A stretch of DNA of 64,000 bases. Origin: Vogesella sp. XCS3. GTDB taxonomy: Bacteria; Pseudomonadota; Gammaproteobacteria; Burkholderiales; Chromobacteriaceae. Shown piece after piece: positions 1 through 64,000 of the stretch; within the stretch, counting starts at the first letter, position 1; each line of letters opens with the position of its first letter. Position numbers and translations under genes: made by a program. The DNA is taken from the NCBI RefSeq assembly GCF_020616155.1, contig NZ_CP085530.1:263501-327500 (forward strand), given 5' to 3'. The notes below the pieces were generated by a model. That model had not been told where the DNA came from and did no database searches. It was given only the letters and a program-made list of their open reading frames with translations.

Positions 1-315
1 CCGCCGCGCTGCGCCTGTTTTGCCGGCTGGCGCTATGAAATGGACAGCTACAAACTGTTGGCCGCAGATGGCAGCGAACGCACGCTTAGCGCCGGTGAGG
101 GCCAGATGCTGCAGCGCTTTCTGGAGCGCCCCAACCGCGTGCTGCCGCGCGAGCAGCTATTGGGCCAGGACGATATTTCACCCTACGACCGCAGCATCGA
201 CGTGCGCATCTCGCGCCTGCGCCGCAAGCTGGAAGACGACAGCTACAACCCGCGCCTGATCAAGACGGTGTACGGCGCGGGCTATCTGTTTGTCAGCAAG
301 GTGGACTGGGAGTGA
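1..315 (+). CDS. OmpR/PhoB-family response regulator, C-terminal DNA-binding domain (5' end outside the window)
   Basis: This is the 3' part of a two-component response regulator. The frame is open from base 1, so the receiver domain lies upstream of the window. The visible 104 residues form a complete winged-helix effector domain: an antiparallel sheet strand beginning FAGWRYEMD, a helix around PREQLL, the DNA-recognition helix SIDVRISRLRRKLE, and the wing ending TVYGAGYLF. These are the usual landmarks of OmpR/TorR-type regulators, which bind DNA when an upstream Asp is phosphorylated by a sensor kinase. The partner kinase and the target genes cannot be seen here. A copy of the GTTGGCCGCA word lies inside it at 57-66, read as Leu-Ala-Ala. 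Confidence 0.9.
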   Translation, partial: PPRCACFAGWRYEMDSYKLLAADGSERTLSAGEGQMLQRFLERPNRVLPREQLLGQDDISPYDRSIDVRISRLRRKLEDDSYNPRLIKTVYGAGYLFVSKVDWE

Positions 316-438
316 TGCCGTGCTGCCGGGCTAGGCGCTGCCAAACCGTGCTGGCAGGGGCCGCCTGCTGCGCCCGGTTTTTTGTGCATCGCCGCCGGCC
401 CAGCGCCGCTGCAGCAAAAATAGCGTTAACAGGCGCTA
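316..438. repeat. Partial copy of the GTTAACAGGC repeat element
   Basis: The spacer between two convergent genes carries sequence related to the element at 59528-59797 (read on the opposite strand there). Shared blocks include AAACCGTGCTGGCAGG near 349, GCTGCGCC followed by GGTTTTT near 368-383, and CAAAAATAGCGTTAACAGGC near 415-434. The end of the repeat (complement of CTA at 436-438) provides the stop codon of the downstream minus-strand dehydrogenase gene. Only one clear end is present, so this looks like a degenerate or half copy. Confidence 0.6.
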
Positions 439-1476
439 GCGTACCGGCAGGGTATGGCCCTGGGCCGCGCTGGCGCTGGCCAGCTCGATCAGCTGCATGA
501 CATGGATAGCCTGGCTGACGGGCACAGGGTTGGCCGCACCATCCAGAATGGCCGCCGCGACGCCCGCGTAGTAGTGGCGGTAGTCACCTGCCAGCATCGG
601 TACCGCGTGGCCGTGCTCCTGGCCATCTTGCTGTACGTAGTGCAGCCCCGGCAGCGGGTCATGGCCCCAGTCGGCGCAGCCGGGTGCCTCGCCCAGTTTC
701 AGCTGGCTTTCCTGCGTGTCCAGGCCGTATTTCACGTAGCTACCCAGCGTGCCGTGCACGGCAAAGCGCGGCGAGCCGCCGCTTACCAGGCAGCTGGCCG
801 ATAGCAGGACGCGCAGGCGCGGGTAGTGCAGGGTGACGTGGAAGTAGTCGGTGGCCACTGCGCCATTGCGCTGCGTGGCCAGGTCGGCGTGCAGCGCGTG
901 CGGCAGGCCGAACAGCTGCAGTGCCTGATCCAGCAGATGCGGCCCCAGGTCGAACCATAGGCCGCCACCGGCTACTGCCGACTCGCGCCAGCGCGCCTGC
1001 ACTTGCGGGCGGTAGCGCTCGAAGCGCGATTCAAACTGGCTGATCTGCCCCAGGGTGCCGCTATCCAGTAGCTGGCGCAGGGTCAGGAAGTCGGCGTCCC
1101 AGCGGCGGTTGTGAAACACCGATAGCAGGCGTTGATGCTGGCTGGCCTGTACTTGCAACTGCCGTGCTTCGGCCAGGGTGGTGGTGAAAGGCTTGTCTAC
1201 CACCACGTGCTTGCCGGCGCGCAGGGCGGCGTCTGCTTGCGGATAGTGGCAATCGTTGGGGCTGGCAATCACCACCAGGTCGATCTCGGGGGTGGCCAGC
1301 GCTTGTGCCGGGTCGCTGACGACCTGTACGCCGGGTTGCTCGGCCAGTAGCTGCTCGCCCTTGCTGCTGACGATGGTATGCAGGCGCAGGCGTGGCTCGG
1401 CGTGAATCAGCGGGGCGTGAAAGGTGCGGCCAGCGTAGCCGTAGCCGATCAGGGCAACATTCAGGTGGGTTTTCAT
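436..1476 (-). CDS. ydgJ: Gfo/Idh/MocA-family oxidoreductase, YdgJ-like
   Basis: This 346-residue protein matches E. coli YdgJ along its length as I remember it. It has an N-terminal Rossmann fold (GYGYAGRTFHAPL near residues 11-23), the NAD(P)-domain segment VVVDKPF with the conserved Lys95, and the C-terminal substrate domain with the FDLGPHLLDQ motif near residue 170. YdgJ and B. subtilis IolW are NADP-dependent inositol (scyllo-inositol) dehydrogenases, so a sugar or polyol dehydrogenase role is likely, but the substrate is not proven by sequence. It stands alone, convergent with the response regulator, and its stop codon is contributed by the repeat end at 436-438. Confidence 0.85.
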   Translation of the reverse strand: MKTHLNVALIGYGYAGRTFHAPLIHAEPRLRLHTIVSSKGEQLLAEQPGVQVVSDPAQALATPEIDLVVIASPNDCHYPQADAALRAGKHVVVDKPFTTTLAEARQLQVQASQHQRLLSVFHNRRWDADFLTLRQLLDSGTLGQISQFESRFERYRPQVQARWRESAVAGGGLWFDLGPHLLDQALQLFGLPHALHADLATQRNGAVATDYFHVTLHYPRLRVLLSASCLVSGGSPRFAVHGTLGSYVKYGLDTQESQLKLGEAPGCADWGHDPLPGLHYVQQDGQEHGHAVPMLAGDYRHYYAGVAAAILDGAANPVPVSQAIHVMQLIELASASAAQGHTLPVR

Positions 1477-1526
1477 GCGCGCTCCACAGTAAGGCAGGCC
1501 GTGTGGCCGGCAGCAAAGCTTGCATG

Positions 1527-1560
1527 AAAAAGCCCGTGTACGCTAGCAAGTACACGGGCT
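1527..1560 (-). terminator. Rho-independent terminator of the REC-domain gene
   Basis: A perfect 11-bp stem (AGCCCGTGTAC at 1531-1541 with GTACACGGGCT at 1550-1560) and 8-nt loop is followed on the minus strand by a T run (plus-strand aaaa at 1527-1530). It lies just past the stop of the gene at 1578-2561. Confidence 0.85.
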
Positions 1561-1577
1561 GGTAATGGGTGCGGGGC

Positions 1578-2561
1578 TTAGCCTTTTTGCATGCCCAGCA
1601 TTAGCTGGTCGAACAGGCGGCCAACGGCAGTTTGCTGCTCCGGGCTCAGGCCCAGCGTGGCACTGGCGGCCGGTAACTGGCGGCGCAGCTCTACCAGGCT
1701 GGCTTGCTGCGCCTGGATGCGGGCTTGCAGGGCAGAGACTTCGCGGTGCAGCTCGTCCAGCCCTTGCGCGCGCGAGGCAGCGACTTCGGCCAGAATCGCC
1801 AGGTGGTCGCGCAAGCGCCCGCAGCGGTCTTCATCGTCCAGTGGCATGTCGCGTACCACCAGGCAGCAGTGCGGGTAGTTGAACGAGGTATTGCTGCCCG
1901 AGGAGTAGATATGCGTCAGCGTCCGCGCATTGCTGATGATGCTGGCCTCCAGTGGCGTGGCCTGGCCGTCGGTGGCGTGCAGGTGCTCCCCCTGGCTGCC
2001 GTATACCTGCATGCAGCCATGCAGGCCGTAAGCCTCCAGTGTAGTGCCAATGGCCTGGGCGATTTCCTGGTAGCTGTCCAGTTTGTTGATGTTGCGGATA
2101 AAGTCTACCAGCACCCCCATTTCCGACATGGCGCTCATGGCGGTCATGGCGGCAGAAAAGGCGCTGCGGCCGTTTTCCTGCAGCTGGCGTTGTTCGTCAC
2201 GCTGGCGTAGTACCAGCGCCAGCTTTAGCAGCAGCTCGCGCGGGTCGATGGGCTTGCACAGAAAATCATTGCCGCCCGCATCGTAGCCTTGCAGGCGCTC
2301 TTGTAGCTCGACATGGGCCGAGATGAACAGGATGGGCATGTCCAGCCCTTGCTCGCGTAGCCGGCGGCATACTTCGTAGCCGTCCATTTCCGGCATCTCC
2401 ACGTCCAGCAGGATCACATCCGGGGTGTCATCCTCTACCTGTGCGAGTGCCTCTTTGCCCTGGGTGGCAAAGCGCGTGTCGTAGTGCCCCTCAAGTACGC
2501 TGGCGTAAAAAGCACGCTGGGTTTTACTGTCCTCGACGACCAGCAGCTTTGCTTCAGACAT
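1578..2561 (-). CDS. Response regulator with CheY-like receiver and a second, uncharacterised domain
   Basis: The start is placed at 2561, where AAGGAG lies seven bases upstream and the protein begins with the typical receiver strand KLLVVEDS; an in-frame ATG 42 bases upstream lacks these features. The 327-residue product has a receiver domain (residues 1-120; acidic pair E10/D11, phospho-acceptor Asp53 in LLDVEMPEMDG, Lys in CKPIDP) followed by a linker helix and about 180 residues that I do not recognise, possibly GAF-like, ending in a Gln/Leu-rich coiled coil (about 260-300). No DNA-binding, GGDEF, EAL or HD-GYP motif is visible. It is monocistronic; its input kinase is not in the window. 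Confidence 0.8.
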   Translation of the reverse strand: MSEAKLLVVEDSKTQRAFYASVLEGHYDTRFATQGKEALAQVEDDTPDVILLDVEMPEMDGYEVCRRLREQGLDMPILFISAHVELQERLQGYDAGGNDFLCKPIDPRELLLKLALVLRQRDEQRQLQENGRSAFSAAMTAMSAMSEMGVLVDFIRNINKLDSYQEIAQAIGTTLEAYGLHGCMQVYGSQGEHLHATDGQATPLEASIISNARTLTHIYSSGSNTSFNYPHCCLVVRDMPLDDEDRCGRLRDHLAILAEVAASRAQGLDELHREVSALQARIQAQQASLVELRRQLPAASATLGLSPEQQTAVGRLFDQLMLGMQKG

Positions 2562-4306
<1,745 letters not shown>

Positions 4307-4413
4307 GTCTTACCCAGTCAATACCAATAATGCAAAGGAACACCGCTGCCAGCCTGGCCGCGGTGCGGGGCAGGCTGCGCCTGCCTCATGAATACAACGA
4401 GAGAGAGGCTTTC

Positions 4414-5447
4414 ATGCTGATCGTGCGCCCAGTACGCATTCCCGATCTGCCGCTCATTGAAACCATGGCGGTGGAGAGTGGAATCGGCGTTACCAGCTTG
4501 CCGAACAATCGGGAAAAGCTTTACGAAAAAATCCAGACCTCGCTGGGGGCTTTCGAACACGAGGCCATCGCCGGCACGGGGCGTGAATACTATATGTTCG
4601 TGCTGGAAGACGAAGGCCGGGTAATCGGCACCGCGTCCATCAGCGCGTCCGCCGGCTTTGAAGAGCCGTTTTACAGCTACCGCAGCGAAACCATGGTGCA
4701 CGCCTCGCGTGCGCTAAAGGTCAATAACCGCATCCACGTGCTGACCATGTGCCACGACCTCACCGGCATGGTGCAGCTGTGCGGTTTCTTCTGTTCGCCG
4801 CAGTACCAGCTGCGCGCCTACGAGCTGCTGTCGCGTGCCCGCCTGCTGTATATGGCTGCCGCACGCGAACGCTTTGGCCGTCGCATCCTGGTGGAAATGC
4901 AGGGCATGCTGGACGAAAACGACCAGTCGCCGTTCTGGGATGCCATTGGCCGCCGCTTCTTCAATATGGATTTTCCGCAGGTAGAGCAGGCCTTTGCCCA
5001 GCGTAGCAAGACCTTTATTGCCGAGCTGATGCCGACTTACCCCATCTACGTGCCCCTGCTGCCGGATGCGGCGCAGAACGCCATTGGCCAGATTCACCCC
5101 GACTTCGAGCGCCCGTTCAGCATTTTGTCGCGCGAGGGGTTCGAGGCCGACGACTATATCGACATCTTCGACGGCGGCGCGGTGCTGACTGCCGAAGTAG
5201 ACCAGCTGTTCTCGCTGCGTCAGCAGGGCCTCTACCAGGTAGAGGTGGCCCCGGTGTTGCCGGCTGGCGCACAGGAAATGCTGCTGTCCAACCACCGCAG
5301 TGGCCAGTTTGCTGCCACGCAGGCGCACGCCAGCCTGGTAGACGATGTGATGTTCATTACCCAGGAGACAGCCCGTGCGCTGTCTGTCAGCAGCGGTCAG
5401 CGCATTTGCACCGCCCCGTTGCTGCCTGAAGCCGGGAGGGCGCAAGC

Positions 5448-5451
<4 letters not shown>
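4414..5451 (+). CDS. aruF: Arginine N-succinyltransferase, alpha-type subunit
   Basis: This 345-residue enzyme subunit transfers succinate from succinyl-CoA to arginine, the first step of the AST route. It belongs to the AstA family within the GNAT-like acyltransferases; the start MLIVRPVRIPDLP is the family's usual beginning, and the core LCGFFCSPQYQLRAYELLSRARLLYMA with the following VEMQG...SPFWDAIGRRFF block is characteristic. The start at 4414 follows a GAGAGAGG ribosome site; the frame is open farther upstream without such a site. A paralogous subunit follows with a 4-bp overlap, as in the AruFG heterodimer of Pseudomonas. The 107-bp gap after astC carries no obvious terminator. Confidence 0.88.
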
Positions 5452-9285
<3,834 letters not shown>

Positions 9286-9307
9286 TCACTGCCACTTGGC
9301 ATGAAAA

Positions 9308-9336
9308 GCCGTAGCCTTCCCGGGCTACGGCTTTTT
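9308..9336 (+). terminator. Rho-independent terminator of the ast/aru operon
   Basis: GCCGTAGCC (9308-9316) pairs with GGCTACGGC (9323-9331) around a 6-nt loop and is followed by TTTTT. It lies 22 bases after the astB stop. Confidence 0.9.
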
Positions 9337-9784
9337 GCTATCTGGCGGTCAGAAACGAATACGGTAGATTGTATACAGAATGTTGCCGTCACATATTCGC
9401 AAAAACGAACCGCATGGTGAACAGTATTGTTCGAAATGGAAAATTAATATCGCCATTTAAGTTGATAAGCGAAAATTTTTAAAACGCCACGTATCTGAAA
9501 ATAACATTCCAAATGCGTAATATTTTGCACTGCAATATATTGCCACGCCATCGTTTTGACTAAAAAACACTAGTAAAATCAAATACTTGCAAAAATATAA
9601 AAAAATGCTGCAAAAAGGTGAAATCCGCCTTTCTTTAAGATTGACAGTCAATTGGATACACCTACATAATCCGCTCGGCTTGTCTTACAGTTGACAGTCT
9701 GTGAGATGCGGCCAACAAGATGGCATATAGAGGGTAAACCCCCGGATAAAGCTATCGGGACCATCAATCTAAGGAGATCCCACC
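9337..9784. other. AT-rich regulatory region upstream of livHMGF
   Basis: About 450 bases between the ast terminator and livH are much richer in A+T than the flanking genes. The sequence TTGACAGTC occurs twice, at 9641-9649 and 9691-9699, exactly 50 bp apart. A TGCGGCCAAC word lies at 9707-9716. A short open frame on the minus strand (9457-9651) has no family resemblance and is not called. The region probably contains the liv promoter and operators. Confidence 0.6.
9641..9670 (+). promoter_or_regulatory. Putative sigma-70 promoter for livHMGF
   Basis: A consensus -35 hexamer TTGACA at 9641-9646 is followed after 16-18 bp by TACATA/CATAAT (9663-9670) as a -10 candidate, leaving a leader of about 110 bases before livH. 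The second TTGACAG copy at 9691 lacks an obvious -10 partner and may instead be a regulator half-site. Confidence 0.5.
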
Positions 9785-10714
9785 GTGGACATTTTTCTGC
9801 AACAGATCCTGAATGGACTTGTGCTGGGCAGTATTTATGCCCTTATCGCACTTGGCTATACCATGGTGTACGGGATCATGGGCCTCATCAACTTTGCTCA
9901 CGGCGAAGTAGTGATGTTTGGCGCTATGGTTACCATCACCGTTATTTCCCTGCTGACTGGTGCAGGCGTGGCTTTGCCAGGCCCTGTGCTGGTGCTCATC
10001 GGCCTCTTGGTTGCGATTCCGGCGTGTATGTTGCTGGGCTTCGTGATCGAACGTGTGGCGTATCGCCCGCTGCGTAATGCACCCAAACTGGCGCCGCTGA
10101 TTACCGCGATCGGCCTGTCCATCGTGCTGCAGCAAGCTGCCATCCTGATCTGGGGTCGTAACTACATCCCGTTCCCGCCAATTCTTGACCACGAAACCAT
10201 CGACGTATTCGGTGCCACCATCACCCAGCTGCAAGTCGGCATTGTGGTGCTGTGCCTGGCGCTGATGGTAGGCCTGCTGGTGGTGGTTGAAAAAACCAAG
10301 CTGGGCCGCGCCATGCGTGCTACCAGCCAGAACCCGGCTGTGGCCGGCCTGATGGGCGTGAACGTTAACACCATCATTTCCGCTACCTTCGTTATCGGCT
10401 CGGCACTGGGTGCCATTGCCGGTGTGATGGTGGCCACCAACTACGATCAGGCTCACTACTACATGGGCTTCATGATCGGCCTGAAAGCGTTTACTGCGGC
10501 GGTGCTGGGTGGTATCGGCAACCTGGGTGGCGCGGTAGCCGGCGGTATCCTGCTGGGTATCATCGAGAGTCTGGGTGCCGGTTATATCGGTGACCTGACC
10601 GGTGGTTTCCTGGGCTCGCACTATCAGGACATCTTTGCCTTCATGGTGCTGATTGCGGTGCTGATTTTCCGTCCTTCTGGCCTGCTGGGCGAGAAGATGG
10701 CCGATCGCGCTTAA
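9785..10714 (+). CDS. livH: High-affinity branched-chain amino acid ABC transporter, permease LivH
   Basis: This 309-residue integral membrane protein is one of the two permeases of a LIV-type importer for leucine, isoleucine and valine. It begins FLQQILNGLVLGSIYALIALGYTMVYGIMGLINFAHG, of which the GYTMVYG...INFAHGE region is the family signature, and has eight or so hydrophobic segments; the EAA-like loop AVAGGILLGIIESLGAG lies near the C-terminus. Translation starts at GTG (9785) with AAGGAGAT seven bases upstream. It heads a four-gene operon that continues with livM 12 bases later. Confidence 0.93.
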   Translation: MDIFLQQILNGLVLGSIYALIALGYTMVYGIMGLINFAHGEVVMFGAMVTITVISLLTGAGVALPGPVLVLIGLLVAIPACMLLGFVIERVAYRPLRNAPKLAPLITAIGLSIVLQQAAILIWGRNYIPFPPILDHETIDVFGATITQLQVGIVVLCLALMVGLLVVVEKTKLGRAMRATSQNPAVAGLMGVNVNTIISATFVIGSALGAIAGVMVATNYDQAHYYMGFMIGLKAFTAAVLGGIGNLGGAVAGGILLGIIESLGAGYIGDLTGGFLGSHYQDIFAFMVLIAVLIFRPSGLLGEKMADRA

Positions 10715-10726
10715 CACGGGGTACGT

Positions 10727-11791
10727 ATGACTATGAATGCCAACAAAAAACTCGGCGTATTCATTGCCTCGGCCATCGTGCTGGCAGTGTTGCCCTTCGT
10801 GGTGGGTAGCACCCTGGGTAATTCCTGGGTACGTACCATCGACTTTGCCTTGCTGTACGTGATGCTGGCCCTGGGCCTGAACATCGTGGTGGGCTTTGCC
10901 GGCCTGCTGGACCTGGGGTTTATCGCCTTCTACGCTGTGGGTGCTTACACCTTCGCGCTGCTGGGTTCGCCGCACTTCGACATTCACCTGCCGTTCTACA
11001 TCAGCATCCCGCTGGGTGCCCTGTGCGCTGCCTTGTTCGGCCTGCTGCTGGGTACACCGGTACTGAAGCTGAAGGGCGACTATCTGGCCATCGTGACCCT
11101 GGGTTTCGGCGAGATCATCCGTATCTTCATGAACAACCTGAACGCGCCGATCAACATCACCAACGGCCCGCAGGGTATCAACCTGATCGACCCGATCCAG
11201 ATCGGTGGCTTCTCCATGGGTAAAACCATCGACGTAGCCGGCTTTGCGCTGAACCCGGTACACATGTACTACTACCTGTTCCTGATCCTCACCGTGGGTG
11301 TGGTGATCATGGCCTACCGCCTGCAGTACTCGCGTATCGGCCGTGCCTGGGTAGCCATGCGCGAAGACCAGATTGCCGCTTCGGCCATGGGCCTGAACAT
11401 CCGCAATATCAAACTGCTGGCTTTTGCCCTGGGCGCTTTGTCCGGTGGTGTGGCAGGTGGTCTGTTTGCTTCGTTCCAGGGCTTCATCTCGCCGGAATCC
11501 TTCGGCTTGCTGGAATCCATCATGATTCTGGCCATGGTAGTACTGGGTGGCATGGGTCATATCCCTGGCGTCATCCTGGGTGCTGTCGTGCTGACCATTG
11601 CGCCGGAAATCCTGCGTGATGTGATTGGCCCGCTGCAAATGCACACGTTCGGCCGGATGATTGTTGACCCGGAAAACGCACGTATGCTGCTGTTCGGTCT
11701 GGCCATGGTAATCATGATGCTGACCCGCCCAGAAGGCATGTGGCCGTCCAAGCGCCGCAAAGCCGAGTTTGAAGATGCCAAGAAAGGTTAA
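10727..11791 (+). CDS. livM: Branched-chain amino acid ABC transporter, permease LivM
   Basis: This 354-residue permease pairs with LivH to form the membrane channel. It has the LivM signature ALGLNIVVGFAGLLDLGFIAFYAVGAY near residue 45, the segment KLKGDYLAIVTLGFGEIIRI, and the EAA-type loop SRIGRAWVAMREDQIAASAMG that contacts the ATPases. Nine to ten hydrophobic stretches are visible. The start ATG at 10727 has only a weak GGGG site; a second in-frame ATG six bases on is equally possible. It lies 3 bases before livG. Confidence 0.93.
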   Translation: MTMNANKKLGVFIASAIVLAVLPFVVGSTLGNSWVRTIDFALLYVMLALGLNIVVGFAGLLDLGFIAFYAVGAYTFALLGSPHFDIHLPFYISIPLGALCAALFGLLLGTPVLKLKGDYLAIVTLGFGEIIRIFMNNLNAPINITNGPQGINLIDPIQIGGFSMGKTIDVAGFALNPVHMYYYLFLILTVGVVIMAYRLQYSRIGRAWVAMREDQIAASAMGLNIRNIKLLAFALGALSGGVAGGLFASFQGFISPESFGLLESIMILAMVVLGGMGHIPGVILGAVVLTIAPEILRDVIGPLQMHTFGRMIVDPENARMLLFGLAMVIMMLTRPEGMWPSKRRKAEFEDAKKG

Positions 11792-11794
11792 GCC

Positions 11795-12565
11795 ATGGCT
11801 GAAGTTCTGCTGAAAATCGAAGGCATCCACAAACGCTTTGGCGGCCTTCATGCCCTGAATAATGTTGCCCTGCACATTAACAAAGGCGAAATCTACGGTC
11901 TGATCGGCCCGAACGGTGCCGGTAAAACCACCATGTTCAACGTGCTGACCGGCCTGTACACCCCGGACGAAGGTACCTTTACCTTTGACGGCAAAGACCT
12001 GTTCCGTGCCCCTCCGCACATCGTGGTAGCCGGTGGTATTGCCCGTACCTTCCAGAATATCCGTCTGTTCCACGAAATGACGGCGCTGGAAAACGTGATG
12101 GTTGGCCGCCACATCCGCTCCAAAGCGGGTGCGCTGGGTGCCATCCTGCGTACCAAGGCTGCGCGTGAGGAAGAAGCGGCCATCGAGGCCAAGGCCTGGG
12201 AGCTGCTGAAGTACGTAGGTATCGACGATGTGGCGCACGAGCGTGCCCGCAACCTGTCGTACGGCCACCAGCGCCGCCTGGAAATCGCCCGTGCGCTGGC
12301 CACCGAGCCCAAGCTGCTGGCGCTGGACGAGCCGGCAGCCGGTATGAACCCGAAAGAAACCGAAGACCTGAAGACGCTGATGGAGAAGATCCGCAACGAC
12401 GGTGTCACCGTTCTGCTGATCGAACACGACGTGAAGCTGATGATGGGCCTGTGCGACCGTATTGCCGTGCTCGACTACGGCAAGAAAATCGCCGAAGGCG
12501 TGCCGGAAGTGGTGCGCAAGGATCCTAAAGTCATTGAAGCTTACCTTGGAGCGGCACACTCATGA
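11795..12565 (+). CDS. livG: Branched-chain amino acid ABC transporter, ATP-binding protein LivG
   Basis: This 256-residue ATPase drives the LIV importer. It has Walker A GPNGAGKTT (about 37-45), the Q-loop FQNIRLF, the ABC signature LSYGHQRRLEIARAL and Walker B LLALDEPAAG followed by the H-loop IEHD. The signature LSYGHQ is the LivG variant. Its last four bases overlap the livF start, so the two ATPases are probably translated at equal levels. Confidence 0.94.
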   Translation: MAEVLLKIEGIHKRFGGLHALNNVALHINKGEIYGLIGPNGAGKTTMFNVLTGLYTPDEGTFTFDGKDLFRAPPHIVVAGGIARTFQNIRLFHEMTALENVMVGRHIRSKAGALGAILRTKAAREEEAAIEAKAWELLKYVGIDDVAHERARNLSYGHQRRLEIARALATEPKLLALDEPAAGMNPKETEDLKTLMEKIRNDGVTVLLIEHDVKLMMGLCDRIAVLDYGKKIAEGVPEVVRKDPKVIEAYLGAAHS

Positions 12566-13272
12566 GTCTCTTGGAAGTCAAAAACCTGCAAGTGTCCTAC
12601 GGCGGTATCCAGGCCGTACGTGGCATCGATTTTCACATCAACCAGGGCGAGCTGGTCACGCTGATCGGTGCTAACGGCGCCGGCAAGACCACCACGCTGA
12701 AGACCTTGGTGGGCATGGTGAAAAAGTCCGGTGGCTCCATCCATTTCGATGGCAAGGAAACCGACAACATCGCCTCTTTCAACTTTGTGCGTAATGGCCT
12801 GGTGATGGTGCCGGAAGGTCGCGGCATCTTTGGCAAGCTGACGGTGGAAGAAAACCTGCAAATGGGTGGCTACCATCGTAACGACAAAGACGGCATCCAG
12901 CGTGATATCGAGCGTGGCTACGAGCTGTTCCCGCGCCTGAAAGAGCGCCAGAAGCAGCTGGCCGGTACCCTGTCCGGTGGCGAGCAGCAGATGGTAGCGA
13001 TGGCGCGTGCCATCATCTCCCAGCCCAAGCTGCTGCTGCTGGACGAGCCGTCCATGGGCCTGGCGCCGCTGATCGTGGAAAAGATCTTCGAGATCATCCA
13101 GATGGTGGCCAAGGAAGGCGTGACCATGCTGCTGGTAGAGCAGAACGCCAAGCTGGCGCTGGAAGTGTCGCAGCGTGGCTACGTGATGGAAAGCGGCCGC
13201 ATCACCATGAGCGGCCCGGCGCAAGAGCTGCTGGCCGACGAGCGTGTGCGTAACGCCTACCTGGGCGAGTAA
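12562..13272 (+). CDS. livF: Branched-chain amino acid ABC transporter, ATP-binding protein LivF
   Basis: This 236-residue protein is the second ATPase of the importer. Walker A is GANGAGKTTT, the signature is LSGGEQQMVAMARAI and Walker B is LLLLDEPSMGLAP, the LivF type. The operon ends here with a terminator; no periplasmic binding protein (livJ/livK) lies on either side in the window, so the substrate-binding subunit must be encoded elsewhere. Because a valine catabolic cluster lies 5 kb away, branched-chain amino acids are a plausible substrate, although LIV-family systems also carry urea, amides and aromatic acids. Confidence 0.93.
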   Translation: MSLLEVKNLQVSYGGIQAVRGIDFHINQGELVTLIGANGAGKTTTLKTLVGMVKKSGGSIHFDGKETDNIASFNFVRNGLVMVPEGRGIFGKLTVEENLQMGGYHRNDKDGIQRDIERGYELFPRLKERQKQLAGTLSGGEQQMVAMARAIISQPKLLLLDEPSMGLAPLIVEKIFEIIQMVAKEGVTMLLVEQNAKLALEVSQRGYVMESGRITMSGPAQELLADERVRNAYLGE

Positions 13273-13291
13273 GCCGGTAGTCAGCCACACC

Positions 13292-13322
13292 AACCCCCTG
13301 TCCTGCGGCAGGGGGTTTTTCT
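13292..13322 (+). terminator. Rho-independent terminator of livHMGF
   Basis: AACCCCCTG (13292-13300) and CAGGGGGTT (13309-13317) form a 9-bp stem with an 8-nt loop, followed by TTTC. Confidence 0.9.
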
Positions 13323-13380
13323 TTGTGCTCGCGCCGGCCTGGCAGCTATCATGCTGCTGCCCTCAGTCCTGGAAACCGTC

Positions 13381-14154
13381 ATGACCGCACAAACCGATAG
13401 CATGGTGCTGTTGCACCTGCTGCTGGGCTCGCTGATGCTGCCCCCGCTCAATTACCTGCTACTGGCGCTAGCCGGCTGGCTGCTGCAGCGCCGCCGTCCA
13501 AAGCTGGGGCGCAGCCTGGTGCTGTTTGCCGGCCTGTCGGCTTATCTGCTTAGTTTGCCGGTGACCGCCATGTGGCTGAACAGCTGGCTGGAACGCTACC
13601 CGCCATTGTCGCTGGCGCAAGCGCGCACGGCGCAGGCCATCGTAGTGCTGGGTGGGGGCGTGAAGCCGGCGCCAGAGTATGCGGCCAACGTGCTGACGGG
13701 CGCGGCCAACCAGCGCCTGCAATACGGGGCGTGGCTGGCGCGCCAGACCGGCTTGCCGATACTGGTCAGTGGCGGCGCACCGCTGGGCGGGGAGCCGGAG
13801 GCCGCAGTCATGGCGCGGGTACTGCTGCAGAGCTATGGCTTGAGCGTGCGCTGGCAAGAAGGCGCATCGCGCACCACGCTGGAAAACGCCCGCTATAGCC
13901 AGGCGTTGCTAGCCAAAGACGGCATACAGCGTGTCGTGCTGGTCACGCAGGCCTGGCATATGCCCAGGGCGCTGCCATTTTTCACCGCACAAGGCCTGCA
14001 GGTATTGCCCGCCTCTACCGGCTATAGCCGCTACGACGGGCAGGGTCTGGTGCACTGGCTGCCTAGCGGGACGGCATTGCAAGAATGCCACCAGGCGCTG
14101 CGCGAGCTTGTTGGAATGTTGTACTATACAATTCGTCAACAATTAGGAAGCTAG
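13381..14154 (+). CDS. YdcF/ElyC-like membrane protein (DUF218)
   Basis: This protein of about 257 residues has two N-terminal membrane segments (roughly residues 8-35 and 43-62) and a C-terminal DUF218 domain with AIVVLGGGVKPAPEY, LVSGG, GASRTTLENA and LVTQAWHMPRA. E. coli relatives (ElyC, SanA, YdcF) act in envelope integrity and peptidoglycan or lipid-carrier metabolism, but the enzymatic reaction is not settled for the family. The start at 13381 has GGAAA six bases upstream; an in-frame ATG at 13351 would add ten residues. It lies 4 bp before the next gene, suggesting co-transcription. Confidence 0.75.
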   Translation: MTAQTDSMVLLHLLLGSLMLPPLNYLLLALAGWLLQRRRPKLGRSLVLFAGLSAYLLSLPVTAMWLNSWLERYPPLSLAQARTAQAIVVLGGGVKPAPEYAANVLTGAANQRLQYGAWLARQTGLPILVSGGAPLGGEPEAAVMARVLLQSYGLSVRWQEGASRTTLENARYSQALLAKDGIQRVVLVTQAWHMPRALPFFTAQGLQVLPASTGYSRYDGQGLVHWLPSGTALQECHQALRELVGMLYYTIRQQLGS

Positions 14155-14158
14155 AACC

Positions 14159-14911
14159 ATGAAAACCGGTGCACTGATTATTGGGGACGAGCTGCTGTCC
14201 GGCAAACGCCAGGACAAGCATATGCAGTCGCTGATCCGTATGTTGGCCGCACGCGGCATGAAACTGGCGTGGGCAGAATACCTGGGCGATGACCCGGCGC
14301 GTATCGAAGCTGCGTTGCGTCGTGCCTTTGCCAGTGGCGACCTGGTGTTCAGCTTTGGCGGTATCGGTGCCACGCCGGACGACCACACCCGCGCTTGCGC
14401 CGCCGCCGCGCTGGGCGAGCCGTTGGCCGTGCACCCCGAAGCGCGCGCCTTGATAGAAGGGCGCTTTGGCGACGAAGCCTACCCGCACCGCATCCACATG
14501 GGTACCTTTCCAGCCAGTGCCAGTATTATCCCCAACCCCGTGAACCAGATTCCCGGCTTCAGCTGTGGCCATGTGCACTTTGTGCCGGGCTTCCCCAATA
14601 TGGCCTGGCCTATGGTGGAGTGGGTGTTGGATACGCACTACCGCCAGCTGTTCAGCGATAGCCCGGACATAGAGCGCGGCTGTATTGCGCTGGATGCGCG
14701 CGAGGGTGACCTGATCAGCCTGATGCAGGACTTTGTCGCCCGCTACCCGGCGCTGCGCCTGTCCAGCCTGCCCAGCTTCGGCAACGAGCGCATCGCCCAG
14801 ATGCACATCGAGTTCGGTTTTAGCGGCCAGCCTGCGCTGGTGGATATCGCGCTAAGCGAATGGCAAAAGGCGCTGCAGGCCAAAGGCTATACCGTGCAGC
14901 CCAAGGCCTGA
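14159..14911 (+). CDS. Molybdopterin-binding (MoCF) domain protein related to the CinA N-terminus
   Basis: The 250-residue product starts TGALIIGDELLSGKRQDKH and carries the MoCF/MoaB-like core with FSFGGIGATPDDHTR, the loop shared by MoaB, MogA and the N-terminal half of CinA. It lacks the CinA C-terminal nicotinamide-nucleotide amidase domain. Stand-alone proteins of this kind are widespread and have no firmly assigned reaction. The start has AGGAAG nine bases upstream. The gene is followed directly by the inverted GTTGGCCGCA pair. Confidence 0.75.
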   Translation: MKTGALIIGDELLSGKRQDKHMQSLIRMLAARGMKLAWAEYLGDDPARIEAALRRAFASGDLVFSFGGIGATPDDHTRACAAAALGEPLAVHPEARALIEGRFGDEAYPHRIHMGTFPASASIIPNPVNQIPGFSCGHVHFVPGFPNMAWPMVEWVLDTHYRQLFSDSPDIERGCIALDAREGDLISLMQDFVARYPALRLSSLPSFGNERIAQMHIEFGFSGQPALVDIALSEWQKALQAKGYTVQPKA

Positions 14912-14927
14912 GCACAAATTGCCACAA

Positions 14928-14954
14928 GGTTGGCCGCATGACCTGCGGCCAACC
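14928..14954 (+). terminator. Hairpin formed by an inverted pair of GTTGGCCGCA words
   Basis: GGTTGGCCGCA (14928-14938) and TGCGGCCAACC (14944-14954) form a perfect 11-bp stem around the 5-nt loop tgacc, 16 bases after a stop codon. No strong T run follows, so termination would be inefficient or Rho-assisted. In Neisseria, uptake words are often found as just such inverted pairs downstream of genes, where they serve as terminators. Confidence 0.65.
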
Positions 14955-14963
14955 CTGGCGAGC

Positions 14964-14992
14964 TTGACCGGCAGCCGCCCGCTGCCGATACT
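14964..14992 (+). promoter_or_regulatory. Putative promoter with an inverted repeat in its spacer
   Basis: TTGACC (14964-14969) and GATACT (14987-14992) are separated by exactly 17 bp. The spacer itself is an inverted repeat, GGCAGC-cgccc-GCTGCC, which could bind a regulator. It would drive the small reading frame at 15026 and rsgA. Confidence 0.5.
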
Positions 14993-15025
14993 GGCACTTC
15001 GATAAATACCGCCAAGGAGACCGAC

Positions 15026-15067
15026 ATGGAAAAAATGGATCTTGCCATCGTGCCGGTCACCGTCTGA
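15026..15067 (+). CDS. 13-codon upstream reading frame (leader peptide candidate)
   Basis: A strong AAGGAGA site lies seven bases before an ATG that opens MEKMDLAIVPVTV and then stops. The ribosome site is better than that of the following rsgA gene. Between this frame and rsgA lie 160 bases with three hairpins (see next entry). I do not recognise the peptide. It may be a regulatory leader, a small toxin-like peptide or a remnant; only the good ribosome site supports translation. Confidence 0.4.
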   Translation: MEKMDLAIVPVTV

Positions 15068-15227
15068 GCGGGTATCACGCCTTTCCCCTGCGCCTAGCGC
15101 ATTCTGCCTTACCCCCTCATTCCGTGCCGCCGGCCCCAGCCAACCGGTGCCGCAGCCAGCCTGCGGCGATAGCCCTTTACGGGCATGGCCCGCTGATTTT
15201 GCATGCGGGCCCGTCACGGATACCGAC
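15068..15227 (+). promoter_or_regulatory. Structured leader between the small frame and rsgA
   Basis: Three successive hairpins are visible: GCCGCAG/CTGCGGC (15149-15155 with 15161-15167), GCCC/GGGC (15172-15175 with 15181-15184) and GGCCCGC/GCGGGCC (15187-15193 with 15205-15211). The last ends 16 bases before the rsgA start, close enough to affect ribosome access. It does not match a riboswitch class that I can recognise. Confidence 0.4.
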
Positions 15228-16286
15228 ATGTTCACATTCGATTTTTCCCGTCTGGCCGCCATTGGCCTGACGCCAGTTTTACTGCAAAACCTGTTACAGC
15301 AAGCACGGTGCGACGGCAGCCTGTTTCGTGTAAGCGCGGTGCACCGCGATGCCGTCTTGCTGCACGATGGCGAGCAAGAGCGCCGTGGCCGGCTAGCCAG
15401 TAGCCAGTGGCAAACCCTGCAGGCCGAAGATGGCCTGGCCGTGGGCGACTGGGTGCTGGCTGCCTGCGACCCCGCCGGCGACTGGTGGCTACAACAGCGC
15501 CTGGCACCTGTTAACGCGCTACTGCGGCGTAATAGCCACGGCCAGCGCCAGCGCATTGCCAGCAATATTGATACCGCACTGCTGGTGATGGGGCTGGATG
15601 GCGATTTCAATCTGCGCCGGCTGGAGCGCTTTGTCAGTATGGTGCAGGCGGCCGATATTACGCCGGTGATCGTGTTGAGCAAGGCCGACCAGTGTGCCGA
15701 CCCGCAAGCCAGCATGCAGGCAGTACGCCAGCGCCTGCCTGCCGCCATGACAGTGCTGGCGCTAAATGGCACCGATGCGACAAGCTGCGGCCAACTTGCC
15801 CCGTGGCTGGGGCAGGGGCAGACGCTGATTGTGCTGGGCAGCTCGGGTGTGGGTAAATCCACGCTCAGCAATACCTTGCTGGGGGAGGCCTGCCAGCAAA
15901 CCGGCGCGGTGCGGGCTGACGATAGCCGCGGCCGCCACACCACCACAGCGCGTAGCCTGCACCGGCTGCCAGGCGGTGCCTGCCTGATCGACACCCCAGG
16001 TGTGCGCACCTTGCAACCAGACCTGGACGAGGCGGCACTGGCAGACAGCTTTGACGATATCGCTCGTCTGGCAAAACAGTGCCAGTTTCGCGATTGCCAG
16101 CATCAGCACGAGCCGGGTTGTGCCGTGCGCCCAGTGGTAGACGCCGACCGTTTGCACAATTATTTCAAGCTATTGCGCGAGGCGCGCCGTGGCGAGGAAA
16201 GCTTGCTGCAACGCAAGGCGCAGCAGGCAGTGTGGAAACAGCGCAGCAAGGCCATGCGGCAAAAGCAGAAGCTGCTGCGTGATTGA
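15228..16286 (+). CDS. rsgA: Ribosome small-subunit-dependent GTPase A
   Basis: This 352-residue circularly permuted GTPase assists late 30S subunit maturation. An OB-like N-terminal domain (about 30-100) precedes the G motifs in permuted order: G4 LSKAD (150-154), then G1 GSSGVGKST (204-212) and G3 DTPG (255-258), with a C-terminal zinc-binding knuckle at C285, C290, a His (292 or 294) and C298. The start is put at 15228, the first ATG giving the usual N-terminus, although the ribosome site there is weak; the frame is open upstream to 15042. A bidirectional terminator follows. Confidence 0.92.
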   Translation: MFTFDFSRLAAIGLTPVLLQNLLQQARCDGSLFRVSAVHRDAVLLHDGEQERRGRLASSQWQTLQAEDGLAVGDWVLAACDPAGDWWLQQRLAPVNALLRRNSHGQRQRIASNIDTALLVMGLDGDFNLRRLERFVSMVQAADITPVIVLSKADQCADPQASMQAVRQRLPAAMTVLALNGTDATSCGQLAPWLGQGQTLIVLGSSGVGKSTLSNTLLGEACQQTGAVRADDSRGRHTTTARSLHRLPGGACLIDTPGVRTLQPDLDEAALADSFDDIARLAKQCQFRDCQHQHEPGCAVRPVVDADRLHNYFKLLREARRGEESLLQRKAQQAVWKQRSKAMRQKQKLLRD

Positions 16287-16305
16287 GCAGTGCACCCGCC
16301 AATGA

Positions 16306-16337
16306 AAAAGCCGGTTATCCATGGATAACCGGCTTTT
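16306..16337. terminator. Bidirectional Rho-independent terminator
   Basis: AAAAGCCGGTTATCC (16306-16320) pairs with GGATAACCGGCTTTT (16323-16337) around a 2-base centre. It has T runs in both directions and serves the convergent rsgA and helicase genes. Confidence 0.9.
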
Positions 16338-16380
16338 TTACACGCGCCAGCCAGCTAGGCTGGCATGGCTATATAGCGGA

Positions 16381-18135
16381 TCAGGGCTTGCGCTTGGGCG
16401 CGCTGAACAGCGCAGCCTGCTGCTGGCGCGGCTTGCCGCCTTGGCCCTGGCGTGCACCACCTTGACCTTGGCCACGTGGTTGTTGCTGCATGCCGGCGTT
16501 TTGCTGGCGTGGTGGCTTGCGGCCGGTGAGCGTACCCATGCTCAGCTCGTGCATGGTCAGCGTAGGCTGGCGTGGGCCGTCGTCGTGGAAGAAGTTACCG
16601 TTCGGCTCGCCTTGCGGTTTGCGGGGTTTCTCCTGGCGCGGCTGGCGTGGCTTGTCACCGGCGGCTCTGGGCTGTTGCTGGTTGTCGCTGCGTGGCTTGC
16701 CGCCGTTGTTGTTGCGGCGGGCCTCGCCGTTCTGGCCGCCCTGCTTGCGTGCACCCTGCGCGGCTTGTTCGCCGGCCGGTTTGGCCGCGCGTGGTGCGCG
16801 TTTTTCCTGCGCTTCGCCGCCTTCACGCTGGGCCGGTTTGGCCTGGCGCGGTTTGCCACCCTGGCCCTGGCGACCGCCCTGGCCGCCGCGGCGGTTGTTA
16901 CCGCTGCTGCCACCTTTTGGCGTGCTGGTCGGGGTGAGTGCGCCGTGAATATAGCGACCCAGGCCGATTTCGATAGCTTGTGGCTCGGCATTCGGGTCGG
17001 CTTCAAAGCCCGGGATGGTGAAACGCTCGACGGTTTGCTTGGTCAGCTTCTCGATATCGCGCAGGAAGCCCAGCTCGTCTACGCATACCAGCGAAATGGC
17101 TTCGCCCACGCAGCCGGCACGGCCGGTACGGCCAATGCGGTGTACGTAGTCTTCCGGCACATTGGGCAGCTCGTAGTTCACCACGTGCGGCAGCTCTTCG
17201 ATATCCAGGCCGCGGGCGGCGATATCGGTAGCCACCAGTACCGGCAGGCTGCCGTCCTTGAAGCCGGCCAGCGCCTTGGTGCGCGCACCCTGGCTCTTGT
17301 TGCCGTGGATGGCCATGCTGGCGATGCCGGCTTTTTCCAGCTTCTCGGCCAGGCGGTTGGCGCCGTGCTTGGTGCGGGTGAACACCAGTACCTGGTGCCA
17401 GTCACCGCCTTTGATCATGCTGATCAGCAGCTCGGTTTTACGGTCGCGGTCTACCAGGTGCACCTTTTGGGTGATCTGGGCGTTGGTCTGGTTCGGGCGT
17501 GCTACTTCTACCAGCTTGGGCTGGTTCAGCAGCTTGTCGGCCAGGGTCTTGATCTCGTTGGAGAAGGTGGCGGAGAACAGCAGGTTCTGGCGTTGCTGCG
17601 GCAGCAGGGCCAGTACTTTCTTGATGTCGTGGATAAAGCCCATGTCCAGCATGCGGTCGGCTTCGTCCAGTACCAGGATTTCTACGCCGGACAAATCGAC
17701 GGTTTTCTGGCCGGCGTGGTCCAGCAGGCGGCCCGGTGTGGCTACCAGGATATCTACCGGCTTGCGCAGCGCGGCAATCTGCGGGTTGATACCCACGCCA
17801 CCGAACATCACCATGGATTTCAGCGGCAGGTATTTGCCGTACTCGCGTACGGATTCTTCAACCTGAGCCGCCAGTTCACGGGTAGGGGTCAGCACCAGCG
17901 CGCGCGGGCGGCCTTTCTGTTTGGCCGGGGCGTCCATCAGGCGGTGCAGCAGCGGCAGGGTGAAACCGGCGGTTTTACCGGTACCGGTCTGGGCTGCGGC
18001 CAGCAGGTCGCCACCCAGCAATACCTGGGGAATGGCTTGCGCCTGAATCGGGGTGGGGGTGGTGTAACCGGTGTCGGCCACGGCGCGCAGTAGCGGCTCG
18101 GCCAGACCCAGTGCAGCAAAAGTCAGTTCGGACAT
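16381..18135 (-). CDS. rhlE: DEAD-box ATP-dependent RNA helicase, RhlE type
   Basis: This 584-residue protein has the full set of helicase motifs: the Q motif region around PTPIQ, motif I AQTGTGKT, Ia PTRELA, motif II DEAD in [13 protein letters not shown], motif III SAT, and motifs IV-VI ending [10 protein letters not shown]. RhlE-type enzymes remodel rRNA and mRNA. From about residue 390 the chain becomes a 190-residue low-complexity tail rich in Gly, Arg, Gln and Pro ([19 protein letters not shown] runs), typical of RNA-binding extensions of this family and probably disordered. Confidence 0.93.
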
Positions 18136-18378
18136 TTATTGTGCAATCAGGATGTCTGCCCATTGCAATGACAATACCAATCCGGGCGGACAAAACATTA
18201 GTTCATGGAGTGGGCCGGCAGGCTGCCTGGCCAGAGAGATAGTCGCGTTGATTGGTGGGGACGCGAAGCCGTAAGTTTACATTGAATAGCGTAACTGTGT
18301 TGGTAAACCGGCTGTATTTATAGAAAATATCCGCAATGCAAGCCGCGCCGCCGCCAGGCAGCGTGGCTTGCGGCCGGA

Positions 18379-19266
18379 TTAGTGCTGCTGGAAATGCTGC
18401 ACGATGCTGGAGAAGTCCAGCTTGCCGTTGCCGGCGGCCACGTGCTGCTCAAACAGCTGTTGCGCTTGGCTGCCCATGGGGTTGGCCGCCTGGCTTTGGC
18501 TGGCGGTTTCGCTAGCCAGGCGCAGGTCTTTCAGCATCAGCTCGCTCATGAAGCCGCCGCTATAGCCACGGCTGGCGGGGGCGCTGTCCATCACGCCGGG
18601 CCACGGGTTGTAGCGGTCCAATACCCAGTTGCTGCCAGAACTGTTGCCCATGATCTGCGACAGCACGGCCGGGTCCAGCCCGTTTTGCACGCCCAGCGCC
18701 AGCGCTTCGGCGGTGCCGGCCATCAGGATGCCCAGCAGCATGTTGTTGCACACCTTGGCGGTCTGGCCGGCACCGGCAGCGCCGGCATGGAACAGGTTCT
18801 TGCCCATGCTGGCCAGCAGTGGCCGTGCGGCTTCTACGTTGGCCGCATCGCCGCCGATCATGAAGGTGAGGGTGCCGGCAGCGGCGCCGGCGGTGCCGCC
18901 GGATACCGGCGCGTCCAGAAAGCGCAGCCCGGTGCTGGCGGCAGCCTCGGCTACGCCACGCGCAGTATGGGCGGCGATGGTGCTGCAGTCGATCACCAGC
19001 GTGCCGGCTGGCAGGCGGGCAAACAGGCCGTCTGCGCCCAGGTACAGGCTTTCTACGTGCTGGCCGGCGGGCAGCATCGATACCACGACTTCGGCGCCGT
19101 CCACGGCCTGCTGTACGCTGTCGGCAGGGCGGCCACCGGCGTCGGCGAACTGTTCCAGCGCGGTGGCGGACAAGTCGAAACCATTTACGGTGTAGCCCGC
19201 TTTCACCAGGTTGGCCGCCATCGGGCCGCCCATATTGCCCAGGCCGATAAATGCGATATGCGTCAT
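18379..19266 (-). CDS. mmsB: 3-hydroxyisobutyrate dehydrogenase
   Basis: This 295-residue NAD-dependent enzyme oxidises 3-hydroxyisobutyrate to methylmalonate semialdehyde in valine degradation. It begins with the Rossmann motif GLGNMGGPMAANL, contains the substrate-binding signature LDAPVSGGTAGAAAGTL and the active-site segment GAGQTAKVCNNMLLG with the catalytic Lys. It is the last gene of a minus-strand run starting at mmsA. The 243 bases between it and the helicase gene contain no recognisable gene; no clear terminator was seen there. Confidence 0.93.
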   Translation of the reverse strand: MTHIAFIGLGNMGGPMAANLVKAGYTVNGFDLSATALEQFADAGGRPADSVQQAVDGAEVVVSMLPAGQHVESLYLGADGLFARLPAGTLVIDCSTIAAHTARGVAEAAASTGLRFLDAPVSGGTAGAAAGTLTFMIGGDAANVEAARPLLASMGKNLFHAGAAGAGQTAKVCNNMLLGILMAGTAEALALGVQNGLDPAVLSQIMGNSSGSNWVLDRYNPWPGVMDSAPASRGYSGGFMSELMLKDLRLASETASQSQAANPMGSQAQQLFEQHVAAGNGKLDFSSIVQHFQQH

Positions 19267-19288
19267 GTTCTGTCCTTGCTTGGGGGGA

Positions 19289-20410
19289 TCAGGCTAGCGC
19301 GGCCAGCGGGTGGTCGGCGGCGCGCCAGGGTTGGGTAAAGTAGCCGGCTACGGTGTGGCTGTCCACGTCGGCTAGTGTAGGCCGCGCCCATTTGGGCTGG
19401 CGGTCTTTGTCTACCAGCAGCGCCCGTACGCCTTCGCGGAACTCCGGCCCGGCGCAGAAGTTCAGCGATAGTGCCAGCTCCATGCGGAACACCTCGGCCA
19501 GCGACAGGTGGCGTGCGCGGCGGAAGATCTCCCAGGTGACGGCGGCGCTGGTGGGGCAGCCGGCCAGGTAGGTTTTGGCGGCGGCAGCCAGCCACGGGTC
19601 TTCGAAGGTGGTGTGGCGCAGCGCGTGGTCGATGGCGTGCAGCGAGCCTTTGTTCATCAGCGTATGGATGGTGGGCAGATTGCGTTGCAGCGCGCTGTCG
19701 GCAACGGTGTCGACGTTCAGGTTTTCCAGCTCGCCCAGCAGGGCGGTGAGGCGGGCATGGTTGGCCGCAGGGTCAGCCTGCCAGTGGCTGGCGGCCATCG
19801 CGGCCAACAGCGTGTCCCAGCCACCTTGCGGCAGGATGTGGTCGGCCAGGTTGGCCAGCAGGGCGTCGCGGGCGTTCAGCGGGGCGCCGGTCAGGCCCAG
19901 AAACAGGCCGCTCTTGGCCGGCATGCGCTGCAGGAACCAGCTGCCGGCCACGTCCGGGTACAGGCCGATGGTAATTTCCGGCATGGCGATACGGGTGCTG
20001 GCCGTGGCTACGCGGTGGCTAGCGCCGGCCATCAGCCCCAGGCCGCCACCCATGACGATGCCGCTACCCCATACCAGCAGCGGTTTGCGATAGGTGTGGA
20101 TGCGGTAGTCCAGCGCGTATTCGCGGGTGAAGAAGTCTTCGGCTACCGGGTTGGGGTAGCAGTTGTCTGCCAGTAGTGCATCGCGCAGCGCCCGCACGTC
20201 GCCGCCCGCGCAGAAGGCTTTGTCACCCGCGCCGCGCAGCAGTACGGCGGCAATGCCGTCGTCGGCGTCCCAGATTGACAGCCGCGCGTCCAGCAGGCGG
20301 ATCATGTCGAGGTTCAGCGCGTTGAGCGCCTTGTCGGCGTTCAGCGTGGCCACGCCCAGGCGCATGCCGGCGGTGGTGGCGATTTCGTCAAACAGCACAA
20401 GCTCGTTCAT
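19289..20410 (-). CDS. 3-hydroxyisobutyryl-CoA hydrolase
   Basis: This 373-residue crotonase-superfamily protein hydrolyses 3-hydroxyisobutyryl-CoA (and possibly 3-hydroxypropionyl-CoA), the step before mmsB. Family landmarks are the oxyanion segment GAGDKAFCAGGDVRAL, GSGIVMGGGLGLMAGASHRVA and PEITIGLYPDVAGSWFL; the length over 340 residues and the GLYPDVG-type motif distinguish it from ordinary enoyl-CoA hydratases. The start at 20410 gives the standard N-terminus. The gene order with mmsB and an enoyl-CoA hydratase supports valine catabolism. Confidence 0.88.
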   Translation of the reverse strand: MNELVLFDEIATTAGMRLGVATLNADKALNALNLDMIRLLDARLSIWDADDGIAAVLLRGAGDKAFCAGGDVRALRDALLADNCYPNPVAEDFFTREYALDYRIHTYRKPLLVWGSGIVMGGGLGLMAGASHRVATASTRIAMPEITIGLYPDVAGSWFLQRMPAKSGLFLGLTGAPLNARDALLANLADHILPQGGWDTLLAAMAASHWQADPAANHARLTALLGELENLNVDTVADSALQRNLPTIHTLMNKGSLHAIDHALRHTTFEDPWLAAAAKTYLAGCPTSAAVTWEIFRRARHLSLAEVFRMELALSLNFCAGPEFREGVRALLVDKDRQPKWARPTLADVDSHTVAGYFTQPWRAADHPLAALA

Positions 20411-20534
20411 GGGGTTCTTTCTTTTTTTGCCACGGAAGGCACGGACAAACACGGACTGGCTGCAGGATCGGCATGCAGGCGGGCCTGTCAGGGTTTATTT
20501 CCGTGCATTTCGTGTATTCAGTGGCGAAAAGGGT
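20411..20534. repeat. Spacer with CACGGA/TTTCGTG-type short repeats
   Basis: The gap between two catabolic genes contains GCCACGGAAGGCACGGAC and, farther on, TTCCGTGCATTTCGTG, the same kind of word found in the spacers at 21358-21773, 22985-23050 and 28468-28580. It contains no open frame worth calling. Confidence 0.5.
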
Positions 20535-21314
20535 TTAACGGTTTTTCCACACCGGCGCGCGTTTTTCCAGGAAGGCATTCACGCCTTCGCGCTGGTCTTC
20601 GCTATCGAACAGCTGGACGAACAGCTCGCGCTCGTGGATCAGGTTGGCCGCAGGCGGCGCGTAGCGGGCGCGCTGCACCAGCGTCTTGCAGGCGCTGACG
20701 GCCACCGGCGACTGGCGGCCAACCTTGTCGGCCAGCGCCAGTGCCGCGTCGCGCGCGGCCCCTTTGGCCACCACTTCTTCTACCAGGCCGATGCGCAGCG
20801 CGGTGGCGGCGTCCACCCGCTCGCCGCACAGGATCATGCGTTTGGCCCAGCCTTCGCCCACCAGCCACGGCAGGTTCTGCGTACCGCCGGCGCACGGCAG
20901 CAGGCCGACGGCGGCTTCCGGCAGCGCCATCTGCGCCTGCTCTTCGGCAATGCGGATGTCGCAGGCCAGCGCGCACTCCAGCCCGCCGCCCATGGCGTAG
21001 CCGTTGATGGCGGCAATGCTCACGCCACGGAAGCCGGATAGCGCCTCGAACGCCGCGCCGAAGGCCATGGCGGCGCTGGCGGCGTGGCCTTTGTTGCCGT
21101 CGGCAAACTGCCTGAGGTCGGCGCCGGCACTGAAGAATTTCTCCCCCTTACCCGTGATCACCAGTGCGTAGATGCTGCGGTCGGCGTTCAGGTCGGCCAC
21201 CAGCTGCTGCAAGGCCTGCAGGCTGTCCAGCGTCCAGGTGTTGGCCGGCGCGTTGGCGATGGTGACCAGCGCGGTGTGGCCGATCTTTTCCACGTTGAGG
21301 TTGGTGTAGTTCAT
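20535..21314 (-). CDS. Enoyl-CoA hydratase
   Basis: This 259-residue crotonase-family enzyme probably hydrates methacrylyl-CoA in the valine route. It shows GKGEKFFSAGADLRQF (oxyanion hole), GGGLECALACD with the first catalytic Glu, and MALPEAAVGLLPCAGGTQ with the second. The start at 21314 (MNYTNLNVEK, with AGGAAA upstream) is the family start; the frame continues open upstream through two copies of a tandem repeat and would otherwise give a misleading 378-residue product. Confidence 0.88.
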   Translation of the reverse strand: MNYTNLNVEKIGHTALVTIANAPANTWTLDSLQALQQLVADLNADRSIYALVITGKGEKFFSAGADLRQFADGNKGHAASAAMAFGAAFEALSGFRGVSIAAINGYAMGGGLECALACDIRIAEEQAQMALPEAAVGLLPCAGGTQNLPWLVGEGWAKRMILCGERVDAATALRIGLVEEVVAKGAARDAALALADKVGRQSPVAVSACKTLVQRARYAPPAANLIHERELFVQLFDSEDQREGVNAFLEKRAPVWKNR

Positions 21315-21357
21315 GGTGTGGTTTCCTGATTGTTTTGTCGATTCGCTAGCTAAGTAA

Positions 21358-21773
21358 CATCTGATTGTTGGCCACGAACCCCACGAAAAAACACGAAAGG
21401 ATTCGCTGTGGCTAAGTAAAAGTGCGTTTTTGTTTTTTGCCACGGAATACACCGAAGGCACGGAAAAGGCGGGCCGCTGTTGTGTGATCTGCTCGGCTTG
21501 CCATCGTTTTTTCGTGCCATTCGTGTGTTTTCGTGGCCAATCTGTTTTTGCCTTCAACCTTGGTACGGCATCTGATTGTTGGCCACGAACCCCACGAAAA
21601 AACACGAAAGGATTCGCTGTGGCTAAGTAAAAGTGCATTTTCTCTTTTGCCACGGAATACACCGAAGGCACGGAAAAGGCGGGCCGCTGTTGTGTGATCT
21701 GCCCGGCTTGCCCTCGTTTTTTCGTGCCTTTCGTGTGTTTTTGTGGCCAATCTGTTTTTGTCTTTAGTCCTCG
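21358..21773. repeat. Tandem duplication (about 211 bp per unit) built of CACGAA/CACGGA words
   Basis: Two nearly identical units begin at 21358 and 21569 (both CATCTGATTGTTGGCCACG). Each starts with a run of CACGAA words (CCACGAA, CCACGAA, ACACGAA), contains GCCACGGAATACACC with GGCACGGAA, and ends with the reverse words TTTTTTCGTG, TTCGTGTG and GTGGCCAATCTG. The outer words are complementary, so each unit can fold back. The units differ by a few substitutions and one 1-base indel. They lie directly upstream of the enoyl-CoA hydratase. Confidence 0.85.
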
Positions 21774-22934
21774 CTAGCGCAGGCTGTCCAGCGCGCCGTC
21801 TTGTAACAGGCGGCGGGCGGTGATGACGCGCATGATTTCGTTGGTGCCTTCCAGTATCTGGTGCACGCGGTTGTCGCGCACATAGCGTTCCAGCGGGTAC
21901 TCCTTGATATAGCCATAACCGCCAAACAGTTGCAGCGCCTCGTTGGCTACCTTGAAGCCGGTGTCGGTGGCCAGGCGCTTGGCCATGGCGCAGTAGGTGG
22001 TGGCGTCCGGGCTGCCGTTATCCAGCTGCCAGGCGGCCAGGCGCACCATCTGGCGCGCGGCAATCAGCTCGCAGGCCATGTCGGCGAGGCGGAACTGCAC
22101 GCTTTGTAGTTCGGCCAGCGGCTGGCCGAACTGCTGCCGTTCCTGCACGTAGCGGGTGGCGGCTTCCAGCGCGGCCTGGGCGGTGCCTACCGAGCAGGTG
22201 GCGATGTTGATGCGGCCGCCGTCCAGCCCCTTCATGGCAAAGGTGAAGCCCTGGCCTTCCTGCCCCAGCAGGTTGGCCGCCGGTACCCGTACGTTATCGA
22301 AGGTGATGGTGCGCGTGGGCTGGCTGTTCCAGCCCATTTTCTTTTCTTTCTTGCCGTACTGGATGCCGGGCAGGTCGGCCGGTACCACCAGCGCCGAAAT
22401 GCCTTTGGCGCCCGGCCCGCCGGTGCGCGCCATCACTACCAGCACGTCGGTGCTGCCCGCGCCGCTGATGAAGGCCTTGCTGCCGTTCAGCACGTAGTAT
22501 TCGCCGTCGCGTTCGGCGCGGGTTCGCAGGTTGGCCGCATCGGAGCCGGCGCCCGGCTCGGTAAGGCAGTAGCTGCCAAACTTGTGCCCGGCGGCCAGCG
22601 CCGGTACCCATTCTGCCGCCACGTCGGGGCGGGCAAAGCTGCCTATCATCCAGCTCACCATATTGTGGATGGTGAGGTAGGCGGTGGTGCTGGTGCAGCC
22701 GGCAGCCAAGGCCTCGAAGATGATGGCGGCGTCCAGCCGCGGCAGGCCCAGGCCGCCGTATTCGGTAGGGGTGTACAGGCCGCAGAAGCCCATGTCGCCG
22801 GCGCGGCGCAGCACGTCCAGCGGGAAGATTTCCTGTTCGTCCCAGTGTGCGGCGTGCGGTGCCAGCTCGCAGCGGGCAAACTCGCGGGCGCTGTCCTGAA
22901 AGGCCAGCTGTTCGTCGCTGAGTGCAAAGTCCAT
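21774..22934 (-). CDS. Acyl-CoA dehydrogenase, probably isobutyryl-CoA dehydrogenase
   Basis: This 386-residue flavoprotein introduces the double bond into a short branched acyl-CoA; the context of mmsA, mmsB, the hydratase and the hydroxyisobutyryl-CoA hydrolase points to isobutyryl-CoA. It has CLTEPGAGSDAANL (FAD/substrate loop), the FAD-binding segment YVQERQQFGQPLAELQ, LQLFGGYGY and the catalytic Glu in ILEGTNEIMR. The start is placed at 22934 with AAAGGA seven bases upstream; the open frame upstream is not conserved-looking. Confidence 0.87.
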   Translation of the reverse strand: MDFALSDEQLAFQDSAREFARCELAPHAAHWDEQEIFPLDVLRRAGDMGFCGLYTPTEYGGLGLPRLDAAIIFEALAAGCTSTTAYLTIHNMVSWMIGSFARPDVAAEWVPALAAGHKFGSYCLTEPGAGSDAANLRTRAERDGEYYVLNGSKAFISGAGSTDVLVVMARTGGPGAKGISALVVPADLPGIQYGKKEKKMGWNSQPTRTITFDNVRVPAANLLGQEGQGFTFAMKGLDGGRINIATCSVGTAQAALEAATRYVQERQQFGQPLAELQSVQFRLADMACELIAARQMVRLAAWQLDNGSPDATTYCAMAKRLATDTGFKVANEALQLFGGYGYIKEYPLERYVRDNRVHQILEGTNEIMRVITARRLLQDGALDSLR

Positions 22935-22984
22935 ACAGAATCCTTTGTCGAGTAGGCCGGGTGAGGGTAGGTACACCCGGCCTT

Positions 22985-23050
22985 TGGCCACGAAGCGCAC
23001 GTCAGGCAAAACGGTTCTTGTGCGTTGTCGTGCGTGTCGTGGCTACGCAG
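22985..23050. repeat. Short CACG-type spacer repeat
   Basis: The spacer upstream of the acyl-CoA dehydrogenase contains GGCCACGAAGCGCACG and TGCGTGTCGTGGC in inverted order, a reduced version of the repeat at 21358-21773. Confidence 0.4.
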
Positions 23051-23052
23051 GC

Positions 23053-24552
23053 TTATTTCAGCGAGATGGTGGTTTGTACCTTGCCGCTGCTGGCGTCGTC
23101 GTCAAACCAGCGGCTGGTAACGGTCTTGGTCTGGGTATAGAACAGCACCACTTGCTTGCCGTACGGGCCCAGGTCGCCCAGCTTGGACGCGCGCGAGCCG
23201 GTAAAACTGAACAGCGGCACCGGCACCGGAATCGGCACGTTGACGCCCACCTGGCCCACGTCGATGTCTTCCTGGAAGCGGCGGGCGGCGGCGCCGCTCT
23301 GGGTAAAGATGGCGGTGCCGTTACCGTTGGGGTTGGCGTTGATCAGCTCGATGGCCTCGTCCAGCGTGTCGGCGGCCATCAGGCACAGTACCGGGCCGAA
23401 GATCTCTTGCTCGTAGATGCTCATGCCGGGCTGTACACCACTAAAGATGGTGGGGCCCACAAAGTTGCCTGCCGGGTAGCCGGCCACGCTGACATCGCGG
23501 CCATCCAGTGCCAGGGTGGCGCCGTCGGCCACGCCGCGTTCGATCAGGCCGTGGATGCGCTCGCGCGCAGCGCAGCTGATTACCGGGCCTAGGTCCGGGT
23601 TGTCGATGCCGGCGCCCACGCGCAGGCTTTGTGCCTTGGCCACCAGGTCCGGCAGCCACTGCTGTGCTTCGCCCACCAGAATGGCCACGCTCAGCGCCAT
23701 GCAGCGCTGGCCGGCGGCGCCAAAGGCGGCACCGGTGAGCTGGTTCAGCGCTTGTTCCTTGTTTGCGTCGGGCATGACTACCGCGTGGTTTTTGGCACCC
23801 ATCATGCATTGCACGCGTTTGCCGGCCAGGCTGGCACGGTTGTACACGTGGGTGCCCACGCGGGTGGAGCCGACAAAGCTGATGGCCTTGATGTCGGGGT
23901 GATCGCACAGCGCGTTCACCACGTCCGGCCCGCCATGCACCACATTCAGCACGCCTGCCGGTACGCCGGCCTGCAGCGCCAGCTCCACCAGCCGCATGGT
24001 GACCAGCGGGTCTTGCTCGGATGGCTTCAGCACGAAGGTGTTGCCGGTAGCGATGGCCATGGGGAACATCCACAGCGGAATCATGGCCGGGAAGTTGAAC
24101 GGGGTAATGCCGGCGCACACGCCCAGCGGCTGCATCACGGTGTAGGTGTCCACGCCGCCGGCCACGTTTTCGGCGTACTCGCCCAGCTGCAGGGTGCCGA
24201 TGTTGGCCGCATGCTCCACCACCTCCAGCCCGCGGAAGATGTCGCCCTCGGCGTCGGCCAGCGTTTTGCCCTGTTCGGCGGTGAGCAGGGCGGCCAGCTC
24301 TTTCATGTGCTCGCGGATCAGCTGCTGTAGCTTCAGGAAGATGCGGGCGCGGGTGCCGATGGGGGTTTTCTTCCAGTGCTTGAACGCGGCCTTGCCGGCT
24401 GTAATGGCGGCAGCTACCTCGTCGGCGGTGGCCATCGGCACGCGCGCCAGCGCCTCTTGAGTGGCCGGGTTCACGACCTCACGCCATTCGGTAGTACGCG
24501 ACTCGACAAATTCGCCGCCGATCAGCAGCTTGACGGTGGGCAGGTGCGACAT
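23053..24552 (-). CDS. mmsA: CoA-acylating methylmalonate-semialdehyde dehydrogenase
   Basis: This 499-residue aldehyde dehydrogenase converts methylmalonate semialdehyde to propionyl-CoA, the last step of valine degradation. The nucleophile is Cys284 in [14 protein letters not shown], which carries the MmsA-type neighbourhood; the cofactor region [16 protein letters not shown] (about 149-164) and FVGSTRVG are also present. It has an AGGAG site nine bases upstream and heads the minus-strand run mmsA, acyl-CoA dehydrogenase, hydratase, hydrolase, mmsB. A LiuR-type operator lies 40 bases upstream of its start. Confidence 0.94.
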
Positions 24553-24590
24553 GGTGTTCTCCTGTGTGGCCGTGTGGGCACGGTTTTAGT

Positions 24591-24606
24591 GTTCGTTAAC
24601 GTAAAC
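24591..24606. promoter_or_regulatory. LiuR-type operator (imperfect) upstream of mmsA
   Basis: GTTCGTTAACGTAAAC matches the right half and centre of the perfect palindrome found at 25700 and 27233 and continues into CGTCAA. It lies about 40 bases upstream of mmsA, so a repressor bound here would cover its promoter. Confidence 0.65.
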
Positions 24607-24806
24607 GTCAATTGAGCATCAAATTAAAGCAAGTGCTTGGTTTTTTCCATCCTGCATGTTGGCCGCACGCGGAAAACACTGTTCTTGTGGCGGTAGTGGT
24701 ACAGCCGGGGGCGTACTGCAATCGATTGCTCGCCCGGCTTTGATGCGTGGTTACTGCCTGGTGGCAAGGGTGGGGGCGGGCTATGCCGCCCCAGGTGGTT
24801 TTCTGC

Positions 24807-25655
24807 TTAATACGCGTAAAAGCCCTTGCCGCTCTTGCGCCCCAGTTGGCCGGCCGCCACCAGCTGCACCAGTAGCGGGCAGGCGCGGTACTTGGAGTCG
24901 CGGAACTCGCGGTACAGGATGTCCATGATGGACAGGCAGGTATCCAGGCCGATCAGGTCGGCCAGCGCCAGCGGGCCGATGGGGTGGTTCATGCCCAGCT
25001 TCATTACGGTGTCGATGTCTTCGGCGCTGGCCAGGTTTTCATACAGCACAAAGGCGGCCTCGTTGATCATTGGCATCAGTACACGGTTGGACACAAAGCC
25101 GGCGCCGTCTTTTACGGTGACTGGCGTCTTGCCCAGTTCCAGGCTTAGGGCGTGGATGCGGGCGTGGGTGTCGTCGCTGGTTTGCAGGGCGCGGATGATT
25201 TCCACCAGCTGCATCACCGGTACCGGGTTCATGAAGTGCATGCCAATCACGCGCTCCGGCTTTTTCACCCACGAGGCGATGGTGGTCAGCGAGATGGACG
25301 AGGTATTGGACGCCAGAATGGTGTCGGCGGGTACCGCGTCGGCCAGTTGGCGGAAAATCTGTTCCTTGGTTTGCGCGTTTTCGGTGGCGGCTTCTACCAC
25401 CAGCTCGCAGCCGGCCAGTTCGGCAAGCTGGGTGCTGCCGCGGATGCGCGACAGTACTGATACCGCCTCGTTGTCGTTGAATACGCCTTTTTTTACCAGC
25501 CGGCTGAGGCTGCTGCTGATGGCGGCCAGGCCACGGTCCAGCGCGGCTTGCGATACGTCTGTCAGGATGACGTTAAAGCCTGCCTGGGCAAAAACCTGGG
25601 CAATACCGTTACCCATGGTGCCGGCGCCTACCACGCCTACGATGCGGGATGTCAT
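24807..25655 (-). CDS. 3-hydroxyacyl-CoA (3-hydroxybutyryl-CoA) dehydrogenase
   Basis: This 282-residue NAD-dependent enzyme oxidises L-3-hydroxyacyl-CoA. It starts with the Rossmann motif GAGTMGNGIAQVFA, includes NTSSISLT and the catalytic His in GMHFMNPVP, and has the C-terminal helical domain with GLVSNR-like GFVSNRVLMP. The start at 25655 has AAGGAGAG upstream; the frame extends nine codons farther without a better site. It is transcribed divergently from liuR, with a perfect operator between them. Together with the thiolase at 27275 it completes short-chain beta-oxidation. Confidence 0.9.
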   Translation of the reverse strand: MTSRIVGVVGAGTMGNGIAQVFAQAGFNVILTDVSQAALDRGLAAISSSLSRLVKKGVFNDNEAVSVLSRIRGSTQLAELAGCELVVEAATENAQTKEQIFRQLADAVPADTILASNTSSISLTTIASWVKKPERVIGMHFMNPVPVMQLVEIIRALQTSDDTHARIHALSLELGKTPVTVKDGAGFVSNRVLMPMINEAAFVLYENLASAEDIDTVMKLGMNHPIGPLALADLIGLDTCLSIMDILYREFRDSKYRACPLLVQLVAAGQLGRKSGKGFYAY

Positions 25656-25699
25656 TGCTTGCTCTCCTTGCGGTGTTGCCAATCTGGCGATAAGTTTCA

Positions 25700-25717
25700 G
25701 TTTACGTTAACGTAAAC
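25700..25717. promoter_or_regulatory. LiuR operator, perfect 18-bp palindrome
   Basis: GTTTACGTTAACGTAAAC is a perfect palindrome between the divergent hydroxyacyl-CoA dehydrogenase and liuR genes. The same 18 bases recur at 27233-27250. MerR-family LiuR proteins are known to bind palindromes of this kind in branched-chain amino acid catabolic promoters. Confidence 0.8.
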
Positions 25718-25793
25718 ATGTTGACCATGACAAGCAAGCCATGTTTCGGTTTGTTGCGGTGGCTAGCCGGCGGGGTGCTGGCTTGGCGCTGCC

Positions 25794-25805
25794 GTATTAC
25801 AATAC
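25794..25805 (+). promoter_or_regulatory. Candidate autoregulatory element before liuR
   Basis: GTATT-AC-AATAC is an inverted repeat about 48 bases upstream of the GTG start of liuR. Its centre contains TACAAT, a -10-like hexamer. It differs from the LiuR palindrome, so it may simply be the liuR promoter. Confidence 0.3.
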
Positions 25806-25852
25806 TGCAACGCTTCATTGGCTATTCCGCCCGTATATCATCAGGAGACGAC

Positions 25853-26257
25853 GTGACTGCAGCAGCAGACCGCACATTCAGTATTTCCGAGTTGGCGCAG
25901 GAGTTCGACGTCACTACACGCGCTATCCGCTTTTACGAGTCGGAAGGGCTGCTCACCCCGGAGCGCCAGGGCCAGCGCCGCATCTATTCGCGCCGCGACC
26001 GCGTGCGGCTGATGCTGACGCTACGCGGCAAGCGCATCGGCTTGTCGCTGCTGGAAATCCGCGAGCTGTTCGAGCTGTACGATGCGGCCAACAACGACGA
26101 GCCGCAGCTCACGAAATTTGTCGATATCCTCACTCGCCGCGAACAGCAGCTGACGCAGCAGATGCAGGATATCCAGCTGGTGTTGCGCGAAATCGGCCAA
26201 TTGAAGGCGCAGTGCGAGCACTGGATGGAAAAGCGTAGCGGCGGGCTGCCGGAATAA
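25853..26257 (+). CDS. liuR: MerR-family transcriptional regulator LiuR
   Basis: This 134-residue regulator has the MerR winged helix near its N-terminus (FSISELAQEFDVTTRAIRFYES, with the LLTPERQGQRRIYSRRD wing) and a long dimerisation helix (about 70-125). No metal-binding cysteine pattern is seen; the single Cys is near the C-terminus. LiuR represses leucine/isovalerate and related acyl-CoA genes in many proteobacteria and responds to CoA intermediates. The start is a GTG at 25853 with CAGGAGA four bases upstream; the frame is open 45 codons farther back but that part is not MerR-like. Three matching operators lie nearby. Confidence 0.88.
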   Translation: MTAAADRTFSISELAQEFDVTTRAIRFYESEGLLTPERQGQRRIYSRRDRVRLMLTLRGKRIGLSLLEIRELFELYDAANNDEPQLTKFVDILTRREQQLTQQMQDIQLVLREIGQLKAQCEHWMEKRSGGLPE

Positions 26258-26290
26258 GCCCGCCTGTTTTTGTCGGGCCGGCATGTCAAA

Positions 26291-26317
26291 AGCCGCAGCG
26301 TCTGCTGCGGCTTTTTT
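26291..26317 (+). terminator. Rho-independent terminator of liuR
   Basis: AGCCGCAG (26291-26298) pairs with CTGCGGCT (26305-26312) around a 6-nt loop, followed by a run of T. Confidence 0.85.
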
Positions 26318-26351
26318 ACGGTGACAGCCATGGAGCCATGGCTGTTGATGG

Positions 26352-26665
26352 TCAGCTTTGCTGCTGTTGCCAGTGCTGCATTTCTTGCTCGATAAAGTGA
26401 TTGACCAGGTCTGAAAACAAGCGTTCGATGGCGTCCGCATTCAGGCCTTCCTGTTCGGCCCACTGTCGACGCTGTGCCAGCATGGCGGCAAAGCGTTCGG
26501 GGCGCGTACAGCGGTGGCGGATGTCTTGAACTTGGCCGCTGCCAGAACGTATTGGTAGCGTTGGCCGATAAGGTGAACCACCGCCCGGTCAAGCAAGTCG
26601 ATTTCGGCGCGGATGTCATCCATATTGCTGCATTGTTCGGGCCTGAGCTTGTTGTCGATTTGCAT
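26352..26665 (-). pseudogene. Chorismate mutase / isochorismate pyruvate-lyase (PchB-like), frameshifted
   Basis: From ATG 26665 the frame reads MDDIRAEIDLLDRAVVHLIGQR and AAAKFKTSATAVRAP, a good AroQ-type chorismate mutase helix 1 and loop most like PchB. At about 26497-26500 one base is missing: a G inserted in CCGAAC would restore APERFAAML and the continuation QRRQWAEQEGLNADAIERL...HFIEQEMQHWQQ, ending at 26352. Without it translation runs out of frame. It is either a pseudogene caused by a 1-base deletion or a sequencing error. Intact, the product would be about 104 residues. No other salicylate or siderophore biosynthesis gene is adjacent. Confidence 0.75.
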
Positions 26666-26689
26666 GCTTTCCCCCTTGCGGCTTTCTGT

Positions 26690-27094
26690 TTATACGGCTT
26701 GATCTTCCGCCTCGTGGCACGCCACGCACAGCTTGTTGCCGTCCGGGTCGCGAAAGTAGGCGCCGTAGTAATGCGGGTGGTAGTGCGGCCGCAGGCCGGG
26801 GGCGCCTTCGCAGCGGCCGCCGTGCGCCAGCGCAGCCTGGTGGGCGGCGTCTACCTGGCTGCGAGTGGCCGCCAGCAGGGCGATGGTCTGGCCGTTGCCC
26901 GGGGTGGCAGCCTTGCCGTCCAGCGGCTTACCGATCAGTAGCAGCGGGCGCGGGCCGGGTTCGCTTTGCCAGCCTGCCCACGGGCGGGACGGGTCGCAAA
27001 AGCGTTCGCGAATGCCCAGCGCCTGCATCAGCGGGCGATAGAAGGCGAGGGCGCGGTCGAAGTCATTGATGCCGATGCAGATATGCGAAAACAT
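26690..27094 (-). CDS. VOC-family (glyoxalase/dioxygenase-fold) protein
   Basis: This 134-residue protein has the beta-alpha-beta-beta-beta repeats of the vicinal-oxygen-chelate fold. It starts FSHICIGINDFDRALAFYRPLM and ends YYGAYFRDPDGNKLCVACHE, where the final Glu and the N-terminal His5 are usual metal ligands. Similar proteins include glyoxalase I-like and bleomycin-resistance-like enzymes; the substrate cannot be read from the sequence. It lies 24 bases upstream of the chorismate mutase-like remnant on the same strand, so the two may once have been co-transcribed. Confidence 0.8.
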   Translation of the reverse strand: MFSHICIGINDFDRALAFYRPLMQALGIRERFCDPSRPWAGWQSEPGPRPLLLIGKPLDGKAATPGNGQTIALLAATRSQVDAAHQAALAHGGRCEGAPGLRPHYHPHYYGAYFRDPDGNKLCVACHEAEDQAV

Positions 27095-27232
27095 GCGGTC
27101 TCCTGTATGGCTGGGCGGGTGGGCTGTCTGGCCGGGTGTAGGGTGGTGCGGCCAACTCAGGTCATGATGATGCCATTCATGCTGCGGTGTCTACGCCACA
27201 GCGCGCCGTGTCGGGCTTGAAATGACTGCCTT

Positions 27233-27250
27233 GTTTACGTTAACGTAAAC
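27233..27250. promoter_or_regulatory. LiuR operator, perfect 18-bp palindrome, upstream of the thiolase
   Basis: GTTTACGTTAACGTAAAC, identical to 25700-25717, ends 24 bases before the thiolase start and just upstream of its GGAGG ribosome site. Binding here should control the thiolase and probably the following acyl-CoA dehydrogenase. Confidence 0.8.
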
Positions 27251-27274
27251 GTTATACAACCGGAGGCGTGAATC

Positions 27275-28459
27275 ATGCACAAGGAAGCGATCGTAATTGT
27301 CGGTATGGCCCGTACGGCCATGGGTGGGTTTCAGGGCATGTTTGCCAGCCAGAGCGCCAGCGACCTGGGTGCGGTAGCCATTCGCGCTGCGGTAGAGCGT
27401 GCCGGCATTGCCCCCGATACCGTAGAAGAGGTAATCATGGGCTGCGTACTGCCTGCCGGGCAGGGCCAGGCGCCAGCGCGCCAGGCGGCCATCAAGGGCG
27501 GGCTGCCACTGGGGGCGGGTGCCACCACCATCAACAAGATGTGCGGCTCCGGCATGAAGGCGCTGATGCTGGCCAATGACCTGTTGAAAGCCGGTGCGGT
27601 CAACGTCATGGTGGCCGGTGGCATGGAAAGCATGAGCAATGCCCCGTATGTGATCCCGAAAGCGCGTGGTGGCCTGCGCCTGGGTCACGGCGAGATCAAG
27701 GACCATATGTTCCTCGATGGCCTGGAAGACGCCTACGACAAAGGCAAGCTGATGGGTGTGTTTGCCGAGGCTTGTGCTGACAAATACGACTTTAGCCGCG
27801 CCGCGCAGGACGAGTACGCCATTACTTCGCTGACCCGCGCGCAGCAGGCTATTACCAGCGGTGCCTTTGCCGGCGAGATTGCGCCTGTCACCATTAGTGG
27901 CCGCAAGGGCGACGAGGTCGTGAGCGTGGACGAGCAGCCGCTGAAGGCCAACCTGGACAAGATCCCCACGCTGAAACCGGCTTTCCGCAAGGACGGCACC
28001 GTGACACCGGCCAACGCCAGCTCCATTTCCGACGGTGCCGCCGCGCTGGTGCTGATGCGTGAAAGCGATGCGCTGGCGCAGGGCCTGACCCCGCTGGCGC
28101 GTATTGTTGGCCACAGCACCCACGCGCATGAGCCGGCGTGGTTCTCTACCGCCCCGGTGGGTGCCATGCAGAAGCTGTTTGCCAAAACCGGCTGGACGGC
28201 GGACGACGTAGACCTGTTCGAGATCAACGAAGCCTTTGCCGTGGTGACCATGGCTGCCATGCACGACCTGGGTCTGCCGCACGCAAAAGTCAACGTCAAC
28301 GGCGGTGCCTGCGCGCTGGGCCACCCGATTGGCGCCTCTGGCGCCCGCATCGTGGTATCGCTGATCGCAGCGCTGCAGGCGCGCGGCGGCAAGCGCGGCG
28401 TGGCCAGCCTGTGTATCGGCGGCGGCGAAGCCACCGCCTTGGCGGTAGAGCTGGTTTAA
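27275..28459 (+). CDS. Acetyl-CoA acetyltransferase (thiolase)
   Basis: This 394-residue thiolase condenses or cleaves acetoacetyl-CoA-type substrates. The acyl-accepting nucleophile is Cys90 in INKMCGSGMKA; NEAFAV with its oxyanion Asn and CALGHPIGASG with His and the second Cys are near the C-terminus. A GGAGG site precedes the ATG. Being under a LiuR operator and next to hydroxyacyl-CoA and acyl-CoA dehydrogenases, it most likely acts in degradation, although the same enzyme type (PhaA) can supply polyhydroxybutyrate synthesis. Confidence 0.92.
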   Translation: MHKEAIVIVGMARTAMGGFQGMFASQSASDLGAVAIRAAVERAGIAPDTVEEVIMGCVLPAGQGQAPARQAAIKGGLPLGAGATTINKMCGSGMKALMLANDLLKAGAVNVMVAGGMESMSNAPYVIPKARGGLRLGHGEIKDHMFLDGLEDAYDKGKLMGVFAEACADKYDFSRAAQDEYAITSLTRAQQAITSGAFAGEIAPVTISGRKGDEVVSVDEQPLKANLDKIPTLKPAFRKDGTVTPANASSISDGAAALVLMRESDALAQGLTPLARIVGHSTHAHEPAWFSTAPVGAMQKLFAKTGWTADDVDLFEINEAFAVVTMAAMHDLGLPHAKVNVNGGACALGHPIGASGARIVVSLIAALQARGGKRGVASLCIGGGEATALAVELV

Positions 28460-28467
28460 CTAGGCGC

Positions 28468-28580
28468 TGGCCACGGAAGACACGTTAGGCTTTTTTAGCC
28501 ATGCAATTGACGGAATATGCCGAAGCGGTGGCGTTTGCGTTGGCTTTTCGTCTGTGGTTTTCGTGTTTTTCGTGGCAAAC
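28468..28580. repeat. CACGGA/TTTCGTG spacer repeat between thiolase and acyl-CoA dehydrogenase
   Basis: The spacer starts GGCCACGGAAGACACG and ends GTTTTCGTGTTTTTCGTGGC, again an inverted arrangement of the word family at 21358-21773. It would fold into a long imperfect hairpin with the intervening 80 bases as loop. Confidence 0.55.
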
Positions 28581-28647
28581 GGGCTTGGCCTTGGCCCGCA
28601 AAGGCAGGCTTGGCCGCTATCAGGCATAGATAAGCAAAGGAATCAGC

Positions 28648-29790
28648 ATGTTGCTGACAACAGAACAAGAACAGGTTGTGGACGCGGTACGCCGCTTTGT
28701 GGCAAGCGAGGTGGCGCCGCATGCGGCAGCGTGGGACCGTGAGCATACCTTTCCGCGCCAGGCGCTGAGCGGCCTGGGCGAGCTGGGCTGCTTTGGCCTG
28801 ACCGTGTCGCCAGACTGGGACGGCGCCGGCTTCGATTACCTGACGCTGGCGGCGGTCATCGAAGAAATCGCCGCCGGTGACGGCGCGCTGTCCACCATTA
28901 TCTCGGTGATCAACTCGGTGGGCTGCGGCCCGATCGAGCGCTTTGGCAACGACTGGCAGAAAGACACCTTTCTGCGCCGCATCGCCCGTGGCGAGTGGGT
29001 GTCGGCGTTCTGCCTGACCGAGCCGGACGCAGGGTCTGATGCGGCCAACCTGCGCAGCCGTGCCGTGCGCGACGGCGACGATTACGTCCTCAACGGTGTG
29101 AAGCAGTTCATCACCAATGGCAAGCACGCCGACGTCGCCATCGTGTTTGCGGTGACTGACCCGGTAGCCGGCAAGAAGGGTATCAGCGCCTTTCTGGTGC
29201 CCACCGCTACGCCAGGCTACACCGTGGCCAAAGTGGAAGACAAAATGGGCCAGCACGCGTCCGATACCTGCCAGATCGTGTTCGATAACGTGCGGGTGCC
29301 GGCCAGCCACCGTTTGGGGGCGGAAGGCGAGGGCTACAAGATCGCGCTGGCCAATCTGGAATCCGGCCGCATCGGCATTGCTGCGCAGTGCCTGGGCATG
29401 GCGCGGGCAGCGCTGGAGTTTGCCACCCGCTACGCCACCGAGCGCCACACCTTTGGCCAGCCCATCATCCGCCACCAGGCGGTGGGTTTCCGTCTGGCCG
29501 AGGCGGCGGCACGGCTGGAGGCGGCCCGCCAGCTGGTGTGGCACGCCGCCGCGCTGAAAGACGCCGGCAAGCCCTGCCTGAAGGAGTCCAGCATGGCCAA
29601 GCTGATGGCCTCGGAAATGGCCGAGGCGGTGTGCTCGGCAGCCATCCAGACGCTGGGCGGCTACGGCTACCTGAGCGACTACCCGGTGGAGCGCATCTAC
29701 CGCGACGTGCGCGTGGCGCAGATTTACGAAGGCACGTCGGACGTGCAGAAGCTGGTGATTGCGCGGGCGCTGGAAGACGCGTTGCGCTAA
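28648..29790 (+). CDS. Acyl-CoA dehydrogenase
   Basis: This 380-residue flavoprotein carries FCLTEPDAGSDAANLRSRA, the FAD/substrate loop, YATERHTFGQPIIRHQAVGF, QTLGGYGYLSDYPVER and the catalytic Glu in IYEGTSDVQKL, the pattern of short-chain and methyl-branched acyl-CoA dehydrogenases. It is a paralogue of the gene at 21774. Its partner thiolase and LiuR site suggest a substrate from isoleucine or short-chain fatty acid breakdown (2-methylbutyryl- or butyryl-CoA), which sequence alone cannot decide. AAAGGA lies seven bases before the ATG. Confidence 0.88.
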   Translation: MLLTTEQEQVVDAVRRFVASEVAPHAAAWDREHTFPRQALSGLGELGCFGLTVSPDWDGAGFDYLTLAAVIEEIAAGDGALSTIISVINSVGCGPIERFGNDWQKDTFLRRIARGEWVSAFCLTEPDAGSDAANLRSRAVRDGDDYVLNGVKQFITNGKHADVAIVFAVTDPVAGKKGISAFLVPTATPGYTVAKVEDKMGQHASDTCQIVFDNVRVPASHRLGAEGEGYKIALANLESGRIGIAAQCLGMARAALEFATRYATERHTFGQPIIRHQAVGFRLAEAAARLEAARQLVWHAAALKDAGKPCLKESSMAKLMASEMAEAVCSAAIQTLGGYGYLSDYPVERIYRDVRVAQIYEGTSDVQKLVIARALEDALR

Positions 29791-29828
29791 GCCCCGCGCG
29801 GGCGGCCGGGGTTGGCCGCAGGCAGCAG

Positions 29829-29856
29829 CAAGGGCCGGTGCACGCACCGGCCCTTG
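29829..29856. terminator. Strong hairpin between convergent genes
   Basis: CAAGGGCCGGTGC (29829-29841) pairs with GCACCGGCCCTTG (29844-29856), a 13-bp stem with a 2-base centre. It lacks T runs on either side. A GTTGGCCGCA word lies just before it (29811) and a one-mismatch reverse copy just after (29881). Confidence 0.65.
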
Positions 29857-29878
29857 TGTCGTTCAGCCCCGGCTACGC

Positions 29879-31636
29879 TCAGCGGCCAACCTTGTCTAGT
29901 GAGGCGGCAAAGTCGCCAGCGTCCTGGTAGCCGATGACTTTGTGCACCAGCTCGCCCTTCGCACTGTACAGCATGATGCCAGGCGGGCCGTACAGGCCAA
30001 AACGCTGCAGTAGCGCCTGGTGCTCGGCGTTGTTGGCGGTGACGTCGGCCTGCAGCAGGCGCAGCTTGCCCATGCGGGCGGCAATAGCCGGGTCGCGGAA
30101 GGTGGTTTCTTCCATCTCGATGCAGCTCACACACCAGTCGGCGTAGAAGTCCAGCAGTACCGGCTGGCCGGCGGCTTTGGCCTGCGCCAGCGCAGCGTCC
30201 AGCTCGGCGCTATTGGCAATGCGCTGGAACGCCGGCTTGGCAGCCAGCTGGCCTTGCCAGATACCGGCCAGCGGCAAGCGTGGTGATGGCGCGCCGGTGG
30301 CGGCTCCCACGATTTGTAGCAGCCCGGCCAGCGCCAGCGCGGCAGCGATCAGGCGCACCAGCCAGCGCCCGGCGCCGCGAGGTGTCGGCCGTTGCCGGCT
30401 CAGCAGCAGCGACCACGCGCTGCCCAGCGCCAGCGCGGCCCACAGCAGCATGGTCAGCCATACCGGCAGGAAGGGACCGGCCATCCAGATGGCCACGCCC
30501 AGCATTACCACGCCGAAGGTGTATTTCACCTGCTGCATCCAGGCGCCGGCGCGCGGCAGGATGTGGCCGCCAAAGGTGCCCACCAGCAGCAGCGGCAGGC
30601 CCAGGCCCATTGCCATGGCGTACAGCGCGGCACCACCCAGCACTGCGTCGCCGGTCTGGCCGATGTAGCCCAGCGCCAGCGCCAGTGGTGGCGCCACGCA
30701 CGGGCCTACCAAGAGTGCCGACAAGGCGCCCATGGTAAACACGCTGGCCAGGCGGCCGCCGCCCAGCTTATTGCTCTGGTTGGCCAGCCGGCTTTGCAGC
30801 GCCGACGGCAGCTGGATGGTAATCAGGTCGAACATGCCCAGCGCAAAAACCACCATCAGCGCGCTGGCCGCCAGAATCACCACCGGCTGCTGTAGCCAGA
30901 CGGTGAGCAGGCTGCCGGTTTTGCCTGCCACAACGCCGACGGCAGTGTAGGTAAGTGCCAGACCCTGCACGTAGGCCAGGGTCAGCACAAAGCCGCGTGT
31001 CTTGTTAAGGCGGCTACCCTGGCCGGCCACCATGCTGGAAACAATCGGCAGCAGCGGGTACATGCAGGCGGTAAACGCCATGCCGATACCGGCCAGCAGG
31101 AAGGTGAGCAGTGTGCCCAGCCATTGCTGGCGGCTGAGCGTTGGCGCGTTCTCGTCTGAGGTGGCGGCCGGGCTGAGCCAGTCTGCCAGCCGGCCGTCGC
31201 CAGGCTTCAGCTTGTGGGTGTAGGGCGGGTAGCACAGGCCGGCGTCGGCACAGCCCTGTATGGTGGCGAGCAGTGTGAAGTTATCTGGCAGGGCGGCCGC
31301 CGTGATCGGCACGGTAAAGGTCACACGCTGGTGGTATACCTGTTGCAAGCCAAAGTACGGGTCCTGTTTGGTCTCGCCGGTGGGCAGCTGTGGCGTACCC
31401 AGCAGGCCGGCCGGTTCGCTGACAATACGGGTGCGGTCGCGGTACAGGTAGTAGCCTGGTGCAATGTTCACGTGTACCAGCAGCTGCTGGCCTTGTTGCT
31501 CCAGCCGGGCGGCAAAGGCTTTTTCGGGGGGGAGCAGGTCGTTCGGGTCCAGTGCGCTGGCCGGCAGGGCGGCAAACAGCAACAGCAAGGGGAACAGCCA
31601 GTGAAACAGACGCGACAATGCGGGCATGATGGGCAT
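29879..31636 (-). CDS. dsbD: Thiol:disulfide interchange protein DsbD
   Basis: This membrane protein of about 585 residues moves electrons from cytoplasmic thioredoxin to periplasmic partners such as DsbC and cytochrome c maturation proteins. A signal sequence (LFPLLLLFAALPASA) leads into the periplasmic n-domain with the Cys pair in GCADAGLCYPP; eight membrane segments carry the Cys in FTACMYPLLP and VGPCVAPPL; the C-terminal thioredoxin-like domain has WCVSC. The start is uncertain: ATG 31636 or 31627 both give a normal signal peptide, while the frame is open up to 31711 without one. Confidence 0.93.
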   Translation of the reverse strand: MPIMPALSRLFHWLFPLLLLFAALPASALDPNDLLPPEKAFAARLEQQGQQLLVHVNIAPGYYLYRDRTRIVSEPAGLLGTPQLPTGETKQDPYFGLQQVYHQRVTFTVPITAAALPDNFTLLATIQGCADAGLCYPPYTHKLKPGDGRLADWLSPAATSDENAPTLSRQQWLGTLLTFLLAGIGMAFTACMYPLLPIVSSMVAGQGSRLNKTRGFVLTLAYVQGLALTYTAVGVVAGKTGSLLTVWLQQPVVILAASALMVVFALGMFDLITIQLPSALQSRLANQSNKLGGGRLASVFTMGALSALLVGPCVAPPLALALGYIGQTGDAVLGGAALYAMAMGLGLPLLLVGTFGGHILPRAGAWMQQVKYTFGVVMLGVAIWMAGPFLPVWLTMLLWAALALGSAWSLLLSRQRPTPRGAGRWLVRLIAAALALAGLLQIVGAATGAPSPRLPLAGIWQGQLAAKPAFQRIANSAELDAALAQAKAAGQPVLLDFYADWCVSCIEMEETTFRDPAIAARMGKLRLLQADVTANNAEHQALLQRFGLYGPPGIMLYSAKGELVHKVIGYQDAGDFAASLDKVGR

Positions 31637-31780
31637 GGGCAGGCAAGTAAACAAGGGGTAGACCACACCGGTAAGGCGGTGTTCCAGCGGGCTGCAGCTT
31701 ATCACAGCCACCGTGGTCGCGTGGCGATTGGCATTTAAACGAGTGTTTGCTTATGCTAATGTCGCGTCAGAGGAGAACCT

Positions 31781-32572
31781 ATGGATAAGACCATTCACTT
31801 TGCCCACGCCAACAGCTTTCCGGCGCCCATCTATCGCCAGCTGCACGAGGTATGGCAGCAGGCTGGTTACGAGGTGGGCTTTTTGCCGTGCAGCGGCCAC
31901 GACCCGCGCTACCCGGTAAGCGATGGTTGGCCGCAGCTGGTGGACGAAATGGTCAGCCATATGCGTGCCTGCTATCGCGGCCCGGTACACGGGGTAGGGC
32001 ATTCGCTGGGGGGCATTTTGCTGTTTTTATCCGCTATTCGCGCCCCCGAGCTGTTTCGCAGCGTGGTGTTGCTGGATTCGCCGCTGCTGTCGCCGCAGCG
32101 CGCTTTCGGTATCTGGCTGGCCAAGCGGCTGGGCTTCATCCAGAACGTGACCCCTGGCGGTACCGGCACGCTGAAACGGCGCGATAACTGGGCCAGTGTC
32201 GCGTCGGTATACGACTACTTTGCGCGCAAAGCGGCGTTTGCGCGTTGGGCGCCCGAGGTGCTGCACGACTACGCCGAACTGGGCACCGAAGACAATGGGC
32301 AGGGCGGCCGTCGTTTGCTGTTCCGCCCACAGGTGGAGCACGACATCTACGGTACGCTGCCGCATCACTACTGGCAGCTGCGCGGCCAACTACAAGTGCT
32401 CATGCACTATGTAGCTGGCGAGGGCAGTGATGTGACCCGGCCGTCCGACCTGGCTTTCATGCAGAAGTACTTTGGCGCCCGCATCCACTGGCACCACGGT
32501 AGCCATTTGTTCCCGATGGAGCAGCCACAGGACACAGCCGCGTTCGTGCTCAATCTATTGCAGCCGGGCTGA
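31781..32572 (+). CDS. Alpha/beta hydrolase
   Basis: This 263-residue protein has the alpha/beta-hydrolase nucleophile elbow GVGHSLGG (Ser near residue 75) after the strand GPVHGVG, an HANSFPAPIY segment that provides the oxyanion region, and a C-terminal HHGSHLFPMEQP with the probable catalytic His. The acid residue is likely the Asp/Glu in the GEGSDVTRPSD region. The substrate is unknown. AGAGGAGA lies eight bases upstream of the ATG. It stands alone between the divergent dsbD and convergent folE2. Confidence 0.82.
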   Translation: MDKTIHFAHANSFPAPIYRQLHEVWQQAGYEVGFLPCSGHDPRYPVSDGWPQLVDEMVSHMRACYRGPVHGVGHSLGGILLFLSAIRAPELFRSVVLLDSPLLSPQRAFGIWLAKRLGFIQNVTPGGTGTLKRRDNWASVASVYDYFARKAAFARWAPEVLHDYAELGTEDNGQGGRRLLFRPQVEHDIYGTLPHHYWQLRGQLQVLMHYVAGEGSDVTRPSDLAFMQKYFGARIHWHHGSHLFPMEQPQDTAAFVLNLLQPG

Positions 32573-32587
32573 CCGCGCAGGACAGTT

Positions 32588-33385
32588 TCAGCTGGCCAGC
32601 AGGTCGCGGCTGTCGATGCGGGCGTAGGCCGAGTGGTTGTGGATGGACTCGAAGTTTTCCGACGACACCACAAAGTGGCGCACGCCGGCCACGCCTTGCA
32701 GCGCGGCCGCCACGTCGCGCACCAGGTCTTCCACGAATTTGGGGTTGTCGTAGGCCTGCTCGGTCACCACTTTTTCGTCACTGCGTTTTAGCAGGCCGTA
32801 CAGCTGGCACGATGCCTGCGCTTCGGCCAGCGCAATCAGCGTTTCTGCGCTCAGGCTATTGTCGGCTTCCGCTTCGATAACAATATGCGAGCGCTGGTTG
32901 TGCGCGCCATAGCGCGAAATCTGCTTGGAGCACGGGCACAGGCTGGTTACCGGCACCGTTACCTGCAGCCGGTAGCGGTATTCGCCTTGCGCTACGCTGC
33001 CGTCCAGGCATACCTGATAGTCCAGCAGGCTCACCACGCCCGATGCGGGGGCGGTTTTATGCAAAAAGTAGGGGAAGCTCAGGCAGATGCGCGCACCGTC
33101 GCTTTCCAGCCGTGTTGCCGTGGCGCGCACCAGCGCCTCGAAGCCCCCGGCGTCCAGCGGTACTTGCTGCTCGTGCATCAGCGCCACAAAGCGCGACATG
33201 TGGGTGCCTTTTTGCGTGGCGGGCAGCGCCACGGTGAGCTGGCAGTCGGCAATGGTGTGCTGTACGCCGCCGTCTTGCTGGCGGATGGCCAGCGGGTGGC
33301 GCAGGCCTTTGATGCCTACTTCGCGTATGGGGATGCGGCGCAGGTCGGGGTGGTTTTGTACGTCGGGGATGCTTGTCGGGTTCAT
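32588..33385 (-). CDS. folE2: GTP cyclohydrolase I type 2 (FolE2/MptA family)
   Basis: This 265-residue enzyme makes dihydroneopterin triphosphate from GTP, the entry to folate and queuosine synthesis, and replaces zinc-dependent FolE when zinc is short. The family signature is the metal-binding Cys in TSLCPCSKQIS (Cys150/Cys152 region), with RSHIVIEAE and TEQAYDNPKFVEDLVRDVA. A Zur-type operator lies 16 bases upstream of its start. It is monocistronic. Confidence 0.92.
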   Translation of the reverse strand: MNPTSIPDVQNHPDLRRIPIREVGIKGLRHPLAIRQQDGGVQHTIADCQLTVALPATQKGTHMSRFVALMHEQQVPLDAGGFEALVRATATRLESDGARICLSFPYFLHKTAPASGVVSLLDYQVCLDGSVAQGEYRYRLQVTVPVTSLCPCSKQISRYGAHNQRSHIVIEAEADNSLSAETLIALAEAQASCQLYGLLKRSDEKVVTEQAYDNPKFVEDLVRDVAAALQGVAGVRHFVVSSENFESIHNHSAYARIDSRDLLAS

Positions 33386-33400
33386 GCCGGGCTTTGATAT

Positions 33401-33423
33401 GAAATGTTACGGTATAACATATT
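33401..33423. promoter_or_regulatory. Zur-type operator of folE2
   Basis: The palindrome ATGTTA (33404-33409) and TAACAT (33415-33420), embedded as GAAATGTTAC-GGTATAACATATT, fits the proteobacterial Zur box. Its position directly upstream of folE2 agrees with the known zinc-starvation control of this gene family. Confidence 0.75.
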
Positions 33424-33456
33424 GCCATCAATAGTCGCCTTCGGTAAACAGGCAAG

Positions 33457-33486
33457 AAAAAGCCCGCCGTGCGGAGCAGGGCGGGC
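33457..33486 (-). terminator. Rho-independent terminator of the MgtC/DUF4010 gene
   Basis: On the minus strand GCCCGCC and GGCGGGC (33480-33486 with 33462-33468) form the stem, followed by TTTTTC (complement of 33457-33461). Confidence 0.85.
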
Positions 33487-33513
33487 GAGATGTCGTGGCG
33501 TATTGCAGAAAGG

Positions 33514-34806
33514 CTAGCTTGCGGCCAACCATAGCCCCAGCAGCATGCCCAGCATGGACATGCCCAGCGCCGGCGCGCAGGCACGCGCCAGCGCGCGGCC
33601 GCCAATGCTGGCGATCAGCCCGAACTTGAACACGGTATTGCTGAACACCGCCAGCGCCATGGTCACCAATAGCGGCGTGGTGGCCAGCTGTTGCTGGCCA
33701 AACAGCTCCAGCGCAGTGAGGCTGATGGCGTCTACATCGTTCAGGCCGGACACCAGTGCCACCACGTACAGGCCGCTTTCGCCAAACAGGTCGCGCAGCC
33801 AGGCCGAGCACAGCATGACCACGGCAAACATGGCGGCAAAGCCCAGTGCGATGCTGAGTTTGGCCGGGTTTTTCAGGGTGAGCTCGGGGGCATTTTCTTG
33901 CGGTGTTTGCCGTTTGCCCAGGATAAACAAGGTGGCCAGCCCGGCCAGTAGCGCGGGTAGCATCATGCTGGCTACGCTGCGTGCGCTGGCGGGGGCGATG
34001 GCCAGTGCCAGCAGGCTGAGGCGTACGAACAGCACCATATTGGCCAGCAGGATCACCCGCGTTGCCAGCCGCAGCGAGCCGGGGTTGGCCGCTGCCTCGC
34101 GCGCGTACACCAGGCTGGTGGCGGTGGTGGACACCAGGCCGCCCAGAATGCCCAGCACCGGCGCGCCCACGCGCTCGCCCAATATCTTCACTGCCAGGTA
34201 GCCGGCCAGGCCCACACCCACGATCAGCACCACCAGCAGCCAGATGCGGTGCGGGTTGAAGGCCAGATAGGGGCCAAAGCCCTGGTTGGGCAGGATGGGC
34301 AGGATGATGAAGGTCAGTGCGGCAAACTGCAGCAGCGATAGCAGGTCTTGCCGCTCCAGCTGGTTGGAAAAATTGGACAGCTCCGGCTTCAGGTACAGCA
34401 AGCCGGTGGTGATGATACCCAGCGCAATCGCCAGCTCGGTATTACCCAGCCCCACCATCAGCCCCAGCGTATACGCGACCAGTAGCGCAATCACCGAGGT
34501 GGTGCGCGGCTCGGGGCCGGCGCCTTCGTTGCCGCCGTTGCCCAGCGGCAAGAAGCCCAGCATGGCCACCGCCAGCAGCCCGGCCGGCATCAGCCACGGC
34601 AGCGTGGTTTGTGCGGCCAACATGGCCAGCATGGTGCCCAGCAGGCTCACCAGCGGGAAGGTACGGATGCCGGCCAGCACGCGGCGCTTGCGTTCGCGCT
34701 CCACGCCGATCAGCAGGCCGATGCCCAGGCTGGACAGCAGCATGGGCAGCGCGGCGTAGGGTGTGTTGGCCAGGTGCAGCCAGTGGTGTACGTCCAGGCT
34801 TGTCAT
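33514..34806 (-). CDS. MgtC/SapB-family membrane protein with DUF4010 domain
   Basis: This 430-residue polytopic protein starts with an MgtC-like segment (SSLGIGLLIGVERERKRR, GIRTFPLVSLLG) and continues into the DUF4010 domain (LVSTTATSLVYAREA, SGLNDVDAISLTALEL, NTVFKFGLIASIGG). About twelve hydrophobic stretches are visible. MgtC itself affects virulence and low-magnesium survival, but the longer DUF4010 proteins are functionally uncharacterised and may be transporters. It has its own terminator. Two TGCGGCCAAC words (33530 and 34612) lie near its two ends. Confidence 0.82.
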   Translation of the reverse strand: MTSLDVHHWLHLANTPYAALPMLLSSLGIGLLIGVERERKRRVLAGIRTFPLVSLLGTMLAMLAAQTTLPWLMPAGLLAVAMLGFLPLGNGGNEGAGPEPRTTSVIALLVAYTLGLMVGLGNTELAIALGIITTGLLYLKPELSNFSNQLERQDLLSLLQFAALTFIILPILPNQGFGPYLAFNPHRIWLLVVLIVGVGLAGYLAVKILGERVGAPVLGILGGLVSTTATSLVYAREAAANPGSLRLATRVILLANMVLFVRLSLLALAIAPASARSVASMMLPALLAGLATLFILGKRQTPQENAPELTLKNPAKLSIALGFAAMFAVVMLCSAWLRDLFGESGLYVVALVSGLNDVDAISLTALELFGQQQLATTPLLVTMALAVFSNTVFKFGLIASIGGRALARACAPALGMSMLGMLLGLWLAAS

Positions 34807-34833
34807 GGTTTTATCCTGTAGACGATAGGCAAG

Positions 34834-34863
34834 AAAAAGGCCTGCAGCACGGGGCGGCAGGCC
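34834..34863 (-). terminator. Rho-independent terminator of xseB-ispA-dxs
   Basis: GGCCTGC (34839-34845) and GCAGGCC (34857-34863) pair; on the minus strand a run of five T follows. It lies 17 bases past the dxs stop. Confidence 0.85.
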
Positions 34864-34880
34864 TGTCGGGTGGTGGCAGG

Positions 34881-36734
34881 CTAGTGTGCGGCCAACCTGG
34901 TGGCAATGCTGTGCTGGATGCCGGCGGCGTCCAGACCGCAGTCGCTCAGTAATACAGCCGGGTCCCCATGTTCAACATAGTCATCCGGCAGGCCCAAGTG
35001 CAACATCGGCACGCTGATACCGGCGGCAGCCAGTATCTCGGCACAGCCGCTGCCAGCACCGCCCATGATGGCGTTTTCTTCAACCGTTACCAGCAGGCTG
35101 TGGCTGGCTGCGAGTTCGCGGATCAGCGCTTCGTCCAGCGGCTTCACAAAGCGCATGTCGGCCACGGCCGCATCCAGCGCTTCGGCGGCGGCCAGTGCCG
35201 GCTGCACCATGCTGCCAAACGCCAGTATGGCTACCTTGCCCGCGCCCTGGCGGCGCAGCACGCCCTTGCCTACTGGCAGCGCGGTCATGGTTTGCTCGAT
35301 GGTGGCGCCCGGCCCGGTGCCGCGCGGGTAGCGTACGGCGGTAGGGCTGTCCAGGCTGAAGGCGGTGTACAGCAGCTGGCGGCACTCGTTTTCGTCCGAC
35401 GGCGCCATCACCGTCATATTGGGGATGCAGCGCAGATAGGACAGGTCGAAGGAGCCGGCGTGCGTCGGGCCGTCGGCGCCCACCAGGCCGGCGCGGTCGA
35501 TGGCGAACACCACCGGCAGGTTTTGCAGCGCCACGTCGTGGATCAGCTGGTCGTAACCGCGTTGCAGGAAGGTGGAGTAGATCGCTACCACGGGCTTCAG
35601 ACCGTCACAGGCCATGCCGGCGGCAAAGGTTACCGCGTGTTGCTCGGCGATGGCCACGTCGAAGTAGCGGTCCGGGTGCTCTTTTTCAAAGCGCACCAGG
35701 CCGGAACCCTCGCGCATGGCCGGGGTAATGCCCACCAGGCGTTTGTCCAGCTTGGCCATGTCGCAGATCCAGTCACCGAAAATCTGCGTGTACTGCGGCT
35801 TGCCACCGCCTTTGCTGCCGGCCAGGCCACAGGCCGGGTCGAACTTGGTCACGCCGTGGTATTTCACCGGGTCGTTTTCGGCCAGCTTGTAGCCCTGGCC
35901 TTTCTTGGTGACGATGTGCAGGAACTGCGGCCCTTTCAGGCTCTTGATGTTCTTGAGCGTGTCGACCAGCACGTCCAGGTCGTGGCCATCGATCGGGCCG
36001 ATATAGTTGAAGCCGAACTCCTCAAACAGCGTGCCGGGGGTAAAGAAGCCCTTCACGTGTTCTTCCATCTTGCTGGCGATATCGCGCAGTGGCGGCGCAA
36101 TACCCAGCACTTTGTTGCTGCCTTCTTTTACCGCGGCGTAGAAACGCCCGCTCATCAGCTTGGCCAGGTAGTTGTTCAGCGCGCCTACATTGGGCGAGAT
36201 CGACATATCGTTATCGTTGAGGATCACCAGGAGGTCGGTGTCCATCGCGCCGGCGTTGTTCAGCGCCTCGAAGGCCTGGCCGGCGGTCATCGAGCCGTCG
36301 CCGATGATGGCAATGCTCTTGCGCGGAATATTCTGCAGTTTGGCGGCTACCGCCATGCCCAGCGCGGCGCCGATAGACGTGGACGAGTGGCCCACGCCGA
36401 AGGTGTCGTACTCGGACTCGTCACGCTTGGGGAAGCCCGCCAGGCCGCCTTTCTGGCGCATGGTGTGCATCTGTTCGCGGCGACCGGTGAGGATCTTGTG
36501 CGGGTAGGTCTGGTGGCCTACGTCCCACACCAGACGGTCGTCCGGCGTATTGAATACGTAATGCAGGGCGATGGTCAGCTCGATGCTGCCCAGGTTGGAG
36601 GCAAAGTGGCCGCCGGTTTTGCTAACCGAGCTCACCAGGAAGTCGCGCAGCTCGCGGGCCAGCTGTGGCAGCTTACTGCGGTCCAGGGTTCTGAGGTCGG
36701 CCGGACTCTGTATGGTGTCGAGCAGTGTAGTCAT
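34881..36734 (-). CDS. dxs: 1-deoxy-D-xylulose-5-phosphate synthase
   Basis: This 617-residue thiamine-diphosphate enzyme condenses pyruvate and glyceraldehyde-3-phosphate, the first step of the MEP isoprenoid pathway. Landmarks are [17 protein letters not shown], the ThDP motif [18 protein letters not shown]...NDNDMS, and the transketolase-like [15 protein letters not shown] (as [15 protein letters not shown]) and [14 protein letters not shown]. It is the last gene of xseB-ispA-dxs, an order common in proteobacteria, and supplies precursor for ispA and the hpnCDE squalene genes 12 kb away. Confidence 0.96.
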
Positions 36735-36753
36735 GATATTGCTTTTGTTATGG

Positions 36754-37650
36754 TCAGAACGAGCGTGCCACGATGTAGTCGGCCAGCTGTTTCAGGCGGT
36801 CGGCACGGTCGCCAAACGGCGTCAGCGCGGCCAGCGCGTCGTCGTACAGGTCGCGGGCAAACTGTTTTGCCTCGCCCAGGCCCATCAGGCTCACATAAGT
36901 AGGCTTGTCGTTGGCCGCATCCTTGCCGGCGGTTTTGCCCAGCGTGGCGGTGTCGGCTTCGCAGTCCAGTACGTCGTCTACCACCTGGAAGGCCAGACCC
37001 ATGCGCTTGGCAAAGTGGTCCAGCCCGGTTTCTTCCGCTTCGGTCAAAGCTTGGCCGCAGTATGCGCCCAATAGTACGGCGGCGCGAATCAGCGCACCGG
37101 TTTTCAGCATGTGCATGAATTCCAGCTCGGGCTGGTTCAGTGCGGTGCCCACGCTGGACAAGTCAATAGCCTGGCCACCCGCCATGCCGGCGTGGCCGCT
37201 GGCGTGGGCCAGCAGTTTCACCATGGCCAGCTGGCGCGTAGCGTCTACACCCGGTAGCGGGCTGGCCATCACGTCGAAGGCCAGTGTTTGCAGGGCGTCG
37301 CCTACCAGCAGGGCGGTGGCTTCGTCGTACTGCACGTGGCAGGTGGGTTTGCCACGGCGCAGCACGTCGTCGTCCATGCACGGCATGTCGTCGTGCACCA
37401 GCGAGTAGGCGTGGATCATCTCCACTGCGCAGGCTACGCGGGCTACGTTGGCCGCATCGGCGCCGGTGAGCTCGCCGGCGGCAAAAGCCAGCAGCGGGCG
37501 TACGCGTTTGCCGCCTTGCAGCGTGCTGTAGCGCATGGCTTCGTGCAGCATGTGCGGGGCACGGGCCGGGTTGGGCAGCAATGCCTCCAGCGTGCTTTCC
37601 ACGGTTTGCTGGGTATGGGTCATCCAGCCGGTAAAGGTGTTATTGGCCAT
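36754..37650 (-). CDS. ispA: Farnesyl diphosphate synthase
   Basis: This 298-residue short-chain prenyltransferase makes C15 farnesyl diphosphate from IPP and DMAPP. The first aspartate-rich motif is DDMPCMDDD at 87-95 and the second is DDVLDCEAD near 228; KRVRPLL and GGQAIDL are also present. It overlaps xseB by 11 bases and is 19 bases from dxs. Its product is the substrate of the hpnCDE squalene pathway in this window and of quinone and undecaprenyl synthesis. Confidence 0.95.
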
Positions 37651-37873
37651 CGGTGAGGTCCAGCGGCTTGAGTTCGTCGTTTTCCAGCACGCGCAGCTGT
37701 TGTTCGGCGTCTGCCAGCTTGCCTTGGCAGAACTTGATCAGTTCTATGCCCTGCTTGTACGACGTCAGGGCGGTATCCAGCGGCAAGTCGCCGCCTTCCA
37801 TCGCCTGGATGATGTCCTCCAGCTGCGCCAGCGCGCTTTCGAAACTGGCTTGGGCTTTGGCGGTTTTGGCCAT
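37640..37873 (-). CDS. xseB: Exodeoxyribonuclease VII small subunit
   Basis: This 77-residue protein is the small subunit of exonuclease VII, which degrades single-stranded DNA together with XseA. It has the family pattern SFESALAQLEDIIQAMEGGDLPLDTALTSYKQGIEL. The start at 37873 gives the standard length; the upstream open frame is Arg/Cys-rich and not conserved-looking. It is the first gene of xseB-ispA-dxs. The ribosome site is weak. Confidence 0.93.
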   Translation of the reverse strand: MAKTAKAQASFESALAQLEDIIQAMEGGDLPLDTALTSYKQGIELIKFCQGKLADAEQQLRVLENDELKPLDLTDGQ

Positions 37874-37989
37874 GGCGCGTGTCCTTCTGCATCTATAACG
37901 GTTGGCCGCCATTGTAGGGGTTTTCCGCTGCGCAACAAAGCGGCAACAAAACCGTCGGCATGGCAGCGGTGCAGGTGCCGCAGACAAGA

Positions 37990-38021
37990 CAAACCCCCTT
38001 TGGCGGGCAGAAGGGGGTTTG
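37990..38021. terminator. Hairpin between terC and xseB
   Basis: CAAACCCCCTT (37990-38000) and AAGGGGGTTTG (38011-38021) form an 11-bp stem with a 10-nt loop, about 40 bases past the terC stop on the minus strand. Only a mixed T/C tail follows on that strand. Confidence 0.6.
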
Positions 38022-38062
38022 CAAGGCGGCCTGCCGCCAGGCAGCAGGCCGGATGGGTACGC

Positions 38063-39034
38063 TTAAGCGGCTTTTTTCGGGAACATCAGCGAGGCCACAA
38101 CCGAGCCAATGATCACCACGAACACCACGCCCAGCGAGATGGCCACCGGGATGTGCACGAACTTCAGGATCAGCAGTTTCACCCCGATGAACGACAGCAC
38201 GATAGCCAGGCCATAGCGCAGCAGGTGGAAACGGTCTGCCACGTCGGCCAGCAGGAAGAACATGGCGCGCAAGCCCAGGATGGCGAAGATATTGGACGTC
38301 AGCACAATGAACGGGTCCATGGTGACGGCAAAGATCGCCGGGATGCTGTCTACCGCAAACACCACGTCCGACAGCTCGACAAACACCAGTACCAGGAACA
38401 TCGGCGTGGCGTAGCGCATGCCGTTTTTCACGACAAAGAACGCCTCGCCGTGGTAATCGTCGGTCATGCGGATATGCTTGCGCAGGAACTTCAGCAAACC
38501 GTTATTGGCCAGGTCTTCTTTTTCCTCTTTTTCCGGCAGCATCATTTTCAGGCCGGTAAACAGCAGGAAAGCACCGAACACGTACAGGATCCAGCTGAAC
38601 TCTTTCACCAGCGCCGCGCCCAGGAACACCATGACGGTACGCAGGATGATGGCACCGAATACACCGTACAGCAGCACGCGGCGCTGGTATTCGGCAGGTA
38701 CCTTGAAGAAGGCAAAGATCATCAGGAACACAAAGATGTTGTCTACCGCCAGCGATTTTTCAATCACGTAGCCGGTAAAGAACTCCAGTGCTTTCTGCTT
38801 GGCAACGACCTCGCCGTAGGCGGGGTCGTTGGCCAGTGTCCACCACAGCCAGCCGCCAAAGGCGCAGGCTACGGCTACCCATACAGCCGACCAGCCGGCT
38901 GCTTCCTTGATGGACACTTTGTGCGAGCCGCTTTGCTTGAGCGCTACCATGTCGATGACGATCATGATCAGTACGGCCACGAAGAACACCGTATAGAAGA
39001 AAGGCGATCCGATAGAGGGGAGGGCCTGTTCCAT
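38063..39034 (-). CDS. TerC/Alx-family integral membrane protein
   Basis: This 323-residue protein has nine or so hydrophobic segments and the TerC signatures EKSLAVDNIFVFLMIF and FVELSDVVFAVDSIPAIFAVT, whose acidic residues within the membrane suggest metal binding. Alx of E. coli is a manganese exporter and TerC of tellurite operons belongs to the same family; manganese or calcium handling is the likeliest role here. The start has AAGGAG 11 bases upstream. I looked for the manganese riboswitch that often precedes such genes and did not find it in the 145-base upstream gap. Confidence 0.88.
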   Translation of the reverse strand: MEQALPSIGSPFFYTVFFVAVLIMIVIDMVALKQSGSHKVSIKEAAGWSAVWVAVACAFGGWLWWTLANDPAYGEVVAKQKALEFFTGYVIEKSLAVDNIFVFLMIFAFFKVPAEYQRRVLLYGVFGAIILRTVMVFLGAALVKEFSWILYVFGAFLLFTGLKMMLPEKEEKEDLANNGLLKFLRKHIRMTDDYHGEAFFVVKNGMRYATPMFLVLVFVELSDVVFAVDSIPAIFAVTMDPFIVLTSNIFAILGLRAMFFLLADVADRFHLLRYGLAIVLSFIGVKLLILKFVHIPVAISLGVVFVVIIGSVVASLMFPKKAA

Positions 39035-39179
39035 TATGTTGAATACTCCTTGAGTGAAGGCTGTGGTGAGGTTTTGTTATTATCTGCCGGTTTTGTTAGT
39101 AAACGTACCGCCCGGCGCGATGTACATATTGTTACATATGCGCCAGTTTGACAGGCATGTCTTTTAACTGGTTCAACCG

Positions 39180-40013
39180 ATGACACAAAAAAACATCCTG
39201 ATTACCGGCTGCTCCAGCGGCATAGGCCTGGACGTGGCGCGCGGCCTGCAGATGCAGGGCTGGCGTGTGTTTGCCACCGCCCGCAGTGCCGAAGACGTCG
39301 CCGCTTTGCAAGCGCAGGGTTTTATCGATGCCCTGCAACTTAATGTAGACGATAGCCACAGCATACGCACGGCGCTGGATGAAGTTCTGCAGCGCAGCGG
39401 CGGCACGCTGCACGCCCTGTTCAACAATGCCGGCTACGGCCAGCCCGGTGCAGTAGAAGATATCAGCCGCCAGGCCATGCGCCAGCAGTTTGAAACCAAT
39501 CTGTTTGGTGCCTGGGAGCTGATGAACGCCGTGTTGCCGGTGATGCGCCGCCAGGGCCATGGCCGCATCCTGTTCAATAGCTCGGTGCTGGGCTTTGCCG
39601 CCATGAAATACCGTGGTGCCTACAACGCCAGCAAGTACGCCATGGAAGGCCTGTGCGACACGCTGCGGCTGGAGCTGGCCGGCAGCGGTATTTTTGTCAG
39701 CCTGATCGAGCCGGGCCCCATCGAAAGCCGCTTTCGCCCCAATGCCTTGCAAAAATTCCTGCAAAACGTGGATATCCAGGGCAGCGTGCACCGCGACAGC
39801 TACGAAAAACAGCTGCAGCGCCTGAAGAAAGAAGGCCACGCCGCGCCGTTTACCTTGCCAGGTACGGCCGTGCTGGCCAAAGTGGAGCAAGCCTTGGCCG
39901 CCGCGCACCCGGCGGCGCGCTACCGCGTGACCACGCCCACTCACGTATTCTGGTACCTCAAACGCCTGCTGCCCACGCGCTGGCTGGACTGGGTGTTGAA
40001 CAAGGCGGCCTAA
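39180..40013 (+). CDS. Short-chain dehydrogenase/reductase
   Basis: This 277-residue protein is a classical SDR. It has the cofactor motif TGCSSGIGLDVARGL near residues 8-22, the NNAGYG motif, the catalytic Ser in LFNSSVLGF and YNASKYAMEG with catalytic Tyr and Lys. Proteins of this subgroup often reduce aldehydes, ketones or retinol-like lipids, but the substrate is unknown. The Arg in FATARSAED after strand 2 suggests NADP(H). It is monocistronic and divergent from terC. Confidence 0.87.
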   Translation: MTQKNILITGCSSGIGLDVARGLQMQGWRVFATARSAEDVAALQAQGFIDALQLNVDDSHSIRTALDEVLQRSGGTLHALFNNAGYGQPGAVEDISRQAMRQQFETNLFGAWELMNAVLPVMRRQGHGRILFNSSVLGFAAMKYRGAYNASKYAMEGLCDTLRLELAGSGIFVSLIEPGPIESRFRPNALQKFLQNVDIQGSVHRDSYEKQLQRLKKEGHAAPFTLPGTAVLAKVEQALAAAHPAARYRVTTPTHVFWYLKRLLPTRWLDWVLNKAA

Positions 40014-40031
40014 CAGGCTGTATTGACCCAT

Positions 40032-40062
40032 GAAAAAACCCGCACACTGGCGGGTTTTTTTA
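40032..40062. terminator. Bidirectional Rho-independent terminator
   Basis: AAAAAACCCGC and GCGGGTTTTTT lie around a short loop (40033-40060). The T and A runs serve the SDR gene on the plus strand and the GGDEF gene on the minus strand. Confidence 0.85.
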
Positions 40063-40075
40063 CGACTGTACTGGC

Positions 40076-41299
40076 TTAGCCGGTGCATACCTGGTTGCGG
40101 CCACGGCTCTTGGCCATATACAGGCGCTCGTCGGCCAGCTTCAGCAGGGCGCTGACATCCGGCAGGCCGGCGGCCACGCCAATGCTCAGCGTAAACTGCA
40201 AATCACCCTGGCTGGTGGGGAATACCGCGTCGGCTACGCTGGCGCGGAAGGCTTCCATCGCTGCCAGCATGTCCTGTTCGCTGCGGGCCTGCGCCAGAAT
40301 GACAAACTCCTCGCCGCCAAAGCGGGCAATGTGCTTGCCGGGGAACTGGGCGCGCAGCAGGTCGGCCACCAGTTTTAGCGCCAGGTCGCCGATATCGTGG
40401 CCAAAGCGGTCGTTGATGTGCTTGAAGTGGTCGATATCGACCATGGCCACGCCAAACGGCTGGGTCTGCTTCAGTACGTTTTCAAAGAAATAACGGCGGT
40501 TCGGCAGGCCGGTCAGCGGGTCTTCGTGTGCTGCCCGCGACAGTGCGCGCAAGTTTTCCACAAATTCCACGTTACGTGTCACGCGGCAAAAAAACTCTTC
40601 GTGATTGAATGGCTTGTTCAGGTAATCGTCCGCGCCGGCCTTGATGAAGCGGGCAGTCATGGCCGGGTCCTGGCTGGCGGAAATGCCGATAATGGCCAGC
40701 TCTTCGTGGCTGCGAAAACGGCGGATCTCGCTGACCATGGTTACCCCGTTTTTGCCCGGCATGTCGTGGTCGGACAGCACCAGGCGGATGGTCGGGTCGT
40801 CGCGCAGCATGCGCAGCGCGGTATCGGCTTCCGGTGCTTCCAGCACCTCGTACAGGTGGCGGCGCAGCAGCTGGCGCAGGTAGCTGCGGATGGTTACCGA
40901 GTCGTCCACTACCAGCACCCGTATGCCGGGGTTGTGGTGGATGCGGCGTATCATCTTGATGGTGTATTCGAACGCAGCCGGCGTGTCTTTGGGCACGTAG
41001 TCCACCACCGCCTGCAGCAATACCTTTTCGCGCGTTTCCATATCGCTGCGCGCTGTCAGCACGATAGTCGGGATTTTCCTGGCCAGTACAATCGGCAGGG
41101 TTTCGCCATCGGGGGCATCTGGCAGGCAATAGTCCAGCACGCAAGCCATGAAACTGTGCTCGCCTTGGGCCAGAATGGTTTCCACTTCCCGCAGGGTAGT
41201 GGCGCACACCACAGAAAAGCCGTCGTTTTCGATGATGCGCTGCATGGTGCGCAAGACAGAGGTGTTGTCCTCTACCAGTAAAATCTTGTTGCTGGACAT
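40076..41299 (-). CDS. Response regulator with two receiver domains and a GGDEF diguanylate cyclase domain
   Basis: This 407-residue protein combines two CheY-like domains (phospho-acceptor candidates in ACVLDYCLPDAP and LVLSDHDMPGKNG) with a C-terminal GGDEF domain whose active loop reads RFGGEEF. It should make cyclic-di-GMP in response to phosphorylation. The RxxD product-inhibition site normally five residues before GGEEF is absent, so the enzyme may escape feedback inhibition. The domain order resembles PleD-like regulators. The start at 41299 gives the normal receiver N-terminus; upstream codons are unlikely to be translated. Confidence 0.9.
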   Translation of the reverse strand: MSSNKILLVEDNTSVLRTMQRIIENDGFSVVCATTLREVETILAQGEHSFMACVLDYCLPDAPDGETLPIVLARKIPTIVLTARSDMETREKVLLQAVVDYVPKDTPAAFEYTIKMIRRIHHNPGIRVLVVDDSVTIRSYLRQLLRRHLYEVLEAPEADTALRMLRDDPTIRLVLSDHDMPGKNGVTMVSEIRRFRSHEELAIIGISASQDPAMTARFIKAGADDYLNKPFNHEEFFCRVTRNVEFVENLRALSRAAHEDPLTGLPNRRYFFENVLKQTQPFGVAMVDIDHFKHINDRFGHDIGDLALKLVADLLRAQFPGKHIARFGGEEFVILAQARSEQDMLAAMEAFRASVADAVFPTSQGDLQFTLSIGVAAGLPDVSALLKLADERLYMAKSRGRNQVCTG

Positions 41300-41507
41300 G
41301 GTGTTCAAATCTGGGCCAGGTTGCAGCCGCCTGGTGGCGGGCCATATAGAAAAGCAGTGTTGCTTAACCATATATACATGGCTTTTGTGCGGATTGTCGC
41401 GGCCAACGTGTCATCTGATAACGCTTCATGGCAGCAAGCGGGACGCAGTGCAGCAGATCGGTTTATAATTTCAGCCATTTTTGCCTCACTCAGACCGAAT
41501 TCACACC

Positions 41508-44330
41508 ATGACCATGGAACTTGCCAAAAGCTACGAGCCGGGCGACATCGAACGTCGCTGGTACGATCAATGGGAACAGTCCGGCTACTTCAAGCCGCAC
41601 ATGGACACCACCAAGCCGTCCTTTGCCATCCAGCTGCCACCACCTAATGTGACCGGCACGCTGCACATGGGCCACGCCTTTAACCAGACCATCATGGATG
41701 GCCTGACCCGTTACTACCGCATGAAGGGCGACAACACGGTGTGGATTCCGGGTACCGACCACGCCGGTATTGCCACCCAGATCGTGGTAGAGCGCCAGCT
41801 GGCCGAGCAAGGCATCAGCCGCTTCGACCTGGGCCGCGACGCCTTTACCGCCAAGGTATGGGAATGGAAAGAAAAATCCGGCGGCACCATCACCAGCCAG
41901 ATGCGCCGTGTAGGCTGCTCGGTAGACTGGGGCCGTGAATACTTCACCATGGACGACGTACGCGCCGATGTGGTCACCGAAGTATTCGTGCGCCTGTTCG
42001 AGCAAGGCCTGATCTACCGTGGCAAGCGCCTGTCCAACTGGGACGCCAAGCTGGGCACCGCCATCTCCGACCTCGAAGTGGTTTCCGAGGAAGAAGACGG
42101 CCACATGTGGCACATCAAATACCCGGTAGTGGGCAGCGATGAGTTCATCACCGTGGCCACCACCCGTCCGGAAACCCTGCTCGGCGACGTGGCCGTCGCA
42201 GTGAACCCCACCGACGAACGCTTTGCCCACCTGGTCGGCAAACTGGTCGAGCTGCCGCTCACCGGCCGCCAGATTCCGGTTATCGCTGACGAATACGTCG
42301 ATAAAGAATTCGGCACCGGCTTCGTCAAGATCACCCCGGCCCACGACTTCAACGACTACGAAGTCGGCAAGCGCCACAGCACCCAGCTGATCAACGTGAT
42401 GAGCCTGGACGCCACCATCCTGGCCAAAGCGCAAGTATTCGGCTTTGACGGCAGCGCCCAGGGCAGCATCGAGCTGCCGGCTGCCTACGCCGGCCTCTCC
42501 ACCGCCGACGCCCGCAAAGCCATGCTGAAAGACCTGGAAGCCCAGGGCCTGCTGCTGGAAACCAAACCGCACAAACTGATGGTGCCGCGCGGCGACCGTA
42601 CCGGTACCGTGATCGAGCCGCTGCTCACCGACCAATGGTTTGTGGCCATGAGCAAAGTGGGCGAGGGCGACGCCACCGGCCAGTCCATCGCACAAAAAGC
42701 CATCGACGCTGTGGCCAGCGGCGAAGTGCGTTTCATCCCGGAAAACTGGGTCAACACCTACAACCAGTGGATGAACAACATCCAGGACTGGTGTATCAGT
42801 CGCCAGCTGTGGTGGGGCCACCAGATTCCGGCCTGGTACGACGAAGACGGCAACATCTACGTTGGCCGCACCGAAGCCGAAGCCCAGGCCAAAGCGCCGG
42901 GCAAAACCCTGCGCCGCGAACAGGACGTGCTGGACACCTGGTTCAGCTCCGCCTTGGTGCCGTTCTCCACCCTGGGTTGGCCGCAAGACACGCCGGACCT
43001 CAACGCCTTTGTTACCAGTAACGTGCTGGTTACCGGCTACGAAATCATCTTCTTCTGGGTAGCCCGGATGATCATGATGACCAAGCACTTCACCGGCAAG
43101 GTACCGTTCCGTGACGTTTACATCCACGGCATGGTGCGCGACCACGAAGGCAAGAAGATGTCGAAGTCGGAAGGCAACGTCATCGACCCGGTCGACCTGA
43201 TCGACGGCATCGCGCTGGCCCCGCTGGTAGAAAAACGTACCACCGGCCTGCGCCGCCCGGAAAAAGCCCCGGCCATCGCCAAAGCCACCGAAAAGTTGTT
43301 CCCGGACGGCATTCCGGCCTACGGCACCGACGCGCTGCGCTTCACCATGGCCAGCTACGCCACGCTGGGCCGCTCGGTGAACTTCGACTTCAAACGTGCC
43401 GAAGGCTACCGCAACTTCTGCAACAAGCTGTGGAACGCCACCCGCTTCGTGATGATGAACGTGGAAGGCAAAGACTGCGGCCAGGACGAAACCCTGCCGC
43501 TGGAATACAGTTTTGTCGACCAGTGGATCATCGGCCGCCTGCAGCAAGCCGAAGCCGACGTGACCAACGCGCTGGAAACCTACCGCTTCGACCTGGCCGC
43601 CCAGGTGATCTACGAATTCATCTGGAACGAGTACTGCGACTGGTACGTGGAGCTGGCCAAGGTGCAGCTGCAAACCGGTAACGAAGCGCAGCAGCGCGCC
43701 ACCCGCCGCACCATCGTGCGCGTGCTGGAAGTCGCCCTGCGCCTCACTCACCCGCTGATGCCGTTCATCACCGAAGAGCTGTGGCAAACCGTGGCCCCGC
43801 TGGCCAACGCCAAGCACACCGACAGCATCATGCTGGCGCAGTGGCCTGTTGCCGTGCCGGAGAAGATCAATGCCGCCGCCAACGCGCGCATGGACGCCTT
43901 CAAGGACATGGTGAACGCCGTGCGTAACCTGCGCGGTGAAATGGGCATCGGCCCGGCGGTAAAAGCGCCGCTGTTCATCGAAACCGCCGACGCCAGCATC
44001 GCCGACTTCGTGCCCTACCTGAAGCTGCTGGCCCGCCTGACCGAAGGCAGCATCGTAGCCGCCCTGCCAGCCGACGACGCGCCGGTGGCCATGTCTGGCA
44101 ATGCCCGCCTGATGCTGAAGGTGGAAGTGGACAAAGCCGCCGAAACCGCCCGCCTCACCAAAGAGCAGGGCAAGGTGGAAGCGGAGCTGGCCAAACTGAC
44201 CGCCAAGCTGGAAAAACCGGGCTACATCGATAAAGCCCCGGCGCATCTGGTAGAGCGCGACAAGGCGCAGCTGGCTGAGCTGAATGACAAGCTGGAGAAG
44301 GTGAAGGCGCAGTTGGTCAAGTTGGCTTGA
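41508..44330 (+). CDS. valS: Valyl-tRNA synthetase
   Basis: This 940-residue class-Ia synthetase charges tRNA-Val. It has the HIGH motif as HMGH at 53-56, the KMSKS loop near residue 551 in [11 protein letters not shown], the editing (CP1) domain with [10 protein letters not shown], and the C-terminal coiled coil with the [21 protein letters not shown] arm. The start is either ATG 41508 or 41514; no strong ribosome site is visible. A TATAAT box lies at 41464-41469 upstream. The coding strand of this gene is unusually free of stops in other frames, which produces long false antisense frames. Confidence 0.96.
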
Positions 44331-44349
44331 TAGCGCGTTGTCATTCGTG

Positions 44350-44387
44350 ATAAAACCCCCGTCATCGAAAGGTGACGGGGGTTTTAT
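44350..44387. terminator. Bidirectional terminator after valS
   Basis: ATAAAACCCCCGTCA (44350-44364) and TGACGGGGGTTTTAT (44373-44387) make a 15-bp stem with an 8-nt loop, ending in T-rich sequence. Confidence 0.9.
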
Positions 44388-45135
44388 GTATCCTAAAGGT
44401 GTGGTCTTGAGTCATGGTTTTGCTCTGTTTTTGCTGATTATGTCTTCAAGGTGTTTTGCTGAGAAATTGAATGGTGGTCAAGTGAGCTCTCCAATTGAAA
44501 TAAAGCCGGTAGTTGTTGATATTTCAACTAGTGTTACAGATTATGTTCAGCTTGGAACATTGGTTGTGACTTTGCTACTTTTTCTTGGGGCATCTTTTTT
44601 GTCTTGGAGAGCACAGAAGGATGTTATTAAAAGTCAGGAAGAGTTAAATCGTCAAAATTACAATGCGGCAAGGATGCAGCTTGCCCAAAAAGATCGTGAA
44701 CTGCGGTCAGTTGTTTGTAATAATAGATTGCAGTGGATGCAAACTCTGAGGGAGTCTTATGTTGATTATGCAGCTATGCTTCATGAATTCTCTTTGGGTA
44801 ATAAAAACAGCTCTATATCAGAAATTCTGAAAAAACAAATTGATTTTTTAATGCTGCTAAATCCAACCGATAGAATTCATCAAAAAATTCTTGATCTCGA
44901 ATTGCAAGCTTTGGAGTTCATGAAGAATAGCGATTCACGCTATAAAGATTGCTTGGATGATATGGAAATATTGATTCAATTTGTAATTAGATTGGAGTGG
45001 AGGTTGGCAAAGCTGGAGCTATCGCAAAGATTTCCTGAAAATCATGTGGAGGCGGAAAGGCAAAAACTTATTGATAAGTGGCGAGCCGAGATAAAAAGAT
45101 TTGATTATGCCTGTAGAAAGTATGGTTTGGATTGA
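44386..45135 (+). CDS. Low-GC membrane-anchored protein of unknown function
   Basis: This protein of about 249 residues is encoded by DNA visibly poorer in G+C than its neighbours (frequent AAA, AAT, TTT codons), which suggests recent acquisition. It has an N-terminal hydrophobic stretch (FALFLLIMSSRCFA), a clear membrane segment (TLVVTLLLFLGASFLSW), then a charged, helical cytoplasmic part with a coiled-coil-like beginning (KDVIKSQEELNRQNY) and a Trp/Glu-rich end. I do not recognise the family. The start is uncertain: ATG 44386 falls within the valS terminator, and TTG 44407 has a better-spaced AAAGG site. Confidence 0.65.
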   Translation: MYPKGVVLSHGFALFLLIMSSRCFAEKLNGGQVSSPIEIKPVVVDISTSVTDYVQLGTLVVTLLLFLGASFLSWRAQKDVIKSQEELNRQNYNAARMQLAQKDRELRSVVCNNRLQWMQTLRESYVDYAAMLHEFSLGNKNSSISEILKKQIDFLMLLNPTDRIHQKILDLELQALEFMKNSDSRYKDCLDDMEILIQFVIRLEWRLAKLELSQRFPENHVEAERQKLIDKWRAEIKRFDYACRKYGLD

Positions 45136-45698
45136 TTGATAATCTTGGTCTGGTCTAAGTGAGCACGGTAAGTTGGGCTGAATGAAATGAAGCCCAACGT
45201 TTGCCGCATGCCGTCACGGTATCGCGGCCAACCTTTTTGTTTTGTGTGCCGCTGCGCGGCGCGATTGTCTGCCGCTTTCCGCGCGGCGGCGGGGTACTTT
45301 CTTTTGCGTCGCCAAAAGAAAGTACCCAAAGAAAAGGCGACCCGGGGCTGCTCGAAACCCCGTGCCAAACGGCCCGCCCCAGGCGCCGCCGAACTCGCCC
45401 CTTGCTAACGGCGCGGGGCTCAAACAAATCGGCGTCTTGCGCGTGCGAATCTTCGATTCGCTCAGCACAATCCTGGGGCAAGCCGTTTGACCCGGCTCGC
45501 TCCAACGGGATGGGGCGGCGCTGGTGCGGTAGTAGTTTGACGTAGGGTGGGCAAAAACCGGAGGTTGTGCCCACCATGTAGTTTGGGCTAAATGAAGCAA
45601 TGCGTAGCGTTTGCCGCGCCCCGCAGGGTTGGCCGCCGCAGCTATGCCAGGGCGGCCAACCTTTTTATTGGGTGGTGCCACTGCGCTGCGGGCGGGGC
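45136..45698. repeat. Composite intergenic repeat block with several palindromes
   Basis: No gene is supported in these 563 bases. They hold GTTGGGCT/AGCCCAAC (about 45171-45197), a 15-bp perfect palindrome GGGTACTTTCTTTTG/CAAAAGAAAGTACCC (45292-45306 with 45313-45327), GGTGGGC/GCCCACC (about 45546-45575), and a second GGGCT...ATGAAG...CGTTTGCCGC stretch (about 45586-45620) that repeats 45175-45208. Similar intergenic blocks with the GGGTACTTTC palindrome are familiar from many beta- and gammaproteobacterial genomes. Short open frames in it are probably not genes. Confidence 0.7.
45627..45669 (+). terminator. Hairpin made of an inverted pair of near-GTTGGCCGCA words, with T tail
   Basis: GGTTGGCCGCC (45627-45637) pairs perfectly with GGCGGCCAACC (45651-45661) and is followed by TTTTTATT. 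The two words are one-mismatch variants of the dispersed 10-mer (final C instead of A). Confidence 0.65.
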
Positions 45699-46808
45699 TT
45701 ACAGGATAACGACCTGGTTGCGGCCCTTGTTTTTGGCTTGGTACAGCGCCTGGTCTGCGCGGGAGAACAGGCTGTCGAAGCCTTCGTCCGGCAATGTGCT
45801 GCTGGCCAGGCCGATGCTGACGGTAAAGGTAATGACTTCGTGTTTGCTGGTTTGCAGCTCGGTGGCGGCGGCTTTGAGGCGTACTTGTTCGGCCATGCGG
45901 GCGCTGTCGTCGGGTGTCAGGTAGCTCAGAATGGCGAACTCTTCACCGCCTATGCGGTAGCAGCTGCTTTGCGGGTGGTCGATTTGCTGCAGTATCTCGG
46001 CCAGGCTGGTAATAGCGCAGTCGCCGTAGTAGTGCCCGAAGCGGTCGTTGATGGCCTTGAAGTGATCTATGTCGATGATGAGCAGGCTTTTGGCAGGTAG
46101 CTTGCTGCCGTGTTTGCTGGCGTGCTCCAGGTCTTGCTTCAGCCGCCTGCGGTTGCCTAGCCCGGATAGCGGGTCGTGTTCGGAGGCGTGTTTGAGCTTT
46201 TTTTCGATAAGGTGCCGCTTGAGGTAGTTGTCGGCAATGGCGTATTGCGTTACCAGGGTCAGCAATAGCCCGCACCACATGAGTATGCCGTAGTGCAGGT
46301 GGGGAAAGTGCTCGGCCAGGCCGGCGGCGGCGTACAGGTGTGGCAGCAGGATGGCGACCACGGTAAAGGACATGCCGGGGATGACGGGCAGGCATTGTGC
46401 GGCCAGCACCGAAATGAGCATGCCGTACATGAAGCCGGTCATGCCATAGATAAAGCCGTTGTCCAGCTGCTTGAGGATTTCGATAAAGACAATGATGCTG
46501 CCCAGCAAAAAGGCTACCAGCAGCGTAATCAGGGTGTGGCGCGTGTATCTGGCGCGCAAAAACGCGGCGCCCAGTGGCAGGCCAAGCAGGTAGTAGGCGC
46601 GGTACGGTATGGTAAGTTCGGCGTGGATGGGGTCGACAGCGAGATCCCACAGCCACAGGGTGGGCATGGTCAGCGCGACGATGATCAGCGCGATGGCAGC
46701 GTAGTGGCGGTGCTCGACAAACTTGGCTTCGGCAAACGCCTCATCCGAGCGCAGCAGTACTGATAGGCGGTGCCTGGCGTCTGCCAGCAGCGAAGAAAGC
46801 GTTTTCAT
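45699..46808 (-). CDS. Membrane-bound GGDEF diguanylate cyclase
   Basis: This 369-residue protein has six hydrophobic segments between about residues 35 and 190 and a C-terminal GGDEF domain with HDPLSGLGNRRRL, DIDHFKAINDRFGH and the active-site loop RIGGEEF. It should synthesise cyclic-di-GMP in response to a signal sensed by the membrane part. As in the other GGDEF gene of the window, no RxxD inhibition site precedes GGEEF. It stands alone next to the repeat block and the tRNA pair. Confidence 0.9.
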   Translation of the reverse strand: MKTLSSLLADARHRLSVLLRSDEAFAEAKFVEHRHYAAIALIIVALTMPTLWLWDLAVDPIHAELTIPYRAYYLLGLPLGAAFLRARYTRHTLITLLVAFLLGSIIVFIEILKQLDNGFIYGMTGFMYGMLISVLAAQCLPVIPGMSFTVVAILLPHLYAAAGLAEHFPHLHYGILMWCGLLLTLVTQYAIADNYLKRHLIEKKLKHASEHDPLSGLGNRRRLKQDLEHASKHGSKLPAKSLLIIDIDHFKAINDRFGHYYGDCAITSLAEILQQIDHPQSSCYRIGGEEFAILSYLTPDDSARMAEQVRLKAAATELQTSKHEVITFTVSIGLASSTLPDEGFDSLFSRADQALYQAKNKGRNQVVIL

Positions 46809-46925
46809 GGCATTTTCTGCAAGCGGGAGATAAGTTGTCCATAGGCTTGCTCGTGCTGGCGCTCAAGCTTTTATCCATATGTTTCTATAACTTTTTATCA
46901 GGCTTGGTATGCGCATGCAAACGAT

Positions 46926-46955
46926 AAAAGCCCGCTGCTTGCGCAACGGGCTTTT
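46926..46955 (-). terminator. Terminator of the tRNA-Ala/tRNA-Glu unit
   Basis: AAAAGCCCG (46926-46934) and CGGGCTTTT (46947-46955) form a 9-bp stem with U-rich flank on the minus strand, immediately after the tRNA-Glu 3' end. Confidence 0.75.
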
Positions 46956-46959
46956 GTCT

Positions 46960-47035
46960 TGGCGTCCCCACGGGGATTCGAACCCCGGTTACCGCCGTGA
47001 AAGGGCGATGTCCTAGGCCTCTAGACGATGGGGAC
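46960..47035 (-). tRNA. tRNA-Glu (anticodon TTC)
   Basis: Seventy-six bases on the minus strand fold as a cloverleaf: acceptor GTCCCCA/TGGGGAC, anticodon loop CTTTCAC with TTC, T-arm GGGGTTCGAATCCCC and an encoded 3' CCA. It follows tRNA-Ala by 42 bases. Confidence 0.97.
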
Positions 47036-47077
47036 TTATCCATCAAACCTGCCAGGCGGCAGATTCTTGTCTGTTAG

Positions 47078-47153
<76 letters not shown>

Positions 47154-47196
47154 ACGAGGCGTTACCGCGTTGTGTGTTGGTCACAACGTGGGGCGC

Positions 47197-47225
47197 ATAA
47201 TAGACGCCCGTTTTGGGCGTGTCAA
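47197..47225 (-). promoter_or_regulatory. Near-consensus sigma-70 promoter of the tRNA pair
   Basis: On the minus strand TTGACA (47225-47220) and TATTAT (47202-47197) are exactly 17 bp apart, with a GC-rich stretch (GCGCCCC) downstream of the -10 like the discriminator of stringently controlled stable-RNA promoters. The spacer contains CGCCC...GGGCG. Confidence 0.85.
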
Positions 47226-47321
47226 GCATGGTGCTGCATTTTTTTCGTTAAATGGCCGGCGCTGCGGTTTGCTGCCTACTTGCCTTTATAATGCGCGCTT
47301 TGATTCTGCCAGGTGCGTGCC

Positions 47322-48158
47322 ATGTCGGTAGGGCATTACGAAAACTTTCCGGTGGGTTCCATCCTGCTGCCACGGCGCATGCGCCGGGCGGTACACGCCA
47401 TCTACCACTTTGCCCGCTACGCCGACGATATTGCCGACGAGGGCGACGCGCAGCCGGCACAAAGGTTGGCCGCACTGCAGGCGCTACGCGACGAGCTGGG
47501 CCGTATCGAGGCCGGGCAGGCGCCGCAGACGGCGCTGATGCAGCGCCTGGCGGGGGTCATCGCCGAGTACACGCTGCCGCTGGCGCCGTTTTACGACCTG
47601 CTGTCGGCGTTTAGCCAGGACGTGGAAAAAACGCGCTACCAGAATTTTGCCGAGCTGGTGGACTACTGCCGCCGTTCGGCCAACCCGGTGGGGCGGCTGA
47701 TGCTGCACCTGTACGGCGAGCACGACCCGCGCAGCGTGGCCATGTCGGACGGCATTTGCACCGCGCTGCAGCTGATCAACTTCTGGCAGGATGTAGCGGT
47801 AGATTGGGACAAAGGCCGCGTGTATATCCCGCAAGAAGACCTGGCGCGCTTTCGCGTGGCCGAGTCTCAGATCGCCGCGCGCGACGCCGGCGGCGTGTGG
47901 CCCATGCTGATGGACAAAGAAGTAAAACGTGCGCTGGCCATGCTGGAAGCCGGCTCGCCGCTGGCGCTGAAGCTCAAGGGCCGCCTGGGGCTGGAGCTGC
48001 GCATGATCGTGCTGGGTGGCGAGCGCATACTGAAAAAGATTCACGACGCTCGTGGCGATGTGCTCACACAGCGCCCGGTGCTGGTGTGGAAAGACTGGCT
48101 GTACATTATCTGGAAGGCGTTTAGCGCGCCGTACAGCAAAAAGAGGAGGCGGGCGTGA
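47322..48158 (+). CDS. hpnC: Squalene synthase-family protein HpnC
   Basis: This protein of about 278 residues belongs to the trans-isoprenyl diphosphate synthases of the squalene/phytoene type. Its motifs are RRAVHAIYHFARYADDIADEG (first Asp-rich region) and LINFWQDVAVDWDKGRVYIP (second). HpnC hydrolyses/rearranges presqualene diphosphate to hydroxysqualene in the three-enzyme HpnCDE route. The ATG at 47322 is preferred; a GTG nine bases upstream is possible. It heads the run hpnC-hpnD-hpnE with 4-bp overlaps. Confidence 0.9.
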   Translation: MSVGHYENFPVGSILLPRRMRRAVHAIYHFARYADDIADEGDAQPAQRLAALQALRDELGRIEAGQAPQTALMQRLAGVIAEYTLPLAPFYDLLSAFSQDVEKTRYQNFAELVDYCRRSANPVGRLMLHLYGEHDPRSVAMSDGICTALQLINFWQDVAVDWDKGRVYIPQEDLARFRVAESQIAARDAGGVWPMLMDKEVKRALAMLEAGSPLALKLKGRLGLELRMIVLGGERILKKIHDARGDVLTQRPVLVWKDWLYIIWKAFSAPYSKKRRRA

Positions 48159-49000
48159 CCCCCCAACAATATTGCGAAGACAAAGCGGCCAACAGCGGCT
48201 CCAGCTTCTATAGCAGCTTCCGTTACCTGCCGGCCGACAAGCGCGACGCCATGGTGGCGCTATACGCGTTTTGCCGCGAGGTGGACGACGTGGTAGACGA
48301 GATTCACGACGACAACGTGGCGCGTACCACGCTGGCGTGGTGGCGTACCGAGCTGGCGGCGCTGTACGAGGGCACGCCCACGCACCCGGTGATGCAGGCG
48401 CTCAAGCCGCACGTGGCCGCGTTCGACCTGCCGCAAGCCTGGCTGGCCGAGATTATCGACGGCATGCAGATGGACCTGGACGTGCCGCGCTACAGCCGCT
48501 ACAGCGACCTGCAGCTGTACTGCCACCGCGTGGCCGGGGTTGTGGGGCAGCTGTCGGCTCAGATTTTCGGCTACACCGACCGCGCCACGCTGAAATACGC
48601 GCACGAGCTGGGGCTGGCGTTCCAGCTCACCAACATCATCCGCGACGTGGGCGAAGACGCGCGCCGTGGCCGCCTGTACCTGCCGGTGGAAGACCTGCAG
48701 CGCTTTGGCGTACCCGCGGCCGACATCATGGCCTACAAGGAATCGCCAGAGTTTGACGCGCTGATGCGCTTCCAGATCCAGCGTGCGCGCGAAAGCTACC
48801 AAAAAGCCTGGCAGCTGCTGCCGGCGGCAGACCGCAAGGCGCAGCGCATCGGCCTGGTAATGGCGGCCATCTACCGCGCCACACTGGACGAAATCGAGCT
48901 GGACGGCCCGCGCAAGGTACTGAACCAGCGCCTGTCGCTGTCCCCCGGCCGCAAGCTGTGGCTGGCGTGGAAAACCGCCACCTTCGGCTACAAGCCTTGA
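48155..49000 (+). CDS. hpnD: Presqualene diphosphate synthase HpnD
   Basis: This 281-residue enzyme joins two farnesyl diphosphates into presqualene diphosphate. It has ALYAFCREVDDVVDEIHD (first Asp-rich motif), YCHRVAGVVGQLSAQIFGY and QLTNIIRDVGEDARRGRLYLP (second). The start is a GTG overlapping the hpnC stop, with AGAGGAGG upstream. It is a distant paralogue of HpnC, and the pair is typical of the bacterial squalene pathway. Confidence 0.92.
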   Translation: MTPQQYCEDKAANSGSSFYSSFRYLPADKRDAMVALYAFCREVDDVVDEIHDDNVARTTLAWWRTELAALYEGTPTHPVMQALKPHVAAFDLPQAWLAEIIDGMQMDLDVPRYSRYSDLQLYCHRVAGVVGQLSAQIFGYTDRATLKYAHELGLAFQLTNIIRDVGEDARRGRLYLPVEDLQRFGVPAADIMAYKESPEFDALMRFQIQRARESYQKAWQLLPAADRKAQRIGLVMAAIYRATLDEIELDGPRKVLNQRLSLSPGRKLWLAWKTATFGYKP

Positions 49001-50289
49001 CCCCACGCATTGCCATTATCGGTGCCGGCTGGGCCGGGCTGGCGGCAGCCATCGAGCTGGCGCCCGCGGCCCGTGTGGTGCTGTACGAGGCCGGCAAAGC
49101 CGCAGGCGGGCGGGCGCGGCGCGTGCCGCTGGGTGGCATGGCGCTGGATAACGGCCAGCACATCCTGATCGGCGCCTACCGTGAATGCCTGCGCCTGATG
49201 CGCACCGTAGGCGTGGATGTAGACGCACAGTTGGCCGCACAGCCGCTGGTGTGGCAGCAGGTAGACGGCATGGCCATGCGCTGCCCGGCCTGGCCGGCGC
49301 CGTTGCACCTGCTGGCGGGCCTGCTCACCGCCCGTGGCCTGCGCTGGCGCGACAAGCTGGCGTTGGCACGGCTGTTGACCTGGCTCAGGTGGCAGCGCTG
49401 GCAAATCGGGCAAGATGCGCCGGCTCAGGCATGGTTGGCCGCACACGGCCAGAGCGAGGCGCTGCTGCAGCGTTTCTGGCAGCCGCTGATTCTGGCCACG
49501 CTCAATACGCCGTCGGTGCAGGCATCCATGCAGCTGCTGGCTAATGTGCTGCGCGACAGCCTGGGTGCGCCGTCGGCGCGTGACAGCCAGCTACTGCTGC
49601 CCCGTGTGGATCTCTCTGCGCTGTTTGTCGACCCCGCGCTGCAATGGTTGGCCGCACAGGGCGTGGCTACCCGGCTGGGCCAGCGCGTGGCCGCGCTGCA
49701 GCCCGAAAACGGTGGATGGCGCGTGGATGGCGAGTATTTCGATGCCGTGCTGGTGGCGGTAGCGCCGTACCACGCCGCCGCCTTGCTGGATCATGCGCCG
49801 CTGACAGCACTGCTCAAGGCATGGCAATACCAGCCGATAACTACCCTGTACCTGCAGTTTGAGGACAGGGTGCGGCTGCCCGCCGTGATGACCGGCCAGG
49901 CCAGCGGTATCGGCCAATGGTGGTTCGACCGCCAGGCATTAAGCGGCGAGCCGGGGCTGGTGTCGGTGGTGATCAGTGCCGACGGCCCGCACGCCGCGCT
50001 GGCGCGCGACGCGCTGCTGGCGGCGGTGCTGGGCGAAATGCAGCGCCATGTGCCGGATTTGCCGCCGCTGAAACAGCATTGGCAGATTACCGAGCAGCGC
50101 GCTACTTTTGCGGCCAACGTTAGCCTGGCACGCCCGGCAGTGCGACTTGGCGTAGAATCCGCCTATCTCGCGGGCGACTGGCTGTGTGCCGACTACCCGG
50201 CCACACTGGAAGGGGCTGTGCGCAGTGGTGTGACAGCCGCCCGAACCCTCATGCAGGACTGGACTAAAAAGAATGACGCAAACGTTTGA
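48997..50289 (+). CDS. hpnE: Hydroxysqualene dehydroxylase HpnE (FAD-dependent)
   Basis: This 430-residue flavoprotein reduces hydroxysqualene to squalene. It starts with the dinucleotide fold IAIIGAGWAGLAAAIEL (GAGWAG at 9-14) and the GGRARR motif, and ends with YLAGDWLCADYPATLEGAVRSGVTAARTLM, the usual C-terminal FAD contact of amine-oxidase-like desaturases. The start is taken as TTG at 48997, overlapping the hpnD stop (TTGA), since it gives the canonical N-terminus. Three GTTGGCCGCA words lie within 430 bp (49230, 49434, 49647). No squalene-hopene cyclase is in the window. Confidence 0.88.
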   Translation: MTPRIAIIGAGWAGLAAAIELAPAARVVLYEAGKAAGGRARRVPLGGMALDNGQHILIGAYRECLRLMRTVGVDVDAQLAAQPLVWQQVDGMAMRCPAWPAPLHLLAGLLTARGLRWRDKLALARLLTWLRWQRWQIGQDAPAQAWLAAHGQSEALLQRFWQPLILATLNTPSVQASMQLLANVLRDSLGAPSARDSQLLLPRVDLSALFVDPALQWLAAQGVATRLGQRVAALQPENGGWRVDGEYFDAVLVAVAPYHAAALLDHAPLTALLKAWQYQPITTLYLQFEDRVRLPAVMTGQASGIGQWWFDRQALSGEPGLVSVVISADGPHAALARDALLAAVLGEMQRHVPDLPPLKQHWQITEQRATFAANVSLARPAVRLGVESAYLAGDWLCADYPATLEGAVRSGVTAARTLMQDWTKKNDANV

Positions 50290-51025
50290 AAAAGATTATC
50301 TGGCTGGCCGCGTGGTGCTGGTTACCGGTGCTACCCAGGGCATAGGCCGCGAAACGGCACTGGCCGCCGCCGCCCACGGTGCTACCGTAGTATTGTTGGC
50401 GCGCAGCGTGAAAGGCCTGGAAAAGGTATACGACGAAATCGTAGCGGCAGGCGGCCCGGAACCGGTAGCCATCCCGCTGGATCTGCTCAAGGCCAGCGAT
50501 GACGACTTCAACACCATGGCCTACCAGATCAAGCACGCGGTAGGCCGCCTCGATGGCATCGTGCACTGCGCCGCGCACTTTTACGCGCTGTCGCCGCTGG
50601 TGGACCAGCGCATTGACGAATGGATGAACCAGTACCGCATCAACACGGTAGCGCCGTTTGCGCTGACCCGTGCCTGCATGCCGCTGCTCACTAGCGCAGC
50701 CGATGCCAGCGTGGTGTTTGTGGGTGAAACCCACGGCCAGCAGCCGGGGCCATTCTGGGGTGCGTTTGGCGCGTCCAAGGCCGGCGTGGGCTATCTGATG
50801 CAGGTGGCGGCGTCCGAGTGGGACGTGTACCCGAACCTGCGGGTAAACCTGTTGGTGCCAGGCCCGGTGAACTCGCCGCAGCGCACGCGCACCCACCCTG
50901 GCGAAGCCAAGAGCGAGCGTGGCGAGCTGGCCGACCTGATGCCGCACATGCTGTACTGGCTAGGCGGCGCCAGCCGTGGCCGCAGTGGCGAAACCACGGT
51001 GCTGGATTTGCGCACTATTGCATAA
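50273..51025 (+). CDS. YciK-like SDR lacking the catalytic tyrosine
   Basis: This 250-residue SDR resembles YciK. It keeps the cofactor motif TGATQGIG (18-25) but the usual catalytic YxxxK reads FGASK, with Phe165 in place of Tyr and Lys169 retained; the usual Ser is replaced by the GET stretch (151-153), and the NNAG motif reads HCAA. It therefore may bind NAD(P) without classical reductase activity. It overlaps hpnE by 17 bases and is 9 bases from the next gene, so it is probably translated with the squalene genes. A normal enzyme with altered chemistry cannot be excluded. Confidence 0.82.
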   Translation: MTQTFEKDYLAGRVVLVTGATQGIGRETALAAAAHGATVVLLARSVKGLEKVYDEIVAAGGPEPVAIPLDLLKASDDDFNTMAYQIKHAVGRLDGIVHCAAHFYALSPLVDQRIDEWMNQYRINTVAPFALTRACMPLLTSAADASVVFVGETHGQQPGPFWGAFGASKAGVGYLMQVAASEWDVYPNLRVNLLVPGPVNSPQRTRTHPGEAKSERGELADLMPHMLYWLGGASRGRSGETTVLDLRTIA

Positions 51026-51034
51026 GGATACTGA

Positions 51035-51706
51035 ATGCGGGCTTATCTGTTACTGCCCATGCTGGTGTTGCTCACCGGTTGCAACTGGGTCATGAATGTC
51101 AGCGGGCTGGCGGCCGAGTCCAACAAGGCGATAGGTGCGTCTTGTCGGCAGACCGGCCGTTCGCTGGAGGAGTGTTACAACCGTAACCCCGACGCAGATA
51201 AGGCGCAGGTGTATGCCGGCTGGCGCGAAATGCACGAGTACATGACCAAGAACAAGCTGGAAACGGTGACTCCGCCACCCGACCCTGTCTTGCCGCCTGC
51301 CGCGGCTGCCGAAGCATCGGCACCGCCGCCTGCGCCCGCAGGCGAAGCGGCGCATGGCGACCCGGCTCAAAAAAAAAGTGATCAGCCTGTAGCTGCCCCG
51401 GCGGCGCACGGCGGCGCAGCGGCTCCGGCACACGGTGCTGCCGCTGCGGCACCTGCAGTGCCCGCTGGCAAACGGGTGATTACCAATGAAGAGGCCGAAG
51501 AGCTGGCCAAGCACGACCCGCTGATTGACTCCATCCTGTCTACCGTACGCGGGGCCGAGAAGGTCGAAAATGCCGACAAAGGCGCGCCTAGCGCCACCGA
51601 CAACCGTCTGCTGAATATCCTGAACGACCTGGAAGCCGAGAAAAGCGGCACCGCCCCGGCCGCCAAACCCGCACCTGCCCCGGCCAAACCCGCCGCATCA
51701 CACTAG
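51035..51706 (+). CDS. Putative lipoprotein with Ala/Pro-rich linker
   Basis: The 223-residue product has a lipoprotein signal peptide (LLLPMLVLLTGC, lipidated Cys16). A short N-terminal domain with a Cys pair (ASCRQTGRSLEECYNRNP) is followed by a low-complexity Ala/Pro/His linker (about 80-150) and a C-terminal helical part (ITNEEAEELAKHDPLIDSIL). I do not recognise a family. It follows the SDR by nine bases and may belong to the same transcript. Confidence 0.7.
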   Translation: MRAYLLLPMLVLLTGCNWVMNVSGLAAESNKAIGASCRQTGRSLEECYNRNPDADKAQVYAGWREMHEYMTKNKLETVTPPPDPVLPPAAAAEASAPPPAPAGEAAHGDPAQKKSDQPVAAPAAHGGAAAPAHGAAAAAPAVPAGKRVITNEEAEELAKHDPLIDSILSTVRGAEKVENADKGAPSATDNRLLNILNDLEAEKSGTAPAAKPAPAPAKPAASH

Positions 51707-51756
51707 CCTGCGCTGGCTGCCGTGACCTGACGGCAGGACTGGCTCATAATTCCCCC

Positions 51757-53127
51757 ATGGCAAAACTCAAAACGCAATATCAATGCGGCGAGTGCGGTGG
51801 CACCTCGCCCAAATGGCAAGGCCAGTGTCCGCACTGCGGCGCCTGGAACAGCCTGGCCGAAACCGTGGCCACCCCGCCTGCTGCTGCGGCCAACGCGCGC
51901 TTCCAGAGCTGGACTGCGCAAACGCAGCCGGTACAGCAGCTGTCGCAAGTACAGGCCGCCGAAGTGCCGCGCGAATCGTGCGGTATCGAAGAGCTGGACC
52001 GTGTACTGGGCGGCGGCATCGTGAAAGGTGCTGTCATCCTGCTGGGCGGCGACCCCGGCATTGGCAAATCCACATTGCTGCTGCAGGCGCTGGCGACCAT
52101 CGGTGCCAACCGCAAGGTGCTGTACGTATCCGGCGAGGAATCGCCGCAGCAGATTGCCCTGCGTGCCAGCCGCCTGGCGGTGGATGCCAGCCGCGTGCGG
52201 CTGCTGTCCGAAATCCGCCTGGAAGCCATCATCCCCGCACTGCAGGCCGAAATGCCCGAAGTGGCGGTGATCGACTCCATCCAGACGCTGTATTCCGACC
52301 AGGTGACGTCGGCCCCCGGCTCGGTATCGCAGGTACGCGAGTGCGCGGCGCAGCTGACGCGTATCGCCAAGCAAAGCGGCATTACCATTATTCTGGTGGG
52401 CCACGTCACCAAGGAAGGCTCGCTGGCCGGCCCGCGCGTGCTGGAGCACATCGTGGATACCGTGCTGTATTTCGAGGGCGATAGCCACTCCAGCTACCGC
52501 ATGATCCGCGCCATCAAGAACCGCTTTGGCGCGGCCAACGAGCTGGGCGTGTTCGCCATGACCGACCGCGGCCTGCGTGGCGTGTCCAACCCGTCGGCCA
52601 TTTTCTTGTCCAGCTACCGCGACGACGTGTCCGGCTCCTGCGTGCTAGTGACGCAAGAGGGCAGCCGCCCGCTGCTGGTGGAAATCCAGGCGCTGGTGGA
52701 CGACGCGCACGGCTTCCAGCCCAAGCGCCTGAGCGTGGGCCTGGAGCAAAACCGCCTGGCCATGCTGATGGCGGTGCTGAACCGCCACGCCAGCATTGCC
52801 TGCTTCGACCAGGACGTGTTCCTGAACGCGGTGGGCGGGGTGAAGATCAACGAACCGGCCGCCGACCTGGCGGTGATTCTGGCCATGGTATCGTCGCTGC
52901 GGAACAAGCCGCTGCCCGAGAAACTGGTGGTGTTTGGCGAGGTGGGGTTGTCTGGCGAGGTGCGCCCGGTGGCGCGCGGCCAGGAGCGCCTGAAAGAGGC
53001 CGCCAAGCTGGGCTTCGAGCGCGCCATCGTGCCGGCGGCCAACAAGCCGCGCCAGGACATAGAAGGCCTGGAAGTCATCGCGGTCGAGCGCCTGTCCGAG
53101 GCGGTCGATTTTTGCATTCGTCGCTAA
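51757..53127 (+). CDS. radA: DNA repair protein RadA
   Basis: This 456-residue RecA-like helicase helps branch migration in recombinational repair and natural transformation. It has an N-terminal zinc finger (C10, C13, C24, C27), Walker A GGDPGIGKST (97-106), Walker B VAVIDSIQ, the RadA-specific KNRFG motif near residue 250, and a C-terminal Lon-like domain (GGVKINEPAADLAVILA). Because RadA extends strand invasion of incoming DNA in transformable bacteria, its presence is compatible with, but no proof of, natural competence. Confidence 0.95.
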   Translation: MAKLKTQYQCGECGGTSPKWQGQCPHCGAWNSLAETVATPPAAAANARFQSWTAQTQPVQQLSQVQAAEVPRESCGIEELDRVLGGGIVKGAVILLGGDPGIGKSTLLLQALATIGANRKVLYVSGEESPQQIALRASRLAVDASRVRLLSEIRLEAIIPALQAEMPEVAVIDSIQTLYSDQVTSAPGSVSQVRECAAQLTRIAKQSGITIILVGHVTKEGSLAGPRVLEHIVDTVLYFEGDSHSSYRMIRAIKNRFGAANELGVFAMTDRGLRGVSNPSAIFLSSYRDDVSGSCVLVTQEGSRPLLVEIQALVDDAHGFQPKRLSVGLEQNRLAMLMAVLNRHASIACFDQDVFLNAVGGVKINEPAADLAVILAMVSSLRNKPLPEKLVVFGEVGLSGEVRPVARGQERLKEAAKLGFERAIVPAANKPRQDIEGLEVIAVERLSEAVDFCIRR

Positions 53128-53135
53128 GGAACCTC

Positions 53136-53696
53136 ATGAGTGCCAGCCCAGAACAGATAGAAGCCGAGCGCCCCTGGCTGCTGCGCTACGCCCGCGCCCA
53201 GCTGCAAGACCAGGCCGCCGCCGAAGACGCGGTGCAGGAAGCCCTGTTGGCCGCACTGGAGGGGCGCGAGCGTTTTGCCGGCCAGGCCAGCGTGCGTACC
53301 TGGCTTATCTCCATACTGCGCTTCAAGCTGGTGGATACCATACGTCGCCAGCAGCGCGAGGTAGCCACCGACCTGAGCGAAAACACCGACCTGTCCGACC
53401 TGGATGGCCTGTTTGATGGCCAGGGTGCGTGGCAGCAGGCGGTGCGCGCCTGGGGTGTGCCGGAAGAGGGGCTGTTGGCCAAGCAGTTCTGGCAGGTATA
53501 CCAGCACTGCGCGCAGGCGATGCCCAAGCGCACCGCCATGGTGTTTGCCATGCGCGAGGTGATGGATATGGACATCGCCGAGATTTGTCAGAACTTATCG
53601 ATAACAGCGACTAATTGCTCTGTGATGTTGTACCGCGCGCGCATGAGCTTGCGCGAATGCCTTGAGCTACGCTGGTTCCAGAAGGAGGGGGCGTGA
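53136..53696 (+). CDS. ECF-type sigma-70 factor
   Basis: This 186-residue sigma factor has region 2 (AAEDAVQEALLAALEGRERFAGQASVRTWL...RRQQRE) and region 4 (AMPKRTAMVFAMREVMDMDIAEICQNLSIT...RARMSLRECLE) joined by a short linker, with no region 1 or 3. The start at 53136 has TAAGGA seven bases upstream and lies 8 bases after radA. A 58-residue zinc-type anti-sigma gene overlaps its stop. The pair resembles the Neisseria Ecf/MseR module that responds to oxidants, but the target promoter is not visible here. Confidence 0.88.
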   Translation: MSASPEQIEAERPWLLRYARAQLQDQAAAEDAVQEALLAALEGRERFAGQASVRTWLISILRFKLVDTIRRQQREVATDLSENTDLSDLDGLFDGQGAWQQAVRAWGVPEEGLLAKQFWQVYQHCAQAMPKRTAMVFAMREVMDMDIAEICQNLSITATNCSVMLYRARMSLRECLELRWFQKEGA

Positions 53697-53872
53697 TGGG
53701 GATGAGCTGCAAACAGGCTAGCCGCCTGATTTCTGATGGCATGGACCGCCCGCTGAGCCGCAGCGAACAAGTGCGTTTGTCGTTTCACCTGCTGTTGTGC
53801 CGCAATTGCCGGCATTTTCGTCAGCAAATGCAGCAGCTGCGTAGCGGTATCCGCCGCGCCCGCGACGAATAA
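53696..53872 (+). CDS. Mini anti-sigma factor with ZAS-type zinc-binding motif
   Basis: This 58-residue protein is encoded by an ATG overlapping the last base of the sigma gene's TGA stop (a GTG three bases earlier is an alternative). It contains His31-x3-Cys35-x2-Cys38, the HxxxCxxC core of zinc anti-sigma (ZAS) domains, in the context SFHLLLCRNCRHF. Such proteins hold an ECF sigma factor inactive until the cysteines are oxidised. It is much shorter than usual ZAS proteins and lacks any membrane segment. Confidence 0.8.
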   Translation: MGMSCKQASRLISDGMDRPLSRSEQVRLSFHLLLCRNCRHFRQQMQQLRSGIRRARDE

Positions 53873-53914
53873 GGGCAGGGCGTGTGGCCAGCTAGGCCGC
53901 GGACGATGCCTCTA

Positions 53915-53949
53915 AAAAGACGGCCAGCGTGCTACCCGCCGCTGGCCGT
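53915..53949 (-). terminator. Terminator of the DUF2325 gene
   Basis: ACGGCCAGCG (53920-53929) and CGCTGGCCGT (53940-53949) pair; on the minus strand the stem is followed by CTTTTTAG. Confidence 0.8.
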
Positions 53950-54006
53950 ATCACATGAAGAGGAAGCGATCGTCCGCGTACGGACTCGTTATGTCTGGTG
54001 TGCAGC

Positions 54007-54369
54007 TTAGTGCTTGCGCACCTTGCCGCTGCTACCGGGTTTCTGGCAGGCATTGGGGCAGCTGGCACAGTGCTGTTTTTCGGTAAAGCCGACACAGTTC
54101 AGCTGCTGCTTCAGCGAGCATACCGAGCGGCGGCAGGCGATGAAGCGCACTTTTTCTTCGTTGGCCAGCTCGCGAAAGTGCTTCATCACGTTGTGGCCCA
54201 GAAAGTCGGTAAACAGGATCAGCAGGTCGGTGCCGGCCGGCAGGCGGTCCAGCTTGCGCTGGTGCGAGCTGTTACGGCCGCTCAGGTGTTTGTGGATGCT
54301 GATGCCGAACTCGTCCAGCACCCCCGGGATATTGCCCAAAGTATCTGCTCCTACCAGCATGGCATTCAT
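54007..54369 (-). CDS. DUF2325 protein with clustered cysteines
   Basis: The 120-residue product has a Rossmann-like N-terminal part (MLVGADTLGNIPGVLDEFG) and LLILFTDFLGHNVMKHF, as in DUF2325 proteins, which often occur in iron-regulated loci. Six cysteines (79, 84, 92, 101, 104, 108) crowd the C-terminal third, more than I would expect for the family, and could bind iron, zinc or a cluster. The start at 54369 has AGGAG ten bases upstream; longer frames are unlikely. It is divergent from the TonB receptor across a region with Fur-like sites. Confidence 0.8.
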   Translation of the reverse strand: MNAMLVGADTLGNIPGVLDEFGISIHKHLSGRNSSHQRKLDRLPAGTDLLILFTDFLGHNVMKHFRELANEEKVRFIACRRSVCSLKQQLNCVGFTEKQHCASCPNACQKPGSSGKVRKH

Positions 54370-54414
54370 GTCATCCGCTCCTGCATTGATTGATTCGATG
54401 GCTGGATGATATCC

Positions 54415-54448
54415 ATTCTCATTCTTGTTATCAAGAATAATTCTCATT
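54415..54448. promoter_or_regulatory. Fur-box-like region upstream of the DUF2325 gene
   Basis: ATTCTCATT occurs twice (54415-54423 and 54440-54448), separated by CTTGTTATCAAGAATA, i.e. on the minus strand AATGAGAAT repeats around a GATAAC core. Such AATGAGAAT arrays are typical of Fur-bound siderophore promoters. Confidence 0.7.
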
Positions 54449-54540
54449 AAAAGTTTGTGACTGTCGCGCAAATATGACATTGGCCGCAGTGGCGCGGGTC
54501 ATCTCCGCTTTGTCCGCCTTTGTAGCAGGGTTGATGCTGT

Positions 54541-54560
54541 AAATAACAATCAGTATTATT
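54541..54560. promoter_or_regulatory. Fur-box-like site upstream of the TonB receptor
   Basis: AAATAACAATCAGTATTATT has the A/T-rich, near-palindromic spacing of a Fur site (ATAAcAATcagTATTAT) and lies 69 bases upstream of the receptor start. Confidence 0.55.
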
Positions 54561-54628
54561 CGCGCCCCATTACAACAGCCGTGCCGCCAAGACGGCTACG
54601 GCAGCCAACCCTCTCCGGACCCGAACGC

Positions 54629-56689
54629 ATGATGCACACCCTTACCCCCCGAACCCTGCCGCTCTTGGTACTGGCCGCGCTGGCCGGCCCGGCGCTGGCC
54701 GACGTGACCCTGCCCACAGTCACCGTTAGCGCAGACGAGGCCGCTGCTAGCGCCGCCCGCCTGCCGGACGTCACCACCGCCACCCGTACCCGCACGCCGG
54801 CCAAACTGGTACCGCAAACCATCGATAGCGTGAAAACCGAACAGATCACTGCCTACGGCCAGCGCAGCCTCAGCCAGGCGCTGGTCGGCGTGCCGGGCGT
54901 AGACGCCAGCGGCGATACCCGCTTCGATGGCGTTACCATCCGTGGCTTTGGCGCCGGTACCGATATGTATCTGGATGGTTTTCGCGACGACATGCAGTAC
55001 ACCCGCGACCTGGGCAATATTGAACGGGTAGAGGTGCTGAAGGGCCCGGCAGCCGTACTGTACGGCCGTGGCAGTAGCGGCGGCATCGTCAACCGCATCA
55101 GCAAGCGCCCGCAAAAAGGCTTGCCGTCTACCCTCAGCGCCGAAGTGGGCAGCCATGACCGCTACCGCCTGCAGGCCGACCTGAACGGCGAGTGGCGCGA
55201 TGATGTGCGCGTGCGCCTGAACGCCGCGCAAGAAGAGTACGGCAGCTTCCGCAACGGTGTGGAGGGCAGCCGCAAGCTGTTTGCGCCGTCGCTGAACTGG
55301 CGCCTGGCACCGGACCTGAACTGGCTGTTGCAGTACGAATATAACGAGCACACCCGCACGCCCGACCGCGGCATCCCCGGCGTGAACGGTGCACCGGCCA
55401 ATGTGCCGCTGGAAAGCGTGTATAGCGACACCCGCCGCGATAGCATCCACGACGTGTCGCAGTCGCTGCGCTCGCGCCTGAGTTACGACCTCAACGCGCA
55501 GTGGCAGCTGCGTCACCTGCTGGGCCTGATCCGCCTGGATAGCCAGTTCGACAATACCTACGTTACCGGCGTCAGCGGTAACAATGTGAACCGCCAGCGC
55601 TGGCAGCAAGACCTGAAGGCCGACAACCTGCTCAGCCAGACCGAGCTGGAAGGCGAGGTCTACAGCGGCAACGTCAAGCACCAGCTGCTGCTGGGTGTCG
55701 ATCAAGGCTGGCAGGAGCGCAGCCCCAAGCTGTACAACAACGCCAGCACTATCGCTGCGGCCAACCTGTATCGCCCAGCGACCCTTGCACAGTACAACGG
55801 CGCCATGCGCGTCAACAGCGACGCCCAGCACCGCGTGCGCAGCCGCGGCGTGTACGCGCAAGACCAGCTGACGCTGGGCGATTGGCAATTGCTGGCCGGC
55901 CTGCGCCACGACGTGTTCCATGTGAGCAGCCGCCGCGTTGATACCGGCGCCAGCGAGTCGCGCAACAGCAGCAGCCTCAGCCCGCGCCTGGGCGTGGTGT
56001 GGAACGGCCTGCCGGCGCACGCGCTGTACGCCAGCTACAGCAAGACCTTTGCCCCGGTGGGCGGTAGCCTGATCGGCCTGACGCCGGGCAGCCAGGGCAA
56101 TACGCTGGACCCGGAATACACCCGCCTGTACGAAACCGGCATCAAGAGCGACTGGCTGGGCAACCGTGTGGCCACCACGCTGTCGCTGTACCGTCTGGAG
56201 CTGTACAACCGCCGCACCACCGACCCGGCCGACCCCAGCCGCACCATCCTCAACGGCCTGCAACGCAGCGAAGGCGTGGAGCTGAGCGCCCAGGCCCGCT
56301 TGCCGGGCCAGGCCTATCTGCGTGGCGGTGTGGCGGTGCAGGATGCCAGCCTGGTGCGTGCCGAGCCGGCCAACCAGGGCAAGCGCCCGGCCAACGTGTC
56401 CAAGCATAACGGCAGCCTGTTCGTGGGCGTGGACGCCAGCCAGGGCTGGTTTGGCGAGGTGGGCGTTACGGCGGTAGGCAAGCGCTTTGCCGACAGTGCC
56501 AACACCACGGTGCTGCCGGGCTACCAGCGCTGGGACGCCCGCGCCGGCTACCGCCAGAAAGCGTGGGACGCCACCTTGGCGGTGGAAAACCTGAGCGATC
56601 GCCGCTACTTCGTCAGCGCCACCTCCAGCGCGCAGATCATGCCGGGCAACCCGCGCCAGTTCCAGCTGAGCACGCGTTACCGCTTCTGA
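54629..56689 (+). CDS. TonB-dependent siderophore receptor
   Basis: This outer-membrane protein of about 686 residues has a signal peptide (LPLLVLAALAGPALA), the plug domain (QALVGVPGVDASGDTRFDGVTIRGFG, VEVLKGPAAVLYGRGSSGGIVNRISKRP) and a 22-strand barrel ending in the C-terminal Phe of LSTRYRF. The TIRGFG and VLYGRGSSGG segments are typical of ferric-siderophore receptors of the FhuA/FcuA group. Two adjacent ATG codons (54629, 54632) are possible starts, neither with a strong ribosome site. The Fur-like region and neighbour suggest iron control. No siderophore synthesis genes are in the window. Confidence 0.9.
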   Translation: MMHTLTPRTLPLLVLAALAGPALADVTLPTVTVSADEAAASAARLPDVTTATRTRTPAKLVPQTIDSVKTEQITAYGQRSLSQALVGVPGVDASGDTRFDGVTIRGFGAGTDMYLDGFRDDMQYTRDLGNIERVEVLKGPAAVLYGRGSSGGIVNRISKRPQKGLPSTLSAEVGSHDRYRLQADLNGEWRDDVRVRLNAAQEEYGSFRNGVEGSRKLFAPSLNWRLAPDLNWLLQYEYNEHTRTPDRGIPGVNGAPANVPLESVYSDTRRDSIHDVSQSLRSRLSYDLNAQWQLRHLLGLIRLDSQFDNTYVTGVSGNNVNRQRWQQDLKADNLLSQTELEGEVYSGNVKHQLLLGVDQGWQERSPKLYNNASTIAAANLYRPATLAQYNGAMRVNSDAQHRVRSRGVYAQDQLTLGDWQLLAGLRHDVFHVSSRRVDTGASESRNSSSLSPRLGVVWNGLPAHALYASYSKTFAPVGGSLIGLTPGSQGNTLDPEYTRLYETGIKSDWLGNRVATTLSLYRLELYNRRTTDPADPSRTILNGLQRSEGVELSAQARLPGQAYLRGGVAVQDASLVRAEPANQGKRPANVSKHNGSLFVGVDASQGWFGEVGVTAVGKRFADSANTTVLPGYQRWDARAGYRQKAWDATLAVENLSDRRYFVSATSSAQIMPGNPRQFQLSTRYRF

Positions 56690-56695
56690 GTGGTG

Positions 56696-56789
56696 TAGTG
56701 CCCCGTTAACGCACAAGGCCTGCCGGCAATGCCGGCAGGCCTTGTGCGCATCTTGCGGCCAACCTTGCGCCAGGCGTTAACAGGCCCTA
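56696..56789. repeat. Short GTTAACAGGC element with internal 17-bp hairpin
   Basis: This 94-base spacer starts TAGTGCCCCGTTAACGC and ends GCGTTAACAGGCCCTA, an inverted pair of the ends of the 59528 element. Inside are a 17-bp hairpin (GCACAAGGCCTGCCGGC at 56711-56727 with its complement at 56731-56747) and one TGCGGCCAAC word (56754-56763). The right end supplies the emrB stop codon (complement of CTA at 56787-56789). The hairpin could act as terminator for both convergent genes, though it lacks T runs. Confidence 0.6.
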
Positions 56790-58328
56790 GTGCGCCTGGC
56801 TGGTGTCGGCCACGCGGGTGGGGCGCGGTGCCAGCCAGATCATGCAGGCGGCCAGCACGAAAGACAGGCCGGACAGCCAGAACAGCTCGTTGGTAGACAG
56901 CATGATGCTTTGCGACTGGATCAGCTGCCCCAGTTGCTGTCGACCGGCATCGATACTGCCACCGCCCAGCTGCTGCAGCGCCTGAGGGCTGCTGTCTACC
57001 AGTGCTGTCAGTTCGGCGTGGTAACCGCTTGCCTTGTCGTCCCACGCGGTGGTGACGATGGAGGTGGCAAAGGCGCCGGACAGCGTACGCATGAAGCTCA
57101 TCAGGCCGGCGGCCGACGCCATTTCTTCCGGTTCCACGCTGGCCATGGCCAGGCCGGTGAGCGGCACAAAGAAAAACGGCATGCCCAGGCCCTGGAACAG
57201 CAAGGGCAGCGCCACTTGCCAGAAATCCATGTCGGTAGTGGCAAAGCTGCGGTACAGGGTGACCGCCCCCAGCCACATCACGCCGGCAAATACAAGCGGG
57301 CGCGGGTCCATCTTTTGCGACAGCTGCGCGGCCAACGGCGCCACCAGCACCGCCAGAATGCCGCTCATCGCGGTGGCGTGGCCGGCCTCGGTGGCGGTGT
57401 AGCCCATATAGGCCTGCAGCCACTGCGGCGTCAGCACCGTGGCGCCAAAGAACGAGCCGAACGCCAGCGAAATGGTGGCCACGCTCACCCAGTAGCCGCG
57501 GTGGCGGAACACACGCAGGTTCACTACCGGGTTGCGCTCGGTCAGCTCCCAGATCATAAAGGCGGCAAAGCCGATGGCGCTGACCACGGCCAGGCCCACG
57601 ATGATGGGCGAGCCGAACCAGTCCAGGTTCTTGCCTTCGTCGATCATGATCTGGAACGCGCCCACCCACAGCACCAGCAGCGCCAGGCCTATGGTGTCAA
57701 AACGCATCTTCATGAGGGGGCTCTGGTAGCGTTTCAGCAGCCCCCAGCCAAAGTAGCCGCAGGCAATGGCAATGGGCACGTTGATGTAGAAGATCCACGG
57801 CCAGCTGGCTTCGTCGCACAACCAGCCACCCAGAATGGGGCCCATGATCGGCGCCACCAGCGTGGTCATGCTCCACAGGCCGATGGCGGCACCGGCTTTT
57901 TCCTTGGGGAAGATCTGCAGCAGTAGTGTCTGCGACATCGGCATCAGCGGGCCGCCGGCCAGGCCTTGCAGCACGCGGAACAGGATCAGCATTTCCAGCG
58001 AGGTGGCCATACCGCACAGCAACGAAAACACGCCGAACAGTATCATGGCACCGGCAAACAGCCGTACGGTGCCAAAGCGTGCTGCCAGCCAGCCGGTAAG
58101 CGGTACGGTAATGGCCTCGGCCACTGCGTACGAGGTAATGACGTAAGTGCCCTGGCTGGACGACACGCCCAGGCTGCCGGCGATATTGGGTACCGACACG
58201 TTGGCGATGGTGGTGTCCAGCACGGCCACGAAGTTGGCCGCGGCCAGCAGCAGGGCCGCCAGCCATAGCTGGCCACCTTGCAGCGGCACAATCGGCGCAG
58301 AAGCGGGTGGGGAGTGGGGCGCAGACAT
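56787..58328 (-). CDS. emrB: DHA2-family multidrug efflux permease, EmrB-like
   Basis: This 513-residue protein has about 14 membrane segments and DHA2 landmarks: VLDTTIANVSVPNIAGSLG in helix 1, LIFRVLQGLAGGPLMPMSQT (motif in helices 3-4) and GPILGGWLCD in the periplasmic/helix-5 region. It exports hydrophobic drugs with protons, working with the periplasmic adaptor (next gene, 9-base gap) and outer-membrane channel (NodT-like). It is the last gene of the minus-strand operon. Its stop codon lies within a repeat end. Confidence 0.92.
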   Translation of the reverse strand: MSAPHSPPASAPIVPLQGGQLWLAALLLAAANFVAVLDTTIANVSVPNIAGSLGVSSSQGTYVITSYAVAEAITVPLTGWLAARFGTVRLFAGAMILFGVFSLLCGMATSLEMLILFRVLQGLAGGPLMPMSQTLLLQIFPKEKAGAAIGLWSMTTLVAPIMGPILGGWLCDEASWPWIFYINVPIAIACGYFGWGLLKRYQSPLMKMRFDTIGLALLVLWVGAFQIMIDEGKNLDWFGSPIIVGLAVVSAIGFAAFMIWELTERNPVVNLRVFRHRGYWVSVATISLAFGSFFGATVLTPQWLQAYMGYTATEAGHATAMSGILAVLVAPLAAQLSQKMDPRPLVFAGVMWLGAVTLYRSFATTDMDFWQVALPLLFQGLGMPFFFVPLTGLAMASVEPEEMASAAGLMSFMRTLSGAFATSIVTTAWDDKASGYHAELTALVDSSPQALQQLGGGSIDAGRQQLGQLIQSQSIMLSTNELFWLSGLSFVLAACMIWLAPRPTRVADTSQAH

Positions 58329-58337
58329 GCGGCTTCC

Positions 58338-59486
58338 TTATTCGCTACGGGTATCGATGGTGGCGGTCATCGACAGCCCCACTTGCAGCGGGTGCTGGCG
58401 CAGCTCGGCCGGGTCCAGCGCAATGCGTACCGGTACGCGCTGCACCACCTTGATCCAGTTGCCGGTGGCGTTCTGCGCCGGGATGGTGGCAAACGCCGCG
58501 CCGGAGCCGCCAGCCAGGCCGGCTACCTTGCCGTGGTATTCCACCTCGCTGCCGTACAAGTCGGCTTTCAGCGTGACCGGCTGGCCGATGCGCACGGTGC
58601 GCAGCTGGCCTTCCTTGAAGTTGGCATCCACGTGTACGGCTTGCAGCGGCACTACTGACAACAGCTGGCTGCCGGCCTGCACGCGCTGGCCCAGCTGCAC
58701 CTGGCGTTTGGCCACCACGCCGTCTACCGGGGCGCGGATCACGGTGCGCGCCAGATCCACGCGGGCCTGGTCACGCTTGGCGCGCGCCAGTGTTACTTCC
58801 GGGTTGGTGTCCACGCTGGTGTTACGGGTCAGGGTCTGGTTGGCTTTCAGGCTGCCTTCGGCGGCGCGCAGGTTGGCCGCACTCTGTTTGGCGGCCGCTT
58901 CGGCGGCCTGGTACGCTGCCTCGGCCACGTTCAGCGCACTGCGGGCATTGCTGACTTCCTCGCCGGACACCGAGCCGTTTTTGGCCAGTGCCTGGCGCCG
59001 GTTGTAGTCCAGCCGCGCGCGTTCCAGCTCGGCCTGTGCCGATGCCAGCTGTGCCTGGCTGCGCACCTGCTCGGCAGCGCGGGCCTGGACTTGTGCGCCC
59101 AGACCCTCGTCGCTGGCCAGATAGCCCTGTACGCGGCGCTGGGCGCGCGCCAGCTCGGCTTCGGCCTGCGCCAGCGCCAGGCGGGCGTCGGTATCGTCCA
59201 GCAGCACCAGCACGTCGCCGCGTTTTACCGCCTGGGTATCCACTACGGACACCTGGCGTACGGTGCCGCTCACCTCGGGGGTGAGCTGCGCCATTTCGGC
59301 AGCTACGTAGGCGTTGTCGGTGCTGACATGGTGGGACGCTACCAGGTACCAGTAGCTGCCGTAGGCCAGCGCGCCGACGGCGACCACGCCGCCCAGCAGG
59401 GTAAACAGGGTTTTGCGGCGTGCCGCCGGCTTGGCCGCATCGGCCGGGATGTCTTGCGCGGGCAGGGCTTGGGTGTGTTCGCTCAT
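58338..59486 (-). CDS. emrA: Periplasmic adaptor of multidrug efflux, EmrA-like (HlyD family)
   Basis: This 382-residue membrane-fusion protein has one N-terminal membrane anchor (about residues 27-48), a lipoyl-like half (VSVVDTQAVKRGDVLVLLDDTDARL), a long helical hairpin (about 85-200, rich in Ala, Gln, Arg) and the second lipoyl/beta-barrel half (VIRAPVDGVVAKRQVQLGQRV). It links EmrB with the outer-membrane channel. It follows the NodT gene after a 308-base gap filled mostly by the repeat at 59528-59797. Confidence 0.92.
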   Translation of the reverse strand: MSEHTQALPAQDIPADAAKPAARRKTLFTLLGGVVAVGALAYGSYWYLVASHHVSTDNAYVAAEMAQLTPEVSGTVRQVSVVDTQAVKRGDVLVLLDDTDARLALAQAEAELARAQRRVQGYLASDEGLGAQVQARAAEQVRSQAQLASAQAELERARLDYNRRQALAKNGSVSGEEVSNARSALNVAEAAYQAAEAAAKQSAANLRAAEGSLKANQTLTRNTSVDTNPEVTLARAKRDQARVDLARTVIRAPVDGVVAKRQVQLGQRVQAGSQLLSVVPLQAVHVDANFKEGQLRTVRIGQPVTLKADLYGSEVEYHGKVAGLAGGSGAAFATIPAQNATGNWIKVVQRVPVRIALDPAELRQHPLQVGLSMTATIDTRSE

Positions 59487-59527
59487 GATGTGCTTTCTCT
59501 CAATCGGTGTTGTCGGGTCAGGTCGGC

Positions 59528-59797
59528 TAGGGCCTGTTAACGCTATTTTTGATGCGGCGGCGCTTGTCAGGTGGCGGCAATGCGCGAAAAACCAGGCGCA
59601 GCAGGGCGATCCCTGCCAGCACGGTTTGACAAAGCAGTGCCCCGCATGGCGCGCGCCCCGAAGGGCAGGCCCGATAAGCTTCCCACTGCGGCGTTGTCAG
59701 GCTTGCGCTGGGAACCACCCAGCGCATCGCCCTCCGCCTGGCATTGGAAAACTTCTCGAGCCTGCGCCGCAGCAAGAAATAGTGTTAACAGGCCCTA
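59528..59797. repeat. MITE-like element with inverted ends TAGGGCCTGTTAAC...GTTAACAGGCCCTA
   Basis: The 270-bp segment has perfect 14-bp inverted ends (59528-59541 and 59784-59797) that extend imperfectly to about 34 bp, since both are preceded inwards by CGCCGC, CA(A/T)-type CAA and AAATAG sequence. It carries no transposase. An 82-codon open frame on the minus strand (59527-59775) probably reflects base composition. It is inserted between the NodT gene and emrA, and its right end overlaps the NodT stop codon. Related partial copies are at 316-438 and 56696-56789. Confidence 0.7.
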
Positions 59798-61225
59798 CTG
59801 GTCGCTACCCAGCGCCTTGGTCAGGGCGATGTCCAGCTGTGCCTGCTGGCTTTGCAGCTGGGTCAGCGTGCGGCGGGCGGCAATCACGCTGTCTTCGGCA
59901 TTCAGTACGTCCAGATAGCTGGCCAGGCCGCCCTGGTAGCGGTCGTGGGTGAGCTCCCACGCCCGTTCGGCCGCCTCGGTGGCCTGCTGGCGCTGTGCCA
60001 GCTGTGCGGCCAACCCTTGCTGGCGGGTGTACGCCTGGGCGATGTCCTGTAGCGCTTGCAGCAGGGTCTGGTTGTAGCTGGCAACGGCGTTGTCGTATTC
60101 GCCGCGAGCACTGCGGTAGCTGCCTTGCAGCGCGTCCTGGCGGAACAGCGGCAGGCTGATGGCCGGGCCGAAACCGGCAATGCCGGAGCCGGCACGGGTC
60201 AGCGCATCCAGCCCCAGGCTCTGCGCGCCGACGTAGGCGCTCAGGTTGACGTTAGGGTAGAAGCCGGCACGGGCAACCTGGACGCGGCTGGCGGCGGCTT
60301 CGGCACGCAGGCGGGCGGCGGCGAGGTCGGGGCGGTGGCCGATCAGGTTGGCCGGCAGCGTGGCCGGTAGCGCCTGGGCCTGGCTGACAGTCAGCGCCGG
60401 GCGTTGCAGTGCCAGGCCGCGGTCCGGCCCGGCACCCAGCAGCGCGGCCAGTGCCTGGCGTTGCAGGGTGATGGCTTCGTCGGCGGCCAGTAGCTCAGCT
60501 TGGGCAGCGGCGCGGCGCGAGGCCGCCTGGGCCACGCTGGCGCGGTTTTCCAGCCCCTGGCTTTCGCGTTCGCGCATCAGGCCTTCGCTCTGGCTGCGTA
60601 CCTTCAGCGCCTGCTGGCAGGCGTCACGGTCGGCAAACAGGCGCGCCAGCTCGGCGTACTGGCTGGCCACGGCGGTGGTCAGCAGCAGCCGGCTTTGCGC
60701 CAGCTCGGCCTCGGCAGCGGCTTGTGCGCTGCTGGCGGCGGCGATGGCGCTGCGGTTCTTGCCCCAGAAATCCAGCTCGTAGCTGACGTCCAGCGCCACG
60801 CGGCTGCTGGTGTTGAAACCCGGCGGCACGAAGGCGGCTGGCATGCCGTTATTCAGGCTCTGGCGCAGGCGGGTGAAGTCGCCGTTGGCGCTGACGCCGG
60901 GCTGCCGGGTGGCGCCGGCCTGCTGTGCCAGGCCTTCGGCTTGCAGCAGACGGGCGCGGGCACTGTCCAGCGACGGCGACTGCGCCAGCGCTTCTTGCAT
61001 CAGCTGGTCCAGCTGCGGGTCCTGATAGCGCTGCCACCAGTGCTCGCCCGCCCACTCGCCGTGGCTGTCCGGCAGCGTCTGCTGGCTTTGCAACTGGCTG
61101 GCCGGCAGCAGGGCGGGGCTGGCGGGCAGGTCGGGAATGCTGGCACAACCGGCCAGCAGGCTGCCGGCACCCAGCAGCAGGGCCAGGCGGGTACGCGCAT
61201 GGAAAGCGGGAAGGGTCTGATTCAT
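59795..61225 (-). CDS. Outer-membrane efflux lipoprotein, NodT/OprM family
   Basis: This 476-residue lipoprotein (LLAGC, lipidated Cys27) is the outer-membrane channel of a tripartite exporter. It has two OEP repeats: QDPQLDQLMQEALAQSPSLDSARARLLQAEG and later HRPDLAAARLRAEAAASRVQVARAGFYPNVNLSA, the family signature. The ATG at 61225 gives a normal lipoprotein signal. It is first in the minus-strand operon NodT-emrA-emrB and divergent from a TetR regulator. The C-terminus ends at ALGSDQ, where the repeat begins; the last residues may have been altered by that insertion. Confidence 0.9.
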   Translation of the reverse strand: MNQTLPAFHARTRLALLLGAGSLLAGCASIPDLPASPALLPASQLQSQQTLPDSHGEWAGEHWWQRYQDPQLDQLMQEALAQSPSLDSARARLLQAEGLAQQAGATRQPGVSANGDFTRLRQSLNNGMPAAFVPPGFNTSSRVALDVSYELDFWGKNRSAIAAASSAQAAAEAELAQSRLLLTTAVASQYAELARLFADRDACQQALKVRSQSEGLMRERESQGLENRASVAQAASRRAAAQAELLAADEAITLQRQALAALLGAGPDRGLALQRPALTVSQAQALPATLPANLIGHRPDLAAARLRAEAAASRVQVARAGFYPNVNLSAYVGAQSLGLDALTRAGSGIAGFGPAISLPLFRQDALQGSYRSARGEYDNAVASYNQTLLQALQDIAQAYTRQQGLAAQLAQRQQATEAAERAWELTHDRYQGGLASYLDVLNAEDSVIAARRTLTQLQSQQAQLDIALTKALGSDQ

Positions 61226-61243
61226 GATTTTGATCAATAATTA

Positions 61244-61260
61244 AACTGTACGGTACAGTT
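61244..61260. promoter_or_regulatory. Probable TetR operator 1
   Basis: AACTGTACGGTACAGTT is a perfect 8-bp inverted repeat with a 1-base centre, 19 bases upstream of the NodT start on the minus strand. Its half-site ACTG also appears in the second palindrome at 61297-61313. Confidence 0.65.
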
Positions 61261-61296
61261 ATAATCGTGGTGTACAATGGCTGTCAACATAAAATT

Positions 61297-61313
61297 GAAC
61301 TGACTGGTTCAGT
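61297..61313. promoter_or_regulatory. Probable TetR operator 2
   Basis: GAACTGACTGGTTCAGT contains two overlapping inverted repeats (GAAC/GTTC and ACTGA/TCAGT). It lies 12 bases upstream of the tetR-type gene start and shares AACTG with operator 1. Confidence 0.5.
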
Positions 61314-61325
61314 ATTGGGGTGAGC

Positions 61326-61943
61326 ATGCGCGTCAAGACCGAAGCAAAACGCCAGAGCATCGTGGATGCCGCGGCCGGGGTATTCATGGAGAAGGGCTAC
61401 GAGGCGGCGTCGATGGCGGAGATTGCCAGCCGCGCCGGCGGCTCCAAGGCCACGCTGTACAGCTACTTTCCGTCCAAGGAAGAGCTGTTCCTGATGGTGA
61501 TGAAAACGCTGGCGGAAGAGCGCATGAGCCAGGCCCACGCGCGGCTGACGGCAGATGGCGACTTGCGCGCGGCCTTGTTGCGCTTTGGCGAGCAGATGCT
61601 GCGCAACCTGCTAAGCCCGGAAATCGCCGCCTTGCGCGGTATCGTGCTGGGCGAGGGGCGGCGCTCTGGCGTGGGGCAGCTATTCTTCGATAATGGCCCC
61701 GCCATCGGCTGGGGCAAGTTGGCCGCGTTTCTGGAAGGGCAGATGCAGGCCGGCCGGCTGCGCCAGGCCAAGCCGTGGACCGCTGCAGTGCATTTGCTGG
61801 CCTTGCTGGAGGCCGAGTTCATGGAGTGGTTTATCGTGGGCGCGCGCGAGATGCCGACCGACGAGGCCATCAGCGAGGCGGTAGTCGCTGCTGTGGATGT
61901 GTTCCTGGCTGGTTACGCACCCTCGTCAAGCGAGGGCGACTGA
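61326..61943 (+). CDS. TetR-family repressor of the NodT-EmrAB efflux operon
   Basis: This 205-residue regulator has the TetR helix-turn-helix (RQSIVDAAAGVFMEKGYEAASMAEIASRAGGSKATLYSYFPSKEELF, about residues 9-55) and a helical ligand-binding C-terminus of the AcrR_C-like type. It is divergent from the efflux operon, and two palindromes lie between them, so it most likely represses the pump and itself until an exported compound binds. The ATG at 61326 is preferred over an in-frame GTG six bases earlier, with GGGGTGA immediately upstream. Confidence 0.88.
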   Translation: MRVKTEAKRQSIVDAAAGVFMEKGYEAASMAEIASRAGGSKATLYSYFPSKEELFLMVMKTLAEERMSQAHARLTADGDLRAALLRFGEQMLRNLLSPEIAALRGIVLGEGRRSGVGQLFFDNGPAIGWGKLAAFLEGQMQAGRLRQAKPWTAAVHLLALLEAEFMEWFIVGAREMPTDEAISEAVVAAVDVFLAGYAPSSSEGD

Positions 61944-61957
61944 GCCGGGACGGGAAT

Positions 61958-61999
61958 AAGCACAAGGGCGGCCTGCGCATGCAGGCCGCCCTTGTGCTT
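61958..61999. terminator. Very stable bidirectional hairpin
   Basis: The 19-bp arms AAGCACAAGGGCGGCCTGC (61958-61976) and its complement (61981-61999) surround the loop gcat. It separates the convergent TetR and EF-hand genes. The core GCACAAGG...CCTTGTGC is shared with the hairpin at 56711-56747. Confidence 0.75.
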
Positions 62000-62014
62000 G
62001 GTAAAGCATGTGGC

Positions 62015-63121
62015 TCAGGCGGTAAGGTCTACCTGCGAAATCAGCCCGGCCTGGCCGCCCTCGGTCAGGTAGACGCCGGCTTTGCGCATCTGCGCCACGG
62101 TCTGGTTGGCCGCATCGGTATGGCGGAAGGTGGCGTCCACGTGCGGCAGCAACAGCGCGCCGATGCCCACGTCCATCAGGCTGGTCAGCTGATCCTTGCC
62201 GTCTTGCTGGCCCTGCCACAGTTGCAGGCGGGCAAAGAGCGGGTCGCCCTCGTCGATGGCGCCGTTGCCGTCGCTGTCCAGTGCGGCCAGCTCGCCAAAG
62301 CCGTCGCCGCTTTGCGGGCCGAACAGCTCGTTTTGCTGGTCGATCTTGCCGTTGCCGTTACGGTCCAGCGCCAGCCAGCCGCCGTTTTTTGGCACCGGCA
62401 GCGTGTTTTTCTTGCCGTCGTTATCGATGTCGAACTGTACGGTGGCGCCGGACAGCGTACCGGCGTCGTGGCCCAGGCTGATCATCAGCGGGTCGCGCGC
62501 GGCCGCGCCGAAGTTCAGCGTTTCTGTGCTGCTTACCGAGAAGCTGCGTTGCAGGCTGACGTCCAGCTGGAAGTTCAGGCTGCGGCCGTCGCGGGTGGTG
62601 ATGTTGCCGCTGGCGGAAAACTGCAGCGATTCCTGCTCGCTATAACGCGTTTCGCGCTCGATGCGCAGGCCCCAGTCCTCGTTGCCTTGTTCGCGGCGTG
62701 GCGTGCCACGCTCTTGTTGCTGCTCGCCCTGCATGGCCTGATCTTGCGCGGCCGCTTGCAGGTGTTGCTTGTCCAGCGGGTACACGTCGGACAGGTCGAT
62801 ACGGATACCGAAAGTAGACTCCAGGATATTGCGCAGCAGCGACAGTGTGGGGCTGAGGTCGGCTTCCAGCGGGCTATCGCTTGCCTGCACGTCGCTTGCG
62901 CCCTGGCTGGCATTGCTCTGGGCCAGGCTTTGGCCAATGGCGGTTGCCGGGCTGGCTTGCTGCGCAGCGGCGCGGCGGCCGCTTTCGCTGATGTCCACCT
63001 GGTCTTGCGGGGCGTTTTGCCGCGCGCCTTCCTGCCAGAAGGTAATGCGCTGCTGGGTGCTGTGGGTTTGTTCCAGGTAGTGCTGGCTGCTCAGGTCTAG
63101 CGACAGGCTATCGATTCTCAT
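62015..63121 (-). CDS. EF-hand-like calcium-binding protein of unknown function
   Basis: This 368-residue protein has no signal peptide. The first 160 residues are Gln/Ser/Ala-rich and probably flexible; a middle beta-rich part (about 160-245) includes SVSSTETLNFG. The C-terminal third carries three Asp-rich loops: FDIDNDGKKN, LDRNGNGKIDQQNELFG and LDSDGNGAIDEGDPLF, followed by RLQLW and a DGKDQLTSL stretch. The same arrangement occurs in RTX-type secreted proteins, where it binds calcium. Here it stands alone, without RTX nonapeptides or a type I secretion operon. Export and function are unknown. Confidence 0.72.
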   Translation of the reverse strand: MRIDSLSLDLSSQHYLEQTHSTQQRITFWQEGARQNAPQDQVDISESGRRAAAQQASPATAIGQSLAQSNASQGASDVQASDSPLEADLSPTLSLLRNILESTFGIRIDLSDVYPLDKQHLQAAAQDQAMQGEQQQERGTPRREQGNEDWGLRIERETRYSEQESLQFSASGNITTRDGRSLNFQLDVSLQRSFSVSSTETLNFGAAARDPLMISLGHDAGTLSGATVQFDIDNDGKKNTLPVPKNGGWLALDRNGNGKIDQQNELFGPQSGDGFGELAALDSDGNGAIDEGDPLFARLQLWQGQQDGKDQLTSLMDVGIGALLLPHVDATFRHTDAANQTVAQMRKAGVYLTEGGQAGLISQVDLTA

Positions 63122-63235
63122 GGCGGTTCTCCTGCTGGCCTGTCTGCGCCGCAGGGGGCAAGAGAGGCGATTCGATGCGCTTATATCGGCAGCATGGCGG
63201 CAGGGCTTAGCCTTTTTTGATAGCAGGTGTTAATA

Positions 63236-63266
63236 AAAACAGCCGCTACCCAAGGGGTAGTGGCTG
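63236..63266 (-). terminator. Terminator of the UbiB-family gene
   Basis: On the minus strand CAGCCACTACCCC and the complement of 63240-63251 form a 12-13-bp stem with a 2-base loop, followed by TTTTTATT. It lies about 60 bases past the gene end. Confidence 0.85.
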
Positions 63267-63328
63267 CGCTTTGCGGAGACGCAAAATCAATATGGATCAG
63301 TGGGTTGTGGCAAGGTTGGCCGCAGGGG

Positions 63329-64000
63329 TTACAGGTGCTTGCCGGCGCGCCAGATCGACCAGATCAACCACAGGCTGTTGAAAAAAGCAGCCATGAAGCC
63401 CAGAAAGCCAAACAGCGGCAGGCCGAACAGTGTGGGGCCGCCCTTCACTGTCATCACGATGGACGAGCCGATAATCAGGCAGCCGGTGACAATGCCCATG
63501 GTCAGCCGGTTCACGCTCTTGTCCAGCTGGTGGCCAAACTGCTCCAGCCGCTTCAGGTCGAGGTTGATGCGGAAGCGGCCGTGGCGAATGTCCTTGCCAA
63601 GGCGGATGATGTCGCCCGGCAGGTTGGCCAGCATGCCCAGGCCCTCGGTTACCGTGGTCTTGCCGCGCTTGAACAGGTTACGCGGGTCGTAGCGCGCCAG
63701 GATCAGCTGTTTGACAAATGGCGCCAGGTGTTCCACCAGCTGGAAATCCGGGTCCAGCTGGCGGCCCAGGCCTTCCAGGGTGATCAGCGCCTTGAACAGC
63801 ATGGCCATGTCCGGCGGCAGCAAAATGCCGTGGTCACGGATCAGCGCCATGATGTCGTTGATCAGCTGGGTGATGTTGAGGTTTTTCAGCGGCACATGGT
63901 CGTACTGGAACAGGATCTCGCCGATATCCTCGGCAAACTGTTCTTCGTCTACCGGCGTGCTGCCGGTCCACTCCAGCAACACGTTCATCATGCCGCGTTC
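63329..64000 (-). CDS. ABC1/UbiB-family atypical kinase, C-terminal part (5' end outside the window)
   Basis: About 223 residues of the C-terminus are visible; the frame is open to the window edge, so the methionine near 63991 is internal. The segment ends with two strongly hydrophobic helices (IVTGCLIIGSSIVMTVKGG and FGLPLFGFLGFMAAFF), which anchor such proteins, and contains RFRINLDLKRLEQFGHQLDKSVNRL, the C-terminal pattern of AarF/UbiB/YigR-like proteins involved in ubiquinone synthesis or lipid transport. The kinase-like core lies outside the window. Confidence 0.8.
   Translation of the reverse strand, partial: ERGMMNVLLEWTGSTPVDEEQFAEDIGEILFQYDHVPLKNLNITQLINDIMALIRDHGILLPPDMAMLFKALITLEGLGRQLDPDFQLVEHLAPFVKQLILARYDPRNLFKRGKTTVTEGLGMLANLPGDIIRLGKDIRHGRFRINLDLKRLEQFGHQLDKSVNRLTMGIVTGCLIIGSSIVMTVKGGPTLFGLPLFGFLGFMAAFFNSLWLIWSIWRAGKHL

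Follow-up and report, generated by a model that had tools for sequence, protein, structure and literature searches.

The word GTTGGCCGCA, which recurs throughout the 64,000-nt stretch of DNA analysed here (the window), is very probably a DNA uptake sequence (DUS) of the genus Vogesella that is read by the minor pilin ComP, and its properties are best explained if it is a new word belonging to a variant group of DUS outside the Neisseriaceae. We infer DNA binding, preferential uptake, competence and the pairing of receptor with word from the computed patterns described below. In the proposed mechanism, a ComP-type minor pilin on the type IV pilus would bind word-bearing DNA in preference to other DNA, retraction of the pilus would, together with ComEC, bring the bound DNA in, and homologous recombination would then spread and keep GTTGGCCGCA; some sister genera would read the related words GTTGGCCGAA and GTTGGCCGAG.

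Abundance and placement of the word

Recounting confirmed the 46 exact copies of the original prediction. The 29 copies on the + strand begin with the first of the window at 57..66 and continue at 529..538, 2767..2776, 3770..3779, 5552..5561, 7471..7480, 8784..8793, 14242..14251, 14929..14938, 18838..18847, 19760..19769, 20643..20652, 22530..22539, 24202..24211, 24658..24667, 29811..29820, 31926..31935, 36910..36919, 37447..37456, 42861..42870, 42976..42985, 47465..47474, 49230..49239, 49434..49443, 49647..49656, 53246..53255, 58872..58881, 62105..62114 and 63315..63324, the last of the window. The 17 on the - strand lie at 7384..7393, 8463..8472, 9707..9716, 13680..13689, 14944..14953, 15786..15795, 26083..26092, 27147..27156, 29040..29049, 33520..33529, 34612..34621, 34887..34896, 50109..50118, 51885..51894, 55756..55765, 56754..56763 and 60005..60014. 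The split of 29:17 within the window is not significant (p = 0.10). The excess over chance that had been claimed was borne out by 100 dinucleotide shuffles of the window (GC 62.5%), which contained 0.41 copies on average and 3 at most; in a 10-mer ranking made for the window, GTTGGCCGCA with its complement came first.

The word is dense outside the window too: the whole genome (3,889,382 bases in two contigs) holds 2279 copies, distributed alike over both strands (1173/1106), and only 11 copies of a control, GTTGGCCGCA read backwards. Copies lie further apart than in Neisseriaceae, for which the consulted part of PMC7371117 states one DUS per 400-1100 bp: the figures here are one per 1.4 kb in the window and one per 1.7 kb over the whole genome. 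On this point the fit is looser than in the original prediction, which placed the density within the range of Neisseria and Pasteurellaceae. A chromosome sample of 704 kb contained 444 copies (226:218 by strand; 0.63 per kb) against 4.9 expected under an order-3 model, spaced slightly more evenly than random (CV 0.87). In this sample the word tends to be preceded by A at -2 (0.53) and G at -1 (0.58), a preference and not a rule, and it is best written AG-GTTGGCCGCA; conservation extends little past about three flanking bases, and most one-mismatch variants at inner positions occur near chance. Called genes contain 314 of the 444 sites, and 127 are intergenic, where the density is higher (0.85 versus 0.57 per kb). 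Mobile DNA is poor in the word, with 4 copies on the 160-kb plasmid-like contig C2, for which the chromosomal density predicts 101, and a single copy across 20 kb of sequence containing prophage genes.

Neighbouring copies at most 40 bp apart in the chromosome sample were inverted in 25 of 26 cases, and 20 of these 25 inverted pairs lie within 80 bp of a gene 3' end as called by our own gene caller; only 50 of the 444 sites take part in such pairs. In the window, a stem-like pair at 14929..14953 (left arm 14929..14938, +; right arm 14944..14953, -) begins 17 bases past the stop of a + strand gene at 14911 and is not followed by a T run. Where they lie at gene ends, inverted pairs probably double as transcription terminators. 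DUS of Neisseria are likewise found as inverted pairs at gene ends.

Related words in sister genera and in Neisseriaceae

All 13 Vogesella genomes of the set carry GTTGGCCGCA in 1871-2895 copies each, whereas the 48 other family genomes, from nine sister genera, have 8-58 copies each. Across 160 genomes of the order, counts were high only in the three from Vogesella, with at most 52 copies in the other 157. Of 95 aligned sites in relatives, 52 were kept against 26.5 expected. Some sister genera carry variants altered in the last two letters, which the original prediction had overlooked: the AA form GTTGGCCGAA is abundant in 8 of 61 family genomes (183-2168 copies), and the AG form GTTGGCCGAG, that of genus g5, is strong in two of the 61 (1940 and 1590 copies). 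As regards the AG prefix, samples of G034, G038, G045 and G046 likewise have AGGTTGGCCG as one of their leading 10-mers. The word finder, which picks up the known DUS in two Neisseriaceae, found no DUS-like word prominent in samples of genera g3 (5 of 19 genomes), g8 (6 of 6) and g4 (2 of 4), nor in those of G147, G254 and two further g2 genomes; these samples covered 20-40 kb per genome, so that rarer words could escape, and G047 has 183 copies of GTTGGCCGAA genome-wide and none in the 27.8 kb sampled. The g4 samples also contained an unexplained word. The distribution of word forms suggests dialect changes and losses among close genera.

The original prediction described the word as unlike the Neisseria DUS and its dialects. 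This stands for the core: all eight published dialects have CTG at +6..+8 according to the consulted part of PMC3630211, whereas all three forms described here have CCG. What it missed is the layout: AG-prefixed GTTGGCCGCA is in register with the AG-DUS dialects of Neisseria and so looks like a distant dialect. The AA form, compared as AGGTTGGCCGAA, agrees with both AG-simDUS and AG-mucDUS in 9 of 12 positions, a modest likeness at the level of letters that 239 of 20,000 shuffles reach; the Vogesella form matches at 8 of 12 (1760 of 20,000 shuffles). The A at +10 is present in the Vogesella form and absent from the AG form of g5, which is a further difference from Neisseriaceae. A change from A to C at +9 separates the AA form from the CA form here, the same step that distinguishes kingDUS from king3DUS in the text of PMC3630211. 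With the DUS of Neisseriaceae the words share a length of 10-12 bases, thousands of copies on both strands, the AG prefix and register, inverted pairs at gene ends, scarcity in mobile DNA, genus-wise dialects and a ComP relative, but the host family here is Chromobacteriaceae, as the original prediction had correctly guessed. The uptake signal sequence (USS) of Pasteurellaceae is also dense and strand-balanced, and is a different word from GTTGGCCGCA. Its proposed receptor differs as well, being ComN in the consulted part of PMC12616744.

A ComP-type minor pilin and its neighbour

The proposed ComP-like minor pilin is encoded outside the window, at about G000:C1:3106142-3106558, as a 138-aa precursor, a type IV prepilin. 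Its three best PDB matches by sequence are ComP entries (5hz7, 2nba and 2m3k); the three best fold matches of its predicted model (pLDDT 91.7) are ComP as well (5hz7, E 5.1e-6), and it scores 32.4 bits against the Pfam family ComP_DUS (PF16732; cut-off 27.3). It shares with the three structures a WPxLP stretch and the C-terminal Cys pair, but has no counterpart of their C76-C125 disulfide, the second one of the DD region, and therefore no DD region as defined by four Cys in two disulfides; PMC4906244, in the part consulted, ties this region to DNA binding. Likewise, 28 Chromobacteriaceae ComP rows from 61 genomes have only the C-terminal pair in the globular part (five have additional Cys in the N-terminal helix), one disulfide where the Neisseriaceae receptor has two; four Cys were found in all seven rows of Neisseria (g53), and two in the ComP of G224, a member of the Neisseriaceae with king and sim DUS. 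Compared with sister genera, Vogesella ComP has extra residues after WPxLP, as do the ComPs of G038 and G045, and the part leading up to its last strands is shorter. Two other ComP_DUS matches were rejected as receptor: L003, the strongest (81.7 bits), has PilE 4noa as its best PDB match with no ComP listed, and L004, the second, has no ComP match in PDB.

All 23 word-bearing family genomes match Vogesella ComP at E 2.9e-16 or better, and 29 of the 38 genomes without an abundant word form also match, all more weakly (3.1e-16 or worse), so that having a ComP-like gene is not enough to predict the word; because the query came from Vogesella, this ranking partly reflects kinship. ComEC, the sole non-pilin uptake component searched, is encoded here and in 10 of 14 control genomes, including E. 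coli.

An uptake sequence could also have a receptor other than ComP, for example the GspH-like pilin whose gene comes directly before comP in Vogesella, or be read by both jointly, which we regard as unlikely. A prepilin-like gene directly precedes comP in 9 of 9 Vogesella tree rows and 10 of 10 named-record loci (largely the same genomes); the single copy that was scanned, that of our genome, is GspH by Pfam, and its frame overlaps comP by one base. The consulted part of PMC8897410 describes uptake of DNA through the pilin FimT elsewhere, and the missing DD disulfide of Vogesella ComP points the same way. Against this, seven of the nine rows with an AA or AG word have no such neighbour within the distance checked, yet carry related words; the neighbour is pilin-like only in G045, and that listed for G047 is not. 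Moreover, the Neisseria words with which GTTGGCCGCA is in register have ComP as receptor.

Alternative explanations and evolutionary reading

Over-represented words of the HIP1 type occur in cyanobacteria, and GTTGGCCGCA might similarly be abundant, or linked to methylation, with no role in uptake; we consider this very unlikely for a word that is not a palindrome, has the DUS register and AG prefix, forms inverted pairs at gene ends and is accompanied by an encoded receptor homologue. A polar chromosome motif such as Chi or KOPS would, like GTTGGCCGCA, be dense and non-palindromic, and with replication direction taken from the GC skew of each stretch, the 444 sampled copies show a weak excess on the GC-skew-positive strand (246 versus 198, p = 0.026). 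This reading was already disfavoured because polarity is not strong, as had been anticipated, and the balanced strand counts, the inverted pairs, the scarcity on the plasmid-like contig and prophage stretch and the changed last letters in sister genera make it extremely improbable. A family of terminators or REP-type repeats spread as an element would account for the inverted pairs near gene ends, but few sites belong to such pairs, most lie inside genes and the flanks reveal no longer conserved unit, for which reason it was already disfavoured; we find it scarcely credible. Codon or peptide usage is next to impossible as the cause: 245 of the 314 genic copies lie in frames reading Leu-Ala-Ala or Ala-Ala-Asn, but it was already disfavoured by the intergenic excess, and neither the near-chance inner variants nor the sister genera lacking GTTGGCCGCA agree with it.

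For a ComP-read uptake sequence, a tentative history, which we hold with somewhat less than even confidence, is that ComP was already reading DUS before Neisseriaceae and Chromobacteriaceae diverged, and that this reading requires neither CTG nor a DD region. The ancestor would be a word resembling GTTGGCCGAA, read by a one-disulfide ComP; position +9 would then have changed in Vogesella and +10 in g5, and several genera would have lost the word. The DD region would have arisen later within Neisseriaceae, and the GspH-like pilin would share recognition in Vogesella. The ComP tree leaves 16 of its 38 inner branches open, so the order of dialect changes is our inference. In the consulted parts of PMC12061091 and PMC4906244, work on Neisseria holds that the CTG core is strictly conserved and gives the DD region a central role in DNA binding. 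Natural CCG words beside one-disulfide ComPs offer contrasts to both, by which DUS reading becomes testable outside pathogenic Neisseria, and uptake words would sort DNA at the genus level in Chromobacteriaceae too.

Some of a set of five genomes once counted among Neisseriaceae, from Laribacter, Lutiella, Pseudogulbenkiania and Chromobacterium, are now placed in Chromobacteriaceae. A 2013 survey, in its consulted part, reported no obvious DUS in these five, two of which are Chromobacterium (PMC3630211). A literature match to CTCGGCCAAC was rejected, as the sequence there is a primer used to clone comP of N. subflava.

An abundant word of the Vogesella chromosome

Recounting the candidate uptake word GTTGGCCGCA in the window returned the 46 copies originally predicted (29 on the plus and 17 on the minus strand; shuffles gave 0.41) and identified it as the most frequent 10-mer of the window. 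The word is also dense beyond the window, with 2279 copies in the 3.89-Mb genome (two contigs), or one per 1.7 kb, and its backward reading occurs 11 times. The original prediction had placed the density in the range of known uptake sequences: it is indeed far above chance, but lower than that reported for Neisseriaceae, one copy per 400-1100 bp (PMC7371117). The window genes scanned are ordinary chromosomal genes (20 proteins of 50 called, one of the 20 without a match), including astC, astD and astB of arginine catabolism, dxs, valS, radA and others. At 14159-14911 of the window, just before an inverted word pair, lies a gene for a protein with a CinA-like (competence/damage-inducible) domain, scoring under NCBI's cut-off.

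The plasmid-like contig C2 holds 4 copies in 160 kb versus 101 expected from the chromosome density, a figure uncorrected for the lower GC content of C2 (approximately 0.52), and Pfam matches for 7 of 9 scanned proteins were to helicases, a topoisomerase, T2SSE/F-type and Fic proteins. On the chromosome, the stretch G000:C1:1500001-1520000 carries tailed-prophage genes (tail sheath, capsid, portal, terminase) and is nearly word-free (one copy). Another word-poor stretch, G000:C1:700001-720000, has 3 copies, a GC content of 0.548 and two genes only by our own gene caller.

The anatomy of the word was analysed from 33 chromosome stretches (two with N) that total 704 kb and contain 444 copies, at least one in each stretch. 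As predicted, strong polarity was absent, with strand counts of 226 and 218 in the sample and 1173 and 1106 in the genome; the sample showed a weak lean toward the GC-skew-positive strand (246 versus 198 on the other, p = 0.026). Upstream, G was preferred at -1 (0.58) and A at both -2 (0.53) and -3 (0.43). Words differing by one inner letter mostly occurred at near-chance counts, the last letter was tolerant (C 77, G 84, T 31 versus 5-9 expected) and the first somewhat so (C 24, A 11 versus 3-6 expected). This tolerance at the word ends resembles that of the Neisseria DUS 10-mer, for which the least costly changes are reported at +1, +9 and +10 (PMC3630211).

Neighbouring copies at most 40 bp apart formed 26 pairs, approximately 11 of any kind being expected, and 25 of the 26 were inverted; 20 of these 25 were intergenic, and for 20 of 25 a called 3′ end was no more than 80 bp away. 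A simple gene caller of our own, with a coding fraction of 0.79, placed 314 copies in genes (169 sense, 145 antisense), 127 between genes and 3 straddling, and 245 of the 314 genic copies occupied the two frames reading LAA or AAN. The word is conserved between species: 52 of 95 own words were identical at the aligned place in Vogesella DNA (26.5 expected from GC-matched 10-mers) and, conversely, 52 of 68 relatives' words in the own genome (23.1 expected), comparisons that are not independent because the same own sites are set against several relatives.

Related words across the family and order

Among related Chromobacteriaceae, GTTGGCCGCA reached 1871-2895 copies in each of the 13 Vogesella genomes of the set and 8-58 in 48 genomes of nine other genera; in an order sample of 160 genomes it was high in three Vogesella only, the other 157 having at most 52. 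Sister-genus words were found from DNA samples without a preset word, and whole-genome counts served as confirmation. The AA form GTTGGCCGAA is abundant in G010 (1368), G036 (579), G037 (2168), G038 (1245), G045 (1851), G046 (1104), G047 (183) and G048 (893), with 8-78 copies in the remaining 53 family genomes; among 399 order genomes, 13 of them Chromobacteriaceae, it was high only in G010 and G038, the next highest count being 47. The AG form of genus g5, GTTGGCCGAG, occurs 1940 times in G034 and 1590 in G035, at intermediate counts in G036 (165), G040 (92) and G043 (85), and 13-67 times in the other 56.

For a positive control, Neisseriaceae genomes were run through the word finder, which recovered AGGCCGTCTGAA from G187 and AGGCAGCCTGAA with AGGCTGCCTGAA from G224. 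A sample of genome G254 yielded no DUS-like word. The known DUS GYCGTCTGAA reached 2004-4425 copies in each of nine g53 genomes, 8 in the own genome and 9-19 in four other Chromobacteriaceae. A second abundant word in 40 kb of G010, GTTTGCCGAA (9 copies versus 0.15 expected), is one letter from GTTGGCCGAA, and the genome perhaps carries two dialects, by analogy with Simonsiella. In 40 kb of genus g4, TCAGGGTAAA/TTTACCCTGA occurred 7 times (0.05 expected); 40 kb of G048 are enriched in AACCGGAATG, AGATTGGCAC and ATCGCTGAGC, which may be a repeated element.

A candidate receptor and its relation to Neisseria ComP

The own genome encodes several ComP_DUS-family pilins, among them the predicted ComP-like minor pilin, a 138-amino-acid precursor (about G000:C1:3106142-3106558, outside the window) for which three ComP structures rank first by sequence (E 9.3e-8 to 7.6e-6; profile search, 2.3e-11 for 2m3k). 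A fold model of the ComP of the close relative Vogesella L13 (pLDDT 91.7) likewise matched 5hz7 (E 5.1e-6, TM 0.67), 2nba (4.4e-4) and 2m3k (8.4e-3). In the own genome, a gene for a GspH-like pilin overlaps comP by a single base, its last falling on the first of comP (L005:845-1417). A prepilin-like neighbour immediately precedes comP in all of the 9 Vogesella rows and in all ten named loci of a ComP-based scan, largely the same genomes (seven named Vogesella species, 'Beta proteobacterium L13' and two MAGs labelled Neisseriaceae). An eleventh locus, a short Bacteroidaceae match, was dropped.

We found no report of these words, either by looking for the words themselves or in the literature on uptake sequences or DUS in the family Chromobacteriaceae and in seven genera, among them Chromobacterium and Vogesella (open-licence articles without supplements); Table S1D of PMC3630211 is described as giving over-represented 10-mers for five genomes without obvious DUS. 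The eight published dialects are reported to share CTG at +6 to +8 (PMC3630211; also PMC12061091, PMC7371117), as are seven further candidate words in Neisseriaceae from 2024 (PMC11316581), whereas the Chromobacteriaceae words have CCG in its place. Two disulfides are reported to hold the DD region of Neisseria ComP (PMC4906244); in contrast, in 28 Chromobacteriaceae ComP rows the C-terminal Cys pair is the only one in the globular part, and likewise in the ComP of the Neisseriaceae genome G224, with king and sim DUS. The ComP of G147 (Neisseriaceae), a genome in whose sample the word finder found no DUS-like word, has four Cys in a different arrangement. Because of the CCG core and the single Cys pair, we class the Vogesella word as a putative DUS-like variant outside the CTG group. 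Beyond the words, genomic pattern and receptor homology observed here, the most likely mechanism is that ComP on the pilus would prefer word-bearing DNA, ComEC would then pass it in, and recombination would spread the word.

Distribution of ComP

Matches to the own ComP occurred in 52 of 61 family genomes, at E 2.9e-16 or better in the 23 word-bearing genomes; among the other 38 they were 3.1e-16 or worse in 29 and absent in 9, partly because of greater distance from the query. A ComP profile run on 399 genomes of the order gave at least 125 bits in Chromobacteriaceae and approximately 90-116 in Neisseriaceae among the matches listed, up to 108 in the unrelated family f41 and up to approximately 92 for PilE-like pilins. 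In a tree of 41 chosen pilins, one branch (95/66) had the Vogesella ComPs to one side, and another (100/99) had Neisseria. G010 groups there with its wordless sisters of genus g2 (93/96), which suggests loss of the word in those sisters. In G224, the frame before comP starts, by eye, like a ComEA (helix-hairpin-helix) protein.
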